A DNA stretch of 64,000 bases, from assembly GCA_963969365.1 (NCBI GenBank), contig OZ017752.1, positions 372,001 through 436,000 on the forward strand, read 5' to 3'. Position numbers and translations under genes: made by a program. The DNA is from Asterochloris sp. CNOR1 (Eukaryota > Chlorophyta > Trebouxiophyceae > Trebouxiales > Trebouxiaceae). The notes below the pieces were generated by a model that worked only from the letters and a program-made list of their open reading frames with translations, did not search any database and was not told where the DNA came from. Below, piece after piece: positions 1 to 64,000 of this stretch. Every line of letters starts with the position of its first letter. Position 1 is the stretch's first letter.

Positions 1-102
1 TGGCTCCCTCAGTCTTCAGGTTCTGACCAGCAGCGCCGCTCCTATCATGGGGGCTTCAGCAAAGGAGTCATGGACAATAAATTGCCATCTATACTGCTGC
101 AG

Positions 103-3062
103 GGCCCAAGGACTTGGCGCCTCAGTACTTCCTGACAGCTGGGTACACCCCTCCTGAGGCCTCAATCAGCATGGCAGATCACATGCTGGAGGTGGTCATC
201 AAGGCTCAGCCAGAGGAGGCAGGGCGCCTTGTGGACCTGTTCAGGTTGGCTGCCAGCTTAGTTCCAAGCCTCTGCTGCATGTCTAGCTTTGGCAGCTGGG
301 ACTGCCAGCATGGCTGCATGATCCTACTTCGTGAATCTCCTTTGGTCTTCACTTTTGCTTTATGTGTTTCCGGCAGTGCAAGTCGGAGGGCTGATGAGGA
401 AGGGCGCCTCATTGGCCTATTCAGATTAGCTGCCAGCCTGGTCCCATGTCATGGCTTCATGTGTGGCTTTGGCAGTTGGGGCTGCCAGATTTGTGTCACA
501 GTATCATCGGCAGCTCAACTCGGCATGCTGTGGCCTGCAGAGAGAGCGAGATTGCTGCCGCTGACCGGGAGGACATGGTGGAGCTGGCCAGCGCCAGTGA
601 GGCAGACAGGTGATGCCTTGCCTGCGCCATCGGCAAGCCCTTGCTGCATTGACCTCTCCATCAGCTGCAGCCCTCAGTGCTGCCCCCAGCTTAGGGTGGG
701 CATCTTTCCTGCTGTGCAGGGGCCTGCCTCCTGCCCGGTACAAGGCAGGCTACTGGCTGCAGCTGTCAGTGCTGTGCCAGAGGCTGGTGCGGGCCACCTG
801 GCGCAACCCCATGCTGCTGGCAGTCAACTGGGGCGCGGCCCTGCTGATGTCCCTGGGCGTTGGGGTGGTCTACTGGCATGTCACCCGCGACACCGGCGGC
901 ATCCAGAACCGATTTGGCAGCCTGTTCTTCATCCTACTGTACCTGGCCGTCATGAGCCTGAGCTCCCTGCCCTTGTGGATGGAGGACCGGCTGCTCTTCA
1001 TCAGGTGAGCTTCATAAGCGTTTGGCAGCTGTCATCACGTCAGGCCGTCATGAGCCTGAGCCCCCTGTGGATGGAGGACCGGCTGCTCTCCATCAAGTGA
1101 GCTTCCTCAGTGTTTGGCAGCTGTCCTCACATCAGACCAACGTGTACCAGGGTTCACGGCAGCAGGTGGTGCGCAGAACAGCATCGGTCCTGTCTGGCAG
1201 CCCGCTCTGGTCCAGCTGCCTTCTGCCTGAGCTGCATGGCCCTGTAAATGAAGCTCGCCTGCTCTGCAGCAGCACACAACCTGCAGAGGGGTCGGCTGCT
1301 GGCCCACACCAGCGTACTTCACCACATCAGCACTGTGGAACCAGCCCCACTGCCATCCATCCCACTCACTGCGAGCCGCCAATGCTGCAGTCAGCCCAGC
1401 TGAACTTCTGCCACCTGTGCAGCAGGAAACAGGTCAAGGGCCTGTCTGGCATGCACTGCCTGCTTCACTGCAATGGCAATGCCTGAAAGCAGGGGGTCAA
1501 TGTCCACTTCAGCTTTCACTCACGGTTGGCACCTGTGCTGCAGGGAGCGGGCCGCTGGTCTGTTTGGCACCCCCGCCTACTTCACCGCGATGGCGCTGTT
1601 CGACCTGGTCCCCATGCGTGTGGTGCCCCCCTGCTTCTTTGCTGCGTCCACATACTGGATGATCGGGTTCCGCCCTGGGGCCGCTTACCTGCCCTCCTTC
1701 TGGCTGACCCTGGTCCTCAGCAACATGGTGCGTGCCCGGCTGCATTGCCTGGCTTGGCGCTGGCTGCTTCATCTCCAGATGCCAGCTTCCAGCAAGTTCA
1801 GCAATCCACTGTGCATTATGTCTCTTTGGAGCCTGCCATGCTCTGAGCGCATGCTTGCCTGGTCCTTCAATGTAGCCCTCTTTGATGACATGCTGCCTGC
1901 CCAGTGCTGGTCTGCCTGCTGGCGTGTGAACGTCCCGTGCCATGCTTCTGTATGTGGATGCGTGGCTGCACAGGCAAGGCTGTGCTCCTCGCAGGTTGGG
2001 GCCTCGATGAACATGGCTGTGGGAGCTGCAGCGCCGTCCTCGGCGCTGGCCAACCTGTTTGGCAGCCTGGCGGTCCTGCTGTCCATTCTGTTTGGCGGCT
2101 TCCTGCTGAGCAGGTCTCAGATGCCCGCAGTGGTGGCCTGGATGGCCAAGCTGTCCTTTGTCAGGTGAGCTCAGGTCTTGACTGGTTGCAACTGACATGC
2201 TGTGCACCGGCAGTGGGGCCTGCTGTGGGGCATTCCACATCCCTGTGCAGTCTGAAACACGACTTGAGTAAGGTGGTTGTGACCTACCAGCAAACTAGGT
2301 AGGCCCAGAATTTCCCAAGGGGTCAAATCTGAGTGATGAAGGGGCCCTGCTCTGGTCCAGCTAGGCTCATGAACAAGTGAAACTTGCATGCAAACATGTC
2401 ACACAGTGACATGGAGCTTGATGCGGAGTGGTGCCAGGGTGGCCTCCTGAGGGGTGGTGCAGAGCAGCCTGCCGAGGAGTTTTGCGCAGTAGCAGTAGGG
2501 CCTGCTGAGGGCTGGTGCAGGGCGGCCTGATGAGGCAGGCATCCGGAATCCCTGTGCAAGCTGAAACAATGGGGCTCACCAACAGAGACCCGTCAGGCTG
2601 GTCGACACAATTGTCAGAGGCACTCTGGCCTCTGAAGGTGCTGCAGCCAGCTGACAGGAATCAATTCAATTTTGCTTTCCTGCAGGCACTGCCTGCTGAG
2701 AGCTTGCCATGCAGCAATGGCAGGCATCAGTCTGCCTCCATGCCGCCAGAATCAGGTGTCAACGGCATGTTTCGACATGTGGCATGCACTGAGCTTGGTG
2801 ATATGCTGCGTGCTGCAGGTACGCCTTCGAAGCGCTCATGTTCAACGAATTCCATGGTCAGCAGGATTTCTACTTCACCCCGTATGCTCAGGCGGCAAAG
2901 GGTGCCAAGCTGCCATTTGTCAAGGTCACTGGAGACACCGTGCTGGAGACCTTTGGCTTTGACACGCATGGCTGGTGGGGCAATGTCAGCATACTAGTTG
3001 TGCTGCTAGTCGGGTACCTGACCATCACACTGCTGCTGCTTACATTGAGACAGAGAGCATAA
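103..3062 (+). CDS. ABCG-family (WBC) half-transporter, 3' part
   Basis: This is the C-terminal part of an ABC transporter of subfamily G; the nucleotide-binding domain lies left of the window. Exons with matching phase are 103-244, 541-609, 720-1004, 1544-1727, 1995-2164 and 2819-3062 (TAA). The first exon carries the MADHMLEVV segment that follows the ATPase in ABCG proteins. The later exons form an ABC2-type membrane domain with about six hydrophobic helices; the motifs RERAAGLFGTPAYF, YWMIGFRPG, FGGFLLSRSQMP and YAFEALMFNEF match ABCG family positions. ABCG proteins export lipids, sterols or hydrophobic metabolites, but the substrate cannot be told here. Two exon-intron junctions have tandem decayed copies in the following introns (see repeats). 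Membrane topology and substrate are inference; family assignment is firm. Confidence 0.88.
211..490 (+). repeat. Tandem copy of exon end plus donor (ABCG gene)
   Basis: The exon tail and following intron at 211-310 recur at 391-490, exactly 180 bp later, with strong similarity (GGGCGCCT, TTCAG, TTAGCTGCCAGC... shared). The source has a GT donor after 244; the copy reads AG-AT at the same point, so its donor is dead. Confidence 0.75.
946..1136 (+). repeat. Tandem copy of exon end plus donor (ABCG gene)
   Basis: Unit 946-1043 is followed directly by a diverged copy at 1044-1136. Both contain the exon tail ending in the peptide WMEDRLL, a GTGAGCTTC or equivalent donor region and a TTTGGCAGCTGTC intron stretch. 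The first copy joins in phase to the exon at 1544; the second has AAG-TGAGC, so GT is present only one base shifted and out of phase. Confidence 0.85.
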
Positions 3063-3286
3063 ACCTCTCATGTGTGGGGGCAGAGGATACTGAATTTGAA
3101 CTGAAAACTGCATTTTACTTATAGCAGTCTGGCTGCCGTCCTACCTTGTCGGCCGCTGCGAAATCGAAGTAACCGTGGAGACCAGCGTATCAACAACATT
3201 CTCCCAGAAAGTTTGGTTTGAACACTTGCTGGGCTTGATCATCATCCAGCACAGACTGGCTAGCCCAGGCATTAGCAGCGTGGGGT

Positions 3287-6200
3287 ATGACCTCCCAGGA
3301 GGCTGCTGGGCAAAACAGGCGGCACGCAAAATTCTTTGATGGCCTGGTGGACATGATTCCAGCCCAGTTCTACCACCCCCCAGAGCACGAGGTGGTGAAC
3401 ACCAAGTACCTCAAGAAGAATGCCAAGGCTGCCCACAAGCAGGCCATGAAGGCGCAGCGCAAGCAGAACAAGCGCGACAAGCTTGACCCCAATAAGGCCA
3501 AGACAGCGCTTGGGATCCAGAAAGAAAGGGCAGCAGCAGCAGCAGCCCAGCAGCCCGCAAAGGCAGAGGAGCAGCAGGCTGCGGCTGGCGACGAGCCTCA
3601 GGAGCCTGCAGAAGAGCAGGGCCCGGCCAAGACGCTCATGCTGCCTCAGCAGGCCCCCGCGTCAAAGGCTGAGTTGTCCCAGCGGCTGGAGAAGCGCCTT
3701 CAGGTGACTGCTGAGATCCAACAGCATCCCACATTTCTTGGGGTGCATTGTTTGGCCGGTGCGGCCTGTGCAGCCCCACAAGATTCTGCGCTAAGGCACA
3801 GCCATGCACGCACGGCTTGAGGTCTGCGGGGCAGCCACTGCATGCCTGGCTACCTGGCTGCAAATGCAGCAGACAAAGCAGTAGGCCAGCAATGCACAAG
3901 CCGCAACTGTGACGGAGGGCGGCCCTTTGGCAGTAATCATTTGCAGGACAACCCCTGCCGGACCCTGTTCATTGAGTGTGCAGGTGCTACGGGCTGAGCG
4001 GCACGCACAGGAACAGGGCAGCAAGCCTGTCAGGGCCAAAAAGGAGGGCAAGGCTGCTGTGAAGGCCAAGGCAGCCAAGCAGAAGGCGGGCGTCACGGCA
4101 AAGCAGGGCGCTGTAGAGCAGAGCAAGGCAGCTACCACAGCAGCAGCTGCCAAGGCATGGCTTGGGGAGCAACTGGCCCCTGTGTCAGTCCCTGCAAAGA
4201 GGTTGGTCCTGCAGTTGACGAGTCGCTGGCCGTCACAACCTCAGCTGCTTGGTATCTTGGCTTCGATGCTGATTTCAGACCGAGCAAAGTCAGACCGAGC
4301 AAAGTGGTGGAGCCTGCCATCGGCAAGTCCTGCCCAAGTGAATGGTGGCCTGAATGTGTCTGTCAAAGCTGTGTTTGTGTCGTGTGTTGTCCAGCAGCAT
4401 ATCACACCGCAATGCCCCCCGCATGCCAAGCTCAACCTGAACCTGCCCAAGTGCAGAAAAGCTGATGGTGAGCCCAGCACGCCAGAAGGGGAGGAGCCAG
4501 CCCCCAAGAAGGCCAAGCGATCGTCCAAGCAACAAAGAAGCGAGGAGCCTGGCGACGGTGACCTAGCCTTTGGCAAGGTGGGAGGAAGAGACCCGTCAAA
4601 GTGGCATCGCAGGACAAGCTGTTGGCTCATCATCCGTGATACACTCTGCTGTTGCAGACCTGTCCAGTATGGTACTGCATGAGAGTGCCTCATCCCACAA
4701 GCTCTCTTTTTTGTTGGGTTTGGAGAGGGATGCTGGGCTCAGTGCACAAGCCACCCCCGGGCAGCAACACTGGGCCCTGCTGCAAGGCCGCCTGCAGCGC
4801 TGTGCAGGTGGAGGTCGGGGGCCACTGCTTCAGCACTGAAGTCAGGCGGAAGAAGAAGCTGTCCAAGGAGCAGCTGCTGGCTGAGGCAGAGCGCAAGCAG
4901 CAGGAGCGACAGGCGCTGCAGCACTCTGCAGAGGGGCAGGTGACTGCGGGGTGCCATGACAGGCTGCTGGCAGGAGTGCTGGCAGCAGCTGTGCTGGACG
5001 GCGGCTGTGCTGGCTCAGGCTGTGCAGCGCAACACACCAGGAGCTGCAGCGAATGGACATGCCCTGGCTCTCTCTGGCTGTGCCGGTCCTGTGGACCCGC
5101 TTTCAGTGCCAATCTGGGTGAATAGTTGCAGGTATGGATCTGAGAGACTCATGGCAGATTCCTGCAAGTCATGAACCGTGTGCTGAGCAATCAAACTGAC
5201 TCCAAATCTGGCTGAGGGCAGCAGAAGCAAGAGTACATGGGAACTCCGAAGTGCCACTCAATGCACACGCAAGTCATTGGGTTGTGCAGCTTGCTTGACA
5301 GCTTCCAGTGCCGAGCTGCGTGTTGCTGCTGCAGGTGAAGCTAAGGCAGGAGGGCTGGCAAAGCGCCCTTGACCGCGCTCGGGGCGAGAAGGTGCTGGAC
5401 GACCCCAAGCGCATCAAAATGTGAGTCTGCCAGAGCCTGAGCCAACTGTTGCCGGGGGCGTGCGCTTGCCTTGGTTGTGCACAATGCCTGCTTCATGTGA
5501 CTGGGGTTGGACGGCAATCGGGAGGCTCTTTAGATGTTGATGACCATTGACAGTCTCATCCCGGCCCCAGAGGCAAGCAGCTGCGCACCCCAATGCTGAG
5601 GTCGCCCCATCATAGCAGTCAGTCCCTGGGGCCTGTCTGTCTGCTTGCACCTGCATGCTGTGATGCACAGCATGGCTCAACCCTGCACTTGAGCCTACCA
5701 CAATTCAGTCAGGAGCTGGGGAAGCAGCACTGCAGTGCATTGCAGAACAAGTGATGCAGCCCTGCTTGCATGACTCAGCGCATGACTCCCACCTCAGCAG
5801 CAAGTTTGAGGAGTCTGAGGGGTTGTTGGAGGACTCCTTCGAAGAGGGTTTGACACACTCGTGCACAGCTTGTCCTGCAAGAGGTGAATTTGTCCACCTT
5901 CCCGTTGCCCGTGCAGTGCGCTACAAAGGCTGGCAGCTGTCGACCACGCTGCACATCACTATGCCCTGCAACTCATGGCGTGTTTGAGCCTATCCTGTTG
6001 CTGTGCAGTGCTCTGAAGAAGGAGCAGAAACGTAAGGAGAAGAAGGGTAAAGAGTGGAAGCAAAGGCAGAAACAGCAGAAGACGGAGCAGGCCTCCAAAC
6101 AGCAAAAGTGTGTGCAGATGCGCAGTCTGGAGGCTGTGGCCTCTGTCATGCTGCTCTCCTAGACACCCACCAGAAGCAACCACCGTGATCTTGTCATATC

Positions 6201-6329
6201 TGCTGCAGGCGTAAGGACAACCTGCAGACAAGGGTTGATGCCAAAATTGCCAAGAAGCATGAGAAGCGCGACAAGAAGTTGATGCGAGCTGGCTTTGAGG
6301 GCAGGAGGGAGACACCTATAAATACATGA
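3287..6329 (+). CDS. SURF6: SURF6-like nucleolar ribosome-biogenesis protein
   Basis: Exons 3287-3703, 3984-4201, 4457-4577, 4808-4939, 5335-5420, 6009-6107 and 6209-6329 join in phase to a 397-residue protein. The N-terminus (KFFDGLVDMIPAQFYHP) matches the conserved SURF6 start. The middle is rich in Lys, Ala, Gln and Glu and is probably disordered. The C-terminal SURF6 domain has the typical order: VEVGG, then KKKLSKEQLLAEAERK, then GWQSALDRARGEKVLDDPKR, then the KEQKRKEKKGKEW basic helix, ending with RKDNLQTRVDAKIAKKHEKR. SURF6/Rrp14 proteins bind nucleic acid in the nucleolus and act in pre-rRNA processing. ATG at 3287 gives the conserved N-terminus. The border of exon 2 (GTTGGT donor) was chosen by phase and is the weakest junction. 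Confidence 0.9.
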
Positions 6330-6682
6330 AGCTTCACCACACCTTTCTCAGCTTACTTTCATTGCCTCAATGTTTCACACACGGTGACATAGTCAGGATT
6401 AGGGGTTTGACCGGTCATCCTGAGTCAGGCCCCAGCTGTAACAACAGCTGAACGACTTCTCCCTATATAATTGTGTTGTACCCCCATCTCCTGCGACTCT
6501 CAGGTCGTCCAGCTTCGATCAGATCGCTTCTTACGTGAAAGGTGTGCATGCGTGTGCTGGAGGCCTTGCCTGTGCTATGAAATTGCTGCTTGCTGATGTG
6601 CAGGGGCATCAGGCGCTTACCTGATCACCTGCCGATATCTTACCAATCATATTCATTGTGCAGCAGAACAGCTGCAGGCAAG
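6330..6682 (+). other. 3' UTR of SURF6 and 5' leader of quinone oxidoreductase copy 1
   Basis: No coding exon is seen. From about 6384 on, the sequence is a diverged duplicate of 10363-10640, so the duplicated unit includes promoter and leader. TATATAA occurs at 6464-6470. Short exon-like stretches ending in GTGTGCATGCG or GTACGCATGCG occur in both copies, suggesting a spliced 5' leader. Confidence 0.5.
6437..6441 (+). terminator. TGTAA polyadenylation signal of SURF6 gene
   Basis: TGTAA lies about 110 bp after the SURF6 stop codon. This pentamer is the usual chlorophyte poly(A) signal. Confidence 0.5.
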
Positions 6683-9600
6683 ATGAAGGGTGTGCTCTGC
6701 GACAAGGGAAAATTTACATATTCGTTGGATGTGCCGCCGCCTAAGCTATCAGATGGCCAGGTCCTGATCAGTGTGAAGGCCACAGGTGAATGTTCAATGG
6801 CAGCCCTCTACACGTGTCTGGGATCTGTTGACAACCTGTCAGTGCCAATGGGCTGCTGGTTAAAGCCAGTTCCCCAGGTCTGTGTAAGGCATGCTGCCTT
6901 GGCAGCTATGCAAGTGATTTGGATCAGCCAAAATCTGGATCAGCCAGCACTGACTTTCGCCACTGTCCCATGTGTGCAGCCGTGAATGGCGCTGATCTCA
7001 TCCAAAAGGCTGGCAGTTACCCTGGCCCACCAGGTGAGACTCACCAACAGAAACACAGCCAGGACTGCGTAACCTTGGGAAAAGTCTGGCGAGTCCCAGT
7101 CATTAGCATGTGATGTGGCCGAGCTGCTCAGCCAAGTGGCAGTGCTGTTTGTGCTGGCCTGCTGGCAGCCTTTTGGCTGCCAGGGCGGCGGTCTGCAAAG
7201 CTCAGCCCTGCGCATGCTGCCAACCTGCAAATGCTTATCGGGGGCCAATGCTTGTTGGGGAACCCAATAAGCGGGGTGTTGACACCATGAATCATGTTGT
7301 GATTGGGATCCAGTGACATGTACAAAGACACATGCCTGCTGTGTGACTGCAAACAGGTGCCTCAGAACTGCTGGGCCTGGAGTGTGCCGGCGTGGTGACA
7401 GATGTTGGCAAAGGGGTGACAAAGTTTAAGAAGGGGGACCGGGTGAGTGAATCTAAATAGCCAAGCTTCCTGAAGTTGAGCTGCTTCAGCTGACATGGTC
7501 TGCATCAGACAGTATCCAGCCAGACCCTGCCACGTGAAGAGTGGTCGGCCCTCTGATGGCTCGGTGTGAACAAGCAGAGCCCAGACAGCACTGCTACACA
7601 TCAGATGCACACAAGTGCCGCGCCGCAAACAGACAGACTGCCGAGAATGCTTACTTCAAGCATGTGCATGGCCTGCAGGTGATGGCCCTGCTCGATGGCG
7701 GTGGCTATGCAGAGCAAGCAGTGGCCCCTGAGGGCTTCATCATGCACATCCCAGACAGGCTGGGCTTTGAAGAGGCGGCAGGCATCCCTGAGGTATGTGT
7801 CCTCCAGCACGCTGGGGCCACTCAGCATGCTGGCGTCGCCCCTGCACAGGCCCCAGCTGGGGCCAGTAAAACATCCGCAGGCCCTCAGCCAGGCCTGGTT
7901 GTGGCGTTGATAGACGCTGCCTTGTTAGGGTGGCTGTTGCATGTCAGCAGCTGAACACGTGCCTGCAGATGCCTGGGGTTAGGGTCCCGTGCCTGCCTGC
8001 ATCTGCTCTGTCACTTCCGCCCACAGTGCAGTTCCTCAGCACCCAGGTAGCAGCCCAGGCCCCTTTCCTGCATTGCAGACCTTCATCACAGCTTACCTGG
8101 AGCTGATCATGCTGGGGCAGCTGAAGAAGGGGCAGAGCGTGCTCATACATGCAGGCGCCTCTGGTGTTGGTGAGGCCCCATGACGTCCGGCATGCCTGTT
8201 TGATTGCTGCCCATGCCCAGCGCATCACCGTGTCTTGCATTTTGAGAGTAGCCATGCTCTCCTAGCAGAGTCTCTCCCGCCAGACAGTCATCTTGGCGCC
8301 ATTGTCCCTGCACCATCTCAGATTTGCACCCTGTCTTCACCCTTTCAGCACTTCACCCTGCCAGCCAGAAGACCTCAGCCCCATTGTCTTGCTATCACAT
8401 GCTGCAAAAGCTTGGTGTCATTGCAGCCCAGCCGTTTGCGCCGGTGAAATACGTCTCTATGGCCCAGCAAGCCAATTGGCTCATTGATGCTAAGGATGCG
8501 CTGCTGCCCTGCAGGGTGCGCTGCCATCCAGATTGCCAAGCAGGTGGGGGCAACCATCTACACCACCTCCAGTACCAAGGAGAAGCTCGACGAGTGCAAA
8601 AAGCTGGGGGCTGACGTGCTGATCAACTACAAGGAGGAGAACTTCTCAGAGATTGTGCGCAGCAAGGCCAACCCTGATGCTGTCTTAGAGGTGAGGCGCT
8701 GGGCTGGGGTTTGAAGTTGAAGCGGGTCAGCACTACTTGGTGCAGGGGAGGTGCACACCGCTGCTCTGCTGAACAAAGCGGCATGGGTGTAATTGACGAT
8801 GGCGTGAAGGGGCCAAGCTCGGGTTCCCAGCATTGGGAAGAGAGCACTCACTACAGGCATGGCATGTGCTTGCCTCTGCTTCTGGCTGTAGCCCCTGTGG
8901 CTGGTTGGAAGGGTGTAGCAGGGTGTTGAGACTACATGCTGGTGTCGGCACAGGGTGCTGTTGCCTCTTCCTCATGGTTCCACTTCTGCATCACATGTGG
9001 TCTATAGTCTGCTTCGCGCAGTGGATCTCTGTGCACATTGCCTACATCAAGTCAGCTCCACCACTGGCAGCGATGCAAACTTACTTGCTTCACGCTATGC
9101 TGCAGCTGGGTGTCTGACAGAGCTGCAACCGCTGGCTGCAGGCAGTTCCTGGCGGCCCAGTCAAGGTACCCGGAGCAAATGTGATCCTGGATCTTGTGGG
9201 CGCCAGCCACTTCCAGGGCAACATTGACTGCCTCACGATTGAGGGCCGGCTCCTGCTGGTTGGCATGCCTGGTGGCAGTGAGGCAAAGATCAACCTTGGT
9301 CAGGTAGGTGTCACTTCGTGCCGTTATGTGAGAAGATGCTTGCACCAGATGGCGGATCGATGTTAGAGGACAGCTGCTTTTCGAAACTGGCCTGAAAGAT
9401 GCGCTAGACCTTACCCTGGGAGCTGGCCTCTGTACTCCAGCAGCTTGTGCACAGACTGCGCAGGTGTCCACCGGTGGGCGATCATCAGGTCAAGGCATGA
9501 GCTGCACTGTCAGATGCGAATTGCTTGTGCAACTAAGCGACGTCAGGCACTTGCAAGTTGTGAGGTCAAGCAGATCGTGGCACCTTCAGGACGATCAACT

Positions 9601-9935
9601 GCTTCAGTGAGTGCGTCTCCTGCTGCTCCTCGCAGGTTCTACAGAAAAGGGCTCAAATCATTGGCAGCACACTGCGAGCAAGACCAAAGGCGCAGAAGTG
9701 TGACATTGTGCAGCGGTTCTGGAACTTTGCAGAGCCACATTTCAGAAGCAGTGCGTTCCACCCCAAGCTTGATCAAACATACAAGCTCTCCCAGGTGAGG
9801 ATTTGTGCACGCTTGGCAGGCGTTGAAGGCTGCCCAGCGCACTCAACCTGCCACGCTGCCCCGCAGGTCAATGATGCAGTTGGGCGCATGCAAGAAAAGA
9901 AGAACACTGGGAAAATCATCATGGTGGTTGATTAG
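6683..9935 (+). CDS. NAD(P)H:quinone oxidoreductase, zinc-independent MDR family (copy 1)
   Basis: Nine exons (6683-6785, 6980-7033, 7357-7442, 7679-7792, 8079-8169, 8515-8690, 9142-9303, 9636-9794, 9867-9935) give 337 residues, the normal length for the PIG3/QOR branch of medium-chain dehydrogenases. Recognisable segments are GLECAGVVTDVG, EAAGIPE, the NADPH-binding glycine motif IHAGASGVG near residue 148, and VILDLVGA. No structural or catalytic zinc cysteines are seen. The family reduces quinones and enones with NADPH and protects against oxidative stress. All GT-AG borders are canonical. The protein is the upstream member of a tandem pair about 3.96 kb apart. Intron 1 (6786-6979) is absent from the other copy. 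Confidence 0.93.
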
Positions 9936-10640
9936 AGTACATGTTTCTCATCTTTGAAACTTGAATGCATGCATACCTTCTACAGACAGGGGCCTGTTTC
10001 AAAGCCTGTAGATGGAACTTACTTGTTCAAAATGGCCTGACAGGGTTCCCTCCCAGGCCACTGTCAGTCAACGCAGAAGCGGCAAGTGACTTGGACATCT
10101 GATGTGGCCTTGGATGGCAGCAAGTCCTGTATATACAACAGGTCAACTGGCAGGCAAGCAGACCAGTGGGAACACCACAGGGGTGTGAGAGCTGTGCAGC
10201 CTACTGCCCAACAGAAGCCTGTAAATCAAAATTCAGGACATGAGCTGATGGTCAATTGCTACACATGGGCAGCTCAACAGCACTGTATTGTATGTAGGAA
10301 GGGGGCCAGGTCCAAGGCTCTGCCAGAGCTGACAAGACAGGCTGACATTGATGGTTGCAGAGACAGTGACATCGTCAGAATTAGGGCTTGAAACGTATCT
10401 CATGTCTAGGCTTAGCTGATTGGATTTTCACGTTTACTGTGTTGCAGAAGCATCTCCTGAATACTCTGAGGACGTCCAGCTAGCTCAGATCGCAAGGTAC
10501 GCATGCGCATGTGCTGCAGGCCTTGCCTGTGTCAGGGAACTTCTGCCCGGTGATGAGCAGGGGCTTCAGGTGCTTATGTCATCACCTGCCAAGACCTTAC
10601 CAATCATTTCCATTGTTGCTGCAGAGCAGCTGCAGGCAAG
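9936..10640. other. Spacer between the two quinone oxidoreductase genes
   Basis: No gene is supported. TGTAA at 10220-10224 is a candidate poly(A) signal for copy 1. The stretch 9936-10090 resembles 13891-14015 after copy 2, and 10363-10640 resembles 6384-6682, so both flanks belong to the duplicated unit. The middle holds only short open frames. Confidence 0.5.
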
Positions 10641-13600
10641 ATGAAGGGCGTGCTCGGTGACAACGGAAATCTGACGTATTCATTGAATGTGCCCTCCCCC
10701 AAGCTATTAGATGGCCAGGTCCTAATCAGTGTGAAGGCCACAGCTGTGAATGGTGCTGATCTTGTCCAGAAGGGTGGAAATTACCCAAGCCCACCAGGTG
10801 AGGCTCATTGATGATGCACAGCCAGAGCTGCAACTTCGATGGAAGAACTTTGCCAAGTTCCAGCCATCTGCTTATGATTGGCACAGCTGCTCATCAATTG
10901 GCAGCGCTGATTGTGCTGGCACACTGACGGCGTTTTGGCTGCCAGGGCGGCAGTCTGGAAAATTCCACCCTGTATCACACTGCCAGACTGCACCTGCCTA
11001 TTGGAACAGGGTATGGACCCCATAGAATATGTTGTGACTGGTATCCATTTGAAGTACAAAGGCACATGCCTGCTATTTGACTGCTTGCAGGGGCCTCAGA
11101 ACTGCTCGGCCTGGAGTGTGCAGGCATGGTGACAGATGTTGGCAAGGGGGTGACAAAGTTCAAGAAGGGGGACCGGCTGAGTGAACCTCAGTGGCCAAGC
11201 TAGCCAGTGTTGAGCTGCCCCAGCCACCCTGGTCTAAATCAGACAGCATTCAGCCAGACACTGCCGCATGGAGGGTGACTGTCCGGCTGATGGCTGGGTG
11301 TGCAACAGGATGCCAAAAGCAGAGTCCAGACAGCACCGCTGCATACGGGAGGCACACAATTGCCACAGTGGCTGAGAATGCTTCCTTTGATACTGAGCAT
11401 GCTTTGTGCTTGTGCGCCCGGTGAATTCACTTGTCATTGTTCACTGTCAGGCTAGCAACAGACAGCGAGCCTTGCGTGGACCCCTGGTGGAGTGGATGCA
11501 AGGCTACTAGGCCATCCGGGGGGGCTTCGAGTTCAAGCATGCCTGCAGGTGATGGCCCTGCTCGATGGCGGTGGTTATGCAGAGCAAGCAGCGGCCCCTG
11601 AGGGCTTCGTCATGCACATCCCGGACAGGCTGGGCTTTGAGGAGGCGGCCGGCATCCCTGAGGTGGGTGTCCCCCGGCATACTGGTGCCATCCCTGCACT
11701 GGCCCCAACTGCGGGCAGCAATGCCGTCCGGCAGGCCCTTGAGCCAGGCCTGGCTGCAGCGCTGCAGTGTCTGGGTGGCTGTCGCGCATAAGCAGTTGAC
11801 CAGGTGCCCACAGACTTCTAAGGCCCCATGCTGCATGCGTCTGCACTTTCACATCTTGCCCACGCTGCTGTCCCTCAGCACTCAGGCAGCAGCCCAGGCG
11901 CTGTTCCTGTGTTGCAGACCTTCATCACAGCTTACCTGGAGCTGATCGTGCTGGGGCAGCTTAAGAGGGGGCAGAGCGTGCTCATACATGCAGGCGCCTC
12001 TGGTGTCGGTGAGGCCCCCATAATGTGCGGCGTCCCTGTTTGATCACTGCCCATGCCCACAGCATGACCTTTGTCTTGCTGCGTGTCTGCAACAGCTTGG
12101 TGGCCTTACAGTACAGCCTGCTTACCAACTGCAGTCCTGCATGGCAGTGGGACGAGCCTTCCACAGTAGCCGTGCTCTCCTAGCAGAGTTTCCTCCGCAA
12201 GACAGTCGCCATCTCGGCACCATTCCACCCTGCGCCATTTGAGGTTTTGCATCTCTCAGCACCCTCTCAGCACCTCACCCTGCCATCACAGAACACCTCA
12301 GCCCCACTGCCTCGCTACCACATGGTGCAAAAGTTTGGTGCCATTGCCGACCAGCCCTTTGCCCTGCTGAAGTACGTCCTTGCCTAGCTGCCACCTGGCT
12401 TGACGATGCTGAGGGACACGCTCCTGCCCTGGAGGGTCCGCTGCCATCCAGATTGCCAAGCAGGTGGGGGCAACCATCTACACCACCTCCAGCAGCAAGG
12501 AGAAGCTGGACGAGTGCAAAAAGCTGGGGGCAGACGTGCTGATCAACTACAAGGAGGAGGACTTCTCGGAGATCGTGCGCAGCAAGGCCAACCCTGACGC
12601 CGTCTTGGAGGTGAGGGTCTGCAATTGGATACGTCAGCATTACTTGGTCAGGGGAAGTGTGCTGCTGTGCTGAACGGAGCAGCATGGGCGTCATTGACAA
12701 TGGCTTGAAGGGGGAGCTTGGGCTCTTAGCCTTGGTAAAATGGCACATGTCACAGGCTTGCCGTTTGCTTGCTGCTGCTGCTGGCTGTGTCCCTGGGGCT
12801 GCTTGGAAGGGTGTGCAGGGCTTGACCAAAAGTTGGCGCCGGCACAAGGCACTGATGCTCCCATTCCATGTGCCACATCAAATGCAGCCGGCATTGCACA
12901 ACGGGGTCTCTGTACACCCAGTCTACATCAACTTGGCTCCACCACTGCCTTGATGCGAGTGGCATTTGCTGCAAGCATTCTGCCAGCCTGTCCGCAGTGC
13001 TTGGTGTCTGCCATGTTGTCTGACAGAGCTGCAACCGCTGGCTGCAGGCAGTTCCTGGCGGCCCGGTCAGGGTCCCCGGAGCAAATGTGATCCTGGATCT
13101 TGTGGGCGCCAGCCACTTCCAGGGCAACATCGACTGCCTCACGATTGAGGGACGGCTGCTGCTGGTCGGCTTGCCTGGTGGCAGCGAGGCAAAGATCAAC
13201 CTTGGTCAGGTGCGTTGAGGTGCTGCACCCTGCTCCCTGCCTTGTGGCTTCTGCTTAAGCCTCTGGCGCTGTTGTTTCTCACGGCGTCATGTGGGAAGGT
13301 GCTTGCACCAAGCGGCAGACTGTGGTCTTGGCGGTCAGCCAGTGGTTTGGAGTGGCCTGAAAGGTGTGCTAGACTAAGTCTGTGAGCTGACCTCTGTGCT
13401 ATCAGCACCTTGTGCACACACTGCGCAGGTTTGGTGGGCATCCACCAGATTCCGTCATGAACTGCTGTGTCAGGCGCAAGTGGCTTGTGCAGCAGATTAA
13501 ATGTCAGGCACATGCATGTGTTGAGTGGGAGCAAACCATGGTGCCTTTCAGTAACTCTTGTGAGTGCGTCTCCTGCTGCTCCTTGCAGGTTCTACAGAAA

Positions 13601-13890
13601 AGAGCTCAGATCATTGGTAGCACACTTCGAGCGAGACCAAAGGTGCAGAAGTTTGCAATTGTGCAGCAGTTTTGGGACTTTGCAGAGCCGCATTTCAGCA
13701 GCGGTGCTTTCCACCCCAAGCTTGATCAAACATACAAGCTTTCCCAAGTAAGTTCTGTGCAAATTTAGAAGGCTCTGAACCCTGCCGAGCGCACTCAGTC
13801 TGCCACGCTGCCCCGCAGGTCAACGATGCAGTTGGGCGCATGCAAGAAAAGAAGAATGCCGGCAAGATCATCATGGTGGTTGATTTATAG
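10641..13890 (+). CDS. NAD(P)H:quinone oxidoreductase, zinc-independent MDR family (copy 2, possibly impaired)
   Basis: Exons 10641-10797, 11091-11176, 11549-11662, 11918-12008, 12435-12610, 13048-13209, 13589-13747 and 13819-13890 give 338 residues, very close to copy 1 in the central and C-terminal exons but more diverged at the N-terminus (residues 2-25). Exon 1 equals exons 1 plus 2 of copy 1, with no intron between. The donor after 11176 reads CTGAGT where copy 1 has GTGAGT, so normal splicing there is doubtful; a GTGAAC donor three bases downstream would shift the frame. The acceptor before 12435 is GGAG instead of GCAG. Coding quality is otherwise intact, with the IHAGASGVG cofactor motif present. 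Either a recently damaged paralogue or one using an unusual donor. Confidence 0.8.
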
Positions 13891-14270
13891 ATACTTGAAT
13901 TCATGCATACCTTCAACAGACAGATGCTCTTTCCAGTGCCTGTTGAATGGAAGGCTTGATGGCAGGGTCCTCCCTCTCAGGCATACGCCAGTGTCAGTGC
14001 AGAAGCGGCCACTGAGAATTCACGTCTGAAGGCAAGAAAGAGAGCAGCTCTTGCTCATTGTTGCGCCGGGAGCTACAGGCCGGCTCCAGAACATAGCACC
14101 AGATCCCAGACAATGCAAACAACCATTTGACGTCTGTCTACAATCCACGACTGTATGAAATCCTGTCCAAAAATCTGCATCCATGAAGAGCTGCAGCACC
14201 CAGATCAGAGCACATCGAGTGCCCTGTGACAGATTTCGTGGGAAGCAGCACACAGTGCCAGTGTACAACC
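13891..14270. other. Intergenic region before PAO-family gene
   Basis: The first 125 bp are the 3' flank of quinone oxidoreductase copy 2 and mirror 9936-10090. The rest should hold the promoter and leader of the next gene. No further feature is seen. Confidence 0.4.
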
Positions 14271-17200
14271 ATGTCCCACAGGTACAGGTTCATTGACTAT
14301 CAATGGCATGGAGTGCATGGATTAATTCAGCACACCATTGAACAGCTGCAGGGGCAAGCACTGCATGGCAGGTGTGCCACATCAGCAACCTTGGCTGACG
14401 TGAAGGTGTCAGCTGTAGCTGCCCCATCAGACTCAGCAGCAGAGACCCGCCCTGCAAATGGCGCTGAGAGTGAGGCACTGTGGCTCGTTCTCCAATCGAA
14501 AGCAGCGTGCGGAGCGCTTTCCCTGAGAAAGTTTGGCCGCTTTGCAGGCAAATCTGGCAAGGCAGATCCTCTGCTATCAGCTGCTGCAGCTCCCCACTTC
14601 TCTTGGACACGGAGCTGGTGAGCCCCACTGTCCTGGTCAGCCAACAGCAGCTGGTATCAGCAGCTGCTTGCATTGCCTCATACCAGCCAGGGCGCCTGCC
14701 TGTGCTCATGATGCAGTGTATGTGGACTGGCAGCTGCTGCCAGCAGGTTGCCTGCGCCCTGACTGCACTGTGCGGGGATCAGCAACTGCTGCCAGCAAGC
14801 TGTTGCGCTCTGCATGCGCTCTGCATGACATGGAAGCTTTGAGACTGCACTATCCTCGAGGGCTGACGGAACTGAGTGCATCTGAAATGAAGCAATCGTC
14901 CTGATGCAGGTACCCTGTGGCCATCGTGGAGGACCTTAGCACGGAGACTCCAAGAGCAGCCCAGCTGCTGGGCAAGGACCTGGTGCTTTGGCGTGACGGC
15001 CAGGGCAGCTGGCAGGCGCATGAGGATGTTTGCCCTCACAGGTGCAGCATGGGGCCAGCTGTGTTTGTGTGTGCCCTTCATGGTATTGAAAAGGCACAAC
15101 ACAGAAGTGGCAGCGCTGCTTGGCAGCGGGTTGTGGTCAGTTGCAGACAAAGATTCCTAGGGCCGTGTCCACATCTACCTTCGTGACCTGGGCGATTGCT
15201 TCATACACAGGAAAACATGCTGCATGCCTCTCTGGCAGTGTCAGCGTCAACTCTTTAATCGGCTGTGTACCTGTGGTGCACCTGTGGTTAGCATGTTTCC
15301 TGTGCCTGCAGGCTTGCCCCCCTCTCAGAGGGCAGAATCGAGCCATCAGACGGCACCCTTCAGTGCACGTATCATGGTGGGCGCCTAGCACAGACTGTTG
15401 CATATCTTCTTCTGTGTGCATCGACTGATAGAATCTGAGAAGCACCTGAAGGGGCCCCCCAGCAGGCAGGTCTGACTGCTGCATGCTGCAGCTGTGGTTG
15501 GGAGCAGCCTGACTGCTGTGCTGCGTGCAGGGTGGCGCTTCAACGGCCAGGGACAGTGCGTGAACATCCCGCAGCTGTCAGATGAGCAGGCACTGCACAA
15601 CGCAGTCAGCAGCAAAAAGGCCTGCGTCAAGCGGTACCCCACGCAGGCGAGCACTCTGCTTGTGGCTGGGGCCTCCAGGCCCTGTGCTGCTTGAAGCAAA
15701 AGCATGGCAAAGTTCTGCGTATCGATCCTCTGCATGCCTGTATGTCCTCTGTGGACTTTCAGTAAGGGCCCCTGGGTATATATACGACTGGAATCTTGCG
15801 GCTTTTGGCTGCGTTGTGCACGTCTCTCTGCCAAGCTTCCAGGAGGAGTCCTCGGCAGTGCATGCTTGCAGGACCCTGTGCCTGAGCAGGGGCACACATC
15901 TTCAGAAGCAGCAGGCCGACTGCATGTCAGAGCAGTTGATCGAGGCCTTGTGGGGTGCAGGTGGTGCATGGGCTGCTATTTGTGTGGGGCGAGGCTGGAC
16001 CCAACGCGCTCCTGGACTCCCTGCAGTCCCAGCCAGCTGCAGTGGCAGAGCTGCTAGAGCCAGAGAAGCTGGTCATAGGCTCCCCCTGGTGAGCCACTCA
16101 TACCTTGACCGGCAGCCCTGCTGCCTGAGCTTAGCGACTGCAGCTGTGGCAGGTGGTCTAGGACTTCAGGGTAGAGCAGACGACATGGACTCTGATGGAG
16201 ATAATGCTGATGTTCACATTGTTGCTGGCAGCCTCCGGCAATGCAGTCTTGTGCAACAACCTCTGCTGCTGCTCGTGTGATCTCAACATTGAAGTCTGCA
16301 CACACTTGGCTGATCAGATGCCTTGCCTGCATGAGTAACTGTCCCCTTGCAGGCGGGCTGCTGCATGCTGTTGGGGACCCTCAGTTGGTCATCATAAAAG
16401 GGACCAGTCCAGGCCAGCCCAGGCCCCTCCTGGAAGGCGCTGCTGTGGCATATGAAATCCTGGGCCAGCTCATCCCAATGGGCAAGGGCGGGCTGCCTTT
16501 CCTGGAGAGTTGACTGGCCATGCAGCAGCTGCAGGTCCTGGCAAGCCAGCAGCATGACCGCCCTACATGCAGCACGCACTGCCTCCTATACTTCTGCATG
16601 CCCTGCAGGTTCATGCGAGAGGTGCCCTTCAACGCGGACTGTATGCTGGAGAATGTAGTGGACCCCAGTCATGTGAGATTTCATCAGCAACTTCTCGGTA
16701 CTGCTTGTAGCAGCATTTGAGATGTCTCAGCGGCAGGCAAATGGCTGGCATCCAGGTTAGAACACAGGTTGAACTGGGCCTTGTTGGCCACCTGCCTCAG
16801 TAGCTGCCTGCTGCACCTGTAGCTCTGCCGCCATCTCATGTCTGGGCTGGCGGCTTGTCATGCCTCAGAGCTGCCTTTGCAAGTGCAGGTGTCCTTCAGC
16901 CACCATGGCATTGGGCCTGCCAGTCGCTACAAGCCCAGCCAGTACGACATGCGCGTGAAGGACGAGGTGCACCCCCTGAAGGGCTTTGTGGTGCAGACCT
17001 GGAACAAGGCCTTTGGGCCGGCAGATGGCGCCCCCTCCTCTGAGATCAGCTTTGTGCCCCCTGCGCTGGCCAGGTGAGGGCCACACCACAAACTTCATCC
17101 CTGCAGCACACCTGCAGGTACGCTTCACTGCTTCCCACGCAGACGTACTCGACTTCATCTGTGCTTCACCCACTCTGCAGGTACACCTAACTTCACTCCT

Positions 17201-19407
17201 ACAGATACACTGCACCTCACCTCTGCTGCACTGCTGCAGGTACACCTACAAGGGGGGCCAAATGGTGACCTACACAGTCCCCGTGCGCCCAGGCTGGTGC
17301 CGCATCTTCTACACAATGGTGGGCTACAAGACGGAGGAGGCGCGCCAGGCCAGCAGGACGACTCTGCTGCAGCGCCGGCCGCGGCGGCGGTGGGTGGACC
17401 ACTTGGAGCGCAACGAGGTCGCAGATGGGGACGCAGTCTTCGTCCACAAGCAGGTGTGGGACGCTTGAGATGGAGGGGCGCACTGGTTACGCTACACTGC
17501 ATGCTAGTGGCCAGGTCTGTTGTGCCAGGTCTGGGGACAGCCATGCTGGGTAGACCAGGAGCCCATTGCAGTGGCAGTCGGGGATGCAGGCTTTCTGCAA
17601 AAGCGGGTGTGACAGAAGCTGTGGCGCTGTGAAGTGGCTGTGGCTTTGTGGGGCAGAATGTGTGTTGGCAAGTAGATTTCAGGGCCAGAGGGGTGGGAGA
17701 CAGCAGCACTTCCTTATCAGGGCTGCAGAGCTTGCAGGTGGTGACTGTGCTGACAAGCATCGCAGTGCTGCTGCAGACAGGGTCACTCTTTCTGGCCACA
17801 AGCAGGAGTGAGGAGGTTGAATAGGCTGTGGCATGGTGAGCAGTGGGTCTGATGGCAATCAGGTCCCAAGCGTCAAAGTGGTAACAGACAGCGTGCAATC
17901 AAGCAACAGGGCTACAAAGCTTCCATTTTAGGGGCTGCCATGCTGGGTGGAACCCTGTGCCCTAGTGTTGCAGATGAGGTAGCAATGCTTGTTCACAAGC
18001 AGGTGCCAGCAACGCAGCTTGGAGTTGAAGGAGCCCACTGGCAGCCCCTTTTGCTAAAAACTCGATCTGCCAGGTCTCAGGCTGGCAAGCTGGGTAGACA
18101 AGAAGCACAGAGGGGACGCTGTATTCTTGAGCGAAGAGATGTGCGGGGTGGTGCCGCCATGTTCCTCGCGGCCCTTCATCCTCAAAAGCCTGGCAGTCCT
18201 CCATTGAACAACTTGCATGGCTGCCTGGTGCTTGCTGCAGCCAAGGCACTGAAGCTGGGCTGAGCTGGTGGGCTGCCTGGACCACAAGCATGGCCTGCCA
18301 CCTTTTGGGTGCTTGGCCGCTCTCACCAATAAGGAACTGGCATACTGCAAACCATGTCTTAAGACCGACAGTAGGTGTCATGCCGCACATGATCATGCAC
18401 AGCCTCATGACAAACTTGCATAGCAGGCCTCTGACACAGGAGACTGGGGATGTCAGAAGTCGTGTTGGATTTAACATTAACTTTTCCTGCGCAGGACCTG
18501 ACGATGCGAGGACTCAAGATGGACTGGCGCAGTCAGGTGTACATGCCCACTATTATGGACTCTGCAGTGCTCAGCCTGCGCAAGTGGCTGGACGGGAGTG
18601 CAGGTCCAATCCCCTGGCCCCAGGTCAGTCCTGCCTGCTGCACCAGAATTTTTGTCACTGTGCTGTGAATGTATCACATGGTAAGCCTCCTGCACATGCA
18701 AGCAGAGCTTGCTGAGTTTGATCAGATGGCTGGCAGTCCTGCCACATGTCTGCTGCCGGCCTCCCATAGGGCAGCTCATGTTGCTGCACCAGCCCAATTT
18801 CCCGCCTCTGTAGCAGGCATCTCGCTGCACCTGGCTCCCAAGCATGTGCGCAGTCCAGCTACATGCTGAGTCTGGGTCTAGCACCGCTGCATGCCAACAC
18901 TGCAAGTGTGCCTTGCAGGGGCAGTCTGCGCACTGAGTTCCACCGCTGGTGCAGGCCTCTCAGAGCATTCAGAGGCTGCTCCTCGCACAATGAGTCTGCA
19001 ATCAAACTCTGCTGCTGGGCTCAGGGAGCACACAAAAACCTGCTGCTCTTTCACACCCTGCTACCTGCACTACGAGGCCTCAGCCTGCCCTGCTGCAGGG
19101 CTCAGAGAGCAGCCAAAAGTTGCTGCCCAGGGAGCAACTGCTGGACAGGTACCACCAGCACACTCAGCACTGCCAGGCCTGCTCGGGGGCGCTGTCAGCC
19201 TTCAGGAAGCTGCACAAGGTGGCCCTGGGCCTGCTAGCAGCATTTCTGTTCTCAGCGGCAGCGAAGGTCGAGGCAGGAACCCTGGGGGCAAATGCTGCCT
19301 CTGCCGTTGTCGTGGCCGGCGCTGCAGGGGCTGCTGTGGCGGCCTGGCAGCTGCAGCAGATGATAAAGCGTTTTGTATTCACTGACTACCTACATGCCGA
19401 GAAGTGA
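14271..19407 (+). CDS. Rieske-type [2Fe-2S] oxygenase of the PAO/TIC55/PTC52 family
   Basis: Eleven exons (14271-14469, 14590-14617, 14910-15041, 15312-15376, 15531-15646, 15961-16088, 16609-16672, 16889-17073, 17240-17453, 18495-18623, 19099-19407) give 522 residues in phase. A putative plastid transit peptide (about 60 residues, start uncertain) precedes FSWTRSWYPVAIVEDL. The Rieske centre is C-P-H near residue 116 and C-T-Y-H near 137. The mononuclear iron site is ENVVDPSHVSFSHHG (residues 237-251). A C-terminal CQAC (CxxC) and two hydrophobic helices follow, as in PAO, PTC52 and TIC55, which act in chlorophyll breakdown or plastid envelope redox steps. Exon 2 is a 28-nt microexon, and the donor after 15646 is GC. 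TGTAA lies 18 bp after the stop. The exact member (PAO or ACD1-like) cannot be fixed. Confidence 0.9.
17111..17250 (+). repeat. Array of acceptor-like copies before PAO exon 9
   Basis: CTGCAGGTACG (17112), CTGCAGGTACACCT (17175), CTACAGATACAC (about 17199) and the true CTGCAGGTACACCT (17234) follow one another within 130 bp, each with a following TTCACT- or CACCT-type stretch. Only the last continues into a coding frame. Confidence 0.65.
17405..18012 (+). repeat. Decayed copy of PAO exon 9 end in intron 9
   Basis: The exon tail 17411-17460 (GTCGCAGATG... GTCCACAAGCAGGTG) recurs in diverged form at 17959-18005 (GTTGCAGATGAGGTAGC... GTTCACAAGCAGGTG). Flanking intron pieces (GCCATGCTGGGT, GGAGCCCA) also recur in the same order. 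Confidence 0.65.
18949..19130 (+). repeat. Copies of the start of PAO exon 11
   Basis: The true acceptor and exon start (GCTGCAGGGCTCAGAGAGC, 19092 on) is preceded by diverged versions near 19009 (GCTGGGCTCAGGGAGCACAC) and 18951 (TGCAGGCCTCTCAGAGCATTC). Confidence 0.5.
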
Positions 19408-20040
19408 TTGGGCTGTCTGTTGCACTGTAATTTCTGTATGCTGTCACTGTCACTGCCATTCCAAGCTCACGATGTCAGGCAGGTCTGTGCTGCCCCTGCA
19501 GCAGGCCCTGAACTGCATACCTGAATGGGCTTTCTGAGATGTGTACATTTCTGGCTAGTGTGTCCAATGCTGATGGGTGCCTGTATGCTTGAAGTATTTG
19601 AAGGCCTCAACATGGAAGATCTCATGTGAGAGATCTGTGCTACTCATGAGAAGAGCAGCAGATGTAGTCCTTGCTGAGCACCCAGTCATCCACATGCTTG
19701 GGACTAGCTCTCAGCTTTTGATGTGGTGTGCAGCTCTCAGAGGTTATCTGAGGGTCCTGAGAAAAAAAGGAAAACTGGTGCACCATCTTGATCAGATGCT
19801 GCCACCCTTTGTTTGGCCGCCCCGGAAGGGTGATCTGACCAAGCTGGAACGTCTCTGAGCCAGGGATGACTGAGGAGAGCTGAGGCGCCAAACTTTGGCC
19901 TCGACCTGGTGCCCCTAGATCAGCAGCCAGACTACTAGGCCCTTCGGTGGTGGCAGCGACCCACGTGTTCAGCCACCGTGCCTGCCCCAGGGCAGCTCAG
20001 AATCTGACAGGCAGCGGTGCCTAAGAAGCAGGCCTGCTGC
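19408..20040. other. Intergenic region upstream of DP gene
   Basis: Only short non-conserved frames are present. An in-frame TGA about 36 bp before the DP start codon supports the chosen ATG. No other site is recognised. Confidence 0.4.
19426..19430 (+). terminator. TGTAA polyadenylation signal of PAO-family gene
   Basis: TGTAA occurs 18 bp after the TGA stop, implying a very short 3' UTR. Confidence 0.55.
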
Positions 20041-23000
20041 ATGGAGGCACAGCTCTTGAGCATGCCTCCTCAGGTGCAATCCCTGGGGCATTCTGCGGCC
20101 TTTGACAGCTTAGAGGACAGCCTGCTCAGGGATCTGGAAGAGACGGTGAGGCGCCCAAATCCTGTGACGGCATCGGCATCACTGGCCAGCATCACGCTGT
20201 TCAGGCTGCATGCCTCTGGCAGGGCGAGGTGTCATGCACCTGCCGCAGACTAGGCCAGGAATCTGCGCGGCCTCTGGACCTAGCAATGCCTCTGGCATCA
20301 TGATCCTTCCTTGTGGTGGTTCCCTGCACCTTGAACGCCCAGGCCCACCCCTGTATTGCACTGCAGGGCATGACAGAGCTGGCCAATGAGCTGGGCCTGA
20401 TTCAGGATGGTGCGATGCCGGAGCTGCAGATGCAAGGTGCGTGCCCTGTGCAGGATCGATGAGCCTATTGCTGTGCCTGCCCAGGAGCCAGCCGCGCATC
20501 CATGTTGGCAACTAGGCAGGCAGTGGTCATCCGCGTGCTGGGGCTGGAGAATTCAACCATGTGTGAGGCTGGTGCAGCCGGCTGAATCATAGCACAGCGA
20601 TCATGACTGCTCCAGGAGGGTGCTTCCCCTCGTATGCTCCGGTCATAGATGGGCAGCAGGCCTGTGGATGGACTGCTGACACTCAGGGAGGTCGAAGCCA
20701 CAAGGCCTCCCCAGGCACATGCTGCTGCAGATTGTTCTTGCCCTCAGCTGGCATTGTGGGCCTGTGAGTCACTTGCTGCGTCTCTGCTGTGGCCAGGAAT
20801 TCAGCCATGATTTTGATCACACATTTGTCCATGCAAGTTTCAGCTGGAGAAGGGGACGCTTAACGATGACACATCTGCAGAGTGCAAGCGTCGCATGCTC
20901 GCCTGGCATGCCCGACAGGGTCAGCCATGTCTTTGGCGGGCCCCACCCGGTTGCATTCTGCATTCAGGTGGCAACATGCCTGCCCACTTGGAGCAACAGC
21001 AGAGTACTCAGATGCTGAGGCTGCCCCACCAGGCAGCTCACCAGCGCCCGCAGCACCATCAGGGGGCTCAGCCTCAGCGCCAGCCGCAGGCGCGGCAGAT
21101 GGGCGCAGGGCAGGCGCAGCGGCCGGAGGCTTCCAGGGCGCCGGCAGCACCCTCTGCCTTGGGTCCTGGCCCGTCCTTCCTGGGCTCTGCCCCAGTGCCC
21201 TTCGTTCGGCAGCCACTGGAGCAGGCATTAGACTCTCCTGAAGGTGAGCGGGTGCAGCCTGCAGGGCGCTCCTGCCCTGGCCTTGCTGCTCTATGCCCCG
21301 TTCAGTTGGGATTGCTGCAGGTGCACAACCATGGCAGGGGCTGCAGCCTGCCACCTGGAGCCACCCTATGTTGTCAGGGGCATGGTGCTGTCCAACATTT
21401 GGTTACGCAGCGCTTATCTGTCACTCCCAAGAAGCATCTGGCCCATGGGCACATCCCTGCTTGCTTCGGTCCTTCTTGGCAGTACATCGGTGCAAAGTCA
21501 GGGCGTCTCACACTTATGGTGAGCAGCCATGCTGTGGTTGTTGGGGCATGCCTGATGCCCCAGGAGGCGCATGCAGGCTCTAAACACCTATAAAGACTGT
21601 CTCCAGCACCACGCTCAGCATTTGGGCAGCCCTTAAACCCTGGCTCTGGCAGCCATTATTGGGAAGGCCACCATGCCAGCAGCTCAGGGTCCGAGTGGAC
21701 GCTGGGACCAGCTGGCCACTCTGCCTCTTTGTATCAGCACAAGGGGGCATCAGTACTGTTGCCGAGTCACTCTGCCAGCCAGGGAGGCATCTAATCTGGC
21801 GTGTGGCCCCATGTTCGCTTGGTCTGAGCACTTAGAGCGCCAATGTTACTTTGCCGGCTGGGGAGGTGCACCTTGTGTCGTGTGGCCCCATACTCCCTCT
21901 ATCTGAGCACTGGAGAGCGCCAATGCTACTGCCAGCTGGGGAGGCAGCCACGCTGGCCGCCAACCCCTGTGGGCAGCACACGCCGCCTGAGTAACTCACC
22001 ATAAACCCCTCACTGTGCCTGCAGCTGGAGAGGCCACCATGCTGGCAGCGGACAGCACGGCGCGGGAGGCAGTAGCCGCTGTGAGCGTGGTCACGCACCG
22101 CCTGGAGCGCCTGCAGCAGCATCACACCGAGGCAGGACCCAGCAGGTAGGACCTCAGGGCTTGCTGTCATGTCTCTTTTACGTGCTGTACCCAAGGACCT
22201 TCAGAGAAAAATATTTTCTGTGACGCACATGGCTCGGCAGTGTCTCGGCAGAGGGCACATGGCTGGCATGGCAGGCAGACATGGAGGTGCCCAGCAGGCA
22301 TGCCAGAGCAACAGCTTCAAAGCCTGCATGAGCATTTGGGGCACTGCCAGGCCAGCACCCCACAGCTTGACATGCCAGAGCAAAACTTGAGGAGCCGCAG
22401 TTGGGCACCCAGATTGTGCAGCTTGAGTATGGCAGTATGTGCTGGGCCTTGCTGTATGAGGGCCAACATGGAGCACCCTTAGGGCACCTGATGCCGCTGC
22501 AGGTCAGACGAGGACGATGGGTTGGACGGTGTAGCAGCTGCCGTTTCACCCAACGGCAAAGTAGCGCGCACTAAAAGGTGGGCACACCCAATGTGAGTGG
22601 CGGGCGTGACTCTTCATGTGATCTGGGCTGCACAAATTGTAGCAGCTGCTGCGTGACCCAATGGCAAGGCGCTTCTCATCATAAGGCAGATATGCTGGTG
22701 TGATGTGAATGTGGTCTGCATAAGCTTTGTGTTGTGGGAATGCTACCATTCCAACCAGCGGAAAGCTGTTGCGCACTGACATGTGGGCGCACCCCTCTCT
22801 TCAAGAGAGCCTTCAGGGGTAGGCAGATGTGGTAGGTGCTGTGTCGGCTGGATGGTGCAAGTCATCCAATGGCAGGGCCGTCTGCGACAAGGGTGTAGGC
22901 TGCAGGCATGGGTTCCAGCCATGAGGCTAGCCAAGGAAGAATCAGCTCACTGCATAATGAGGACATGTTGCAAGGGCAATGTCAGGGGTGCCCTGGAAGG

Positions 23001-26000
23001 TTTACCACTCTGCAGAGGCGCGAATCTGATTGCCCCTAAGCTTTGCTGGGTGTTGCAGGTGCCAATCAGGCCGTGCAGCCTTGCAGGCCCTGTGGGCAAT
23101 GCAAGGCGTGCTTGGCACGCCTGGGCTGCATGCTGAGCACTGTTGGATGCTGCCTTGGGCTGTGTCCTGGGCGCCGCAGGATGCTGCCCGGGCTGCAACA
23201 AAAGTGCTGCTGGGCACTGCCTGAGCTGATGCTGAGTGCTGCAGCTGCTGCCCTGCAGCATACGGTGCGGGCGGGGGCCGCCGGAGAGCACTCGTGGAGG
23301 CAAGGGAGGCATGAGGCACTTTTCCATGAAGGTGGGCATAGCAACCAGCCAAGCCAGCAAGGTCTCTGCTGTGGGCCCTTTGTGGAGGCAAATGCTGACG
23401 GTGCCAGGTTGCTGTGAGTTTATGCCTTGGGAAGTATCCACTTGGACTGACTGCAGGCCCTACGACGCACATCTCAGTTTTTGAGATTGGAAAATAATCG
23501 GCTGAACCTGCAGGCTCTAGCAGGGCAGGTCTGCGAAAAAGTGGAGGAAAAGGCTCGCACAACCTACAACGAGGTGGCTGATGAGCTTGTGGCTGAGTTC
23601 AGCAATGTCGATTCCGCTGGTGAGCTGGGGGCTCTCTGCAGTCTGAGGTGTCTTCCTGCTGGATGGTGCATTGCATGCCCATCTTGATTGCATGCCGCCC
23701 AGCCCCCCACAACATGGCTAGCAGCCGAGCGCCATCGACCTAGCACAGCCCGCGCCTCAATGGGTCTGCGGAGCGGCTGCGGCCTTTTGCCTCCTCGGGA
23801 CCGCCATCTGCAGGCGGTTGCAGTCATGCTCAGCCCCGTTTCCTGCAGGCTCCCCTTAAGCCACTCATTACAGAGTGCTCACTTTGCAGGCCTGCGTCCT
23901 GCTGGTCAGGGTCAAGCGCTGATGTATGCTGCTGGTCCCCTGGTCCCTCTGCTGAGCCACGAACAGTGCCCCCTGCAGCCTTTCCCTGCAGCACACAGTG
24001 CAAAGCAAAGAACATTCGACGTCGCGTCTGCACAACCCGGGGCGTGCTGACGGTCATGCAGATTGTGTCCCTGCTGCTGGCCGCAGACGCTCCTGGCAGC
24101 TCTCCGCATCCCAGGCCTCAGCGAGCTGCATCTGCTGCCCCTGACAGCCCTCGCTGTACCCTGCAGGCTCACTGGGGGGCACACAGTACGACGAGAAAAA
24201 CATTAGGCGGCGCGTCTATGATGCCCTGAATGTGCTGATGGCCATGGAGATCATTGCCAAGGAGAAGAAGGACATCCAGTGGAAGGGGCTCCCACGAGGA
24301 CACAGCAGCACCACAGACAGACTTCGGGGGGAGCGTGCCAGGCTCACAGAGCAGCTGCAGAAGCAGCAGGAGTTCATCGGGGTGGGTGCCCATGGTGATG
24401 GCGTTGGTAGATTCTGCTATGCGGCCTGCAGCAGGCAGATAACATGGCACACGCCTTTTCACAAGCAGCAGACGTGGGGACAGCCTGGCTCGCAGAGCAG
24501 CTGAAAAAGAAGCAGGAGTTCTTTGAAGTGGCTTTCACAGGGAGGCATCTTGTGGATCTTGCCTTGCCAGCTGCAGCATGGGGAAAAAACATTGGGCATG
24601 CTAAGTAAAATGCGTGACAACTCAGCCACGATTTGGAGGTCCAGATGAAGGACGCCTGTGCTGCAGCTGATGTGGCCCCTTTGCGGGGACCGAGCATTGC
24701 ATGGTGCCTCTGTGCAGAGCCACTGGTGAATGTCAAGCCAGCCCTGCCCTCTGTCTCGGCACTGCGATCACAGTACATTGGTGGGCGTGTGAGTTGGAAG
24801 TGATCCTCAATGCCAGCTCCTCCCCTGTGTGCAGGAGCTGTGCGCGCAGCAGCGCATGTTCCGTAATCTGGTGGCCCGCAACAGGGACGTCCCTCAGGAG
24901 CAGCTGCAGCGCCAGCTGGCCGCCAACGGTGGGGTGGGGCGCAACCCTGTGCAGCTGCCGTTCATCCTTATCCAGGTGAGCAACAAACAGATGTGATGGT
25001 GTCCACCACTGGAATCGGTGATGCTGGAGTGCCTCCAGCGCTGTTACAGCCTTTCTTTGTCTGGCAGGCTCCATGCTCCTACATGGCTCCAGGATGGCCA
25101 CCCCTCGTTCTTGACCAGATGTGCCTTTGGAGACTGCTTCCTCGACCTGGTGCCTGTCTGGCTTTGCAGGCTGCTAGCTGCTCCTGCCCAGCTTGGGCTG
25201 CAACGGCCCTCTGCCTGGTCCAGGCCAAGCAGTTTCCACCACATAGGAGGCGACTGTTCATATGCATGTACCCTTCAGGCCAGGCTTGCTCACTGTGCAT
25301 GGATGTTGTAGGGCTCAACTGGGGTGTCCACCTTTGCTTCGGCCCACTTGTGCTGCATCTTTCTTTGTGCTGCTGGAAGGGTTGGGGCGTGGCGGGTCCA
25401 TTGCGGCAGGCTGCTGCTGAGCAGCAGGTCCTGGCGGTTTGCGCTGCAGGCAAGCCCTGAGAGTCAGCAGACTGCAAGCTCTGGTGCTGCTCACCCGGAC
25501 AGCCTGTATTGTCACTGGGCCATCAGGGCAGCCAGCAGCAGCAGGCAGTGGTGTTGCAGCCTGCCCCGGCAGCATGTGCTGCAGGCAGACTGTGAGGGTC
25601 GCTGCCGGCAAAAACTGTTGCTGCTGGCCTCCCAGCCTCAGCTGCAGGTGGTTGTTGAAGGTGGCGGGCAGCTCAAAAACACTCAAGGGTTGTGGTGGCT
25701 GCTCATCCTGGCAGCCTTTGCTGCAGGTGGGCCCAGAAGCAACTGTGGAGATCCAGATCACGGACAACCAGCAGATGGCCGAGTTCGACTTCCACATGTG
25801 AGTTGGCTGGACCCTCTGGCCGCCAGCATGGGTCAACTGCTTGGAGTTGGCATCTGGCCAGTCCTTGCCTGAGCTTCATGCAAACGGCCATGGCATGCTG
25901 TGTTTGCCTGCCAGCCCCAAGGAGCATACACACAATCTGCAGTACCCTGCTCCAATCCCTACTCCTGCCTTCTGAAGGTCCCCCTTCCGGATCATGGACG

Positions 26001-29000
26001 AGGATGGCGTGCTCAGGGAGATGGGAGTTGATCAGCCAGACCCAGCTGCTGTTGTCCCTACAGCCAGCAGCCGCCCCAGCAGCGCTCGCACGACGCCCAG
26101 GGGGCCGCCATCTGGAGCGCTGCAGGTGTGTGTCATGTGTACATCTGTGTGGTGCTGCACGTCCAGCAGCCGTGCCAACAGCAAATCTCACACTGCCCAG
26201 GGACCCACAGGTATGTGAGCCCATGCGTGTGTGTGGAGTCCCGGATCAGCAGGCACGGCTGAGGCCGCATGGCCAGCAGCCGCCTCAGCAGCGCTGCAGA
26301 TGTGAGATGGGCCATGACAGGAAGTAGGTGGGCATTCCAACCCCGGACATTGTGTTTGGTCTTGACCACTCATGTTTGCAGGTGTCATGCCTGTCCATGC
26401 TGATGGGCTGCCAGGAGCTCTGCTGCGCACCACCTGGTGCTGCATCTGCTGCAGTGCAGGCTGCCATGAGCTGCAGCCAAAGCAATTTCATCAGCCACCG
26501 CACGAAGTCTCACTGTCTCCCCTCTCTGATCATTTGCAGGTACCCCAGCAGCCCAAAACAGAAGGCAGCCCCAATGGCCTGGTACTGGGCTTCATGCGAC
26601 AGATGCAGCAGCAGCAGGAGGCCCACCTGCAGCAGGTGAGACTCATGATTCTACAGACAGGCATAGCAATTTTTCCAAACCCCCGCCAGCTCACTTCTGC
26701 ATGTTTGAACGGGCATGCAAGGCACCGCCAAGGCTGTCTGATCCAGGGCGTGGGTCTTTAACTGTTCTGGCGCCAGCAGTCATGGCATTGGCTTGGTTTG
26801 CAAGAATTGCATGTTAAGAGTGCAGAGGGCTACGCTGCAGACAGGCCACCTGCCTGACCAGCAGCAGCATCTGGCGCCACGCTTGCATTGCTTTGTGATG
26901 TCCTGGAATGAGTTTCCTGCCTTAATACCAATGCCATGTGCTGCAGGGACACCTGCAGAGCAGCCACCAGCACCTGCTGCCATGCATGGCATGCATTATT
27001 CAATTCCATTCCGGTCTCAGCCCAGTCCCCTGTGCTGCAGGGCAGGCACCCAGCATCTGCTGCCACGCCTGGTGGGCACTCTTCTGCTCCGGGATCATCC
27101 CAGTGCCCTCTGCTCCCGGTCTTGTCTCATCCCAGTCCCCTCTGCTGCAGGTAGCAGATTGTGTCTCATCACAGTCCCCCCGGCTGCAGGTGGCAAATCT
27201 GCAGGGCCAGCACCTGCCGCGGCCTGTGCATCACCAGCAGGCCCAGCAGCAGCAGGGGGCCCCCGGGCTGCACAGGCAGATGCCGCCACAGCTGGTGCAG
27301 CAGCAGCGCGGTGGGGGGCTGCACACGATGCGTAGCCCCACGCAGGACGCGAAGTCGCATATGACCCTGCAGCAGGTGGGCTTACCCTTGGCTCTGCCCT
27401 CCGGAAGGCATGTGAACCTGCGGCAGATGCTGCCAAACTGATCAGCAGAGTTTACAGGCACTCATGAGCATGCACAGGCAGGGGTCCTCACAAACTGCGG
27501 CATATGCTGCAGAAACCCTGGCAGAACCTGAAGGCGCATGTAAGCCTGCAGCAGGTGGGTTTGGGCTCCTACTGGCAGGCCTGCCTGCAAGGCCTGGCCT
27601 GCAGAGGACTGTTGTTGCGATGTTGTCAGTGCTGAAGGCTGGTTGTGTGTCAATGTCTGGGCAGAATCAGCCCTTGAAGCTTGCATGGGGGTCCACACAA
27701 ACCCTGCGTCAAATGCTTGCAAGCCCTCCTCAGGATGTGCAGACATGCAGCCGGTGGGTGGTGAGGATTGAATTGGCACTGCTCAGGGGACTGCTGCGCA
27801 ACTCTGTCAGGCCTCAGGGAAACTAGGCTACATGCATCGCTCTTTGTGTGCTTGTAAGTCCCTGGGGCAGTGAATTTCTGCATTCAATGTAGTTGCCTCA
27901 AACCTCAGCAAATTCAGGAAGCACTTGTGTCCCCCTCTGCTGGACCTGAAAGCAGATGCACAGCCAGATGCGTTGTCAATGGCCTGCACAGCCAGCAGTA
28001 GTTTTGGTTTGAGCCCTCATTGAGAGTGATGATCCCTGCCTGCAGCTGGAGCTGATGAATGGCCTGCACAACCACCTCCACATGCAGCATACGCAGCAGT
28101 CCCCGCGCGGGAGCCCCCGAATCAGCCACATGCAGGACGCCTCGCCGCAGCAGGCCGCGCTCTACCGCTCAGGTGCGTTGAGCAGCTCTGGTGCCTGGTC
28201 ACCTGCGTGGCATGGCAAGAATGGTTCTGAGCATGAATGCCGATGCCCTCCTGCCCTGCAATGCCCGCCAGAAAGCGAGGTGTATCTGAGCAGACCCAGA
28301 AACTCCTCCATCCCTGCCCTCCTGTAGCAATTGCTTGCGCATGACATGTGAAGCAGGCCGCGCACTACTGCTCATTGTGCGCCGCATAGTAGTGTCTGCA
28401 GTCCCCCTGCTTGGCATGGCGTATCCCACTCATAGTGCCCGCCAGGTAGGATGCGCGCCATTGCTCAGGTGTGTTGGGTAGTTGTGGTTTCAGGCATTGT
28501 CAAAGGATGCCTTAACATGTTGCAAGCACAGGCACAGAACTGCTGCCAAACCCCACTCGAGCTGCCTGTGAGCAGCCCAGCAGGCTGCGCTAAGGTGCGC
28601 TGCCCTGCCCTGCACTGCATGGGGTTGCCCCAGCTGCCTCGCAGTCTGCTGCGGTGGCAAACTAGAAGCTGAACACGGCTTCTGCACCAAACCGCTTTCC
28701 TGCTGCCATTCCGGCATGTCTGAGCAGGCCTGTGCAGTCACCCGCGTTTTTCCTGTTTCTTTTTGTAGCTGCCACTTGAGCATGACATCTATAGCCACGT
28801 GCTGCAGCCCCTTGCTGCCGCCCCTGAAATCGAAGGCTTTGTCTTTTTCTTCCTTCCTGTAACAAACCCTCTCTGTGCCCGCAGGCGGCCCCATGCCCAT
28901 GCAGCAGACGCCCTCTTCCAAGCCCCTGTCCACGGACCAGAGCCCTGCCCCCCTGATGCCGACGCAGCTGCCTCTGCACTCCCTGCACGACCCCCAGGCT

Positions 29001-29534
29001 TCGCTGGTGTCGGCCCCGCAGCAGGTGAGCTGGCACGCCCTCATGTGTTGCTGGGGGACTCAGTGCAGAGGCCAGGCTGGCCGACTTCTGGCAGTTCTGC
29101 AGACCTGCTTCTTGGCCTGGGTGTTTGTGCCACAGTGGCTGTAAGCTCAAGAGCTATGCCCCCTGCACACTTCTTACCCCCAGTGCTGTGTACAAGTGGA
29201 CATGCAGGTTGTCAGATCACATGTGAGGACTCCACGGGGTCAAGGGACTGCACAGCTTGACAGGTAGCAATCACAGGCTCTCCTCGACCCTTGCCGCTGG
29301 TGGCTGCAGATGTGGAATTTTAGCTCCCAGGGTCTTGGTCAGAACGCAAGCTTAGCACAACAGATGGCCTCCCAGCCAGCTAGCTTCCCACCCCAGATCA
29401 GCCCCATGCTGATGTCTCAGATGATTCAGCAGCAGCACCACCACCACCAGCTGAGTCTGCCCATGATGAATGGGCTTGGCCAGCTGCAGAACAGCGCTGC
29501 CCTTATGCCGCAGCACCCGGTCCAGCGCAAATAG
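20041..29534 (+). CDS. DP1: DP-type transcription factor (E2F dimerization partner), Gln-rich extended
   Basis: Sixteen exons (20041-20145, 20367-20436, 20968-21243, 22025-22145, 22503-22577, 23259-23331, 23529-23619, 24167-24381, 24835-24975, 25727-25797, 25978-26125, 26540-26635, 27190-27375, 28046-28172, 28885-29024, 29310-29534) add up to 2160 nt, 719 residues, much longer than usual DP proteins. The DNA-binding domain (about residues 220-325) has GGMRHFSMK, VCEKVEEKARTTYNEVADEL and NIRRRVYDALNVLMAM, the RRxYD signature that contacts E2F sites. The DP dimerization region follows (ELCAQQRMFRNLVARNR, LPFILIQ, then EIQITDNQQMAEFDFH). N- and C-terminal parts are rich in Gln, Pro and His and probably disordered. 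DP binds DNA with E2F and controls S-phase genes in the RB pathway. Introns carry many decayed copies of neighbouring exon junctions. The 21.2-22.0 kb part may hide one more small exon. Confidence 0.9.
21645..22062 (+). repeat. Copies of the start of DP exon 4 and an inner 79-bp tandem repeat
   Basis: The true exon start near 22020 (GCTGGAGAGGCCACCATGCTGGCAGC) has relatives at 21660 (GAAGGCCACCATGCCAGCAGC) and about 21930 (CAGCTGGGGAGGCAGCCACGCTGGC). Between them, 21801-21870 and 21880-21950 form a tandem pair (GTGTGGCCCCAT..., GAGCGCCAATG...GGGGAGG). Confidence 0.65.
22523..22900 (+). repeat. Four-copy array of DP exon 5 end plus donor
   Basis: The coding exon tail at about 22523-22590 is followed by three decayed copies near 22633-22690, 22740-22800 and 22838-22900, a spacing of about 100-110 bp. 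Shared blocks include GTAGCAGCTGC, ACCCAACGGCAA and GCGCACTAAAAGGTGGGC in variant form. Only the first copy keeps the open frame and joins to exon 6. Confidence 0.7.
23985..24268 (+). repeat. Decayed upstream copy of DP DNA-binding exon 8
   Basis: Segment 23985-24075 is a diverged copy of 24173-24263, shifted by 188 bp. Both follow a CCCTGCAG acceptor and both can encode NIRRRV. In the copy, RRxYD is broken (RRRVCTT) and the following frame has lost the helix sequence, so it is not a working exon. Confidence 0.8.
24330..24533 (+). repeat. Decayed downstream copy of DP exon 8 end
   Basis: The exon tail 24330-24385 (CAGAGCAGCTGCAGAAGCAG, then CAGGAGTTC and GGTGGG) recurs at 24476-24533 (CAGAGCAGCTGAAAAAGAAG, CAGGAGTTC, AGTGGC). 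The copy has an in-frame TGA and a weakened donor. Confidence 0.75.
26065..26310 (+). repeat. Two decayed copies of DP exon 11 end
   Basis: The exon tail at 26065-26150 (CCAGCAGCCGCCCCAGCAGC... CTGCAGGTGTGTG) recurs as 26161-26240 (CCAGCAGCCGTGCCAACAGC... ACAGGTATGTG) and about 26271-26310 (CCAGCAGCCGCCTCAGCAGC... TGCAGATGTGAG). Confidence 0.7.
26938..27205 (+). repeat. Acceptor-region copies before DP exon 13
   Basis: The polypyrimidine/acceptor block CATCCCAGTCCCCTCTGCTG with CAGGT is repeated at about 35-bp spacing before the true acceptor at 27189 (27080-27190). Further upstream, 26943-26985 and 27033-27075 resemble the exon start (CAGCACCTGCTGCCATGC / CAGCATCTGCTGCCACGC versus CAGCACCTGCCGCGGCCT). 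Confidence 0.65.
27356..27575 (+). repeat. Copy of DP exon 13 end plus donor
   Basis: GCATATGACCCTGCAGCAGG followed by TGGGCTT (27358 on) recurs as GCATGTAAGCCTGCAGCAGG followed by TGGGTTT (27537 on), with a weaker intermediate at 27410. Confidence 0.6.
28140..28485 (+). repeat. Three copies of DP exon 14 end plus donor
   Basis: The exon end GCAGGCCGCGCTCTACCGCT then CAGGTGCGTTG (28149-28180) recurs as GCAGGCCGCGCACTACTGCT then CATTGTGCG (28353-28386) and as GTAGGATGCGCGCCATTGCT then CAGGTGTGTTG (28445-28476). Copy 3 keeps a usable-looking donor; copy 2 does not. Confidence 0.7.
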
Positions 29535-30100
29535 TGCCACCTGCCTCTACGTGCTACCTCAGGCAGCTTGTTCAGCAGGATCCCAAACTTAGTGTCTCAT
29601 TAAGCTCTGTTCGAACCCAAGACCCTGCATTCGACAGGCTGCTGTAGTGCTGCTAGTCAAGTCGTCCAGGTCACTTCTGATTTGCACAAATTTTGGCCTC
29701 CTCTGTATAACATGGACAAGGGCTCACATGTAATTCCAACGACATGTTTAGCACAAGGGATGAAGCAAATCAGTCTGTGACGTTTGTCCATGGCATTCAT
29801 GATGCCAAAAATAATTGTAAGCCACTCATAAGAAAGGGTTCTCTCTGCTCTCAATAGGTGTTCCAAGTGTTGATGTCTAAAGCCAGCAGGCAAGCAACTG
29901 ATGCTCCAGATGTTTCCTCAAATATGTCATGACTGAGTGAGCCGTCACGAAGGTGTTGAAATGCACTCTTTCAGGTGCCTGTCCCCAGATAAGTCAGCGC
30001 AGCAGCTAGTGCCAATGAAATTGTGGCAGCCACAGAAGCAGCATTGTGGTGATGGCTGCAGCTTCCTGTGACTGCCGTGCTCAAACACAGCTGGTTCACC
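29535..30100. other. Convergent 3' regions of DP and FAD4-like genes
   Basis: No gene is supported. TGTAA at 29729-29733 and again near 29815 are candidate poly(A) signals for the DP transcript. Confidence 0.45.
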
Positions 30101-32729
30101 TCAGGAGGACAGCCTATCTTCAACCTCATACTTGGGCTCGTACCAGCACCGAGGCTCAGCCCCAGTGCGGGCCTTGATGAAGTGCTCAAATTTGCGCCAG
30201 AAATTGCGGCCATCGCCCCCCGCATCCAGCAGGGGGTTCCACCACCCACTCACTATGGCGTAGTTATTCTCAAAAGGGGCCTTGTGGTGCGCGCCGTGGG
30301 CCTTGCGCGAGAGGATAATGCCTCCGTCCTGCAGGACCCGGCACACAGGTGGCTTGAGCGGCAGCAGCATGAGGAACGGCGATCAGTGGCCAATTTTGCC
30401 GCCTTCCTGTTGCAGGACCTGGGAGAGGTCACAAAGCCCTAGGGAGGCACTGGCCACCCCAGCAGATGTTGCTGCAGAGACAACTTGTGCCACGCCAATG
30501 CTCAGCTTCATGCAGCCTGGCAGGCAACTGGCAGAACAGGCACATGCCGGCTACCCCACATATGAAGAGCTGCTTTGAGGTGGCACTAGTAGCAAGAAGG
30601 GAGCACGAGCAGCGGCCTGTTGGTAAAAGCTGAGCGGCACACACCTGCAGGGCTGCCACGGCAGTGGGCAGCTCTGACCGCTTCATGTGCGCCCAGGAAT
30701 GGAACTGCTGGCTGAGTGCGACAAGAGCCACGAAAGTAGCAATGCCAATGTCCAAGGCGCCTGGTGTCCAGGGGGTGATTGCAAGCCAGAGGCAGCTGAA
30801 AGGCACAGTGGGGATGAAGACCTGCACAGGTACAGGCGCAGCCAAACAGAGCATTGGAGGGATATGTTACCGTTGAAAAACAGCTGAGGTTGCAACTGGT
30901 CAGAGGCAGCTGAAGTGCATGGTGCCCATCTGCGCCAATTGCGGACAATGTAACTATTTGCCCAGGTGACTTGCCATGCTTGAGTCTCAGGCTGATTAGG
31001 AGCCAGCTAAGTCTGGCCTCCAGACCACGCATGGTTCCCTAGGCAGCCACGCTCACCACACCTCCTTTCCCAGCTCCTTAAAGGACTTTGCGCTGCACAA
31101 AGGACAGCTGTGATCGCACCTTGTGGAGGTTGTTGCAGGGCTCCCGCATGGTGATGGTCCATGGGCGCTGGTGGTGCCCCTGAAACGCGTAGATCTGCTC
31201 CCCCACAACAGGGGTGCTGCGGTCACCATAGTTGTCCACTCCAAAGTGGTAGAAGGCTGTCCCCAGGTCTGCAGGGCAGGCACACAGCAACAGAGAGTCA
31301 GGCAGTGACGACTACAAGTGAGACTCCACCCAGAATCACAACTGCTATTTGCCTTGCAAACAGAACGCCTGCCCCTGTCATAAGGTAGGTACAAGGGCTC
31401 TTGCCAGGTCTGCAGGGCAGGAAGAGGGTGACAAGCTTCTCTGCTTCACAGAGGGCAGCAACAGGCTGGTGCACTCAGGTCAGGCCACACCTGGTGGTGA
31501 CACAGGCTGTCCCCAGCACTGCTGCGACACACACAAGATCTGACTGCACCTTGCGCTACACTCTATGTGGATGAAAGACTTAAAAGCTGTGTCCAGCAAT
31601 GATACCCAAAGGCGATCATAGACAGCTTGGTGGGCTGCGGCCAGGTGTGCAGGCTGAGTGTCTTACGCCTTTATGCCCTTGATGCAAACAGACAGCTGGA
31701 TACAAGCACTGGAAACGGTTGCCGCATTTTTGGCTGCAGCGGCCCTCCTCAGAAACCGAGGGAGACTGACTCTATGTGGCAGTAATCTGCAGACTCGCCA
31801 AAGGAGGGCTCATTAGTCCGCATCTGGTCACACACAAACTCGCACCCTGGTATGGTGAGGGGTGCAGTAAGCATGAATGACCTCCATTTGAGCCCCAGCA
31901 TCCTGCATCTGGGTTACAAACATGCCCACAGGTGCCAACGCCACCAAAGGCGTCCTTGTCCTCAGGCAGGCAGAGTGCCTTTCTGCCCTTTTCTTTTTAG
32001 GAGATCAAGTGCCAGCATACAGGCACCTAGGGTGAACATTGAGCAGCATGTGTGGCACCGTAAACCTCAAAGCAGCACCAGAACAGAGGTAGGTACAGAT
32101 GGCAAGCAGGATGAGGCACCATTTGCAGGTATGGCTGCCCAATGCCAAAAGGACACCTGCCACTGCCCAGCCAAAGCGCAGGCAGGGAGCTTCTAAACCA
32201 GGACTGGTCGCCTGGCTGCTTCCAGAGCCAAGGGCACACCTGCCAGCACAAACGCCGCAAAAGCCGCGCCTCCTGCAGCGGCCATGCCTTGCCAGCTGTG
32301 CAGCTCCGAGATGCCCTGCGCCCCGATGCCGGACAGCAGCGCTGTGGCTCCCCACACCCAGAGCCTGTGCTTCAGGGTGCTCTTCAGCTCCTCAGGACTC
32401 TCTAGGACTTGGCGCCCTGAGGTGGAGGGGTGTGGTTGAGCTGGAAGCTGGAGGGATCGCTCCAGCTGCTGACACTCTGCTGGCTGCTCCTCCGAGGCCT
32501 GCTCTGCGGCCTCAGAGGGGACAAGCATGGGCGTGGCAGCTGCCTGCACCTTTCGGGGCTGCCTTTTGGCAGCCTGCTGGGGGCCAGTAAGGCTGCCATG
32601 AGGGTTATTGCTGCCGTTGAAGGCATGCATGGTGATCAGAAGACATAGCCTCCGATGCTGACAAGGTGCACCCGTGGCAGTGAGAGGTGTCCGTTGCTGC
32701 CGAGAGCCTATAAGCAGCTGGGATACCAT
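30101..32729 (-). CDS. FAD4: FAD4-like fatty acid desaturase (TMEM189/PEDS family)
   Basis: Exons in transcript order are 32729-32240, 31268-31120, 30821-30645 and 30328-30101 (347 residues, phases agree). The N-terminal 100 residues look like a plastid transit region. Membrane helices around GATALLSGIGAQG and AAFVLADLGTAFYHF follow. The three histidine clusters of the family are present: QGHHQRPWT, FHSWAH and SRKAHGAHHKAPFENNY. The conserved FY/HFGVDNYGD and PRCWYEP segments are also seen. In plants FAD4 makes the delta-3-trans double bond of 16:0 on plastid phosphatidylglycerol; animal relatives desaturate plasmanyl lipids. The start at 32729 is the first ATG giving the transit-like region. 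Intron 1 (971 bp) is the longest and holds diverged copies of the exon 2 start. Confidence 0.9.
31255..31535 (-). repeat. Diverged copies of FAD4-like exon 2 acceptor region
   Basis: On the + strand, GGCTGTCCCCAGGTCTGCAG, then GGCAGG (31256 on, the true border) is echoed by CCAGGTCTGCAGGGCAGG at 31405 and GGCTGTCCCCAGCACTGC at 31507, both in the intron upstream of exon 2. Confidence 0.5.
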
Positions 32730-32836
32730 GCTGTGATGTATGGCGGTGGATGCTGGCCAATTTCAGGCTTCTTGTGCCACAAGCTTAAACGGAAACGTCC
32801 TATACTTTGAGCCAGAAACTGCAAATCTGGTCAAGC

Positions 32837-33734
32837 ATGCATCTGGACATGCTCAGCCTGGGACCAAAACAAGTGCCATGCACATATGCAAAGCCCAGCA
32901 GCAGGGGGGGGCGGCTTGCATGCATCAGGAGGCACTATCAACGCCGCATGCACTGCAGCACAGCTGCAGCCTCCGCCCAGCACAGGCCCATGGTCCACAT
33001 TGCCATGATACCTCTGGAGGGCATGGCAAGCATTGAGCAGACCCTGGGCAGGCTATACCCAGACGTGCTGGCTCTGCACTGCATGGTCCTCGTTGCAGCC
33101 CCTCCTGAGGACAGCACCAGCATCTCAGGGGTTCACATGTTTGACTTCCTGCCCCTCACCCCACCAGACCATGTGACCACGGCCAGGCTGCTGTCGGGGC
33201 GGTCTGCCCAGGGGCAGCTGCGTAACCGAGTCTTGGCCAGGCTACCACGGCGGAGGTGCTGGTGCATTGGCCCTGCGACAGGCAGCCTGCAGGTGGCCCT
33301 GCCTGCACGACTGTAACTCAGTGCACATGTCAAACTGCTCCAGCTGCAGATAGCTGACCTGTGTGGCCTGTCTGCAAGTGCATTTTGTGTGTTTGGTCAT
33401 GAAATTCAGGCTTCCGCTGGGTGCTGTTGACTGCCTTTGCTGCATGGCGGACTGTAGCACCAGCCACAGGGCATGGCCTGCTGCATCAGAGCATTGCACA
33501 TGGCTGGCCATCAAGCACATCTTGAACGCCTGCAGATACTGCTAGCATGCATCTGCACTCTGATGTCTGCAGGAAACACTTGAGACGGCACGGGCATTCA
33601 ATGAGGCCTATGATGACCGGCTCCGGCTCCTCCACAATGACTGCCGGACCCACAGCAGCCAGCTGGCGTTGCGCCTGACAGGGCGAGCTGTCCACATTGG
33701 CACCTTTGGAGTCAAACTGGCGCAGAATGGCTGA
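32837..33734 (+). CDS. Conserved-looking protein of unknown function
   Basis: Two exons, 32837-33292 and 33573-33734, join in phase 0 to about 205 residues. I do not recognise a named domain with certainty. The sequence has a well-formed globular core: LGRLYPDVLALHCMVLVA, then VHMFDFLPLTPPDH, then RNRVLARLPRRRCWCIGP, then ETARAFNEAYDDRLRLLHND and CRTHS near the end. The first 60 residues are basic and Ser/Ala-rich and could be a transit peptide; an internal Met around residue 58 is an alternative start. The arrangement (FDFLPL, CWxxG, HNDCR) recalls a small family of uncharacterised plant proteins, from memory only. It is head-to-head with the FAD4-like gene, with about 107 bp between the start codons. 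Confidence 0.7.
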
Positions 33735-34013
33735 CAAGGCCCATCCAGCAGCAACAATACTTTGGTTGTGTGAAAGGGGAAACCTGGAGCGTCCCAGAGG
33801 CAAGCTAGTTGCAGTGTGCACGGTGCCCTGATGTCGTGCACACCAGTCTCTGGTTTGGCTCAGTGGAGATAACTTCATAACAGTTCGTTTGGGTCGCAGG
33901 GAACTGGAGGGGCCCAATATGCTGGAGGGGCGAGGCAGGACACTGCAGTGCATGATGTTAAAGCTCGAAGTGGCAAGTTTCACTTGATGGGATTCATTCA
34001 TGTTTCACTCTTC

Positions 34014-37000
34014 TCAGAGAATGAAACGCTCAATGGCTTCAGCTACACCATCTTCATCGTTGCTAGCAACAATGGCTTGGGCCGCATCCTTTGTCTCAGG
34101 CACGCCATTGGCCATGGCCACGCCCAGCCCAACTTTCTCGACCATGGGGGCATCATTGCTGCCATCCCCTATCGCCATGACGGCCTGAAGGGCACATGGC
34201 AAGCCTCATCATGCCTGCAGCCCAACCATCATCCACCCAACTCTTGAGCCCATATACATTAGCTTTGAAGCACACTGAAAGCGTTGCCGGTGCTGTCACG
34301 TCAAAGGCTGACACTCACGACCTGCCTCACCTCCACAGGTATCTGCAGGCTTCGAAGTAGCGCCTGGATGCCAATCCACTTGTTGACACCCTTGGGCACC
34401 AATTCCAGCATGGTGTCCACAGCCTGCATGGCCTCTGCCTCCTGGTCCTGCAGGGCAGCCTGCAACACACAGCTGAACGTGCCTCAGCACACAGCTCAGG
34501 GCCACAAAGGTGTTAACGGCCTGCATGGTGTCTGCCTCCCAGTCCCTCCAGGCATGTACTGCAAGCAGGCAGCCTACAACAAACAGCAGGGCAGCCTGCA
34601 ACACGCAGATTGCAACTACACAACAGTCCCTATTTGATGTGCGCATAGAGGCATCCCATACCCTCCACGCATGTGCAGAACACCCCTCACTTTCAGCTCG
34701 CACATTACATTTTCCTGGCAACGTCATGCGGGCCCCTTGCTTGTGACCTGCCTTTGATCACAGGCTGGCCAATCCCAAGACTTCTTGCCGTGCCAGCGCA
34801 TGGGCAGAAAGACCAAGGCCTGGCAGTACAAGCCAGCCATCACTTCACTCACCGCCCAGTCTGGCTTCAGCCTGCCATTCACAATGCTGGGGCTGGTCAT
34901 GAAAAGCAGCTTCTTGACAGGGGGGCCTGCCAGAATGTCCTCCAAAGTCCCCAACACCTGACAGCGCGGCTCATAGTATCTGGCGTGCAGCTCCTGCAAG
35001 CCAACATGTGGAGCCAATCAGTGTGCAGCTGCGTAATGCTGTTTGGTGTGTAGCCAGCCTGCAGACTTTAAAGACTCTACTCTACGAAATGCATTAACTT
35101 GTTGTGGCGAAGTGGTCACGCCACGCTGCAGGTGCCTCGCTCATGCAGCTCAGCTTGACATGTCATGGCTGCCGTCACTGGTTGCAATGAGGTATTGATG
35201 AGTGCTGACATGTCAAGCTCAAGTTTTGTGTTCACGGTGATGCCATTGAGCTTACTTCAAGCTCAGGAGTCATTTTCAAAGTGACACACTCGTCCCCAAG
35301 GAAGCCAGCAAGGGGCACATTGTGCTGCATGGAGTAGTCAAAGCCCATCCTCACCACAGCTGGGGGCAGCGACTTGCCTGCAGGCCACATTGACAGCTCA
35401 GGGCTGCCTGCACGACCCAGCTTGCACAAAGGCTAGAGCTCTGAGGAGTGGTGGCCAGAAAGCTGCTGGAGCTGCCTGCATCCCCGTGATAGCCATGACA
35501 GACCTGGAGTGGGGCCCCAAAGCTGTCTGCATTAAGCCCTGCTGCAAGCAGCAGCTCTGCATGGTTGCACACAGCAGGCAGGAATGTGCCCACCTGGCAG
35601 CAGGCGGCGCTGTACACTGTTCACAGCCAGCCCCTGCATCCTTGCGATTGCCATCACAGACTCGAACTGGAGCCCAGCAGCTGTCTGCAGCAAGCCCTGC
35701 TGCAAGCAGCAGCAACTTGCTGTGGCAGGGAGGGTTTCACCCACCTGGCAGCAGGCCGCCCTGCTTATCGTACACAGCCAGCCCCTGCAGGAAGATGCCT
35801 GGCCCGCCTCTTGACACTACCAGCCCAGGGCCTGCAGGCTAAGAAGCTGGTTGCTGCCTGGGTGCAGACTTGCAGAGCTTACACATGAAGGCATTCAGAG
35901 CTCTCATGATGGCAAGCGCTGGAGTTATCTGGATTGCCAGCTAAGGGGCAGCCAGCCGCTGTCAACATTGTGTTTCACCTGACAGCCCCACATCTGAAAG
36001 TGCCATCTCTGCAGCGGGCCTTGCTTTCCCAGTTGCCAGACAGACCATCACTCCAGCTGCAAGCGTAGCCTGCAGCAGAGCACCAGGTGATCCCACTTAA
36101 AACAGCAGGCAGGAGGGCAAGAGGACATTGTGGCCTTGCAACTGCAGCGCTGCAGGTCTGCTTGCAGTGTTGTCGAATGGACTTATCATGCTACTGGGGC
36201 TTCCACAATGTGGTAACCCCAGCAGGGGCAGCTGCAGCCGGCCTGCACTCAGCTAGTCCCTACAGAGGAGTGTTGCTGGGGAACCTATGTGCACTGACTG
36301 TCACCCTGTACACCTGATTCCTGACGTGCTGCCTGAAGCGCTCCAGCTCAGGCCAGTCCCAGAGTCTGCCATGCAGCTTTCACGGTGCTCGTGGGCAGTG
36401 CCACCAGCAGCCAGGCAAGCTGTTTTGGGGCCCCTCACCACAAAGACTCGCGGAAAATCTGAACACCAGGTTTTCCTTCCTTGAAAGCTTCGGCAGATGG
36501 TGGAAATATCAGACATTGTCGAGGCAGATATGAGTATTGCAGCAGCCTGTACTTCCTTCGTCCTGAGGCTTGCGACCACCGGGCAGCTACATGCTGCTGC
36601 AGCACCTCATCGCAGTGACCCAAGCAAAGCCACCAGCCTCAGCCTCAGCCTCAGCCTCAGCCTCAGCCTCAGCCCCACCTTGATGACTTTCACAGACGGC
36701 AACTCAACTTTGTTTAGAGCAATTGTGCAGCTTGAGTGCTTTTGCCAGAAGGCACTGCCGCAACCAGCCCGCCACATGCTCCTAGCGCACCTTACGCGTG
36801 GACCCTAGTCGACCCCATCAGCACCAGCCCCACCTTGACTGCCTAATGCAGACAAGGGTAACGCCTTGCTCTTGCTGGTGAATTGATGCCATCGGACTCC
36901 TTTCGCCTCCAGGCACTCCACCAGCAGCAAGCCACTTGCTTGTGGAGTCCCTCACCGCGTGATGACCCACTGTAAAGACCACCAGGCAGCCCTCACCTGC

Positions 37001-39420
37001 CACCCCCTTGATGAGTTCCAGACATAATCATGGCAGCTCTTTGCTCTTGCTGGACAAACTGAGTCTACAGCCAGCAGCCTAGATGCTGGTGTAGCTGCAA
37101 GGGGCACCACCTGCCGGGCACATCCTTCAAGAGCCCCTCATCATGTTTACCACAGGCAGAGGCACCAACACCAGCCTCACCCCACCTTGATTGCCTTCAC
37201 AGACGATGGGAGCACCTTGCTCTCACTGGACAGCAGCGTACCATCCATGTCCAGCGCGAGCAGCTTGATGTCACTGTGGCTCCTCTTGCGCTTCTGCCCC
37301 GTGACAGCTCCTGAGCTGCTGCTGCTGCTTGTGCTGGCTGTTCCACTGCCACTCCCCTCTGCGGCAGCCCCTGGGATGCTGCTGCTGGGGCCTACAGCAG
37401 TCTGTTCTGACTCGTCTGAGCCTTCCTCAGGTGCCGCCGCCCCGATAAGGCCCTTCCCCTGCGGGAGGCAAAGACGGTGACCCGCAGCACCTTTGTTGGC
37501 TGATGAGGCACTCCTTGGTGAGCAAAACTCTTGGCAGGCGAAGGTACCTCTCATTGCAGCTAACATGTGCAGGCCTGCTCATGCACAGCACCTTTGGACA
37601 GCAGCATCTTGCAAGCGGACGTGTGCGCGCAGAAGCCATCACTCCAGCTGCCATGTGAGGCATTGGCTACCTCACTCAGCAACGCCCACTTGCCATGAGG
37701 GTGCTGCAAGCGATTTAGCCTTGCAGGCTGTGCAATGCAAATTTCTCTTCAATCTTGGGACCCCCCAGCAGCCCATGTACGGCGTTCATGCTCTTTCTGT
37801 GTTTGCCTGCAACCATCAGATTGCACCAGGCTCCAAGTGCCCACCCGCCTTCCAGCCCAGCTGGCGCATGATGGCCCCTTCCAGCTGCCCCACCCTCTTC
37901 CTGTGTCTGCCTGCAATCATCAGTTGGGCACCAGGCTGCAGGTGCCCACCTTCCAGCCCAGCTCGCGCATGATGTCCTCCTCCAGCTGCCCCATCCTCTC
38001 CGCCTCCTCAGGGCCCTCCTCGTGGTCCAGCCCCATCAGGTGCAGCACGCCGTGCAGCAGCAGTATGCGACACTCGTCCTCCAAGCTGTGCCTGCAGGTG
38101 TCAGGAGAATGTCGAGCAGGCATCAGTTGGGCAGGCGGGAGCAAGATGAAGCTCTGGCTTTTCAGCTTGTGCCTGCAGGTCTGCGCCCAAAGGCGGCCAG
38201 GGTGTGGCCAGCCATGCCTGCAGGTGTGTTGCGTCGTGATCAGCAATTCCGCAGCCAGGCTGTGACTTACCCGTGCGCACCTGCCTGACCGGCAATAACG
38301 TCCAGCAAGTAGACAGCCGGCATGACGTACTTGATGCAGAACTACTTCCAGGGCTTGACTCACCACGCTCAGCTGCCCTGGCATTGTGTGGCATCACTCT
38401 GGTACCCTGACATGGCTCACAGTGCAGCAGCATTTGGACATCGAGCAGCTCTGCCCGTTGCTTGGCGTTTGAGCAAGCTCCTTGTGGCCAGACTGCTTCC
38501 AGGCTGCAACTTACCCACGCTCTGCTGCCTGACGGGCTGCAGTATCCACTGAGATGACTATGTCTCCCAACACCCTGATGGGGTAACCAGGTGGCAGGTC
38601 ATCCATGGGAAAGGACAGCACGTCTGTTGGAGCCTCCTTGCCGCGCCACTCAGCATTCAACTCCGTAATGTAGTCATCGTCGCAAAGCACCACAGACAGC
38701 TCAGCAGGCCCTGCACTGCAGGCAGTCAGTCACCCGTTTGGGCAGGACTGAGCTGCTTGGGGGCCGGCAGCAGGAACGTAGCTAAGCTGGCGTTGTGCTG
38801 CAGGCAAGGGTTGTGTATCCTGGAAAACACAGAGCTGCAGGTAAATGCACCTGATCAATTTCAGATTGCCATGGACAGGAGGTTGTGAGGAACGGGAAAC
38901 TGGCAACAAGGCAGATTTGGCTGAAGCCAGGAGCGTAGAAGAGTGTTCCTGGCAACAACTTCCATGCAAGACTTGCCTGCAGCATCCTCACTGCCTTCAT
39001 CTGCCTCCAGCTCAAGCACTTGCTGCACCAGCAGTGCGCCAGCAGCCTGCAGGCTCTGCTGCAGCTGGTGCACCTCAGATCTGCATCCCAGGTTGAGTTC
39101 TCAGCAATTGTAACAGGGACATAGCAGACACTCATGTTCAATGCTCAGACTCTGCTTCACCTGGCCGCAGCTGGCTCCCCCTCCACAAGAACGTCCACCT
39201 CCACTTCACAACCTGCCATGCCTGTTCCATCAGATGACAAGCATCTGTATGTCTGGAGTTTCTCAGGCTGTAGCCTCAAATGCCACCTTGATTTTGCTCT
39301 GATGGCAGACTGCAAGGTGGGGAGAGGGGTTACATGCAACTGCCGTTGATGGAGTTGAACTGCCGCAATGCAGGCTCTCGTGTATGTCAGAGACCTCAAA
39401 GCTGCCCTGCATGCCTGCAT
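34014..39420 (-). CDS. YBEY: YbeY endoribonuclease-HAD hydrolase fusion, plastid type
   Basis: Exons in transcript order: 39420-39161, 39080-38977, 38710-38515, 38091-37950, 37458-37186, 36069-35979, 35831-35745, 35377-35256, 34993-34853, 34447-34331, 34184-34014; 567 residues, all phases agree. Residues 1-60 are Arg/Ser/Ala-rich without acidic residues, a likely organelle transit peptide. The YbeY domain (about 65-240) has [30 protein letters not shown] and the zinc site [12 protein letters not shown]. After GWKGKGLI and a Ser/Ala linker comes a Cof-type HAD phosphatase: motif [11 protein letters not shown], motif II region [11 protein letters not shown], motif [11 protein letters not shown]. 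Plants (Arabidopsis At2g25870 type) have the same fusion; YbeY processes chloroplast rRNA ends. The donor after 38977 is GC (CAG/GCAAGT). Introns contain several junction copies. Confidence 0.92.
34403..34690 (-). repeat. Copies of YbeY-HAD exon 10 start
   Basis: On the + strand the true border region 34407-34465 (GCCTGCATGGCCTCTGCCTC, CTGCAGGGCAGCCTGCAACA) recurs at 34518-34605 (GCCTGCATGGTGTCTGCCTC ... CAGGGCAGCCTGCAACACGC) and more faintly at 34640-34685, all in the intron upstream of exon 10. Confidence 0.65.
35476..35790 (-). repeat. 156-bp tandem duplication containing YbeY-HAD exon 7 end
   Basis: 35634-35790 contains the true exon 7 end (peptide [14 protein letters not shown]) and its donor. 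35478-35640 is a diverged copy in the next intron that can still read GLAV..Q..LLPG and retains the AG-GTGGG donor at its end. Blocks such as AGCCCTGCTGCAAGCAGCAG are shared exactly. Confidence 0.8.
36634..36675 (+). repeat. CAGCCT hexamer microsatellite
   Basis: Seven perfect CAGCCT units lie in the large intron between exons 5 and 6 of the YbeY-HAD gene, directly next to one of the exon 5 end copies. Confidence 0.95.
36676..37245 (-). repeat. Four copies of YbeY-HAD exon 5 end plus donor
   Basis: On the + strand the true border CCCCACCTTGATTGCCTTCA (37181 on) is echoed at 36674 (CCCCACCTTGATGACTTTCA), 36828 (CCCCACCTTGACTGCCTAAT) and 37002 (CACCCCCTTGATGAGTTCCA), each followed by a variant of GCACCTTGCTCTCACTGGAC. 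All extra copies are in the downstream intron. Spacing is 150-180 bp. Confidence 0.7.
37825..38001 (-). repeat. Copy of YbeY-HAD exon 4 end plus donor
   Basis: 37929-38001 (true YbeY exon tail and GTGGGCACC donor on the minus strand) is matched by 37825-37902 in the next intron, about 104 bp away; GTGCCCACC, TTCCAGCCCAGCT, GCGCATGATG and TTCCAGCTGCCCCA-type blocks are shared. Confidence 0.8.
38161..38560 (-). repeat. Copies of YbeY-HAD exon 3 end and exon 4 start in intron 3
   Basis: The exon 3 donor region (CAGGCTGCAACTTACCCACG, 38499 on, + strand) recurs at 38256 (CAGGCTGTGACTTACCCGTG) with matching GCCTGACGGG / GCCTGACCGG flanks. The exon 4 acceptor block (AAGCTGTGCCTGCAGGTG, 38083) recurs at 38164 (CAGCTTGTGCCTGCAGGTCT). 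Confidence 0.65.
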
Positions 39421-39497
39421 TTGACGAGCTTGATGCCTGACCTAGGATGCTGGATTCATGTACATGTTGCATGTCAAACATGTTGCATCCCTCACAG

Positions 39498-40135
39498 GAG
39501 GACAGTGTATGTTCATGAGGAGTTGCGGCTTTGCTCTGCTGCAGCGGAAGCAGGGCAGCTAAGAGTGCTGCAGTGGGCTTGCTGGCAGGGCTACAGTTTT
39601 GCAGTGGCTGTTAGAGTTGCTCTGCTCCACGGCAGTGGGAGCAGGACAGGTGGCTGTGTGTGTGCCGCAGTGGGCTTGCCAGCAAAAGTTGTAGCTGCAA
39701 TGCAAGCATCTCTGGGACAGCAGCAGGGACGGCAGCAGACTGACCCATGCAACTACCAGCAGTCCCGCACTGACCTGAACTTTGTCAAGGTGCCTGCCTT
39801 GTTTGCCATCGCATGCACACACAAGCAAGCTCTTCCCAGCGCTGTATACAGCCCATGTCAGTTGACCGTCTCCCAATGCGCTGCAGGCCAGTTTTGACCG
39901 TCTAGACAACAGGGTTGCACTTTGGAAAGCTCTTGCTCCTCTGCGAGGTTCAATTGGCATCTTCCTGGTAGTCATTGCTGATCAGATGGGATGTGATAGC
40001 TGGAGCAAGCTAGAAAGCAAGCTGAGGCTGGAGAGGTGGCGGGGGATTGTGATAGAGCCAGTGCTCGATGCGCTGGACAGGACTATGAAGCAGGAGGGCT
40101 GGACATGGCAACATGGAACAGTATCGCCAATGTAG
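39498..40135 (+). CDS. Hypothetical protein, 3' exons only
   Basis: Two exons join in phase 0: 39498-39789 and 39887-40135 (TAG). The second encodes about 82 residues of protein-like sequence (DRLDNRVALWKALAPLRGSI ... RWRGIVIEPVLDALDRT ... GWTWQHGTVSPM) with no stop and a clear CTGCAG acceptor. The first contains ELRLCSAAAEAGQLRVLQWA, which resembles an ankyrin-type helix pair, and a Gln-rich end. I find no convincing start codon or upstream exon in the 80 bp that separate it from the divergent YbeY-HAD gene, so the 5' end is missing or the gene is a fragment. TGTAA at 40305-40309 would serve as its poly(A) signal. Function unknown. Confidence 0.42.
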
Positions 40136-40583
40136 GTGTGCAGGATGTTTACGGTGGCATTGATATGGATGCCAAAGCAGTCCTCAAACAGGTTAATAAT
40201 GAGGGGCTGTTGCCAGATGATCTGTTGGCTGACAAGCCTGCATTTGTAAGAATGCTGCATTCAAAAGGCTATTGACATGCCCAACGCAAACAAAACAGTT
40301 GCAATGTAATGGACGAAGCGAAAAGTGTGTGGTTGAGGGGCCTGCGAGCATGCCATGGTGCAGAAATCTTTTGTGAGCAGGTTGTAGTCCAGGGACCAAG
40401 GGTCTTGAGACCCACGATCAGTTCATCAGGGTGTCAATACAGACTCAACAGTGTCATCATCCCAAGAGTTCAGTGCTTTGAAACAGACATTGTGCCTTGA
40501 CTGGGGTCTCACATGCAACTGGCTTGCCTAATCTGCCTAAGAGCTCATGCATTGGCAACAAGTGCTAGCTAGGAGTACATGCC
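40136..40583. other. Convergent 3' region before SSADH gene end
   Basis: No further exon is supported. TGTAA at 40305-40309 on the + strand is the only recognised site. Confidence 0.4.
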
Positions 40584-43500
40584 TCACAACCTGCGCTCAT
40601 AGCTGATGCCCTGCTGCACATACTTGACAATGCAAAATTCGTCCATCCCATACTTGGACTGCTCGCGTCCCAGCCCTGACTGCTTGATGCCGCCAAAGGG
40701 AGCCACCTCGCTGGTGATGCCCGCCTCATTGACGCCGACCATGCCATACTCAAGCTCCTCAGCCACCTTCCATGTGCGGGCCAGGTCCTGGAGCACAAGG
40801 GGATGGCAGTGAGTCCTCTATGTGTGCCTATCGTTTGCAGTAGTGGCCTCCGGCGGACTTGTTGACAAAGGCAACAGCTGGACACAACCATGATGCCAGG
40901 GTCCCTGCTGCTGGCAGCTAGGCGCTTGGTAAGTTGGGCAGGCCTGATGATGTGCGTGTAAGATCCAGCCTGCAGATTGAACCTGGAGCCACCCCGGTCT
41001 CCACTCTCAGCCTGAGCGCCTACATTTGGACATCAATAAACCTGATTGCAGCTCCCCAGAGACAATCATACTTTGCGGGGGGGAGAAGCTCTCATTCGCA
41101 GAGGGGCGCCAAACCTGCTACAGGTCTTGCGCAGCCCAACCTCAAGTGCAGCTGCACAGGGACACTGATCCTGTCAGGAGTGATGGCACAGATGCACTGC
41201 CCTGGCCTCAACACCAAGAGTCGTTTGTCCCACCCGGGTGAAAAAGTAGGCTGCCAGGCCATAGATGGTGTCGTTAGCCATCTTGACTGCCTCCTCGTCG
41301 TGCTTGAACTTGAACAGGGGGATGGCTGGACCAAAGGTCTCCTCCTTGTAGATCTGCACCTGAGTGGCCCTCAGCAACACATGATGGCACGCTGCAAAAG
41401 CCTGCCTTGTGCAGCAGCCCACTCCAACGAGTTCAATTGAGATTTGCAGCATCAGTTGGCATGCATGACAGCTGTCCACCAGTGTCTGCCCCCAAGTATG
41501 CGGTGATGCTTTGTTATGTCTGCTGCTGTGCTGCTCAGCACGATGCCCAGAGACGCCAACACAGCCAGCTCGGAGGTCCCTGGCGGACACTGACATAAGC
41601 AGCTCAGCAGTCACTTGCCACGCAGAACCAGAACACACACACCCACATGCCTCACCGTCATGTCAATGGTGCACTGATCCAGGACAGTGGGGCTGAAGAA
41701 GTTGCCCTTGTCCAGAGGGGAGGGCAGGGAAGGGCGGCCGCCACCTGTCCGCACACGAGCCCCTTTCTGCACTGCATCATCCACATGTTCCTGTACCTGC
41801 AGCAGCCACCGCAGGGCACCTCAGCACAGGATATTTGCTTCCAGAACAGACCAAACTGATTGAGGCCTGCACTCGTCCACGACATGCAGCATAGCATGCA
41901 AAGACCCCACACCACATGTGGTCAGGTGCCCACAGCGGCCTCAGCATGACAGCGCTGTCATGGTGGAGCAGCTCAACATGCTCTCCTAGTTGGCAGCTGC
42001 AAAAGATGACCAGGCAACTCCATGCTCAGTGCGGTCTGGGCGAGCAGGGGCAGACTCACCCTGTTGGCCTGGATGGAGGGCCTCATGTACACCCAGGATG
42101 CAAGCTCAGACCAAGCCTGACAAGAGGGTCTACAATGCCTGTGAGGAGGCAGCAACCTGTGCGCTTGAGGATGGTGAACTGCCTACTCACTGTTTCACCA
42201 GCATCCCTGCTGCACCAGCTGATGATGCTTGCCCAGCTGAACCAAACTTGTCGGCCCTCACGGAGCAGCGTCAAAATGCAGGTAGGAGGGCAGGTGGGCA
42301 CAATCTCACCCTGTCCACAGCTGCAGGCGAGATGAGGGGCCCTAGAGTGACCCCTGAGTCCATTCCATTGCCCAGCTTGAACTTGTTGACCATGTCCACC
42401 AAGCTCTGGCTGAATTGCTCGTATATGCCTTCCTGCAGGCAGCGACGCAGGCAAGGGTGGTACCTCAGGACTGGAGCAGGCAAGGGCCAGCAGGCCTGCA
42501 GGGCACGTGGGTAGGGCAGATGGCAGACTGATGCATTGGCGAAACTTATGCCTGCCACAGCTTGAAGCTCTTCATGCCATGATAGCATGTCCTCCAGACA
42601 AGCCCGCATGGGTCATGCCAAGAGCACAGAGACTTCAGCATGCCAGTGTTCACATGGCCTGATAGACACCTGCCAATATCACCCCCATCACATGGCTGTG
42701 CGATGCAGTTGGCCCCTGTGATGAAACAGCATTTGTGTCATTGTTGTCAGGTTGCAGAGCCTCTTAAAGCGGGCTCCAAGACTCCCTTCTCACAACTCAG
42801 TGCCTGACAGTCAGTCACAGGTACATGAGCAGACTAAGTGCAGACCCTGGTCAAATCAAAGATAGCCCTGACACCAAGCAATATGAGCAGGCAAATTCCT
42901 GCGTAAAGGACGCCTTTCACCTCCCCACACTCTACTCCCTCCCAGGGAGATCAATTGCAGAGTTGCCACGCAAGACTTCTGTGCCCGTCGAGAAACCATA
43001 CTCATACAGAGACCGCATTGCCAAAGATGCTTCCCTTCCCCCTTGCTCTTGCGAGCAGGACTGGGCCAACCAGTAACAGTCTCAACTGGACCAGTAAGCT
43101 CTTGGCGCAGATGCAGGTCTGCCCAATCGTCCTGATTGCCAAGCCCCAGCAGAGATGCCCCAAGTCGCTCACCTGGACTAGAATCCTATTGGCACAGATG
43201 CAGGTCTGCCCAGCGTTCCTGAAGGCAGATGTCACCACAGTTGTGGCCGCCTGCTCCACGTCTGCATCGTCAAACACGATGAAGGGGGCATTGCCACCCA
43301 GCTCCAAGGAGACCTGCAGGAGGCAGCCTATTGTGTGAGGAATTTTTGTCAGCAGCGCTTGCAAGGCACCCTGCATGGCGCGAGGACTGATGACAGAGGG
43401 CAGTGCGTGTGGAAGCTCGAAAAGAGGGCTGTCTGGCACTATGCCGAAAGAGAACCACTGCTTCCCTCCAAGCATCCAGGGTATGGCTGACGTGACTAAA

Positions 43501-46500
43501 CAGCAAACGTTGCAGGACACCCCAGCAAAGGCCATGGCCCTCAGCCACCACACCCTTGCACCAAAGCAGTGGTTGAAAGTGCAACACTCCTTCACTTTTG
43601 CCCATCGCCCCACATGTGTGAGCTCCAGCAACTGGGCAGGCATCAAACTTGGTACCAGGCATGAATGCATTGGGTGCTGGTCTATGTAGCATTGCATCCA
43701 CAACCGCATTCAGCCTACCACTTGCGGGTTAGTCTACCACATGTTGCAGCACATGCCATTCACAGGTGCTGGTGGCTCTTTTGCACAGCCAACTTCTCTT
43801 GCTGCAGGTCGGCCTTGACACTTGTATACCATAGAGCTTGACAAGGCTATGCCATCAAGGTCTCCTAGACAGTGTCTGTGGTCACTTGACTTCCCCATGC
43901 TGAGCTGGACTTGATCACTTTCACCCCCACCCAGCGGCCCACACCTTTTTCACTGTATCTGCAGCCTGCTTCATCAGGAGTTTGCCCACATTGGTTGACC
44001 CCGTGAAGCCGATCTTGCGCACCTCAGGCGACGCCAGCAGCGTGTTGCCTGCACAGCAGCATGCACAGATGCGGTGGGACATGTCATGCGCTGCTGGATG
44101 CACATTTTGGGTCTTCCGCAACACAACTTCATAGTGAGTGCCTTGCACTGCTGCATGCACATCCAGACCCTCACGCAACACAGCAACATGACGAGTCCAT
44201 TGCCAGCAAGGCAATGCACATCCTGGCTATCCCCACACAATTGGCAGCCAGTGAGGCTCCCTTGCATGCTTTTCATCAGCTGGATCACCACTGCTTGGAG
44301 GTGTCCACAGTCAACAGCGTGCTGCCGTACCAGGCAGGCATGGCACTTGCCAACCCTACTTTCCATGAGCATTGTGCTCAAGTCCACACATGGCCTGGGC
44401 ATTGAGAGGGTCTGGGCAGTAACCTGCCACTGCTCACCCAGGCCAGCTCATCCAGGCCACCTCATCCAGGCCAGGACTACCGCTGGTCAAGTAACAGCAC
44501 ACACTGGACGGGAACTTCTCTGAGCAGGCCAATCAGCTGTGCCACTCTCTGCAGCATGACCTCGTGCACTTGCAATCCCCTGCTGCAGATGAGTTGGCCA
44601 TCAGTATGACCAGCCTTGGTCCAGGTGTTCTTGAAACCCTGACAGTGCTGCCTTGCCACCTTAACTGACGAATGGCTTTGTTGCAGCTTGTGCTTGGGAC
44701 TGGTTGCATACATGCACCCATGAGCACAGAGATGTACACCAGGACACCCGATACTGCCGCCTGCAGGCCTCACCTATCTGCTTGGCATCGCCCACAACAA
44801 TGTTGAGCACACCAGGGGGGATGCCTGCCCGCCGCGCAAGCTCAGCCAGCGCTAGCGCAGTCAGCGGGGTGGCCTCTGCAGGTTTGAGGACCACCTGCAT
44901 CAGAAGCCTCATAAGTCAAGCTGGGTGACAGGAACTTTTGCATCATCTTGATGAATGATCTATTGAGCAGATGAGCCAGGGACCGCAGAAGGAACCACAG
45001 AAGAAGGGGTCAGGGGGCACCTCCAGCCTTAACAGAACCACGCAACTGCAGGCAATAGCTGCCTCTCACATGCAGCAAATGGCTTCAAGATGCTGCTTGC
45101 TCAGCCCAGGTGTGCCTGGGAGCCCGTCCTTGAGATACTGATGTGTCTTTGGGAAGCTCACCAAATGGCCCATGTCTGTTAGACCCTCTAGCACACAGCA
45201 TTGGCAGCAGCCCATAGCTTGTGGTCTTTAGCCTACTTGCAGGACAGCCTGCTGCCAGCCCAGCAAGCAAAACCTGGTTGACCCCTGGTCCTAGCCCATT
45301 GCCTCCATGCTATCCATTCTGAGATGGGGATTGTGCATGACTCACTGGGCGGCCCAAAGACATGGATAGGGCCACCTTGTAGGTGATCGGAATCAAACAC
45401 TTCCAGCAGCAATCAGTCATCTACCCGGCAGGCCCACAGCCCAGAATGCACAATACAAGTATGGTCTTGCGCACCTTGCACCGGCCAGCCCACCGCAATG
45501 GCAGGTGGTTGATCAGGATCGCGAGCATCTCAGGTGCCGTACCGCCTCTCACAGGAAACCCAGACCAAGTCTAGTGTGCGCACAACTCACCGGGCAGCCC
45601 ACAGCGATGGCGGGGGACACCTTGCGGGTGATCATGCTGAAGGGGAAGTTCCAGGGCGTGATCGCCCCCACCACTCCAATGGGCTGCTTCATCACGACGG
45701 GGCGGTGCGTGGAGCTGACAGTCTGCAGGAGGTCGCCATTCAAGCGCTTGCACTCCTCGGCAAACCACTCGATGGAGGCCACCCTGCATGCCAGAGGGGG
45801 AACCATGGGGGGGGACACTCTTCTGCAAACCACTCGATGGAGGCCACCCTGCATGCCAGAGGGGAGACCATGGGGGGGACACTCTTCTGCAAACCACTCG
45901 ATGGAGGCCACCCTGCATGCCAGAGGGGGGACCATGGGGGGAAACACTCTTCTGCAAATCACTCGATGGAGGCCACCCTGCATGCCAGAGGGGGAACCAT
46001 GGGGGGAAACACTCTTCTGCAAACCACTCGATGGAGGCCACCCTGCATGCCAGAGGGGGAACCATGGGGGGAAACACTCTTCTGCAAACCACTCGATGGA
46101 GGCCACCCTGCATGCCAGAGGGGAGCCCATGGGGGGGGGACAGGGCAAGCCACAAACAGCCGACGGGGGCTGTCTGCCCATCTCACGGGCAGGCTCTCCT
46201 CAAGCATCTGCTGCAGCACGCAGACCCAGCCCTCTGAAAAACCATTGGGCTGGGTACCCCACAAAATTGTACCGCCCCTGATGCTCACCAAATGTTTGTC
46301 GTACAGGCTGCAATGCGGTCAGGTCAAGACACATCAGACAGCTGGCTAGCCCCGCCGCAGTGCTCACCCTGATACAAACTCCCCATGCGACTCCTTCAGG
46401 GGCTTGCCAGACTCCATTGTCATGATGGTGGCAATGTCATCTTCATGCTCCAGCACCAGTTGATACCTGCAGGCCTGTAATGATGAAAGGCGAGCAATGG

Positions 46501-47360
46501 CCTAACAGAGGGCTTTCAGAGACCAACAACACAGAGCCTCGGTGGCATGCTCCTGCAGAACTCTGCTGACACTGGGTACCCTTCCCACGAACACACTCAG
46601 CGCTCATGGGTGACCCAAACTCTGCACAGCCCCTCATCTTACCATTTGCGCATCAGTTTGGAGCGCTCCTTTGCCACCTTGCTCTTCCACTCAGGAAACG
46701 CTGATTGGGCAGCTGCAATGGCTGCAGACGTCTCATTCCCCTTCATGTTGGCCACTGTGGCCACCACCTCCCCTGTGGCTGGGTTCTGCACCTGCAGGCA
46801 GTCATGCATTGCTTAGTACTGTAGCTTGGGGATGGGTAGGCTTGGCAGCAAGAATGGCACAGAGCCCATGCGGGCTGCACACCAGAGCTGCAGAGACATT
46901 TGTGGGCATGGGCCAGATACTGCTTCAGGTGTGCTTGCCCAGTTGCTGCATGCCAGGCCCCCGCCTGCCCTGTTGTGCAACTACAGAGGCCTGGACTGCA
47001 TCCGTTTTATTGCATCAATATCCTCAGCAATTTGCTCTCATGCATGCTTATGCAACATGCATGCCTGAAACAGGCTTGGTAGCTTCATCGTCTTTTTCAG
47101 AAGCAGCAGCTCACATCAAAGGTAGACCCATCAGATGCTGAGACCCACTGCCCGCCAACGAATCCAGAAGTTTTGAGCAGGTCCTTATCTTTGAGATTGT
47201 CCAGCAAAGCCTTGCTGGCTTGCGGCTGGCCTGATGCCATTGCTCGGCACTGATGTACAGACACAGCAGGACTGTGCCCTGTCACCTGATGGCACGAGAC
47301 TGCTAGATTTACTCTATCAAGCACATGCAATCTGCCGGTTATAATGACCAAACGCTGCAT
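40584..47360 (-). CDS. SSADH: Succinate-semialdehyde dehydrogenase (ALDH5-type)
   Basis: Exons in transcript order: 47360-47115, 46791-46643, 46466-46368, 45783-45591, 44894-44774, 44048-43945, 43313-43173, 42432-42310, 41796-41656, 41359-41234, 40787-40584; 548 residues, all phases agree. Landmarks are FVGGQWVSA near the N-terminus, [39 protein letters not shown], the catalytic Glu in LELGG (about residue 308) and Cys in GQTC (about 342), ETFGP and the GLVGVNE-like C-terminal loop ending [18 protein letters not shown]. The enzyme oxidises succinic semialdehyde with NAD(P)+ in the GABA shunt, usually in mitochondria. The 45 residues before MASGQPQ may be a targeting peptide; the start at 47360 is uncertain (47462 is another in-frame ATG). 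Several introns hold junction copies, including a 65-bp minisatellite. Confidence 0.94.
43081..43233 (-). repeat. Copy of SSADH catalytic-cysteine exon end
   Basis: The exon 7 end (true copy 43168-43233) is duplicated at 43081-43150 in the next intron, about 87 bp away. Read on the minus strand, the true copy gives [13 protein letters not shown] and the copy gives [13 protein letters not shown]. The donor changed from CAG/GTGAGC to CAG/TTGAGA, which disables it. Confidence 0.85.
44028..44226 (-). repeat. Diverged copies of SSADH exon 6 acceptor region
   Basis: On the + strand the border block GCGTGTTGCCTGCACAGCAG plus CATGCACA (44040 on) has weaker relatives at about 44129-44165 and 44172-44222 with CGCAACACA, TTGCC/TTGCA and ATGCACATCC blocks, all in the upstream intron. 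Confidence 0.45.
45337..45640 (-). repeat. Three copies of SSADH exon 4 end plus donor
   Basis: The true border at 45578-45638 (CACAACTCACCGGGCAGCCC on the + strand, then ACCTTGCGGGTGATCATG) recurs at 45470-45530 (GCACCTTGCACCGGCCAGCC) and 45337-45396 (GCATGACTCACTGGGCGGCC then ACCTTGTAGGTGATCGG). The outer copy keeps the CTCAC donor complement; the middle one does not. Confidence 0.7.
45756..46136 (-). repeat. 65-bp minisatellite of acceptor plus exon start, six copies
   Basis: The block CACTCGATGGAGGCCACCCT plus GCATGCCAGAGGGG occurs at 45768, 45832, 45897, 45961, 46027 and 46091, a period of 64-65 bp. On the minus strand each copy holds a CTGGCATGCAG acceptor and the first 30 coding bases of SSADH exon 4 (peptide [10 protein letters not shown]). 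Only the copy nearest the exon (45783) continues into coding sequence. The copies differ at very few positions, so the array is young. Confidence 0.95.
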
Positions 47361-47515
47361 GGTGAAAGCGATGAGCAGGCAGGATGAAGGGTTGTTTGTA
47401 ACCCAGGTGTGGTTTGTCTTCTTTCTGATTTGCTGCATGAAACACTTGTTGTGTCCAACCATCGCGTGAGCCTCAGTCAGGTCTGGCTGCGCTCAAAAAG
47501 CTGCTGAGCAGCTGC
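47361..47515. promoter_or_regulatory. Shared promoter region of SSADH and BAG1-like genes
   Basis: Only 155 bp separate the divergent start codons. No clear TATA box is seen on either side. If the longer SSADH start (47462) is used, the space falls to 53 bp. Confidence 0.45.
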
Positions 47516-49858
47516 ATGGGATCGTCTAGCGTGAACATCCATATTTCCCTGGTTCACAAGTTAAACACACACGATGTAGAGGTAGCAGCTGCTGATGCCT
47601 GCTTGTTTAGTGGCCATCGGTCACGGGCTTCCCACACTTGGGTTTTGCCTCCTGTAGGTGCCAGCTGCAACCACATTTGGTCAGCTCAGGGTGAGGCCAT
47701 CAACCCTGCGCTTTCCTCTCCGCTGTCTGCAGGCATCGTGCCAACTCTGGCCATCTGTGCTGCAGGACTTGGCAGCGCAGAAGACTGGCATTGACAACCA
47801 TCATCTCAAGCTTCTGTGAGTTTGCGTCAGCCAAGCTTGCAGCAGCAGGCGCATGCATGCCCTGCCTCTGATTGCCACCATCCTGTCCGACAGCAGCATG
47901 TCCCCAGAAGCAAAACACTGCAAGTGTCATCCTGTGTTGGAAATCATGGCCTCTGGCGTTGCGCCGTGCAGCTTCAGAGGGCGCGAACGCCAGGATGGAG
48001 ACATACTGTTGACAGCTGGTGTCAAGAATGGTGAGCCTCCAACTGTGCTCCGCAATGAGGCATTACTCCCAGCTGCACAGGACCTGCTGACATGACATCT
48101 GCACTGACAGCAGAAGCCAGGACAAGACACCCTGCTTGCTCATCACCTGGCAAGCTCCCTGGAAGGCTGCTGTTGACTCAATGAAGAGGGCTATGGGCAT
48201 GTGTACTATCGTTGGCCGGCCCTTGCCAGACTGCTTAAGTCAGTTAGTACACAGTTGCCGCCTGGAAGGCCTGTTGTGTGCAATGCGTGAGGAAGAGAAC
48301 ACTCCGCCGCTAGTGTTGGCTGCCAGTGCAATCCAGCACCACCCTGGGCTGCTGCTCTCAATTTGATGCTGAGCACAGGTGCAGTGCACTCAGGCAAGCC
48401 ATCATTCAGCAGCATAGGGTGTCCAGGCCAACCCCCGGACTGCCCTGCTTGCAGGTGCCTTGGGCAGTACCCAGTGGGATCTTCCCTGCGCCACGGACCT
48501 TTACTTGGCAGTGAAGGGGTGATGAACAAGCTCATGACATGCCCTGCCTGCAGGTTTCAAGGTGATACAGCGGGGAATCTGATCAGCATAGGGAGGAGGC
48601 TAATACCACACCGCCCATGCCTGCAGGCTCTGCGTGAGGGTGCACACAAGCACAACATGCGATTGGCCGAGTGGCCATGAATGCTCGGCCTGCGTTGGCT
48701 GCAGGCCAAGCCCTGCACGCACGGGAGCAGATCTTGTTGCTGGCTCAGTGCCTTGCAATGCCTGGCCTACATTGCCTGCAGGCGCCAAGGTCAGCGTGGT
48801 GGAGACGCGGGCCTACCGTGAGGAGCAGGCCGATGCGATGGCCACCCAGCAGGCCAATGCCGCACTGCAGCAGCAGGAGGGCAGCGAGCAGGCAGGGATG
48901 CGGGGCAAGCTGGCGCCCATCCGCTTGCAAGTGGACGGCCTGCAGGCGCAGGTGAGGGGCCAGCGAGGCACTGCGCAGGTAGCTGAGATTGGGGAGACGG
49001 GGGCTGGTCAGGATCAGGGCTTTGTGGGGCTTGCAGGCAGACAGGTGGCAGGGTGGGACGAGAAGGGAGGCCCGTCCCCTGATAGGTGGCAGGGCTGCAG
49101 GCACAGGGGTGCTTTAGAAACTGCAGCTGGCTGACAGCAGAAGAGAGCCTGCTCCTGATTAGAGTCGACCTAGGGCTGAGTAGGGCAATAAGGCTGCTTT
49201 CAGATGGCAGGTTGGGCGGGGATGCAGGGGCAATATTGTTTGACACCAGATACATGGCTGGCAGGCACAGGAGAGCACTCAGAAAGGCAGCTGGCTACAA
49301 TGAGAGGGAGTACACCGGCTCAGGCACAAGGCATTCTTGGGGCCTGCAGATTGATGATCTGCATGATCACCAATCTGCAGGCTCGGTTGGGGCTCTTGAT
49401 TGGCAGGTCGGGCTGCAGGTGATGCGCTGACATCCTGCTGCGGTGATCATGCCTGACACGTTGCTGCTGGACGTGCTGCACATGCCTGACAGGCTGCTGT
49501 TGGACATGCCTGCCGCAGCTGCCCAGGACATGAGCTCCACCATTGTCCCAGTGCCAAGAATGTCCTCCCACCTGCAGGCTCTGGAGCTGCAGCACAACCC
49601 CATGGTGCCTGACGCCCGTAAGAAGGCCACCATACTGGTAGAGCTCTTAACACAGAAGCTGATCTCATTGGACAATGTGGAGGTGTCAGGTAAATTCTGC
49701 TTGAATTTACGATGGGTGCACACCATGTGGTTCGCAGATGACCCATACAGACTGGGCAATGTGTAGGTGACGCAAAAATGCTACGGAAGCAGGAAATCAA
49801 TCGCATCAACTCGCTGTGCGACGAGCTGGAGTCCCTCAAGAGCAGGCTCCCCCAATGA
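47516..49858 (+). CDS. BAG1: BAG1-like Hsp70 cochaperone (ubiquitin-like plus BAG domain)
   Basis: Seven exons (47516-47581, 47658-47690, 47766-47815, 47972-48030, 48782-48951, 49578-49689, 49767-49858) give 193 residues in phase. Residues 1-75 form a ubiquitin-like fold: VNIHISLVHKLNTHDVEVPA, then TTFGQLRDLAAQKTGIDNHH, then FRGRERQDGDILLTAGVKNG and AKVSVVE. A helical Gln/Ala-rich segment follows (YREEQADAMATQQANAALQQ), then a BAG-type bundle: RKKATILVELLTQKLISLDN, VEVSGDAKMLRKQEINRINS and LCDELESLKSRLPQ. Plant BAG1-4 proteins share this order and act as nucleotide exchange factors for Hsp70. Exon 2 is only 33 nt. The gap 48952-49577 might contain one more small exon, but the phase-0 join used here needs none. 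Confidence 0.85.
48937..49310 (+). repeat. Copies of BAG1-like exon 5 end
   Basis: The exon tail and donor at 48937-48995 (GGCCTGCAGGCGCAGGTGAG, later GGTAGCTGAGATTGGGGAG) is echoed at 49091-49145 (GGGCTGCAGGCACAGGGGTG, GCAGCTGGCTGACAG) and 49256-49310 (GGCTGGCAGGCACAGGAGAG, GCAGCTGGCTACAATG). Spacing is 155-165 bp. Confidence 0.55.
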
Positions 49859-50002
49859 CACAGCTTGCTCTCAGAATAGCCTCTCTTGAACTCATGACCA
49901 CCAGGACAGTGTTTGACTGTGGGCATTTGTGCCTCTCCCAGTATGCCTTTCGACAAGTCCAGTGGCATCTTCTGCTGATGCAGTAACTGATGAATTGCTG
50001 CA

Positions 50003-51881
50003 TCATGAACTGTTGATTCCAACACCTTTGCCGGCTGCATTGCCATACATGATCAGATTGGGGACAGTCTTGCGTATGAGATCGATTGGCAGAGCAAAGT
50101 TCACGCCGCTGCTTCTGCCAGAGCCTGCTTGGGTAAAGGTTGCGGTATTCATCCCCACCACACGACCTGCTGAGTCTAACAGTGGGCCTCCACTGTTGCC
50201 AGCAGAGATGGCTGCATCTGTCTGCATGCATTGAACGCTTTCTTCAGGCAGCTGGCTGAAGACAGCCAGCACAACAGGCAATAGACCCTTCCTTCAGGTA
50301 GCTGCCTTAGGCCAGAGGGACAGAGATTTGGACAGCCGCCTTACAGCCAGCGTCTGCAGGTAACTGCCATGGAGACACCCCTTCTGAAGCCGAGCAGGTG
50401 CAGGTATCATTGCTGTGCTCACCTGGATTGCGCCCGGCGTGAGCGTTCCAACAGGCGAGGGCACCGCCCTGTCCAAGCCGCTGACCAAACCTGCATGCAA
50501 CAAAACAGTTTGCCAACCCCACAGCCATTGGTATGACAGCAGGCCATGTGTTGCTGAGGAGACTATGCTGGCTGCCAATGCCAACAGGCCGTCTGGCCTG
50601 CATGCTCTATCTTCTGCTCTTGCCCATCATGCCATTTCTGCCGTCCACTCATACGCTCACCAGCTGTCAGGGTCTGGGGATTGGAGCCCAGAGGGTTGCC
50701 AATGGCATACAAAGCCTGCCCGACCCGCAGATCATAGGCAGTGCCCAGGGGCAAGCCTCTGAGCTGGCGGCCCTCAGCTCTGATGCGCAGCACTGCAATG
50801 TCGTGCTGGGGGTCTGTGCCTACTAGCTCAGCTGGAAAGTCTGTGGTTGAGCTGTCTGGGTTAGTCAGCTGCACCAACACGGCCTGCATGTACAGAGACT
50901 CTTCTGTGCTGGTGTGACAGCAACATTGCATGAGGGGACTAGATCTGCTGCCTTGATGGGGGACACCGCAACACCTGCCAGGAAGGATGCTGGCTGGTTT
51001 GAGCATGAATGGGCTCAGAGAGAAGCAGAATAGTTGCCGTAGGCAGGGCAGACAGCTCGATCACTGACACAAGAGACGCTGGCTGTCAGTACCACCAGCC
51101 GCAGGGACTGAGCAGGAAGCGGATCTGGCAAGTGAGTGTAAGTCTGCTGGAGCACCCTGCTTCCATCCAGCAGATGGTGTGGCCCAGCTCCCAAACGCTG
51201 AGTATCCCCACTTGCAACCAGCTCTCACCTGCTGGCCTCGCCTGTCTGCGGCCAGAGATGCCACGCAATGATAGTTAGTCACCACAAAGCCATCCTGGGT
51301 CCAGATGAAGCCGCTGCCTGTGCCCTCCACTACCTGTTCACCGCCTGCATGGACATGGCAGCAGAACATATGAGATGCTATGCTGAGCTGCTGCTCGCAG
51401 GGTGGCGGATAAAAGCCTTTCAGAGCTTGTGAGCAGTTGTGAGGACAGCTGAAAATTTGCACCAGCTCAGCCTGGCACAGCTCACCGTCCGAGTGTCACA
51501 TGCCGGCCTACATGGCTGAGCAGCAGAGCGATGCATGCAGGCAGCGCACCAACACCCTCGCTTGCCTGTCTGCTTCACATTGGCAATGGACACCACTGAG
51601 TCGGACACCTGCTCAAAGATCTCCTGGGCCTGCACCTCATCGATGATGGCTGCCTTAGCTGGTGCACAGCGCGCCGCAATGCAGGCACATGTTGCTGCCA
51701 GCAGAGCATGCCGACGCGTGACCGTGACATCTCCAGGCCTCACAGCCTGCTCAGGGGCCGAGCTGCTGCTTTCCTTAGGAGCGCCACTGCATTCAACAGA
51801 AGACCTCTTCCCCCTGTGGTGGTGCAAGTACTGCACTTGTTGTAATCTACTGAGCCTTGGACGCTGGGGTAGACACTTCAT
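50003..51881 (-). CDS. DEG5: DEG5-like thylakoid-lumen serine protease without PDZ domain
   Basis: Exons in transcript order are 51881-51566, 51344-51229, 50883-50661, 50490-50423 and 50221-50003 (313 residues, phases agree). The N-terminus is a plastid transit region followed by a twin-arginine lumen signal (VTRRHALLAATCACIAARCA). The protease domain has the trypsin-type triad: His131 in TNYHCV, Asp172 in QHDIAVL, Ser251 in SAGNSGGPL, plus LRVGQALYAIGNPLG. The protein ends with GVNFALPIDLIRKTVP and a short tail, with no PDZ domain, exactly the architecture of DEG5, which partners with DEG1/DEG8 in photosystem II D1 turnover. The donor after 51566 is GC (ACAG/GCAAGC). ATG at 51881 is preferred; a longer in-frame start at 52145 exists. 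The 3' end converges on the BAG1-like gene, 144 bp apart. Confidence 0.92.
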
Positions 51882-53106
51882 CAGTGACTTAGATCGGCAT
51901 GCATCAGGTAGGATGATGCGAAAACTCAGGACAACCTTGATGCTTGCATGCTGGAGGAGACTGGGGTGGACTATGGGCAGCATGTTGACGGCCAATTCAG
52001 CAACAGAGAGCTGAGGTCCATTAACATCATGGCTGATGCAGCTGTCAGGACCCTTGAGGACGCCAGTGTGACCAGGGACAGTGCTCAGACCTTGAAGGCC
52101 CGGCGAGCCAGATTGCTGCATGGGCCTCTGCAGCTGTGATAACATCAGCTGCGTGGCATCAGCTGACCAATTGAGGCAAGAGGCTGCGTCAATCTGAACC
52201 GCCTGGAGCCAAGCTGCTCTGTCTCAAAGAATCCGCTGCTGCCACAGTTGGCGCAACATTGACAGCCTCAGAAATGCCAGAATGCGCATGCCATGTCGGA
52301 TGCCAAACTCTGGCGCTTTGCAGGCTTGTCATTCCGCCCTGATTAATGTCGGAGATGTAATGAACCACCAGTGCTTGCACAGATCGGCAGAGAACATCAT
52401 CAGACCTGGTGAGCGCAGCATCCAGGTGATATATGTGCAACTGGATTTGTTCCTGTCTGTGTTTGTCAATGCGATGTTGGCAGCGCCAAGGTGCCCCAGG
52501 AGCTTCTGTGGCTTGGATGCCAGCTGTGGCCTCACACTGCAAATGCACCATGTGGGGTGCAGCTTCAAGACATGAAGTACCTTGGGGGGCTGTGCAGCTG
52601 GCAACTGGAGCCTGCAGCATGTACAAACGGACCACATTTGTGTCGGCTTATCCTGAGCAGTCCTGAGCACATTTGTGCTTGGCAGGGCAGGGAAGCGACT
52701 CGAGGCCAAAAAGGGTCACTGTCAGCCAGACTGTAAGCATTAAAAGTTATGTTCATGTACTAAGCGGGCGGTGCTTTTGTGCACAAGTATCAAGGGTTTG
52801 AGGAAATCCCTTGGCAGCCGGAAGTGCTGCAGCCAAGGCCTAGAACACCCTAGATAATGCCGTCTTCATTTGAATATCATCACATACAGATGTAGTCCAC
52901 TGCTGCATGAAGACGTTGCTGAGATGCAGCTCATGCAGACAGTGGTGCACAGAGATTCACTCACAACGCTGATTGTTATCGCATCAATGAATTTGCACAG
53001 AGATCATCACTCAATCAGTGCAAAGACAAAATCCCAAATAGTCATCGTCGCATGGCATGAGCTTACATATTCACACCTGATGGATACAGAGGGCCATGGC
53101 ACAAGT
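51882..53106. other. Gene-poor region between DEG5 and the second PAO-family gene
   Basis: About 1.2 kb contain only short frames without family resemblance. TTACA at 53063-53067 (TGTAA on the minus strand) lies 40 bp after the stop of the PAO-family gene and is its likely poly(A) signal. The part next to 51881 should hold the DEG5 promoter. Confidence 0.45.
53063..53067 (-). terminator. TGTAA polyadenylation signal of second PAO-family gene
   Basis: TTACA on the + strand is TGTAA on the transcript strand, 40 bp past the stop codon. Confidence 0.5.
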
Positions 53107-56100
53107 TCAGGGCCTTGGGAACGGCTCCTGCCCAGGCGCGTGCTCCAGCTTGTGCAGCTTGGCCAGGTCATGCCGCTGCTTGGAGGGTGGGTATGAATAC
53201 TCAAACTCTCCTGCAAGTCCTCCAAGGGTCCACCCCAGCCACGCCAGCACAGCGCTGCCGCCTGCCAACCTGCTAAGTGGGGCGCCCTGACCAGCAGATC
53301 CCAGTGCCAGGACAGCAACTGCAGCTGCACCCAGCAAGCCAGCCAGAGTCCAGGCGGCCGCACTGCCACGCTTGAAGTTCTGCCAGGCGGTCATGCTGCT
53401 GGGCACCATGGCTGTGTGGCAGGCAAAGCGGTCCAGCACCTGATCCCTGGCAGCCTCTGGGGACAGCAGGCGTGGCTCAACTCCTGCAGCGTATGCAGTG
53501 CATCGCCTCAGCGCACATGCCAGAGCAGGGTCAAAGTGGCAAAACCAGATAGCAGGCCCTCCTCCGGCCCTGCAGCAGTACGTACACTCAGACCAGACCT
53601 GTCACAGGCAGGCCGATTAGCAGTGGGAGAATCCCATTGAAGCCACTCCGGGGGGAGAGCAGGCAGGGCTGCAAACCTAAAGCAAAGATGAGCAGAGCTG
53701 CCAGGAATCAACCTCCATGAGACTAGCTGTCACTGCAACTCCAAGATGCACAGCTTCAGCTTGGCAGAGCTCTTGCGTGAACCAGTGTGGTTGTAGCTGA
53801 GCCCTGCGGCTGCTGCCGCCCAATTTGTTGTCAACAGCACAGTGTACAAGACACATGCCGACTCAGAAAAGCTGCCTGAAATCGCCTGGACACAGCACAG
53901 GAAACCGGTAACTGACTCAAATTTGCCAGTCGCAGCCCACAGCTCACCTGCGCTTGACCCCAGGGGCAGGCTGCCTTCGTAGCGGTTAGGCATGGAGACT
54001 ATGGCGCCGTCCAGCCACCTCCCAAAATGAATCAGCAGGGAGTCAGTGGGGGAGCGGTGGCAGAACCAGCGCCTGCGGGCCATGGGTGCCTCCTGCTGCC
54101 GGCCCCCCTTGCTGTGGCCATTGCTAGGGCTCTCTGATTGCTCCTTAGCAGCAGCAGCCCTGACCTCTGCCAGCTCGCACCCCAGGGTGGTGGCCTGCTG
54201 AGTGGCCAGCAGGTAGGTGTCCTGCAGAAGGAAGCAGTCTTCTATGACAGCCATGCTGCCTTCATGTGCTGGGGCCTGAGCAGTGGACACTGCTGATCCA
54301 TCTGCCTCACAGGCTCAGGGCCTCACATGACAGTCATCATACTTCACACAGATGTAAGGCCCTAGGCAAGCATGGATGCCTGCCATTGAGCGGGCTGTAG
54401 GGCTTCACTGTCTGACCTGATCAAGAAAGCGGTTCAGGAATATGCTGGTCAGCCAGCGGGGTGGGTGCAGATTGGGCGCCAGGCTCCTGATGTCTGCAGG
54501 CCATGCACAGGAGACAGTGAAATGTGGAGCTACCTGAGGTGGATCACAGGCCTAACTTAGCATCAACAGTTCGGGCTTCTTCAGCTTTGTGGATTACTAG
54601 CTGCCTTTTAGAGATTGGGGCAAACAACTTGCAGCTGTGCTGCAGCATCGGTCAGTCCAGTGCGTGCTGTGACAGTGTTGCTGGCCACAGTCAAGCAGCT
54701 GCAGGGACAAGCCTGACTGGCCACTGGCAGCAGCGCAGCTCAGCAGAGCTGCTGCCAAGCATAGAGGGGCTGCCTAAAAGGGCAGCCATGCAGGCCACTC
54801 ACAGCGAGCAATGAAGCGGGTCCTGCCCAGCCCCACAGGAAGGACGTAGAAAGCCGTGATGAAGTTGGTCCTGCAGTGTCAGTGAGTCAACATCGTTTTG
54901 TAGTTAGCTCAGTCAGAGCTGAAGCTCACAGCCGCTGGGGCAGCCTGATGAATGATGACTGAGGCCATGCAGGGTTGCTGTGCAAACCAACATCTTCCAG
55001 CAGGCTGACAGCAGTCTGTGATCAGTTACAGTCTGCCCCAGCATGCACTATCAAGTGGCAGGCCGACTTGGACAGGTACTCACTGCCCTTGCTTGCCCCA
55101 GCGCAGCTGGGCATTGCGCTCATGCAGCAATGCAGCTGCAGACAGCCTGCAGCTGCTGGGCAGGCAATCTGCCTGTGCCATTGCACACCATCTGGGCAAG
55201 CGGTGAGAGCCATGCCCGCAGCAGCCACACTCCAGGGACAGCCCACTTGTGCACCTGTCGTTCCGGTCATGCTGGCTCCAGAGCACAGTGACAGGCGCAT
55301 CAGAAACAATTCTGGCAGTAGGTCTGCGGCACTGGTGGCACGCCAGGGACAGCCCACCTGTCATTCTGGTCGCGCCGGCTCCAGTGTACAGTGACAGGCG
55401 CATCGAAGACGATCCTGGCAGTCAGGTCCGCGGCACTGGTGGCCTGCTCCCCTGGCAGCGGCTTGGTCTTGGACGCGCTGTCCTTGCCTGTCATCTTGAG
55501 CACTGCTGGAACCTCTCCCACCAGCTGCAGGTGGCACTAGGTGGTGTTGTATTTGGCAGGCAATATGAGGAAGCTCTTTGAGCACTGCTGGAACCTCTCC
55601 CACCAGCTGCACGTGGCACTCGATGGTGTTGTGTGTCGGCAGGCAATATGCTGGGGTGGCCATGGCCTGCCCGCCGGCTGCCGGTGGCATCAGGTGGTTT
55701 GTGGTGAGAAAGGGATACTGTCTAGGACTAGTCCCACCAGCTGCACAATTGCATTGTGTGGCGCCTTCTCCAGCAGGCAGTCTAGTGATGCAGTTGATAT
55801 TCCACATGTATCGATAGCTCTGGCGGCAGCCAGTGCTTGCTGGAGGGCAGCAGAGTATGAGCGCAGGACAGTCGCTGCAGCAGATTGAGCCTGTGAGCCG
55901 GGTGGCCATGGGAAGCTCTGCTGACAGGCCATGCTCAAGCAGGACTTAGTGCACTGAGGCCAGGCCTGAATGAACACAGCCCGCCTGTCACTCAATGCCA
56001 TTTTACTCCCACCTTGAACTGGTTGTCTCCTGCAGCCTGCTCACTGATGTGCATGGGGTAATCTGGGGAGGCAGTGTAGCTGTCAAAGCTGGCTGCCTGG

Positions 56101-58562
56101 TGCGCCCACAAGCCATGGTCTGCAGCAGGCAATGGCATAATGAAACGGGGACTGCCTGATGAGCCCACAGGCCATGGTTTGTGGGGCTGCCTGATGCGTC
56201 CACAGGCCAATGTGGCAAAGCATGCTGCCAGGGCTGGCCGCCTCTTCTGCCTATAGGCTAAGGTCACAGGGCTCAACACTGTTGCAGCATGCATCATGAT
56301 TTTTACAGTCACTGAACTGAGATCCTTAAGGCCCCTCACTCCTTAGTAGGGTCCATGCCGCATTCAGTGTCCCTTCCAGATCAAGGCGCGTCACAGCTGC
56401 AGAGAGGTCTCACCTGGGTCCAACAGGTTCTCCAGCAGCAGGGACAGATCTACAGGCATGTCCCTGCAGTGCCAGGCATTCTTCATGACAGGCTGTGCCA
56501 CACATCACTGCTAGCATCTGCAGAATATCAAGAAGCAGCAGTACACCAGCAGCACTGCAGCAACAGGTGAAGCCACTGCCACTGTCACTGCCATGAGCAT
56601 ATGCAGGGAAAGTAAATCATACCTCATGAAGTCGTCTGAGGTAAACCCCGGCTGGTCCAGCTCTGGAATGGCTGCAGCAGGCAGCAGGGCAGGCTCACAT
56701 GATGCTCACATCAGGCCTCCATTGATGGCACAGATGGGGGCCTCCAGCATACTTACATCAAGTGCATACTCATGACTTGCTGCTGTCTCGTACTGGGCTG
56801 GCTTGCCAGCAAGCATGGACTGATGCTGCATGTCACAGCTCATACGGCAGGTACCCACTGGGGATGCTGCCTTCATCAGGGTCTGCGCCTGGCCTAGGCC
56901 ACAGCCAGAGCATGCCCTGCTTCTCACGCACAGGAATGGCAGTCGCACATGTCCTGCCAAGAGCCTCATTGCCACCAACCACCTGCATTGGAAGAAGGTG
57001 CTGTCAGGTGGCCGTGCAAGCCAGGCAGTCCTGTTGAAGTTGACTGTCGTTGTACAAGCAATGTCAAGAAAGCTGCTTGGCACTAGGTGCACCTCTGTCT
57101 GCTTGTGGCAGCAGCTCACCTGAGGGATGTTGGTGCACTGCCCTGTCTCAGCAAATGTCCACCCTGCACGCAGCACAAGAGGCCCTGCAGCAGACTTTAG
57201 GCACTGTTCCTCATGCTGTTCCTCATGCACCTCAAAGTGCCTGCTGCCCGCAAGCTGCCACAACCTCACTTCTGTGCAGCAAAGCTCAGCACCTCAATCG
57301 CCCGCTATCCGCCACAGCAATTTCTGTGCACAGCAAAGCTCAGCCAGAGCCAGACCTTGGGCAACCACATTTCAGCGGCTGCACCCCAACTGGCAGCGGC
57401 CATACCCACAGCATTATTGAGCCTGACAGTTCGTGCTCGCTGTGCCTGCTTGGCAGCTGTCTGCTGCAGCAGCTGCTCACCATGATAGGCGCACTGAATG
57501 TCCCCCGCAGCCGTCATCCTGCCCTGGCTGAGCGCAGCTGCACGGTGGGGGCACCTGCAGCGTCCACAGTAGGTTGCCCATATATGGGCCCTGCACCTTG
57601 CATGTGTGCCTGCCCTGCCTCAGTGAGGACAGATCCCCTTGTAGACCCAGAACCAAACATGTGTGCCCACCATGCCTCAGCAATGGCAGACTTTGCTAGC
57701 TGATAGTGCATATCAGCTCAGCAACGGCCACCACCTGTGCAGGCCAGGCTCAGAGGCTGTGTTGTTTAAAGGCGGTCCAGGTGGACCAGATTTGCCGCCA
57801 ATGACATGGTGGGGCAGACCCTCTGTACAGCAACCTGGCTTGCCATGCAGGCAATGAGCAGTTTCGGCTGCAGGGCCTTCAACTGCCCCCGGCCATCTTG
57901 CCAGGGCGCATCAGGATGGTGACCTGCCCTTGTGGGGCTGCACCGTCTGCGGTTCAGCTGGGAGTGCCATGCAGACAAACAGTTCCTGCTGACGCACCTG
58001 TCAAGCAAGGCCAGTGGCTCCTTGCCAGGGCGCCTCAACACGACATAGGCCTCATCAAAGATCTCCACACGCGTCGGCTGCCCCTCAGGAACATCTTGGG
58101 CAAAGGCAACCGGGTACCTGCACACGCAAGGAGTCAGTGCTTACAAACATGTGCCGCAAGACATTGCTGTGGCACTTCATGTATTGGAAAGCACGTACCA
58201 GTGCTGCCTCCAGTCGAAGACCGTCTGCTGTCTCTCCCTGACGGCCTGAGGCTCTGCTGGCACTGCTGGCTGTGCAGGAGGGGCCACACGTGAGGGGGCT
58301 GCTGGCACTGTTGCTGCTGCGGCATGGCACCTGATCTGTGCTGTAACACCTTTTGTGCAGCTGCTGCTGGCCACAAGGCTCTGCTGGCGCAATGGCAGAG
58401 CTCTGGGACAGGTGTACAACAGCTGACTGTGCAAGGGACCTGCAGTACGAGCACAGAAGCTGGTAGAGCTGCGTCATTCAGCAGCGCATTGAGTTATGAG
58501 AGACCGTGAGGCAGAAGCTTCTAACCTGTGTGTGAGGTGTGCATGCCGTACAGCTTGCTCAT
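53107..58562 (-). CDS. Rieske-type [2Fe-2S] oxygenase of the PAO family, second and divergent
   Basis: Exons in transcript order: 58562-58526 (tentative), 58439-58199, 58117-57998, 57554-57481, 57163-57120, 56982-56871, 56671-56623, 56463-56414, 56119-56013, 55524-55358, 54870-54803, 54493-54417, 54221-53948, 53483-53107; 598 residues. A transit peptide of about 75 residues leads to VFDWRQHWYPVAFAQDV. The Rieske site is RCPHRAAALSQGRM and QCAYHGWTF; the iron site is ENLLDPDHGLWAH (DPxHx4H). Later come QGMLWLWPRPG, TAFYVLPVGLGRTRF and FGRWLDGAIVS. The C-terminus has two hydrophobic helices as in PAO, but FACHTAMVPSS replaces the CxxC found in the 14-19 kb relative. Exon 6 seems to use a GC donor (AAG/GCAGCA), chosen by phase. 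Substrate unknown, probably a tetrapyrrole or plastid lipid-soluble compound. Confidence 0.86.
55248..55450 (-). repeat. Copy of second-PAO exon 10 end
   Basis: The exon 10 tail (55358-55450) is duplicated at 55250-55343 in the next intron, about 107 bp away, with high identity: CACCTGTC, CCAGAGCACAGTGACAGGCG / CCAGTGTACAGTGACAGGCG, GCGGCACTGGTGGC are shared. The donor complement CACCTG is intact in both. Confidence 0.85.
55497..55781 (-). repeat. Copies of second-PAO exon 10 start
   Basis: GAGCACTGCTGGAACCTCTC then CCACCAGCTGCA occurs at 55498 (true border) and 55580, 82 bp apart and almost identical; both can read LVGEVPAVLK on the minus strand behind a GCAG acceptor. A diverged third copy (TCCCACCAGCTGCACAATTG) is at 55732. 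Confidence 0.88.
56089..56220 (-). repeat. Copies of second-PAO iron-ligand exon start
   Basis: The start of exon 9 (56089-56122, minus-strand peptide DHGLWAHQAAS) recurs at 56150-56183 (peptide NHGLWAHQAVP) and faintly at 56186-56216. Both extra copies lie in the upstream intron; the first still reads the HGLWAH ligand motif. Confidence 0.8.
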
Positions 58563-58695
58563 ACCCTGATCACACAGACGAGATGTCCGATGCGGTCAGA
58601 CAAATTTGCAAAGCACTTGCTGCGCGCGAAAGGTTTTTTCAAAGCTTGACCGGTCAATCAGGTTGGATCTGCTGTCATCCCACACAGGAGTCAGC
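58563..58695. promoter_or_regulatory. Shared promoter region of PAO-family and UBX-protein genes
   Basis: The divergent ATGs are 133 bp apart if the small first exon of the PAO-family gene is right. No TATA box is evident; a TTTTTTC run lies at 58634. Confidence 0.4.
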
Positions 58696-61091
58696 ATGGC
58701 GCTCAGCTACATAATCAGTGCTCAAGGTGAGCTTAGTCTTTATTTCAGCTGGTCTCAGCTGGCTGGCTCGGCCTGCCTGACACGACATGGGAGGAGCCAT
58801 GTGCTGCATGTGATCTGGACTGTTCACCTGTGAGGTCTCCCTGTGACTGATGCAGGCAAGCGCCAAGCTGTCCCTGCAAAGCCAATGGAGCCTCTGTCCA
58901 GAGTTGTCGACCAGGCCGTTGAGGTAATGAAGCTGGACACAGATGCTGGCAGCTGCAAGCTGTTACACAATGGCAAGCAGCTGGACCTCAGCACGCCTGT
59001 CCGCTTCGCCAACCTGCCTCGAGATGCCAAGCTGGAGCTGGTTACAGGTAGCTCTTGGTGTGGTGCTTGGCTTTTGAACTATGCCTTTCAGGAGCCTGCT
59101 GGCTCAGGCTGCACCAGGGCGCACCGCAGGTCTGCAGCAAGCAGGTGCTATTGATGAGGGTGCTGCATGCGTTGTCTCTGAGCTCAGCAATTTGTGTGTG
59201 GAAGCGATCCCTGAAGGTCCACCCATCCTGCAGGCCAGGCCAACCAGCAGCTGGGCCTCCGTGACAAGCTCAATTCGAGCACACAGCCTCCTGAGGGCGC
59301 CCCTGCTGCCTCTCAGAACACGACAGCAGCAGCCTCGCCCCACCAGCCTGAGCAAGCAGGCCCTGCCACGCAGTCCCAGCCAGCAAAGGGGCTCAGCTCA
59401 ATGCTCGGCAGAGGCGCAGATGCTGGCAGCAGCTCCAGCGGGCCAGGTCCTCTACTGCCTGAGGTGCCGGCAGAGCAGCGTGCACTGGGCCTTGGCAGGG
59501 CAATCAACCTCTTCTCACGGGAAGCAGCTCTCGCTGCCGAAAGCCAAAGGTGACTCCATACGACCCATCGCAGTCAGCTTTCTGCTGCTGCAGCTGTCTC
59601 CTTGGCATCTTGCCTTGTGCCATCTGAGCCAATGTACGTCCACTGTGATTGCTAGCCTCAAAGCAGGTCATACCCATTGCTTGGGAGTCCCAGTGCTGTG
59701 TCTCCTCTCATCATGGTTGCACAGATGGCTGATTTCCACAAAGGGGTGCAGGCCCTCTGGTGATGTGGCTGAGCCTTCCCCTGAGTTTTTTGAATTCACT
59801 CCAGATGATTACCACAAGGTTATGGCAGGTCAGTGCAACTTGCCGTTTTGTTACCTGCATATGCTGCATGTCAGGGGCGTCTGCCTGCCCATTTGGGGAA
59901 ATGAAGCATCACCCAAGGCCCAAGGCAGTGTACAAGGTTGCTAAATGGCTTTGAGCAGCATGCTCTGACAGTGCGCCCATGAGACTGCCTGATAACCCAC
60001 TCCACGCTCGCCAGATAGGTCTGTCAGCGGTGAACTGCGGCCTGCAGGCTGGGCACGGCAACACGCAAAACAGGGGGCACCGCTGAAGACCAAGAAGCTG
60101 CGGGACCAGGAGGCCCTGGCCAGGGCGCAGGCCATGGGTCCTGTGCCTATCCGCGTGCACTTCCCAGACGGCCTCATCCTGCAGGTGACCGTGGCCAAGA
60201 GCGCCTCTTGCACAGCTTTGTGCAGCCAGGGGGCCCTTGCCAGGGCACAGGGGCAGGGGCTGTGTGCGCATCTGCATGCACTCCCCTGGGAGCCTTGACC
60301 CTGCAGGTGGGCTTGCTGAGGCAGAGGTGCACGTCTGCTGCTTGTTTGAGCGGCTCCCTCACGGCCACCACGCTGTGAGGCCTCCTGCCCAGCTGTCCTG
60401 CGCCCTCAGGCCCCGAAGCCAGCTTGCCTGTCACCTGCACATACTGCACGCTGCTTTGTGCCTGAACGGCTGCCGCCCATGACCTGCTGGCACCACTGCC
60501 ACTTGGACAGCTGGGGCATGGTCCACCAGCGCTGCAGCTTCGCCCCTGCTGTCGTGTTGAGGCATGTTGTGGCAGCTGCCGCTGCCCTGAGGCGCTGCTC
60601 CATATTGCAGGGCCTAGTGTAGTGGCCCTGACTGTGCCTGCAGATGCTCTCACAGGGTCTGCTGCTCAGCTGCTTGTTCGGCGCAGGCGGTCTTTGCAGC
60701 CAGAGATCCTGTGGCCAGGCTGAAAGATCTGGTGGGCATGTGTCTGGCTCATGGGAAGGCTCCCAAGTCCTGGTATCTGTACACAGCGCCGCCCAAGCAG
60801 GCGCTGAGAGACCTCAGCCAGAGCCTGTACCAGGCTGAGCTGGCGCCGGCTGCCAACGTGTACTTTGGCACTGATGGTATGGCCCCCACAGGAGAGCAGG
60901 TGCTCAAGCCGGAGGTGCTGGCTCTGCTGGGGCAGCCCCCAGGTCGTAGCAGAGATGCCCAGCAGGCGCAACAAGGCTTGGCAGGTGGCCAAGGGCCAGC
61001 AAACCAGGGCAGCGCTGCTCCCCATGCGTTGGATGCGAAGCTCAGCGCCGCAGACAAGGGCAAGAAGGTCCCCAAGTGGTTCAAGAAATGA
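58696..61091 (+). CDS. ASPSCR1: TUG/PUX1-like UBX-domain protein (ASPSCR1 family)
   Basis: Six exons (58696-58726, 58856-59047, 59234-59549, 59752-59828, 60048-60184, 60687-61091) give 385 residues. The first 75 residues are a TUG-type ubiquitin-like domain (CKLLHNGKQLDLSTPVRFAN then LPRDAKLELV). A Pro/Ala/Ser-rich linker follows, then ALGLGRAINLFSREAALAAE and FFEFTPDDYHKVMAG. The UBX domain (about 230-320) has PIRVHFPDGLILQ, VARLKDLVGMCLAHGK and WYLYTAPPKQ. The tail ends GKKVPKWFKK, also typical of this family. Relatives bind and disassemble p97/CDC48 hexamers (plant PUX1) or tether vesicles (animal TUG). The exon 4 acceptor could also be at 59724, adding nine in-frame codons. Nuclear or cytosolic location is inferred. 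Confidence 0.9.
60113..60310 (+). repeat. Decayed copy of UBX exon 5 end
   Basis: The exon end 60113-60190 (GCCCTGGCCAGGGCGCAGG ... CGCGTGCACTTCCC ... CTGCAGGTGACC) recurs at 60231-60316 (GCCCTTGCCAGGGCACAGG ... GCATGCACTCCCC ... CTGCAGGTGGGC). The donor survives but the frame is lost. Confidence 0.8.
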
Positions 61092-62218
61092 ACTCAAGGG
61101 GCACAGCTCAAGATTTCATGATCATCTGGCAGGCTGCATTTCATTGGTGCAGTGAATCAGTCTAATGCTCAGGGATATTTGCTGACTTCGATATGCTGAC
61201 ATCAATATCAGTGTGGGCTGGAATGTGCAGTCCAGAGCCAGCTTTTGTGATGGCTGAAGAGACGTTTCACAACAGCATGTCATGCATGCATATGCCCGCC
61301 AGCTTCTTGATGACTGGCGGCCTGTACAGGCCTACGCGCCACTGTGCAGTTGTACCTGGCGCAAAAGTGCTTGGCAAGCCAAGCAGGATATGGTACAAAA
61401 CTTGCACAGCAACAGCCTTATCAAACTCAGCATGTGTGATGAGCTCTTGCAGCAGGGAGCCTGAGCTGGTGTGTAGGCTCTGTGACACTATCAAACACAT
61501 GAGCATGTCCCCTGATGTCATTTGGGCAGGCCTTTCCCTCGCTAAATGCAGTTGAGTGCTTAGAGGTGGCTTGGATAGCTGCAATTGACTCCTCTTTGGG
61601 TAGAAGAGATACTAGATAGCCATAGTGTGCTTTGATCATACGGTCGAAGTTCATGACAGAATATATGGCTGACTCTGTAAACCTCACTTCTCTCTAGCCA
61701 TGTCACTGCTAATGACCTTGCAGTCGGCTTCACTGGCTCAGCTAGGCAGCATTGAGTTGCACTTCACTTTCGATATTGGCCTGCCAATATTGGCAGGCTG
61801 GGTACAGTGCTTGGCATTTATAAGCATGCTCAGCAATACATTGAGATATGTGATTCCGACATTGCAGCCTGGCTGTTCGGTCTGCGCCACAAGGATGCAC
61901 CTTGAGAAATGGAATGTCAAAGCTGTACACATGTGGTTTGGAAACATACGTATATATGTGTATACACAGCCTTCTGCAAAGGAAGTGCTGCTTAAAAGCA
62001 AAAGGGTATAAAGTAATTTCACTGAGAGTGAGGCTTTGCCAGACTGAACGTGTTGTATTTGATCCTGTTCAAAACCAGCAGGAATTTTCTGGCCATATGG
62101 GACCACACATCAATGCCTGGCACAATCTGCAGAGTCCTGGAACGAGTAGCCTGCATAACGGCAATGGTCTTGTTTGTTGAACACATCTTGCAGGAGATGC
62201 ACCTGAGCAACTGCTTAC
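61092..62218. other. Gene-poor, more AT-rich region
   Basis: Open frames of 60-120 codons exist on the minus strand in two overlapping frames (61427-61687 and 61738-62106) but have no family resemblance or convincing splice context. They may be 3' parts of the hypothetical minus-strand gene at 62.2-62.8 kb or chance frames. Confidence 0.35.
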
Positions 62219-62792
62219 CATACAAGTTGGCGTATGCGTCATGTGTGCCTGCTCCCTTGCCTGCACAGAAATCTAGCAAGCAATTTCTGCTGCAGCCATT
62301 TGAGAGCCAGCTGGCTGGAATGCCAGCATAAGAAAGAAGCCCGCTTGCCTCAGCAACAGTGAGGCTTGCTTATCTGAGGCCTTAGACGCAGATGATGCAG
62401 CTGCTTGATTGAAAAGGGCAAAGCCTGCTGTAGACTCAGCCTGTCGGCTCTGATGGTCACCTAAGGCCACAGCTGCTGATGCAGACAACTGATGCAGACG
62501 TGGCTCGCATTACATACAAGATGCATGTCAGAGTTGGGTTTGGCCAAACATGCAGCCAGCAGCACTGTCTCCACCTCACCTGAGGTGCCTGCTTTGGCTT
62601 TGATGTTACTGGCATGCAGCTCTTCAGTCACCCCTGCGTGCATCAAAGCCTCCACAGAGCTGTTGGCCAGTATGCTCCTGGTGTTGACTTTGTGCTTCCA
62701 GAGCCTCACAGCACACCGGGCGCTATAGACTTTGTTCAAGCTTTGCAGGTAGCTTTGCAGCTCCTCTTGAGTTGCAAAGTCTTCCATGCCGC
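62219..62792 (-). CDS. Hypothetical protein, two internal exons
   Basis: Exons 62792-62580 and 62260-62219 join in phase 1 on the minus strand behind GCAG acceptors and with GTGAGG and GTAAGC donors. The longer exon encodes about 70 residues: MEDFATQEELQSYLQSLNKV, YSARCAVRLWKHKVN and NSSVEALMHAGVTEELHASN, then TSGKGAGTHDAYANLYG across the junction. It looks like a soluble helical protein. I do not recognise the family. The Met of MEDFATQ may be the start. The 3' end is unresolved: joining the next GCAG acceptor near 62148 would end after a few codons at a TGA, while a later acceptor near 62085 opens a frame of more than 100 codons down to 61742. Treat as a partial model. Confidence 0.4.
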
Positions 62793-62867
62793 CTGCATGC
62801 ACAGTCAGCAACACAGGACCTCTCTTTCCGGCCAAACAAGCAGCTTGAGAGCCCATGTGTGCTGCAG

Positions 62868-62980
62868 TTGTCCGGGACGATGCTTATCCCCCCATCAACT
62901 TCACCATGGACACTTACAAGGAGGTGGATGCTGCAGGACGGGGTTATTACAGCAACAGCTTGAAGAGCCTTGACTGCTAA
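62868..62980 (+). CDS. Possible terminal exon of an unidentified gene
   Basis: After a GTGCTGCAG acceptor the + strand reads VRDDAYPPINFTMDTYKEVD then AAGRGYYSNSLKSLDC and a TAA stop. The residue composition looks protein-like, but no matching upstream exon was found on this strand, and the minus-strand hypothetical exon starts only 75 bp to the left. It may be a fragment or coincidence. Confidence 0.25.
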
Positions 62981-64000
62981 CACACACATCAGAGGCTAAC
63001 AGGCTGCCAAGCCACATGATGTACAACGCATGGCTGACTGCCATGGGATGCCCAGCAACCTGTAGCATGCCTGTCAGGGAAGGCAGAAGCTCCTGAGCTC
63101 TTTTAAGCCCCTAGGACCGTCTCAGCGGTGCTCTGTCAGAGTTGAGCAGCCTTGGGACACATTTCAGCACAGCAAACTGCCAGCACAGCAAACAGCCGAC
63201 ACAGTGCGGGCAGCACCTGCTGAGTCTGCACAAGTCTCGTTCCTTGAATAAATTCTGCTATAGCCAACGAACAACCGCCATAGGTCTGCAGGAAACACAT
63301 CAGTTTACCATGTGCTGGTGAGTCCAAACGGATTTATACAAATGAGAAATATTTGCTTTGCCTGGCAGGTATAAGACAGTAGCTGGTGGACCAGGGGATT
63401 TCCATGGCACATAGAGAGGACACATGACAGTGTCTATTGCACAGGCCCAGGTGCACCCACGGTACTGCTCAACAGATTGGCATGCTGGAGCAGTGTGGAC
63501 CTGACAAAGGTGGCAAGATCTGGCTAGGGGCTTGCTGGAAGAAACTCGACAGTGACTGTTGTAGCTGAGCATAGGGGTGGCTGTGGGCAGATATCTGAAA
63601 GCTGCTGCTGGCAGGGCCAGCAGGCCTCTTCAGTTGCCAGAGTGCAGCGCTGCAGGTCTGCAGCAGCCAGCCACCATCCAGGCTTCAGAGCAAAATGTTG
63701 CTAGCCCAGGCAGTCAAGGCGTAGTGCCTCATCAGGCAGCCGCCAGCAGCAAGTAGAGAGGATGTGGGGACAGGCACTCCTTGCAGGCATCTGAAAGTTT
63801 CAGACCATGGCCCCATCCTTCCTTCATTGGCAACCCCCCTGCAACTCTGGATGTCCTGAAACACTGCTGATTCAATCTAGCAGACAGGAGACGCGCCCAT
63901 CTTGTCACCAGCAAGTGGGAAAGATCATCAGCGGTTGCCACGTTGCAGAAGCCACTGTCAAGACCTCTGGCAAAAGGGGTTCTGCAGGGCATTGCAGAAA
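62981..64000. other. Right-end region without recognised genes
   Basis: Both strands contain only short frames with no recognised domain. Exons of a gene continuing beyond the window cannot be excluded. Confidence 0.4.

Follow-up and report, generated by a model that had tools for sequence, protein, structure and literature searches.

Short local duplications and selection for a working copy as a probable source of exon-border copies in the introns of Asterochloris sp. CNOR1

Many predicted introns of Asterochloris sp. CNOR1 carry decayed direct copies of the end or the start of an adjoining exon, and short tandem or near-tandem duplication combined with selection for the working copy probably explains this pattern (we put the probability at roughly 70%). 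The repeats, their orientation and geometry, their near-neutral decay and the approximate fit of random placement were shown, while the duplications most likely originated when end joining repaired staggered breaks or paired nicks, or else by replication slippage. We propose uniform placement plus selection because the direct/inverted, shuffle, adjacency, decay and simulation results fit this scheme.

The DNA compared comprised 60 kb of the window (a stretch of 64,000 nucleotides of contig OZ017752.1) and 200 kb sampled from eight further contigs of this genome (26 x 10 kb in all), with predicted gene models from a self-trained gene finder and inferred splice sites. Direct repeats less than 300 bp apart outnumbered inverted ones by 91 to 1 in these 26 x 10 kb. 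Self-comparison of the window at a threshold of at least 35 bits likewise gave 26 direct pairs within 300 bp (four from an array in the SSADH gene) versus 0 inverted. It also gave two inverted pairs of wider spacing, and a single direct pair more than 5 kb apart. At a threshold of at least 30 bits, 30 non-overlapping events with a spacing below 400 bp were found in the window: 18 with one copy on a predicted exon and the other in an intron, 6 with both copies on predicted exons, 5 confined to introns and 1 intergenic. The working exon piece lies inside a Pfam-matched stretch in 8 of the 18 exon/intron events, and the six-copy array in SSADH, which was sorted into the 6 both-exon events, adds another homology-backed case. 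Window and sample together yielded 107 events, whose spacing peaks at 80-120 bp (range 56-352 bp); 26 are intron-only and 19 have both copies on predicted exons.

Table 1. Local duplicates in the window (positions within the window; exon borders are predicted)
Gene	Feature	Positions	Strand	Identity	Remarks
ABC transporter	End of exon 103-244 plus intron start (213-308); copy at 393-488 in downstream intron	213..488	+	77%	Exon Pfam-backed; donor GT of copy now AT
ABC transporter	Head-to-tail duplicate of end of exon 720-1004 plus donor, spacing 98 bp	945..1138	+	85%	Copy retains GTGAG; exon within Pfam ABC2_membrane
ABC transporter	Start of exon 1544-1727 plus acceptor; copy at 1409-1477 upstream in intron	1409..1594	+	74%	Pfam-backed
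DP	Intron-only tandem duplicate, spacing 79 bp	21766..21944	+	77%	
DP	E2F_TDP-domain exon sequence (24179-24251); copy in upstream intron	23991..24251	+	70%	Piece begins 12 bases inside exon start
	Head-to-tail duplicate over predicted exon/intron borders, spacing 158 bp	35475..35789	-	75%	Exon called in both copies
YbeY-HAD, HAD-hydrolase part	End of exon 37186-37458; copy in downstream intron	36828..37229	-	76%	Pfam-backed
	Tandem duplicate, spacing 104 bp	37791..37999	-	84%	Gene finder places exon in both copies
	End of YbeY-domain exon 38515-38710; copy in downstream intron	38255..38537	-	79%	Pfam-backed
SSADH	End of exon 43173-43313; copy in downstream intron	43081..43212	-	84%	Pfam-backed; donor GT of copy now TT
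SSADH	End of exon 45591-45783; two copies in downstream intron (45332-45388, 45468-45505)	45332..45633	-	75%, 79%	Pfam-backed
SSADH	Array of six 65-bp units, acceptor TGCAG plus exon start	45751..46138	-	92-96% (pairs)	Last unit is working exon start; other five in upstream intron, TGCAG intact
Second Rieske oxygenase	Head-to-tail duplicate over predicted exon/intron borders, spacing 111 bp	55228..55443	-	80%	Exon called in both copies
	Tandem duplicate over acceptor, spacing 82 bp	55496..55650	-	92%	Copy retains TGCAG
TUG-like	End of exon 60048-60184; copy in downstream intron	60106..60309	+	75%	

Among the highest-scoring window cases, those at 945, 35475, 37791 and 55228 and the array at 45751 are head-to-tail (Table 1). 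The intron-only duplicate in the DP gene looks like the same process without a junction. A first-pass annotation of this DNA had counted at least twenty cases in ten genes. That figure is roughly correct when weaker cases that depend on the gene models are counted in; homology backs nine cases, which lie in four predicted genes (ABC transporter, DP, YbeY-HAD and SSADH). The annotation gave periods of 35-240 bp, to be compared with the measured 56-352 bp, and its placement of the pattern across the whole window was slightly generous, as SURF6 and both quinone-oxidoreductase genes are free of called events. The claim that working exons are single was borne out where homology allowed a check: two solved SSADH sequences in the alignment carry the motif repeated in the array only once.

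The comparison of real with shuffled intron-exon pairings, set beforehand as the refuting test, did not refute the pattern: 51 of 334 predicted introns matched their own flanking exons. The rate among shuffled pairs was 0.7-1.1%, and with the exon reverse-complemented 4 of 334 introns gave a match. The copy resides in the intron adjoining the copied exon in 56 of the 60 exon/intron events of window and sample, in agreement with the earlier statement that exon ends are copied into the downstream intron and exon starts into the upstream one. The duplicated piece often crosses the predicted exon/intron border: aligned pairs enclose 28 donor junctions and 17 acceptor junctions, and for 2 of the latter the partner is not aligned in full. 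The aligned core reaches the junction in 0.80 of the 60 events, and of these cores 40% extend more than 15 bp and another 40% extend 4-15 bp into the intron. Exon-precise (RNA-mediated) copying was rejected on these junction-reaching cores, most of which run on into the intron.

The intronic copies decay like nearly neutral sequence. Differences between copy and exon at the three codon positions were 0.178, 0.153 and 0.233, the donor GT was intact in 20 of 28 copies (18.3 expected from overall identity) and the acceptor AG in 11 of 15 aligned copies (9.8 expected). The annotated range of copy ages, with decay, was supported, and decoy splice sites exist in the sense that these dinucleotides persist.

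In the scheme that we favour, units of about 60-350 bp (mode about 100 bp) would be duplicated locally and directly, head-to-tail or nearly so, at positions spread more or less evenly along genes. Within an exon, a duplicate would do harm and be lost. Across a donor it would be tolerated provided that splicing keeps to the upstream donor, and the copied exon end then comes to lie in the downstream intron; across an acceptor it would be tolerated provided that splicing keeps to the last acceptor, and the copied exon start then comes to lie in the upstream intron. The unused copy would then decay by neutral substitutions and indels, each event having lengthened the intron by one unit. Because exons and introns alike are short, with predicted medians near 81 bp and 180 bp respectively, about half of all tolerated duplications should touch a junction (0.55-0.58 in the host introns).

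Several other accounts were weighed against duplication with selection. An artefact of misassembly, low-complexity TGCTGCAG content or gene-finder circularity is highly improbable: the gene models are self-trained and their acceptor consensus CTGCAG is strong, but the direct/inverted contrast needs no gene model, an identity of 70-90% in 89 of the 107 events is not expected from misassembly, and Pfam and PDB matches back many predicted exons. Shuffled pairs, which share the same signals, matched so rarely that low complexity fails as an explanation, and together with the direct/inverted contrast they reject chance as well. Very unlikely, too, is that the copies function as alternative or decoy splice sites or as poison exons under selection. 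Many copies do retain GT or AG, among them the five SSADH copies with intact acceptors, yet this is close to what neutral decay predicts and differences occur at every codon position (the numbers are small), and functional decoys were rejected on this near-neutral codon and splice-site decay. Splice junctions might instead be preferred targets, with breaks or template switches concentrated at exon/intron borders through CTGCAG/GGTGAG signals or transcribed DNA, so that introns grow by junction copying. Exon-involving events do exceed uniform placement with an intact-mRNA filter (50 of 73 observed versus 41.5 ± 3.6 expected, z 2.4), an excess that we attribute to the exon side decaying more slowly, and the fraction of cores reaching the junction (0.80) lies above that of simulated old events (0.49 at d 0.2-0.3), with simulated events at d 0.1-0.2 reaching it as often (0.82). 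However, simulations with the same detection and pre-duplication intron lengths gave exon-involving shares of 0.57-0.61, approaching the observed 0.68 (51/75), and rising with age (0.53, 0.59 and 0.87 for d 0-0.1, 0.1-0.2 and 0.2-0.3; 0.95 and more beyond d 0.3, with few detected). They replaced a simulation with present-day intron lengths, whose share of 0.43 was well below the observed 60/86, because present introns already contain duplicates. The conserved splice signals of the working copy should moreover draw cores toward junctions, an effect that lies outside the simulations. With 26 of 107 events intron-only and random placement plus selection nearly predicting the exon-involving share, the annotated notion that splice junctions are what is copied was not supported, and preferential targeting appears unlikely. 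We are equally doubtful of an unusually active, border-favouring duplication in this lineage, in which a large part of intron sequence would descend from copies of neighbouring junctions; were it true, the history of an intron's growth could be read from its sequence.

A possible, if tentative, variant shares the selection filter with the preferred explanation and replaces its birth step only: a nearby segment would be copied in with a spacer during break repair (templated insertion), head-to-tail duplicates making up part of the births. Many spaced pairs have short cores, and partially tandem and non-tandem duplications from less than 200 bp of the break are described in rice (PMC7407515). 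The aligned core is shorter than half the spacing in 65% of 75 events versus 13-38% in uniform-age simulations, so that a tandem model needs mostly old events (d 0.2-0.3), more long indels than assumed, or births with spacers; mostly old events would be odd under steady birth, and young head-to-tail copies are fewer than steady duplication predicts. A strict flank-extension test, with similarity beyond the core in 11 of 94 events, suggested spacers without homology. The one paralogue pair gave the duplication scheme little support: 2 of 15 gaps of at least 12 bp resembled their flanks above every random place tried, and 13 did not. Against templated insertion stand the near-absence of inverted copies and the gap-tolerant test, which did not separate the data from decayed tandems: similarity beyond the core (p ≤ 0.05) appeared in 26% of 39 and 25% of 36 events, about as in simulated decayed tandems (29-30% for d 0.1-0.3, 13% for d 0.3-0.45). 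Exon-involving events taken alone showed it in only 14% of 51, a result that counts against tandem births.

Duplication with selection has parallels in published systems. Rice insertions of 10-1000 bp, tandem, partially tandem or from less than 200 bp away (Vaughn and Bennetzen 2014, as told in PMC7407515), are attributed to breaks that arise at staggered nicks and to end joining (PMC7407515). Local direct duplicates of tens to hundreds of bp are common to both systems; here, unlike in rice, the data stem from one genome, the copies are mostly older, and the exon/intron filter stands out. In the potato RdRp gene a tandem duplication crossing an intron-exon boundary is described as giving a new intron (Ma, Lan and Niu 2016, PMC4974935), a single case, whereas here boundary-crossing duplicates lengthen existing introns in many genes. 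Intron gain of the Rogers type, by duplication of AGGT-containing exon segments (as told in PMC4974935), and intron gain by intragenic tandem duplication in Drosophila (PMC2891723) are, as described, likewise within-gene tandem duplications made harmless through splicing. Both start in an exon and create an intron, whereas most units in the alga touch a junction or intron that is already there and lengthen a pre-existing intron; the second copy of the 60 exon/intron events is intronic, in contrast to that layout. According to PMC8355091, fill-in by Pol alpha-primase/CST together with end joining also produces small tandem duplications at induced breaks in murine and human cells; they resemble ours in being short and tandem or nearly so, and for the alga a repair origin is likely. 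Introner elements, by contrast, are described as shaping intron content genome-wide by copying themselves into many genes (PMC9860276). Almost nothing matches between genes of the window except one tandem gene pair, on which grounds introners and transposons were rejected for the window, and the SSADH array stretch, searched against the whole genome, matched only itself. Among the matches listed from the open-licence literature (titles and openings of abstracts), no report of such a genome-wide pattern was found.

The pattern looks less like a new machine than like a known kind of mutation that occurs densely, and this density appears to be its notable feature. Recognisable events are hosted by 77 of 693 predicted introns, and their spacings total 12.0 of 171 kb of intron, which we take as a lower bound on the duplicated share because old copies become unreadable. 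Blind local duplication and selection on the mRNA can thereby give a regular-looking pattern of introns that gather decoy junction copies. Intron growth could be measured in this genome, and the five decoy acceptors of the SSADH gene could show how the spliceosome chooses among near-identical sites. Gene finders may call decoy exons in this genome, as the self-trained one did.

The first-pass annotation had claimed that introns grow via tandem copying of neighbouring splice junctions and had proposed shuffled intron-exon pairings as a check. We ran this comparison on the window (contig 7, OZ017752.1, 372001-436000, of a 56.4 Mb genome in 21 contigs) together with 20 stretches of 10 kb on contigs 1-6, 8 and 9, each beginning near base 500,000, using gene models from a small gene-finding HMM written for the analysis and self-trained on these 264 kb. 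From 693 predicted introns we kept 334 that measure at least 100 bp, have at least 25 exon bases on each side and do not lie at a model end. At SW≥26, 51 of the 334 matched their own flanking exons, versus 0.73% for introns of similar length from other genes and 1.1% for introns lying far off in the same gene, so that the proposed resemblance of introns to their own neighbouring exons was borne out; with the exon reverse-complemented, 4/334 introns matched. At SW≥30 the own-exon matches numbered 38/334, compared to 0.05-0.08% in the shuffled controls and 1/334 with the reverse-complemented exon. Introns with such a match had a median length of 416.5 bp versus 265 bp for those with none, longer introns also offering more room for a match.

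The self-trained HMM reached the splice consensus CAG|GTGAG (donor) and CTGCAG|G (acceptor), and its window predictions matched the Pfam families ABC2_membrane, SURF6/RRP14, zinc-binding dehydrogenase (twice), Rieske/PaO (two genes), E2F_TDP/DP, lipid desaturase, YbeY, HAD hydrolase, aldehyde dehydrogenase, trypsin-like protease and TUG-UBL1; one of the seven proteins submitted to the Pfam search had no match. The five best-scoring relatives of the predicted YbeY-HAD protein are 46-51% identical and carry Trebouxia, Coccomyxa and Botryococcus names or codes, the last being our own reading of a species code; these relatives make a trebouxiophyte green alga likely. Because some adjoining genes were fused, five stops fell at split codons in complete models and some decoys were taken as exons, counts resting on predicted genes carry errors. 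In the same models the acceptor is strict in the window and samples (T, G and C each above 1.4 bits), and the predicted YbeY and HAD-hydrolase parts (30101-39219) are neighbours in a single reading; the two Pfam domains occur together in listed proteins from across green algae and land plants.

Independently of gene models, self-comparison of the window (≥35 bits, <300 bp apart) gave 26 direct pairs, four of them one array, versus no inverted pair, and the 20 sampled 10-kb pieces together with six from the window, 26 in all, gave 91 direct versus 1 inverted; in three of the samples (L002, L010 and L016) no direct pair within 1 kb reached 35 bits. Window pairs >5 kb apart reached 35 bits in one direct and two inverted cases, the strongest longer-range matches were those of a tandem quinone-oxidoreductase gene pair about 4 kb apart, and a tandem-repeat finder returned 11 rows for the window. 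At ≥30 bits and within 1 kb, window and sample held 165 direct versus 8 inverted pairs, of which a complexity filter applied to the direct pairs only left 149 direct, the inverted count being unfiltered. The 137 filtered direct pairs with spacing <400 bp yielded 107 non-overlapping events (30 in the window, 77 in the remaining 200 kb): 60 exon/intron (an exon touched by one copy, the other copy intronic), 26 intron-only, 19 with a predicted exon touched by both copies and two intergenic. By position, 38 of the 60 exon/intron events are copies of an exon end lying downstream of it, and 22 are copies of an exon start lying upstream; the copy sits in the adjacent intron in 56, and in 42 of these the aligned core lies no more than 3 bp from the junction. 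For 8 of the 18 exon/intron events in the window, the exon piece lies inside a Pfam-matched stretch.

A host intron was usable for 73 of the 86 exon/intron and intron-only events; for these, uniform placement over the pre-duplication intron predicts 41.5 ± 3.6 exon-involving events versus 50 observed (z 2.4; 1.4-2.2 in other event subsets). Duplications simulated in 75 hosts, a set filtered slightly differently from these 73 events, and passed through the same detection gave an exon-involving share of 0.57-0.61 versus 0.68 (51/75) observed. The simulated share climbs with age, starting at 0.53 and reaching 0.87 once copies approach a divergence (d) of 0.3, because constrained exon sequence leaves old copies detectable; exon rate, indel rates and ages were assumed settings. 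Since both the random-placement and the simulation results come close to the observed values, targeting of junctions is not needed to account for the exon-involving share, and a modest preference for junctions may exist.

The core was shorter than half the spacing between copies in 65% of 75 events, compared to 13-38% in simulations with uniform ages and 59-68% at d 0.2-0.3. In a gap-tolerant test, similarity extended significantly past the core (p≤0.05) for 14% of the 51 events that involve an exon and for 50% of the 24 confined to introns; when the events were divided by identity instead, 26% of 39 and 25% of 36 were significant, and simulated decayed tandems (both kinds pooled, d 0.1-0.3) gave 29-30%. 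A stricter test was positive in 11/94 events. The events can be compatible with old head-to-tail duplicates, and if all were born head-to-tail, young duplicates are rarer than steady birth predicts. Alternatively, part of the births might carry a spacer between the copies, as parts of a review describe for rice (PMC7407515), which would also account for the short cores and the scarce young tandems.

The copies in the 60 exon/intron events differ from the working sequence by 17.8, 15.3 and 23.3% at codon positions 1, 2 and 3 and by 17.8% at intron positions; GT is retained in 20/28 and AG in 11/15 aligned copies (18.3 and 9.8 expected without selection). On these small numbers, retention is near the no-selection expectation, and the copies behave as unused ones should. 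The quinone-oxidoreductase pair is 78.4% identical over 3413 aligned positions, introns included, and neither gene contains a called local duplication event. The pair has 15 gaps ≥12 bp long, including two where the compared stretches end; in two of the 15, the resemblance to the flanking sequence exceeded that at all random places tried, and thus length change has sources besides tandem duplication.

Repeated features in the window
Feature	Position	Spacing
SSADH array of 65-bp units (acceptor plus first exon bases)	45751-46138	
ABC-transporter exon end, repeated head-to-tail	945-1004	98 bp
Quinone-oxidoreductase-like tandem gene pair	6372-10017 and 10354-13952	

This type of mutation is already known: passages of PMC4974935 describe a duplication across an exon/intron boundary in one potato gene, and passages of PMC2891723 place exon duplication behind Drosophila introns. 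Among the matches listed for open-licence papers, no genome was reported with about one tenth of introns showing local duplication, a density that comes from this one eukaryotic genome and does not rank the alga as exceptional.

The motif encoded by the SSADH unit is present once in both solved SSADH sequences shown in the alignment, and five of the six units should therefore be intronic. TGCAG is kept in each of these five, and they have variants in common that the working copy lacks. Three of them contain exon-like pieces predicted by the gene finder, 30, 15 and 30 bases long; all these lengths are multiples of three, so that the frame would be kept if the pieces were used. On the minus strand of the sampled stretch L002, two long open frames lie at about 4527-9273, the first endonuclease/LINE-like by eye. 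The DP gene (24337-24521) has the same 39-base exon piece on both sides of a predicted 50-base intron; this repeat may represent a copied exon, a decoy or an intron born by duplication.
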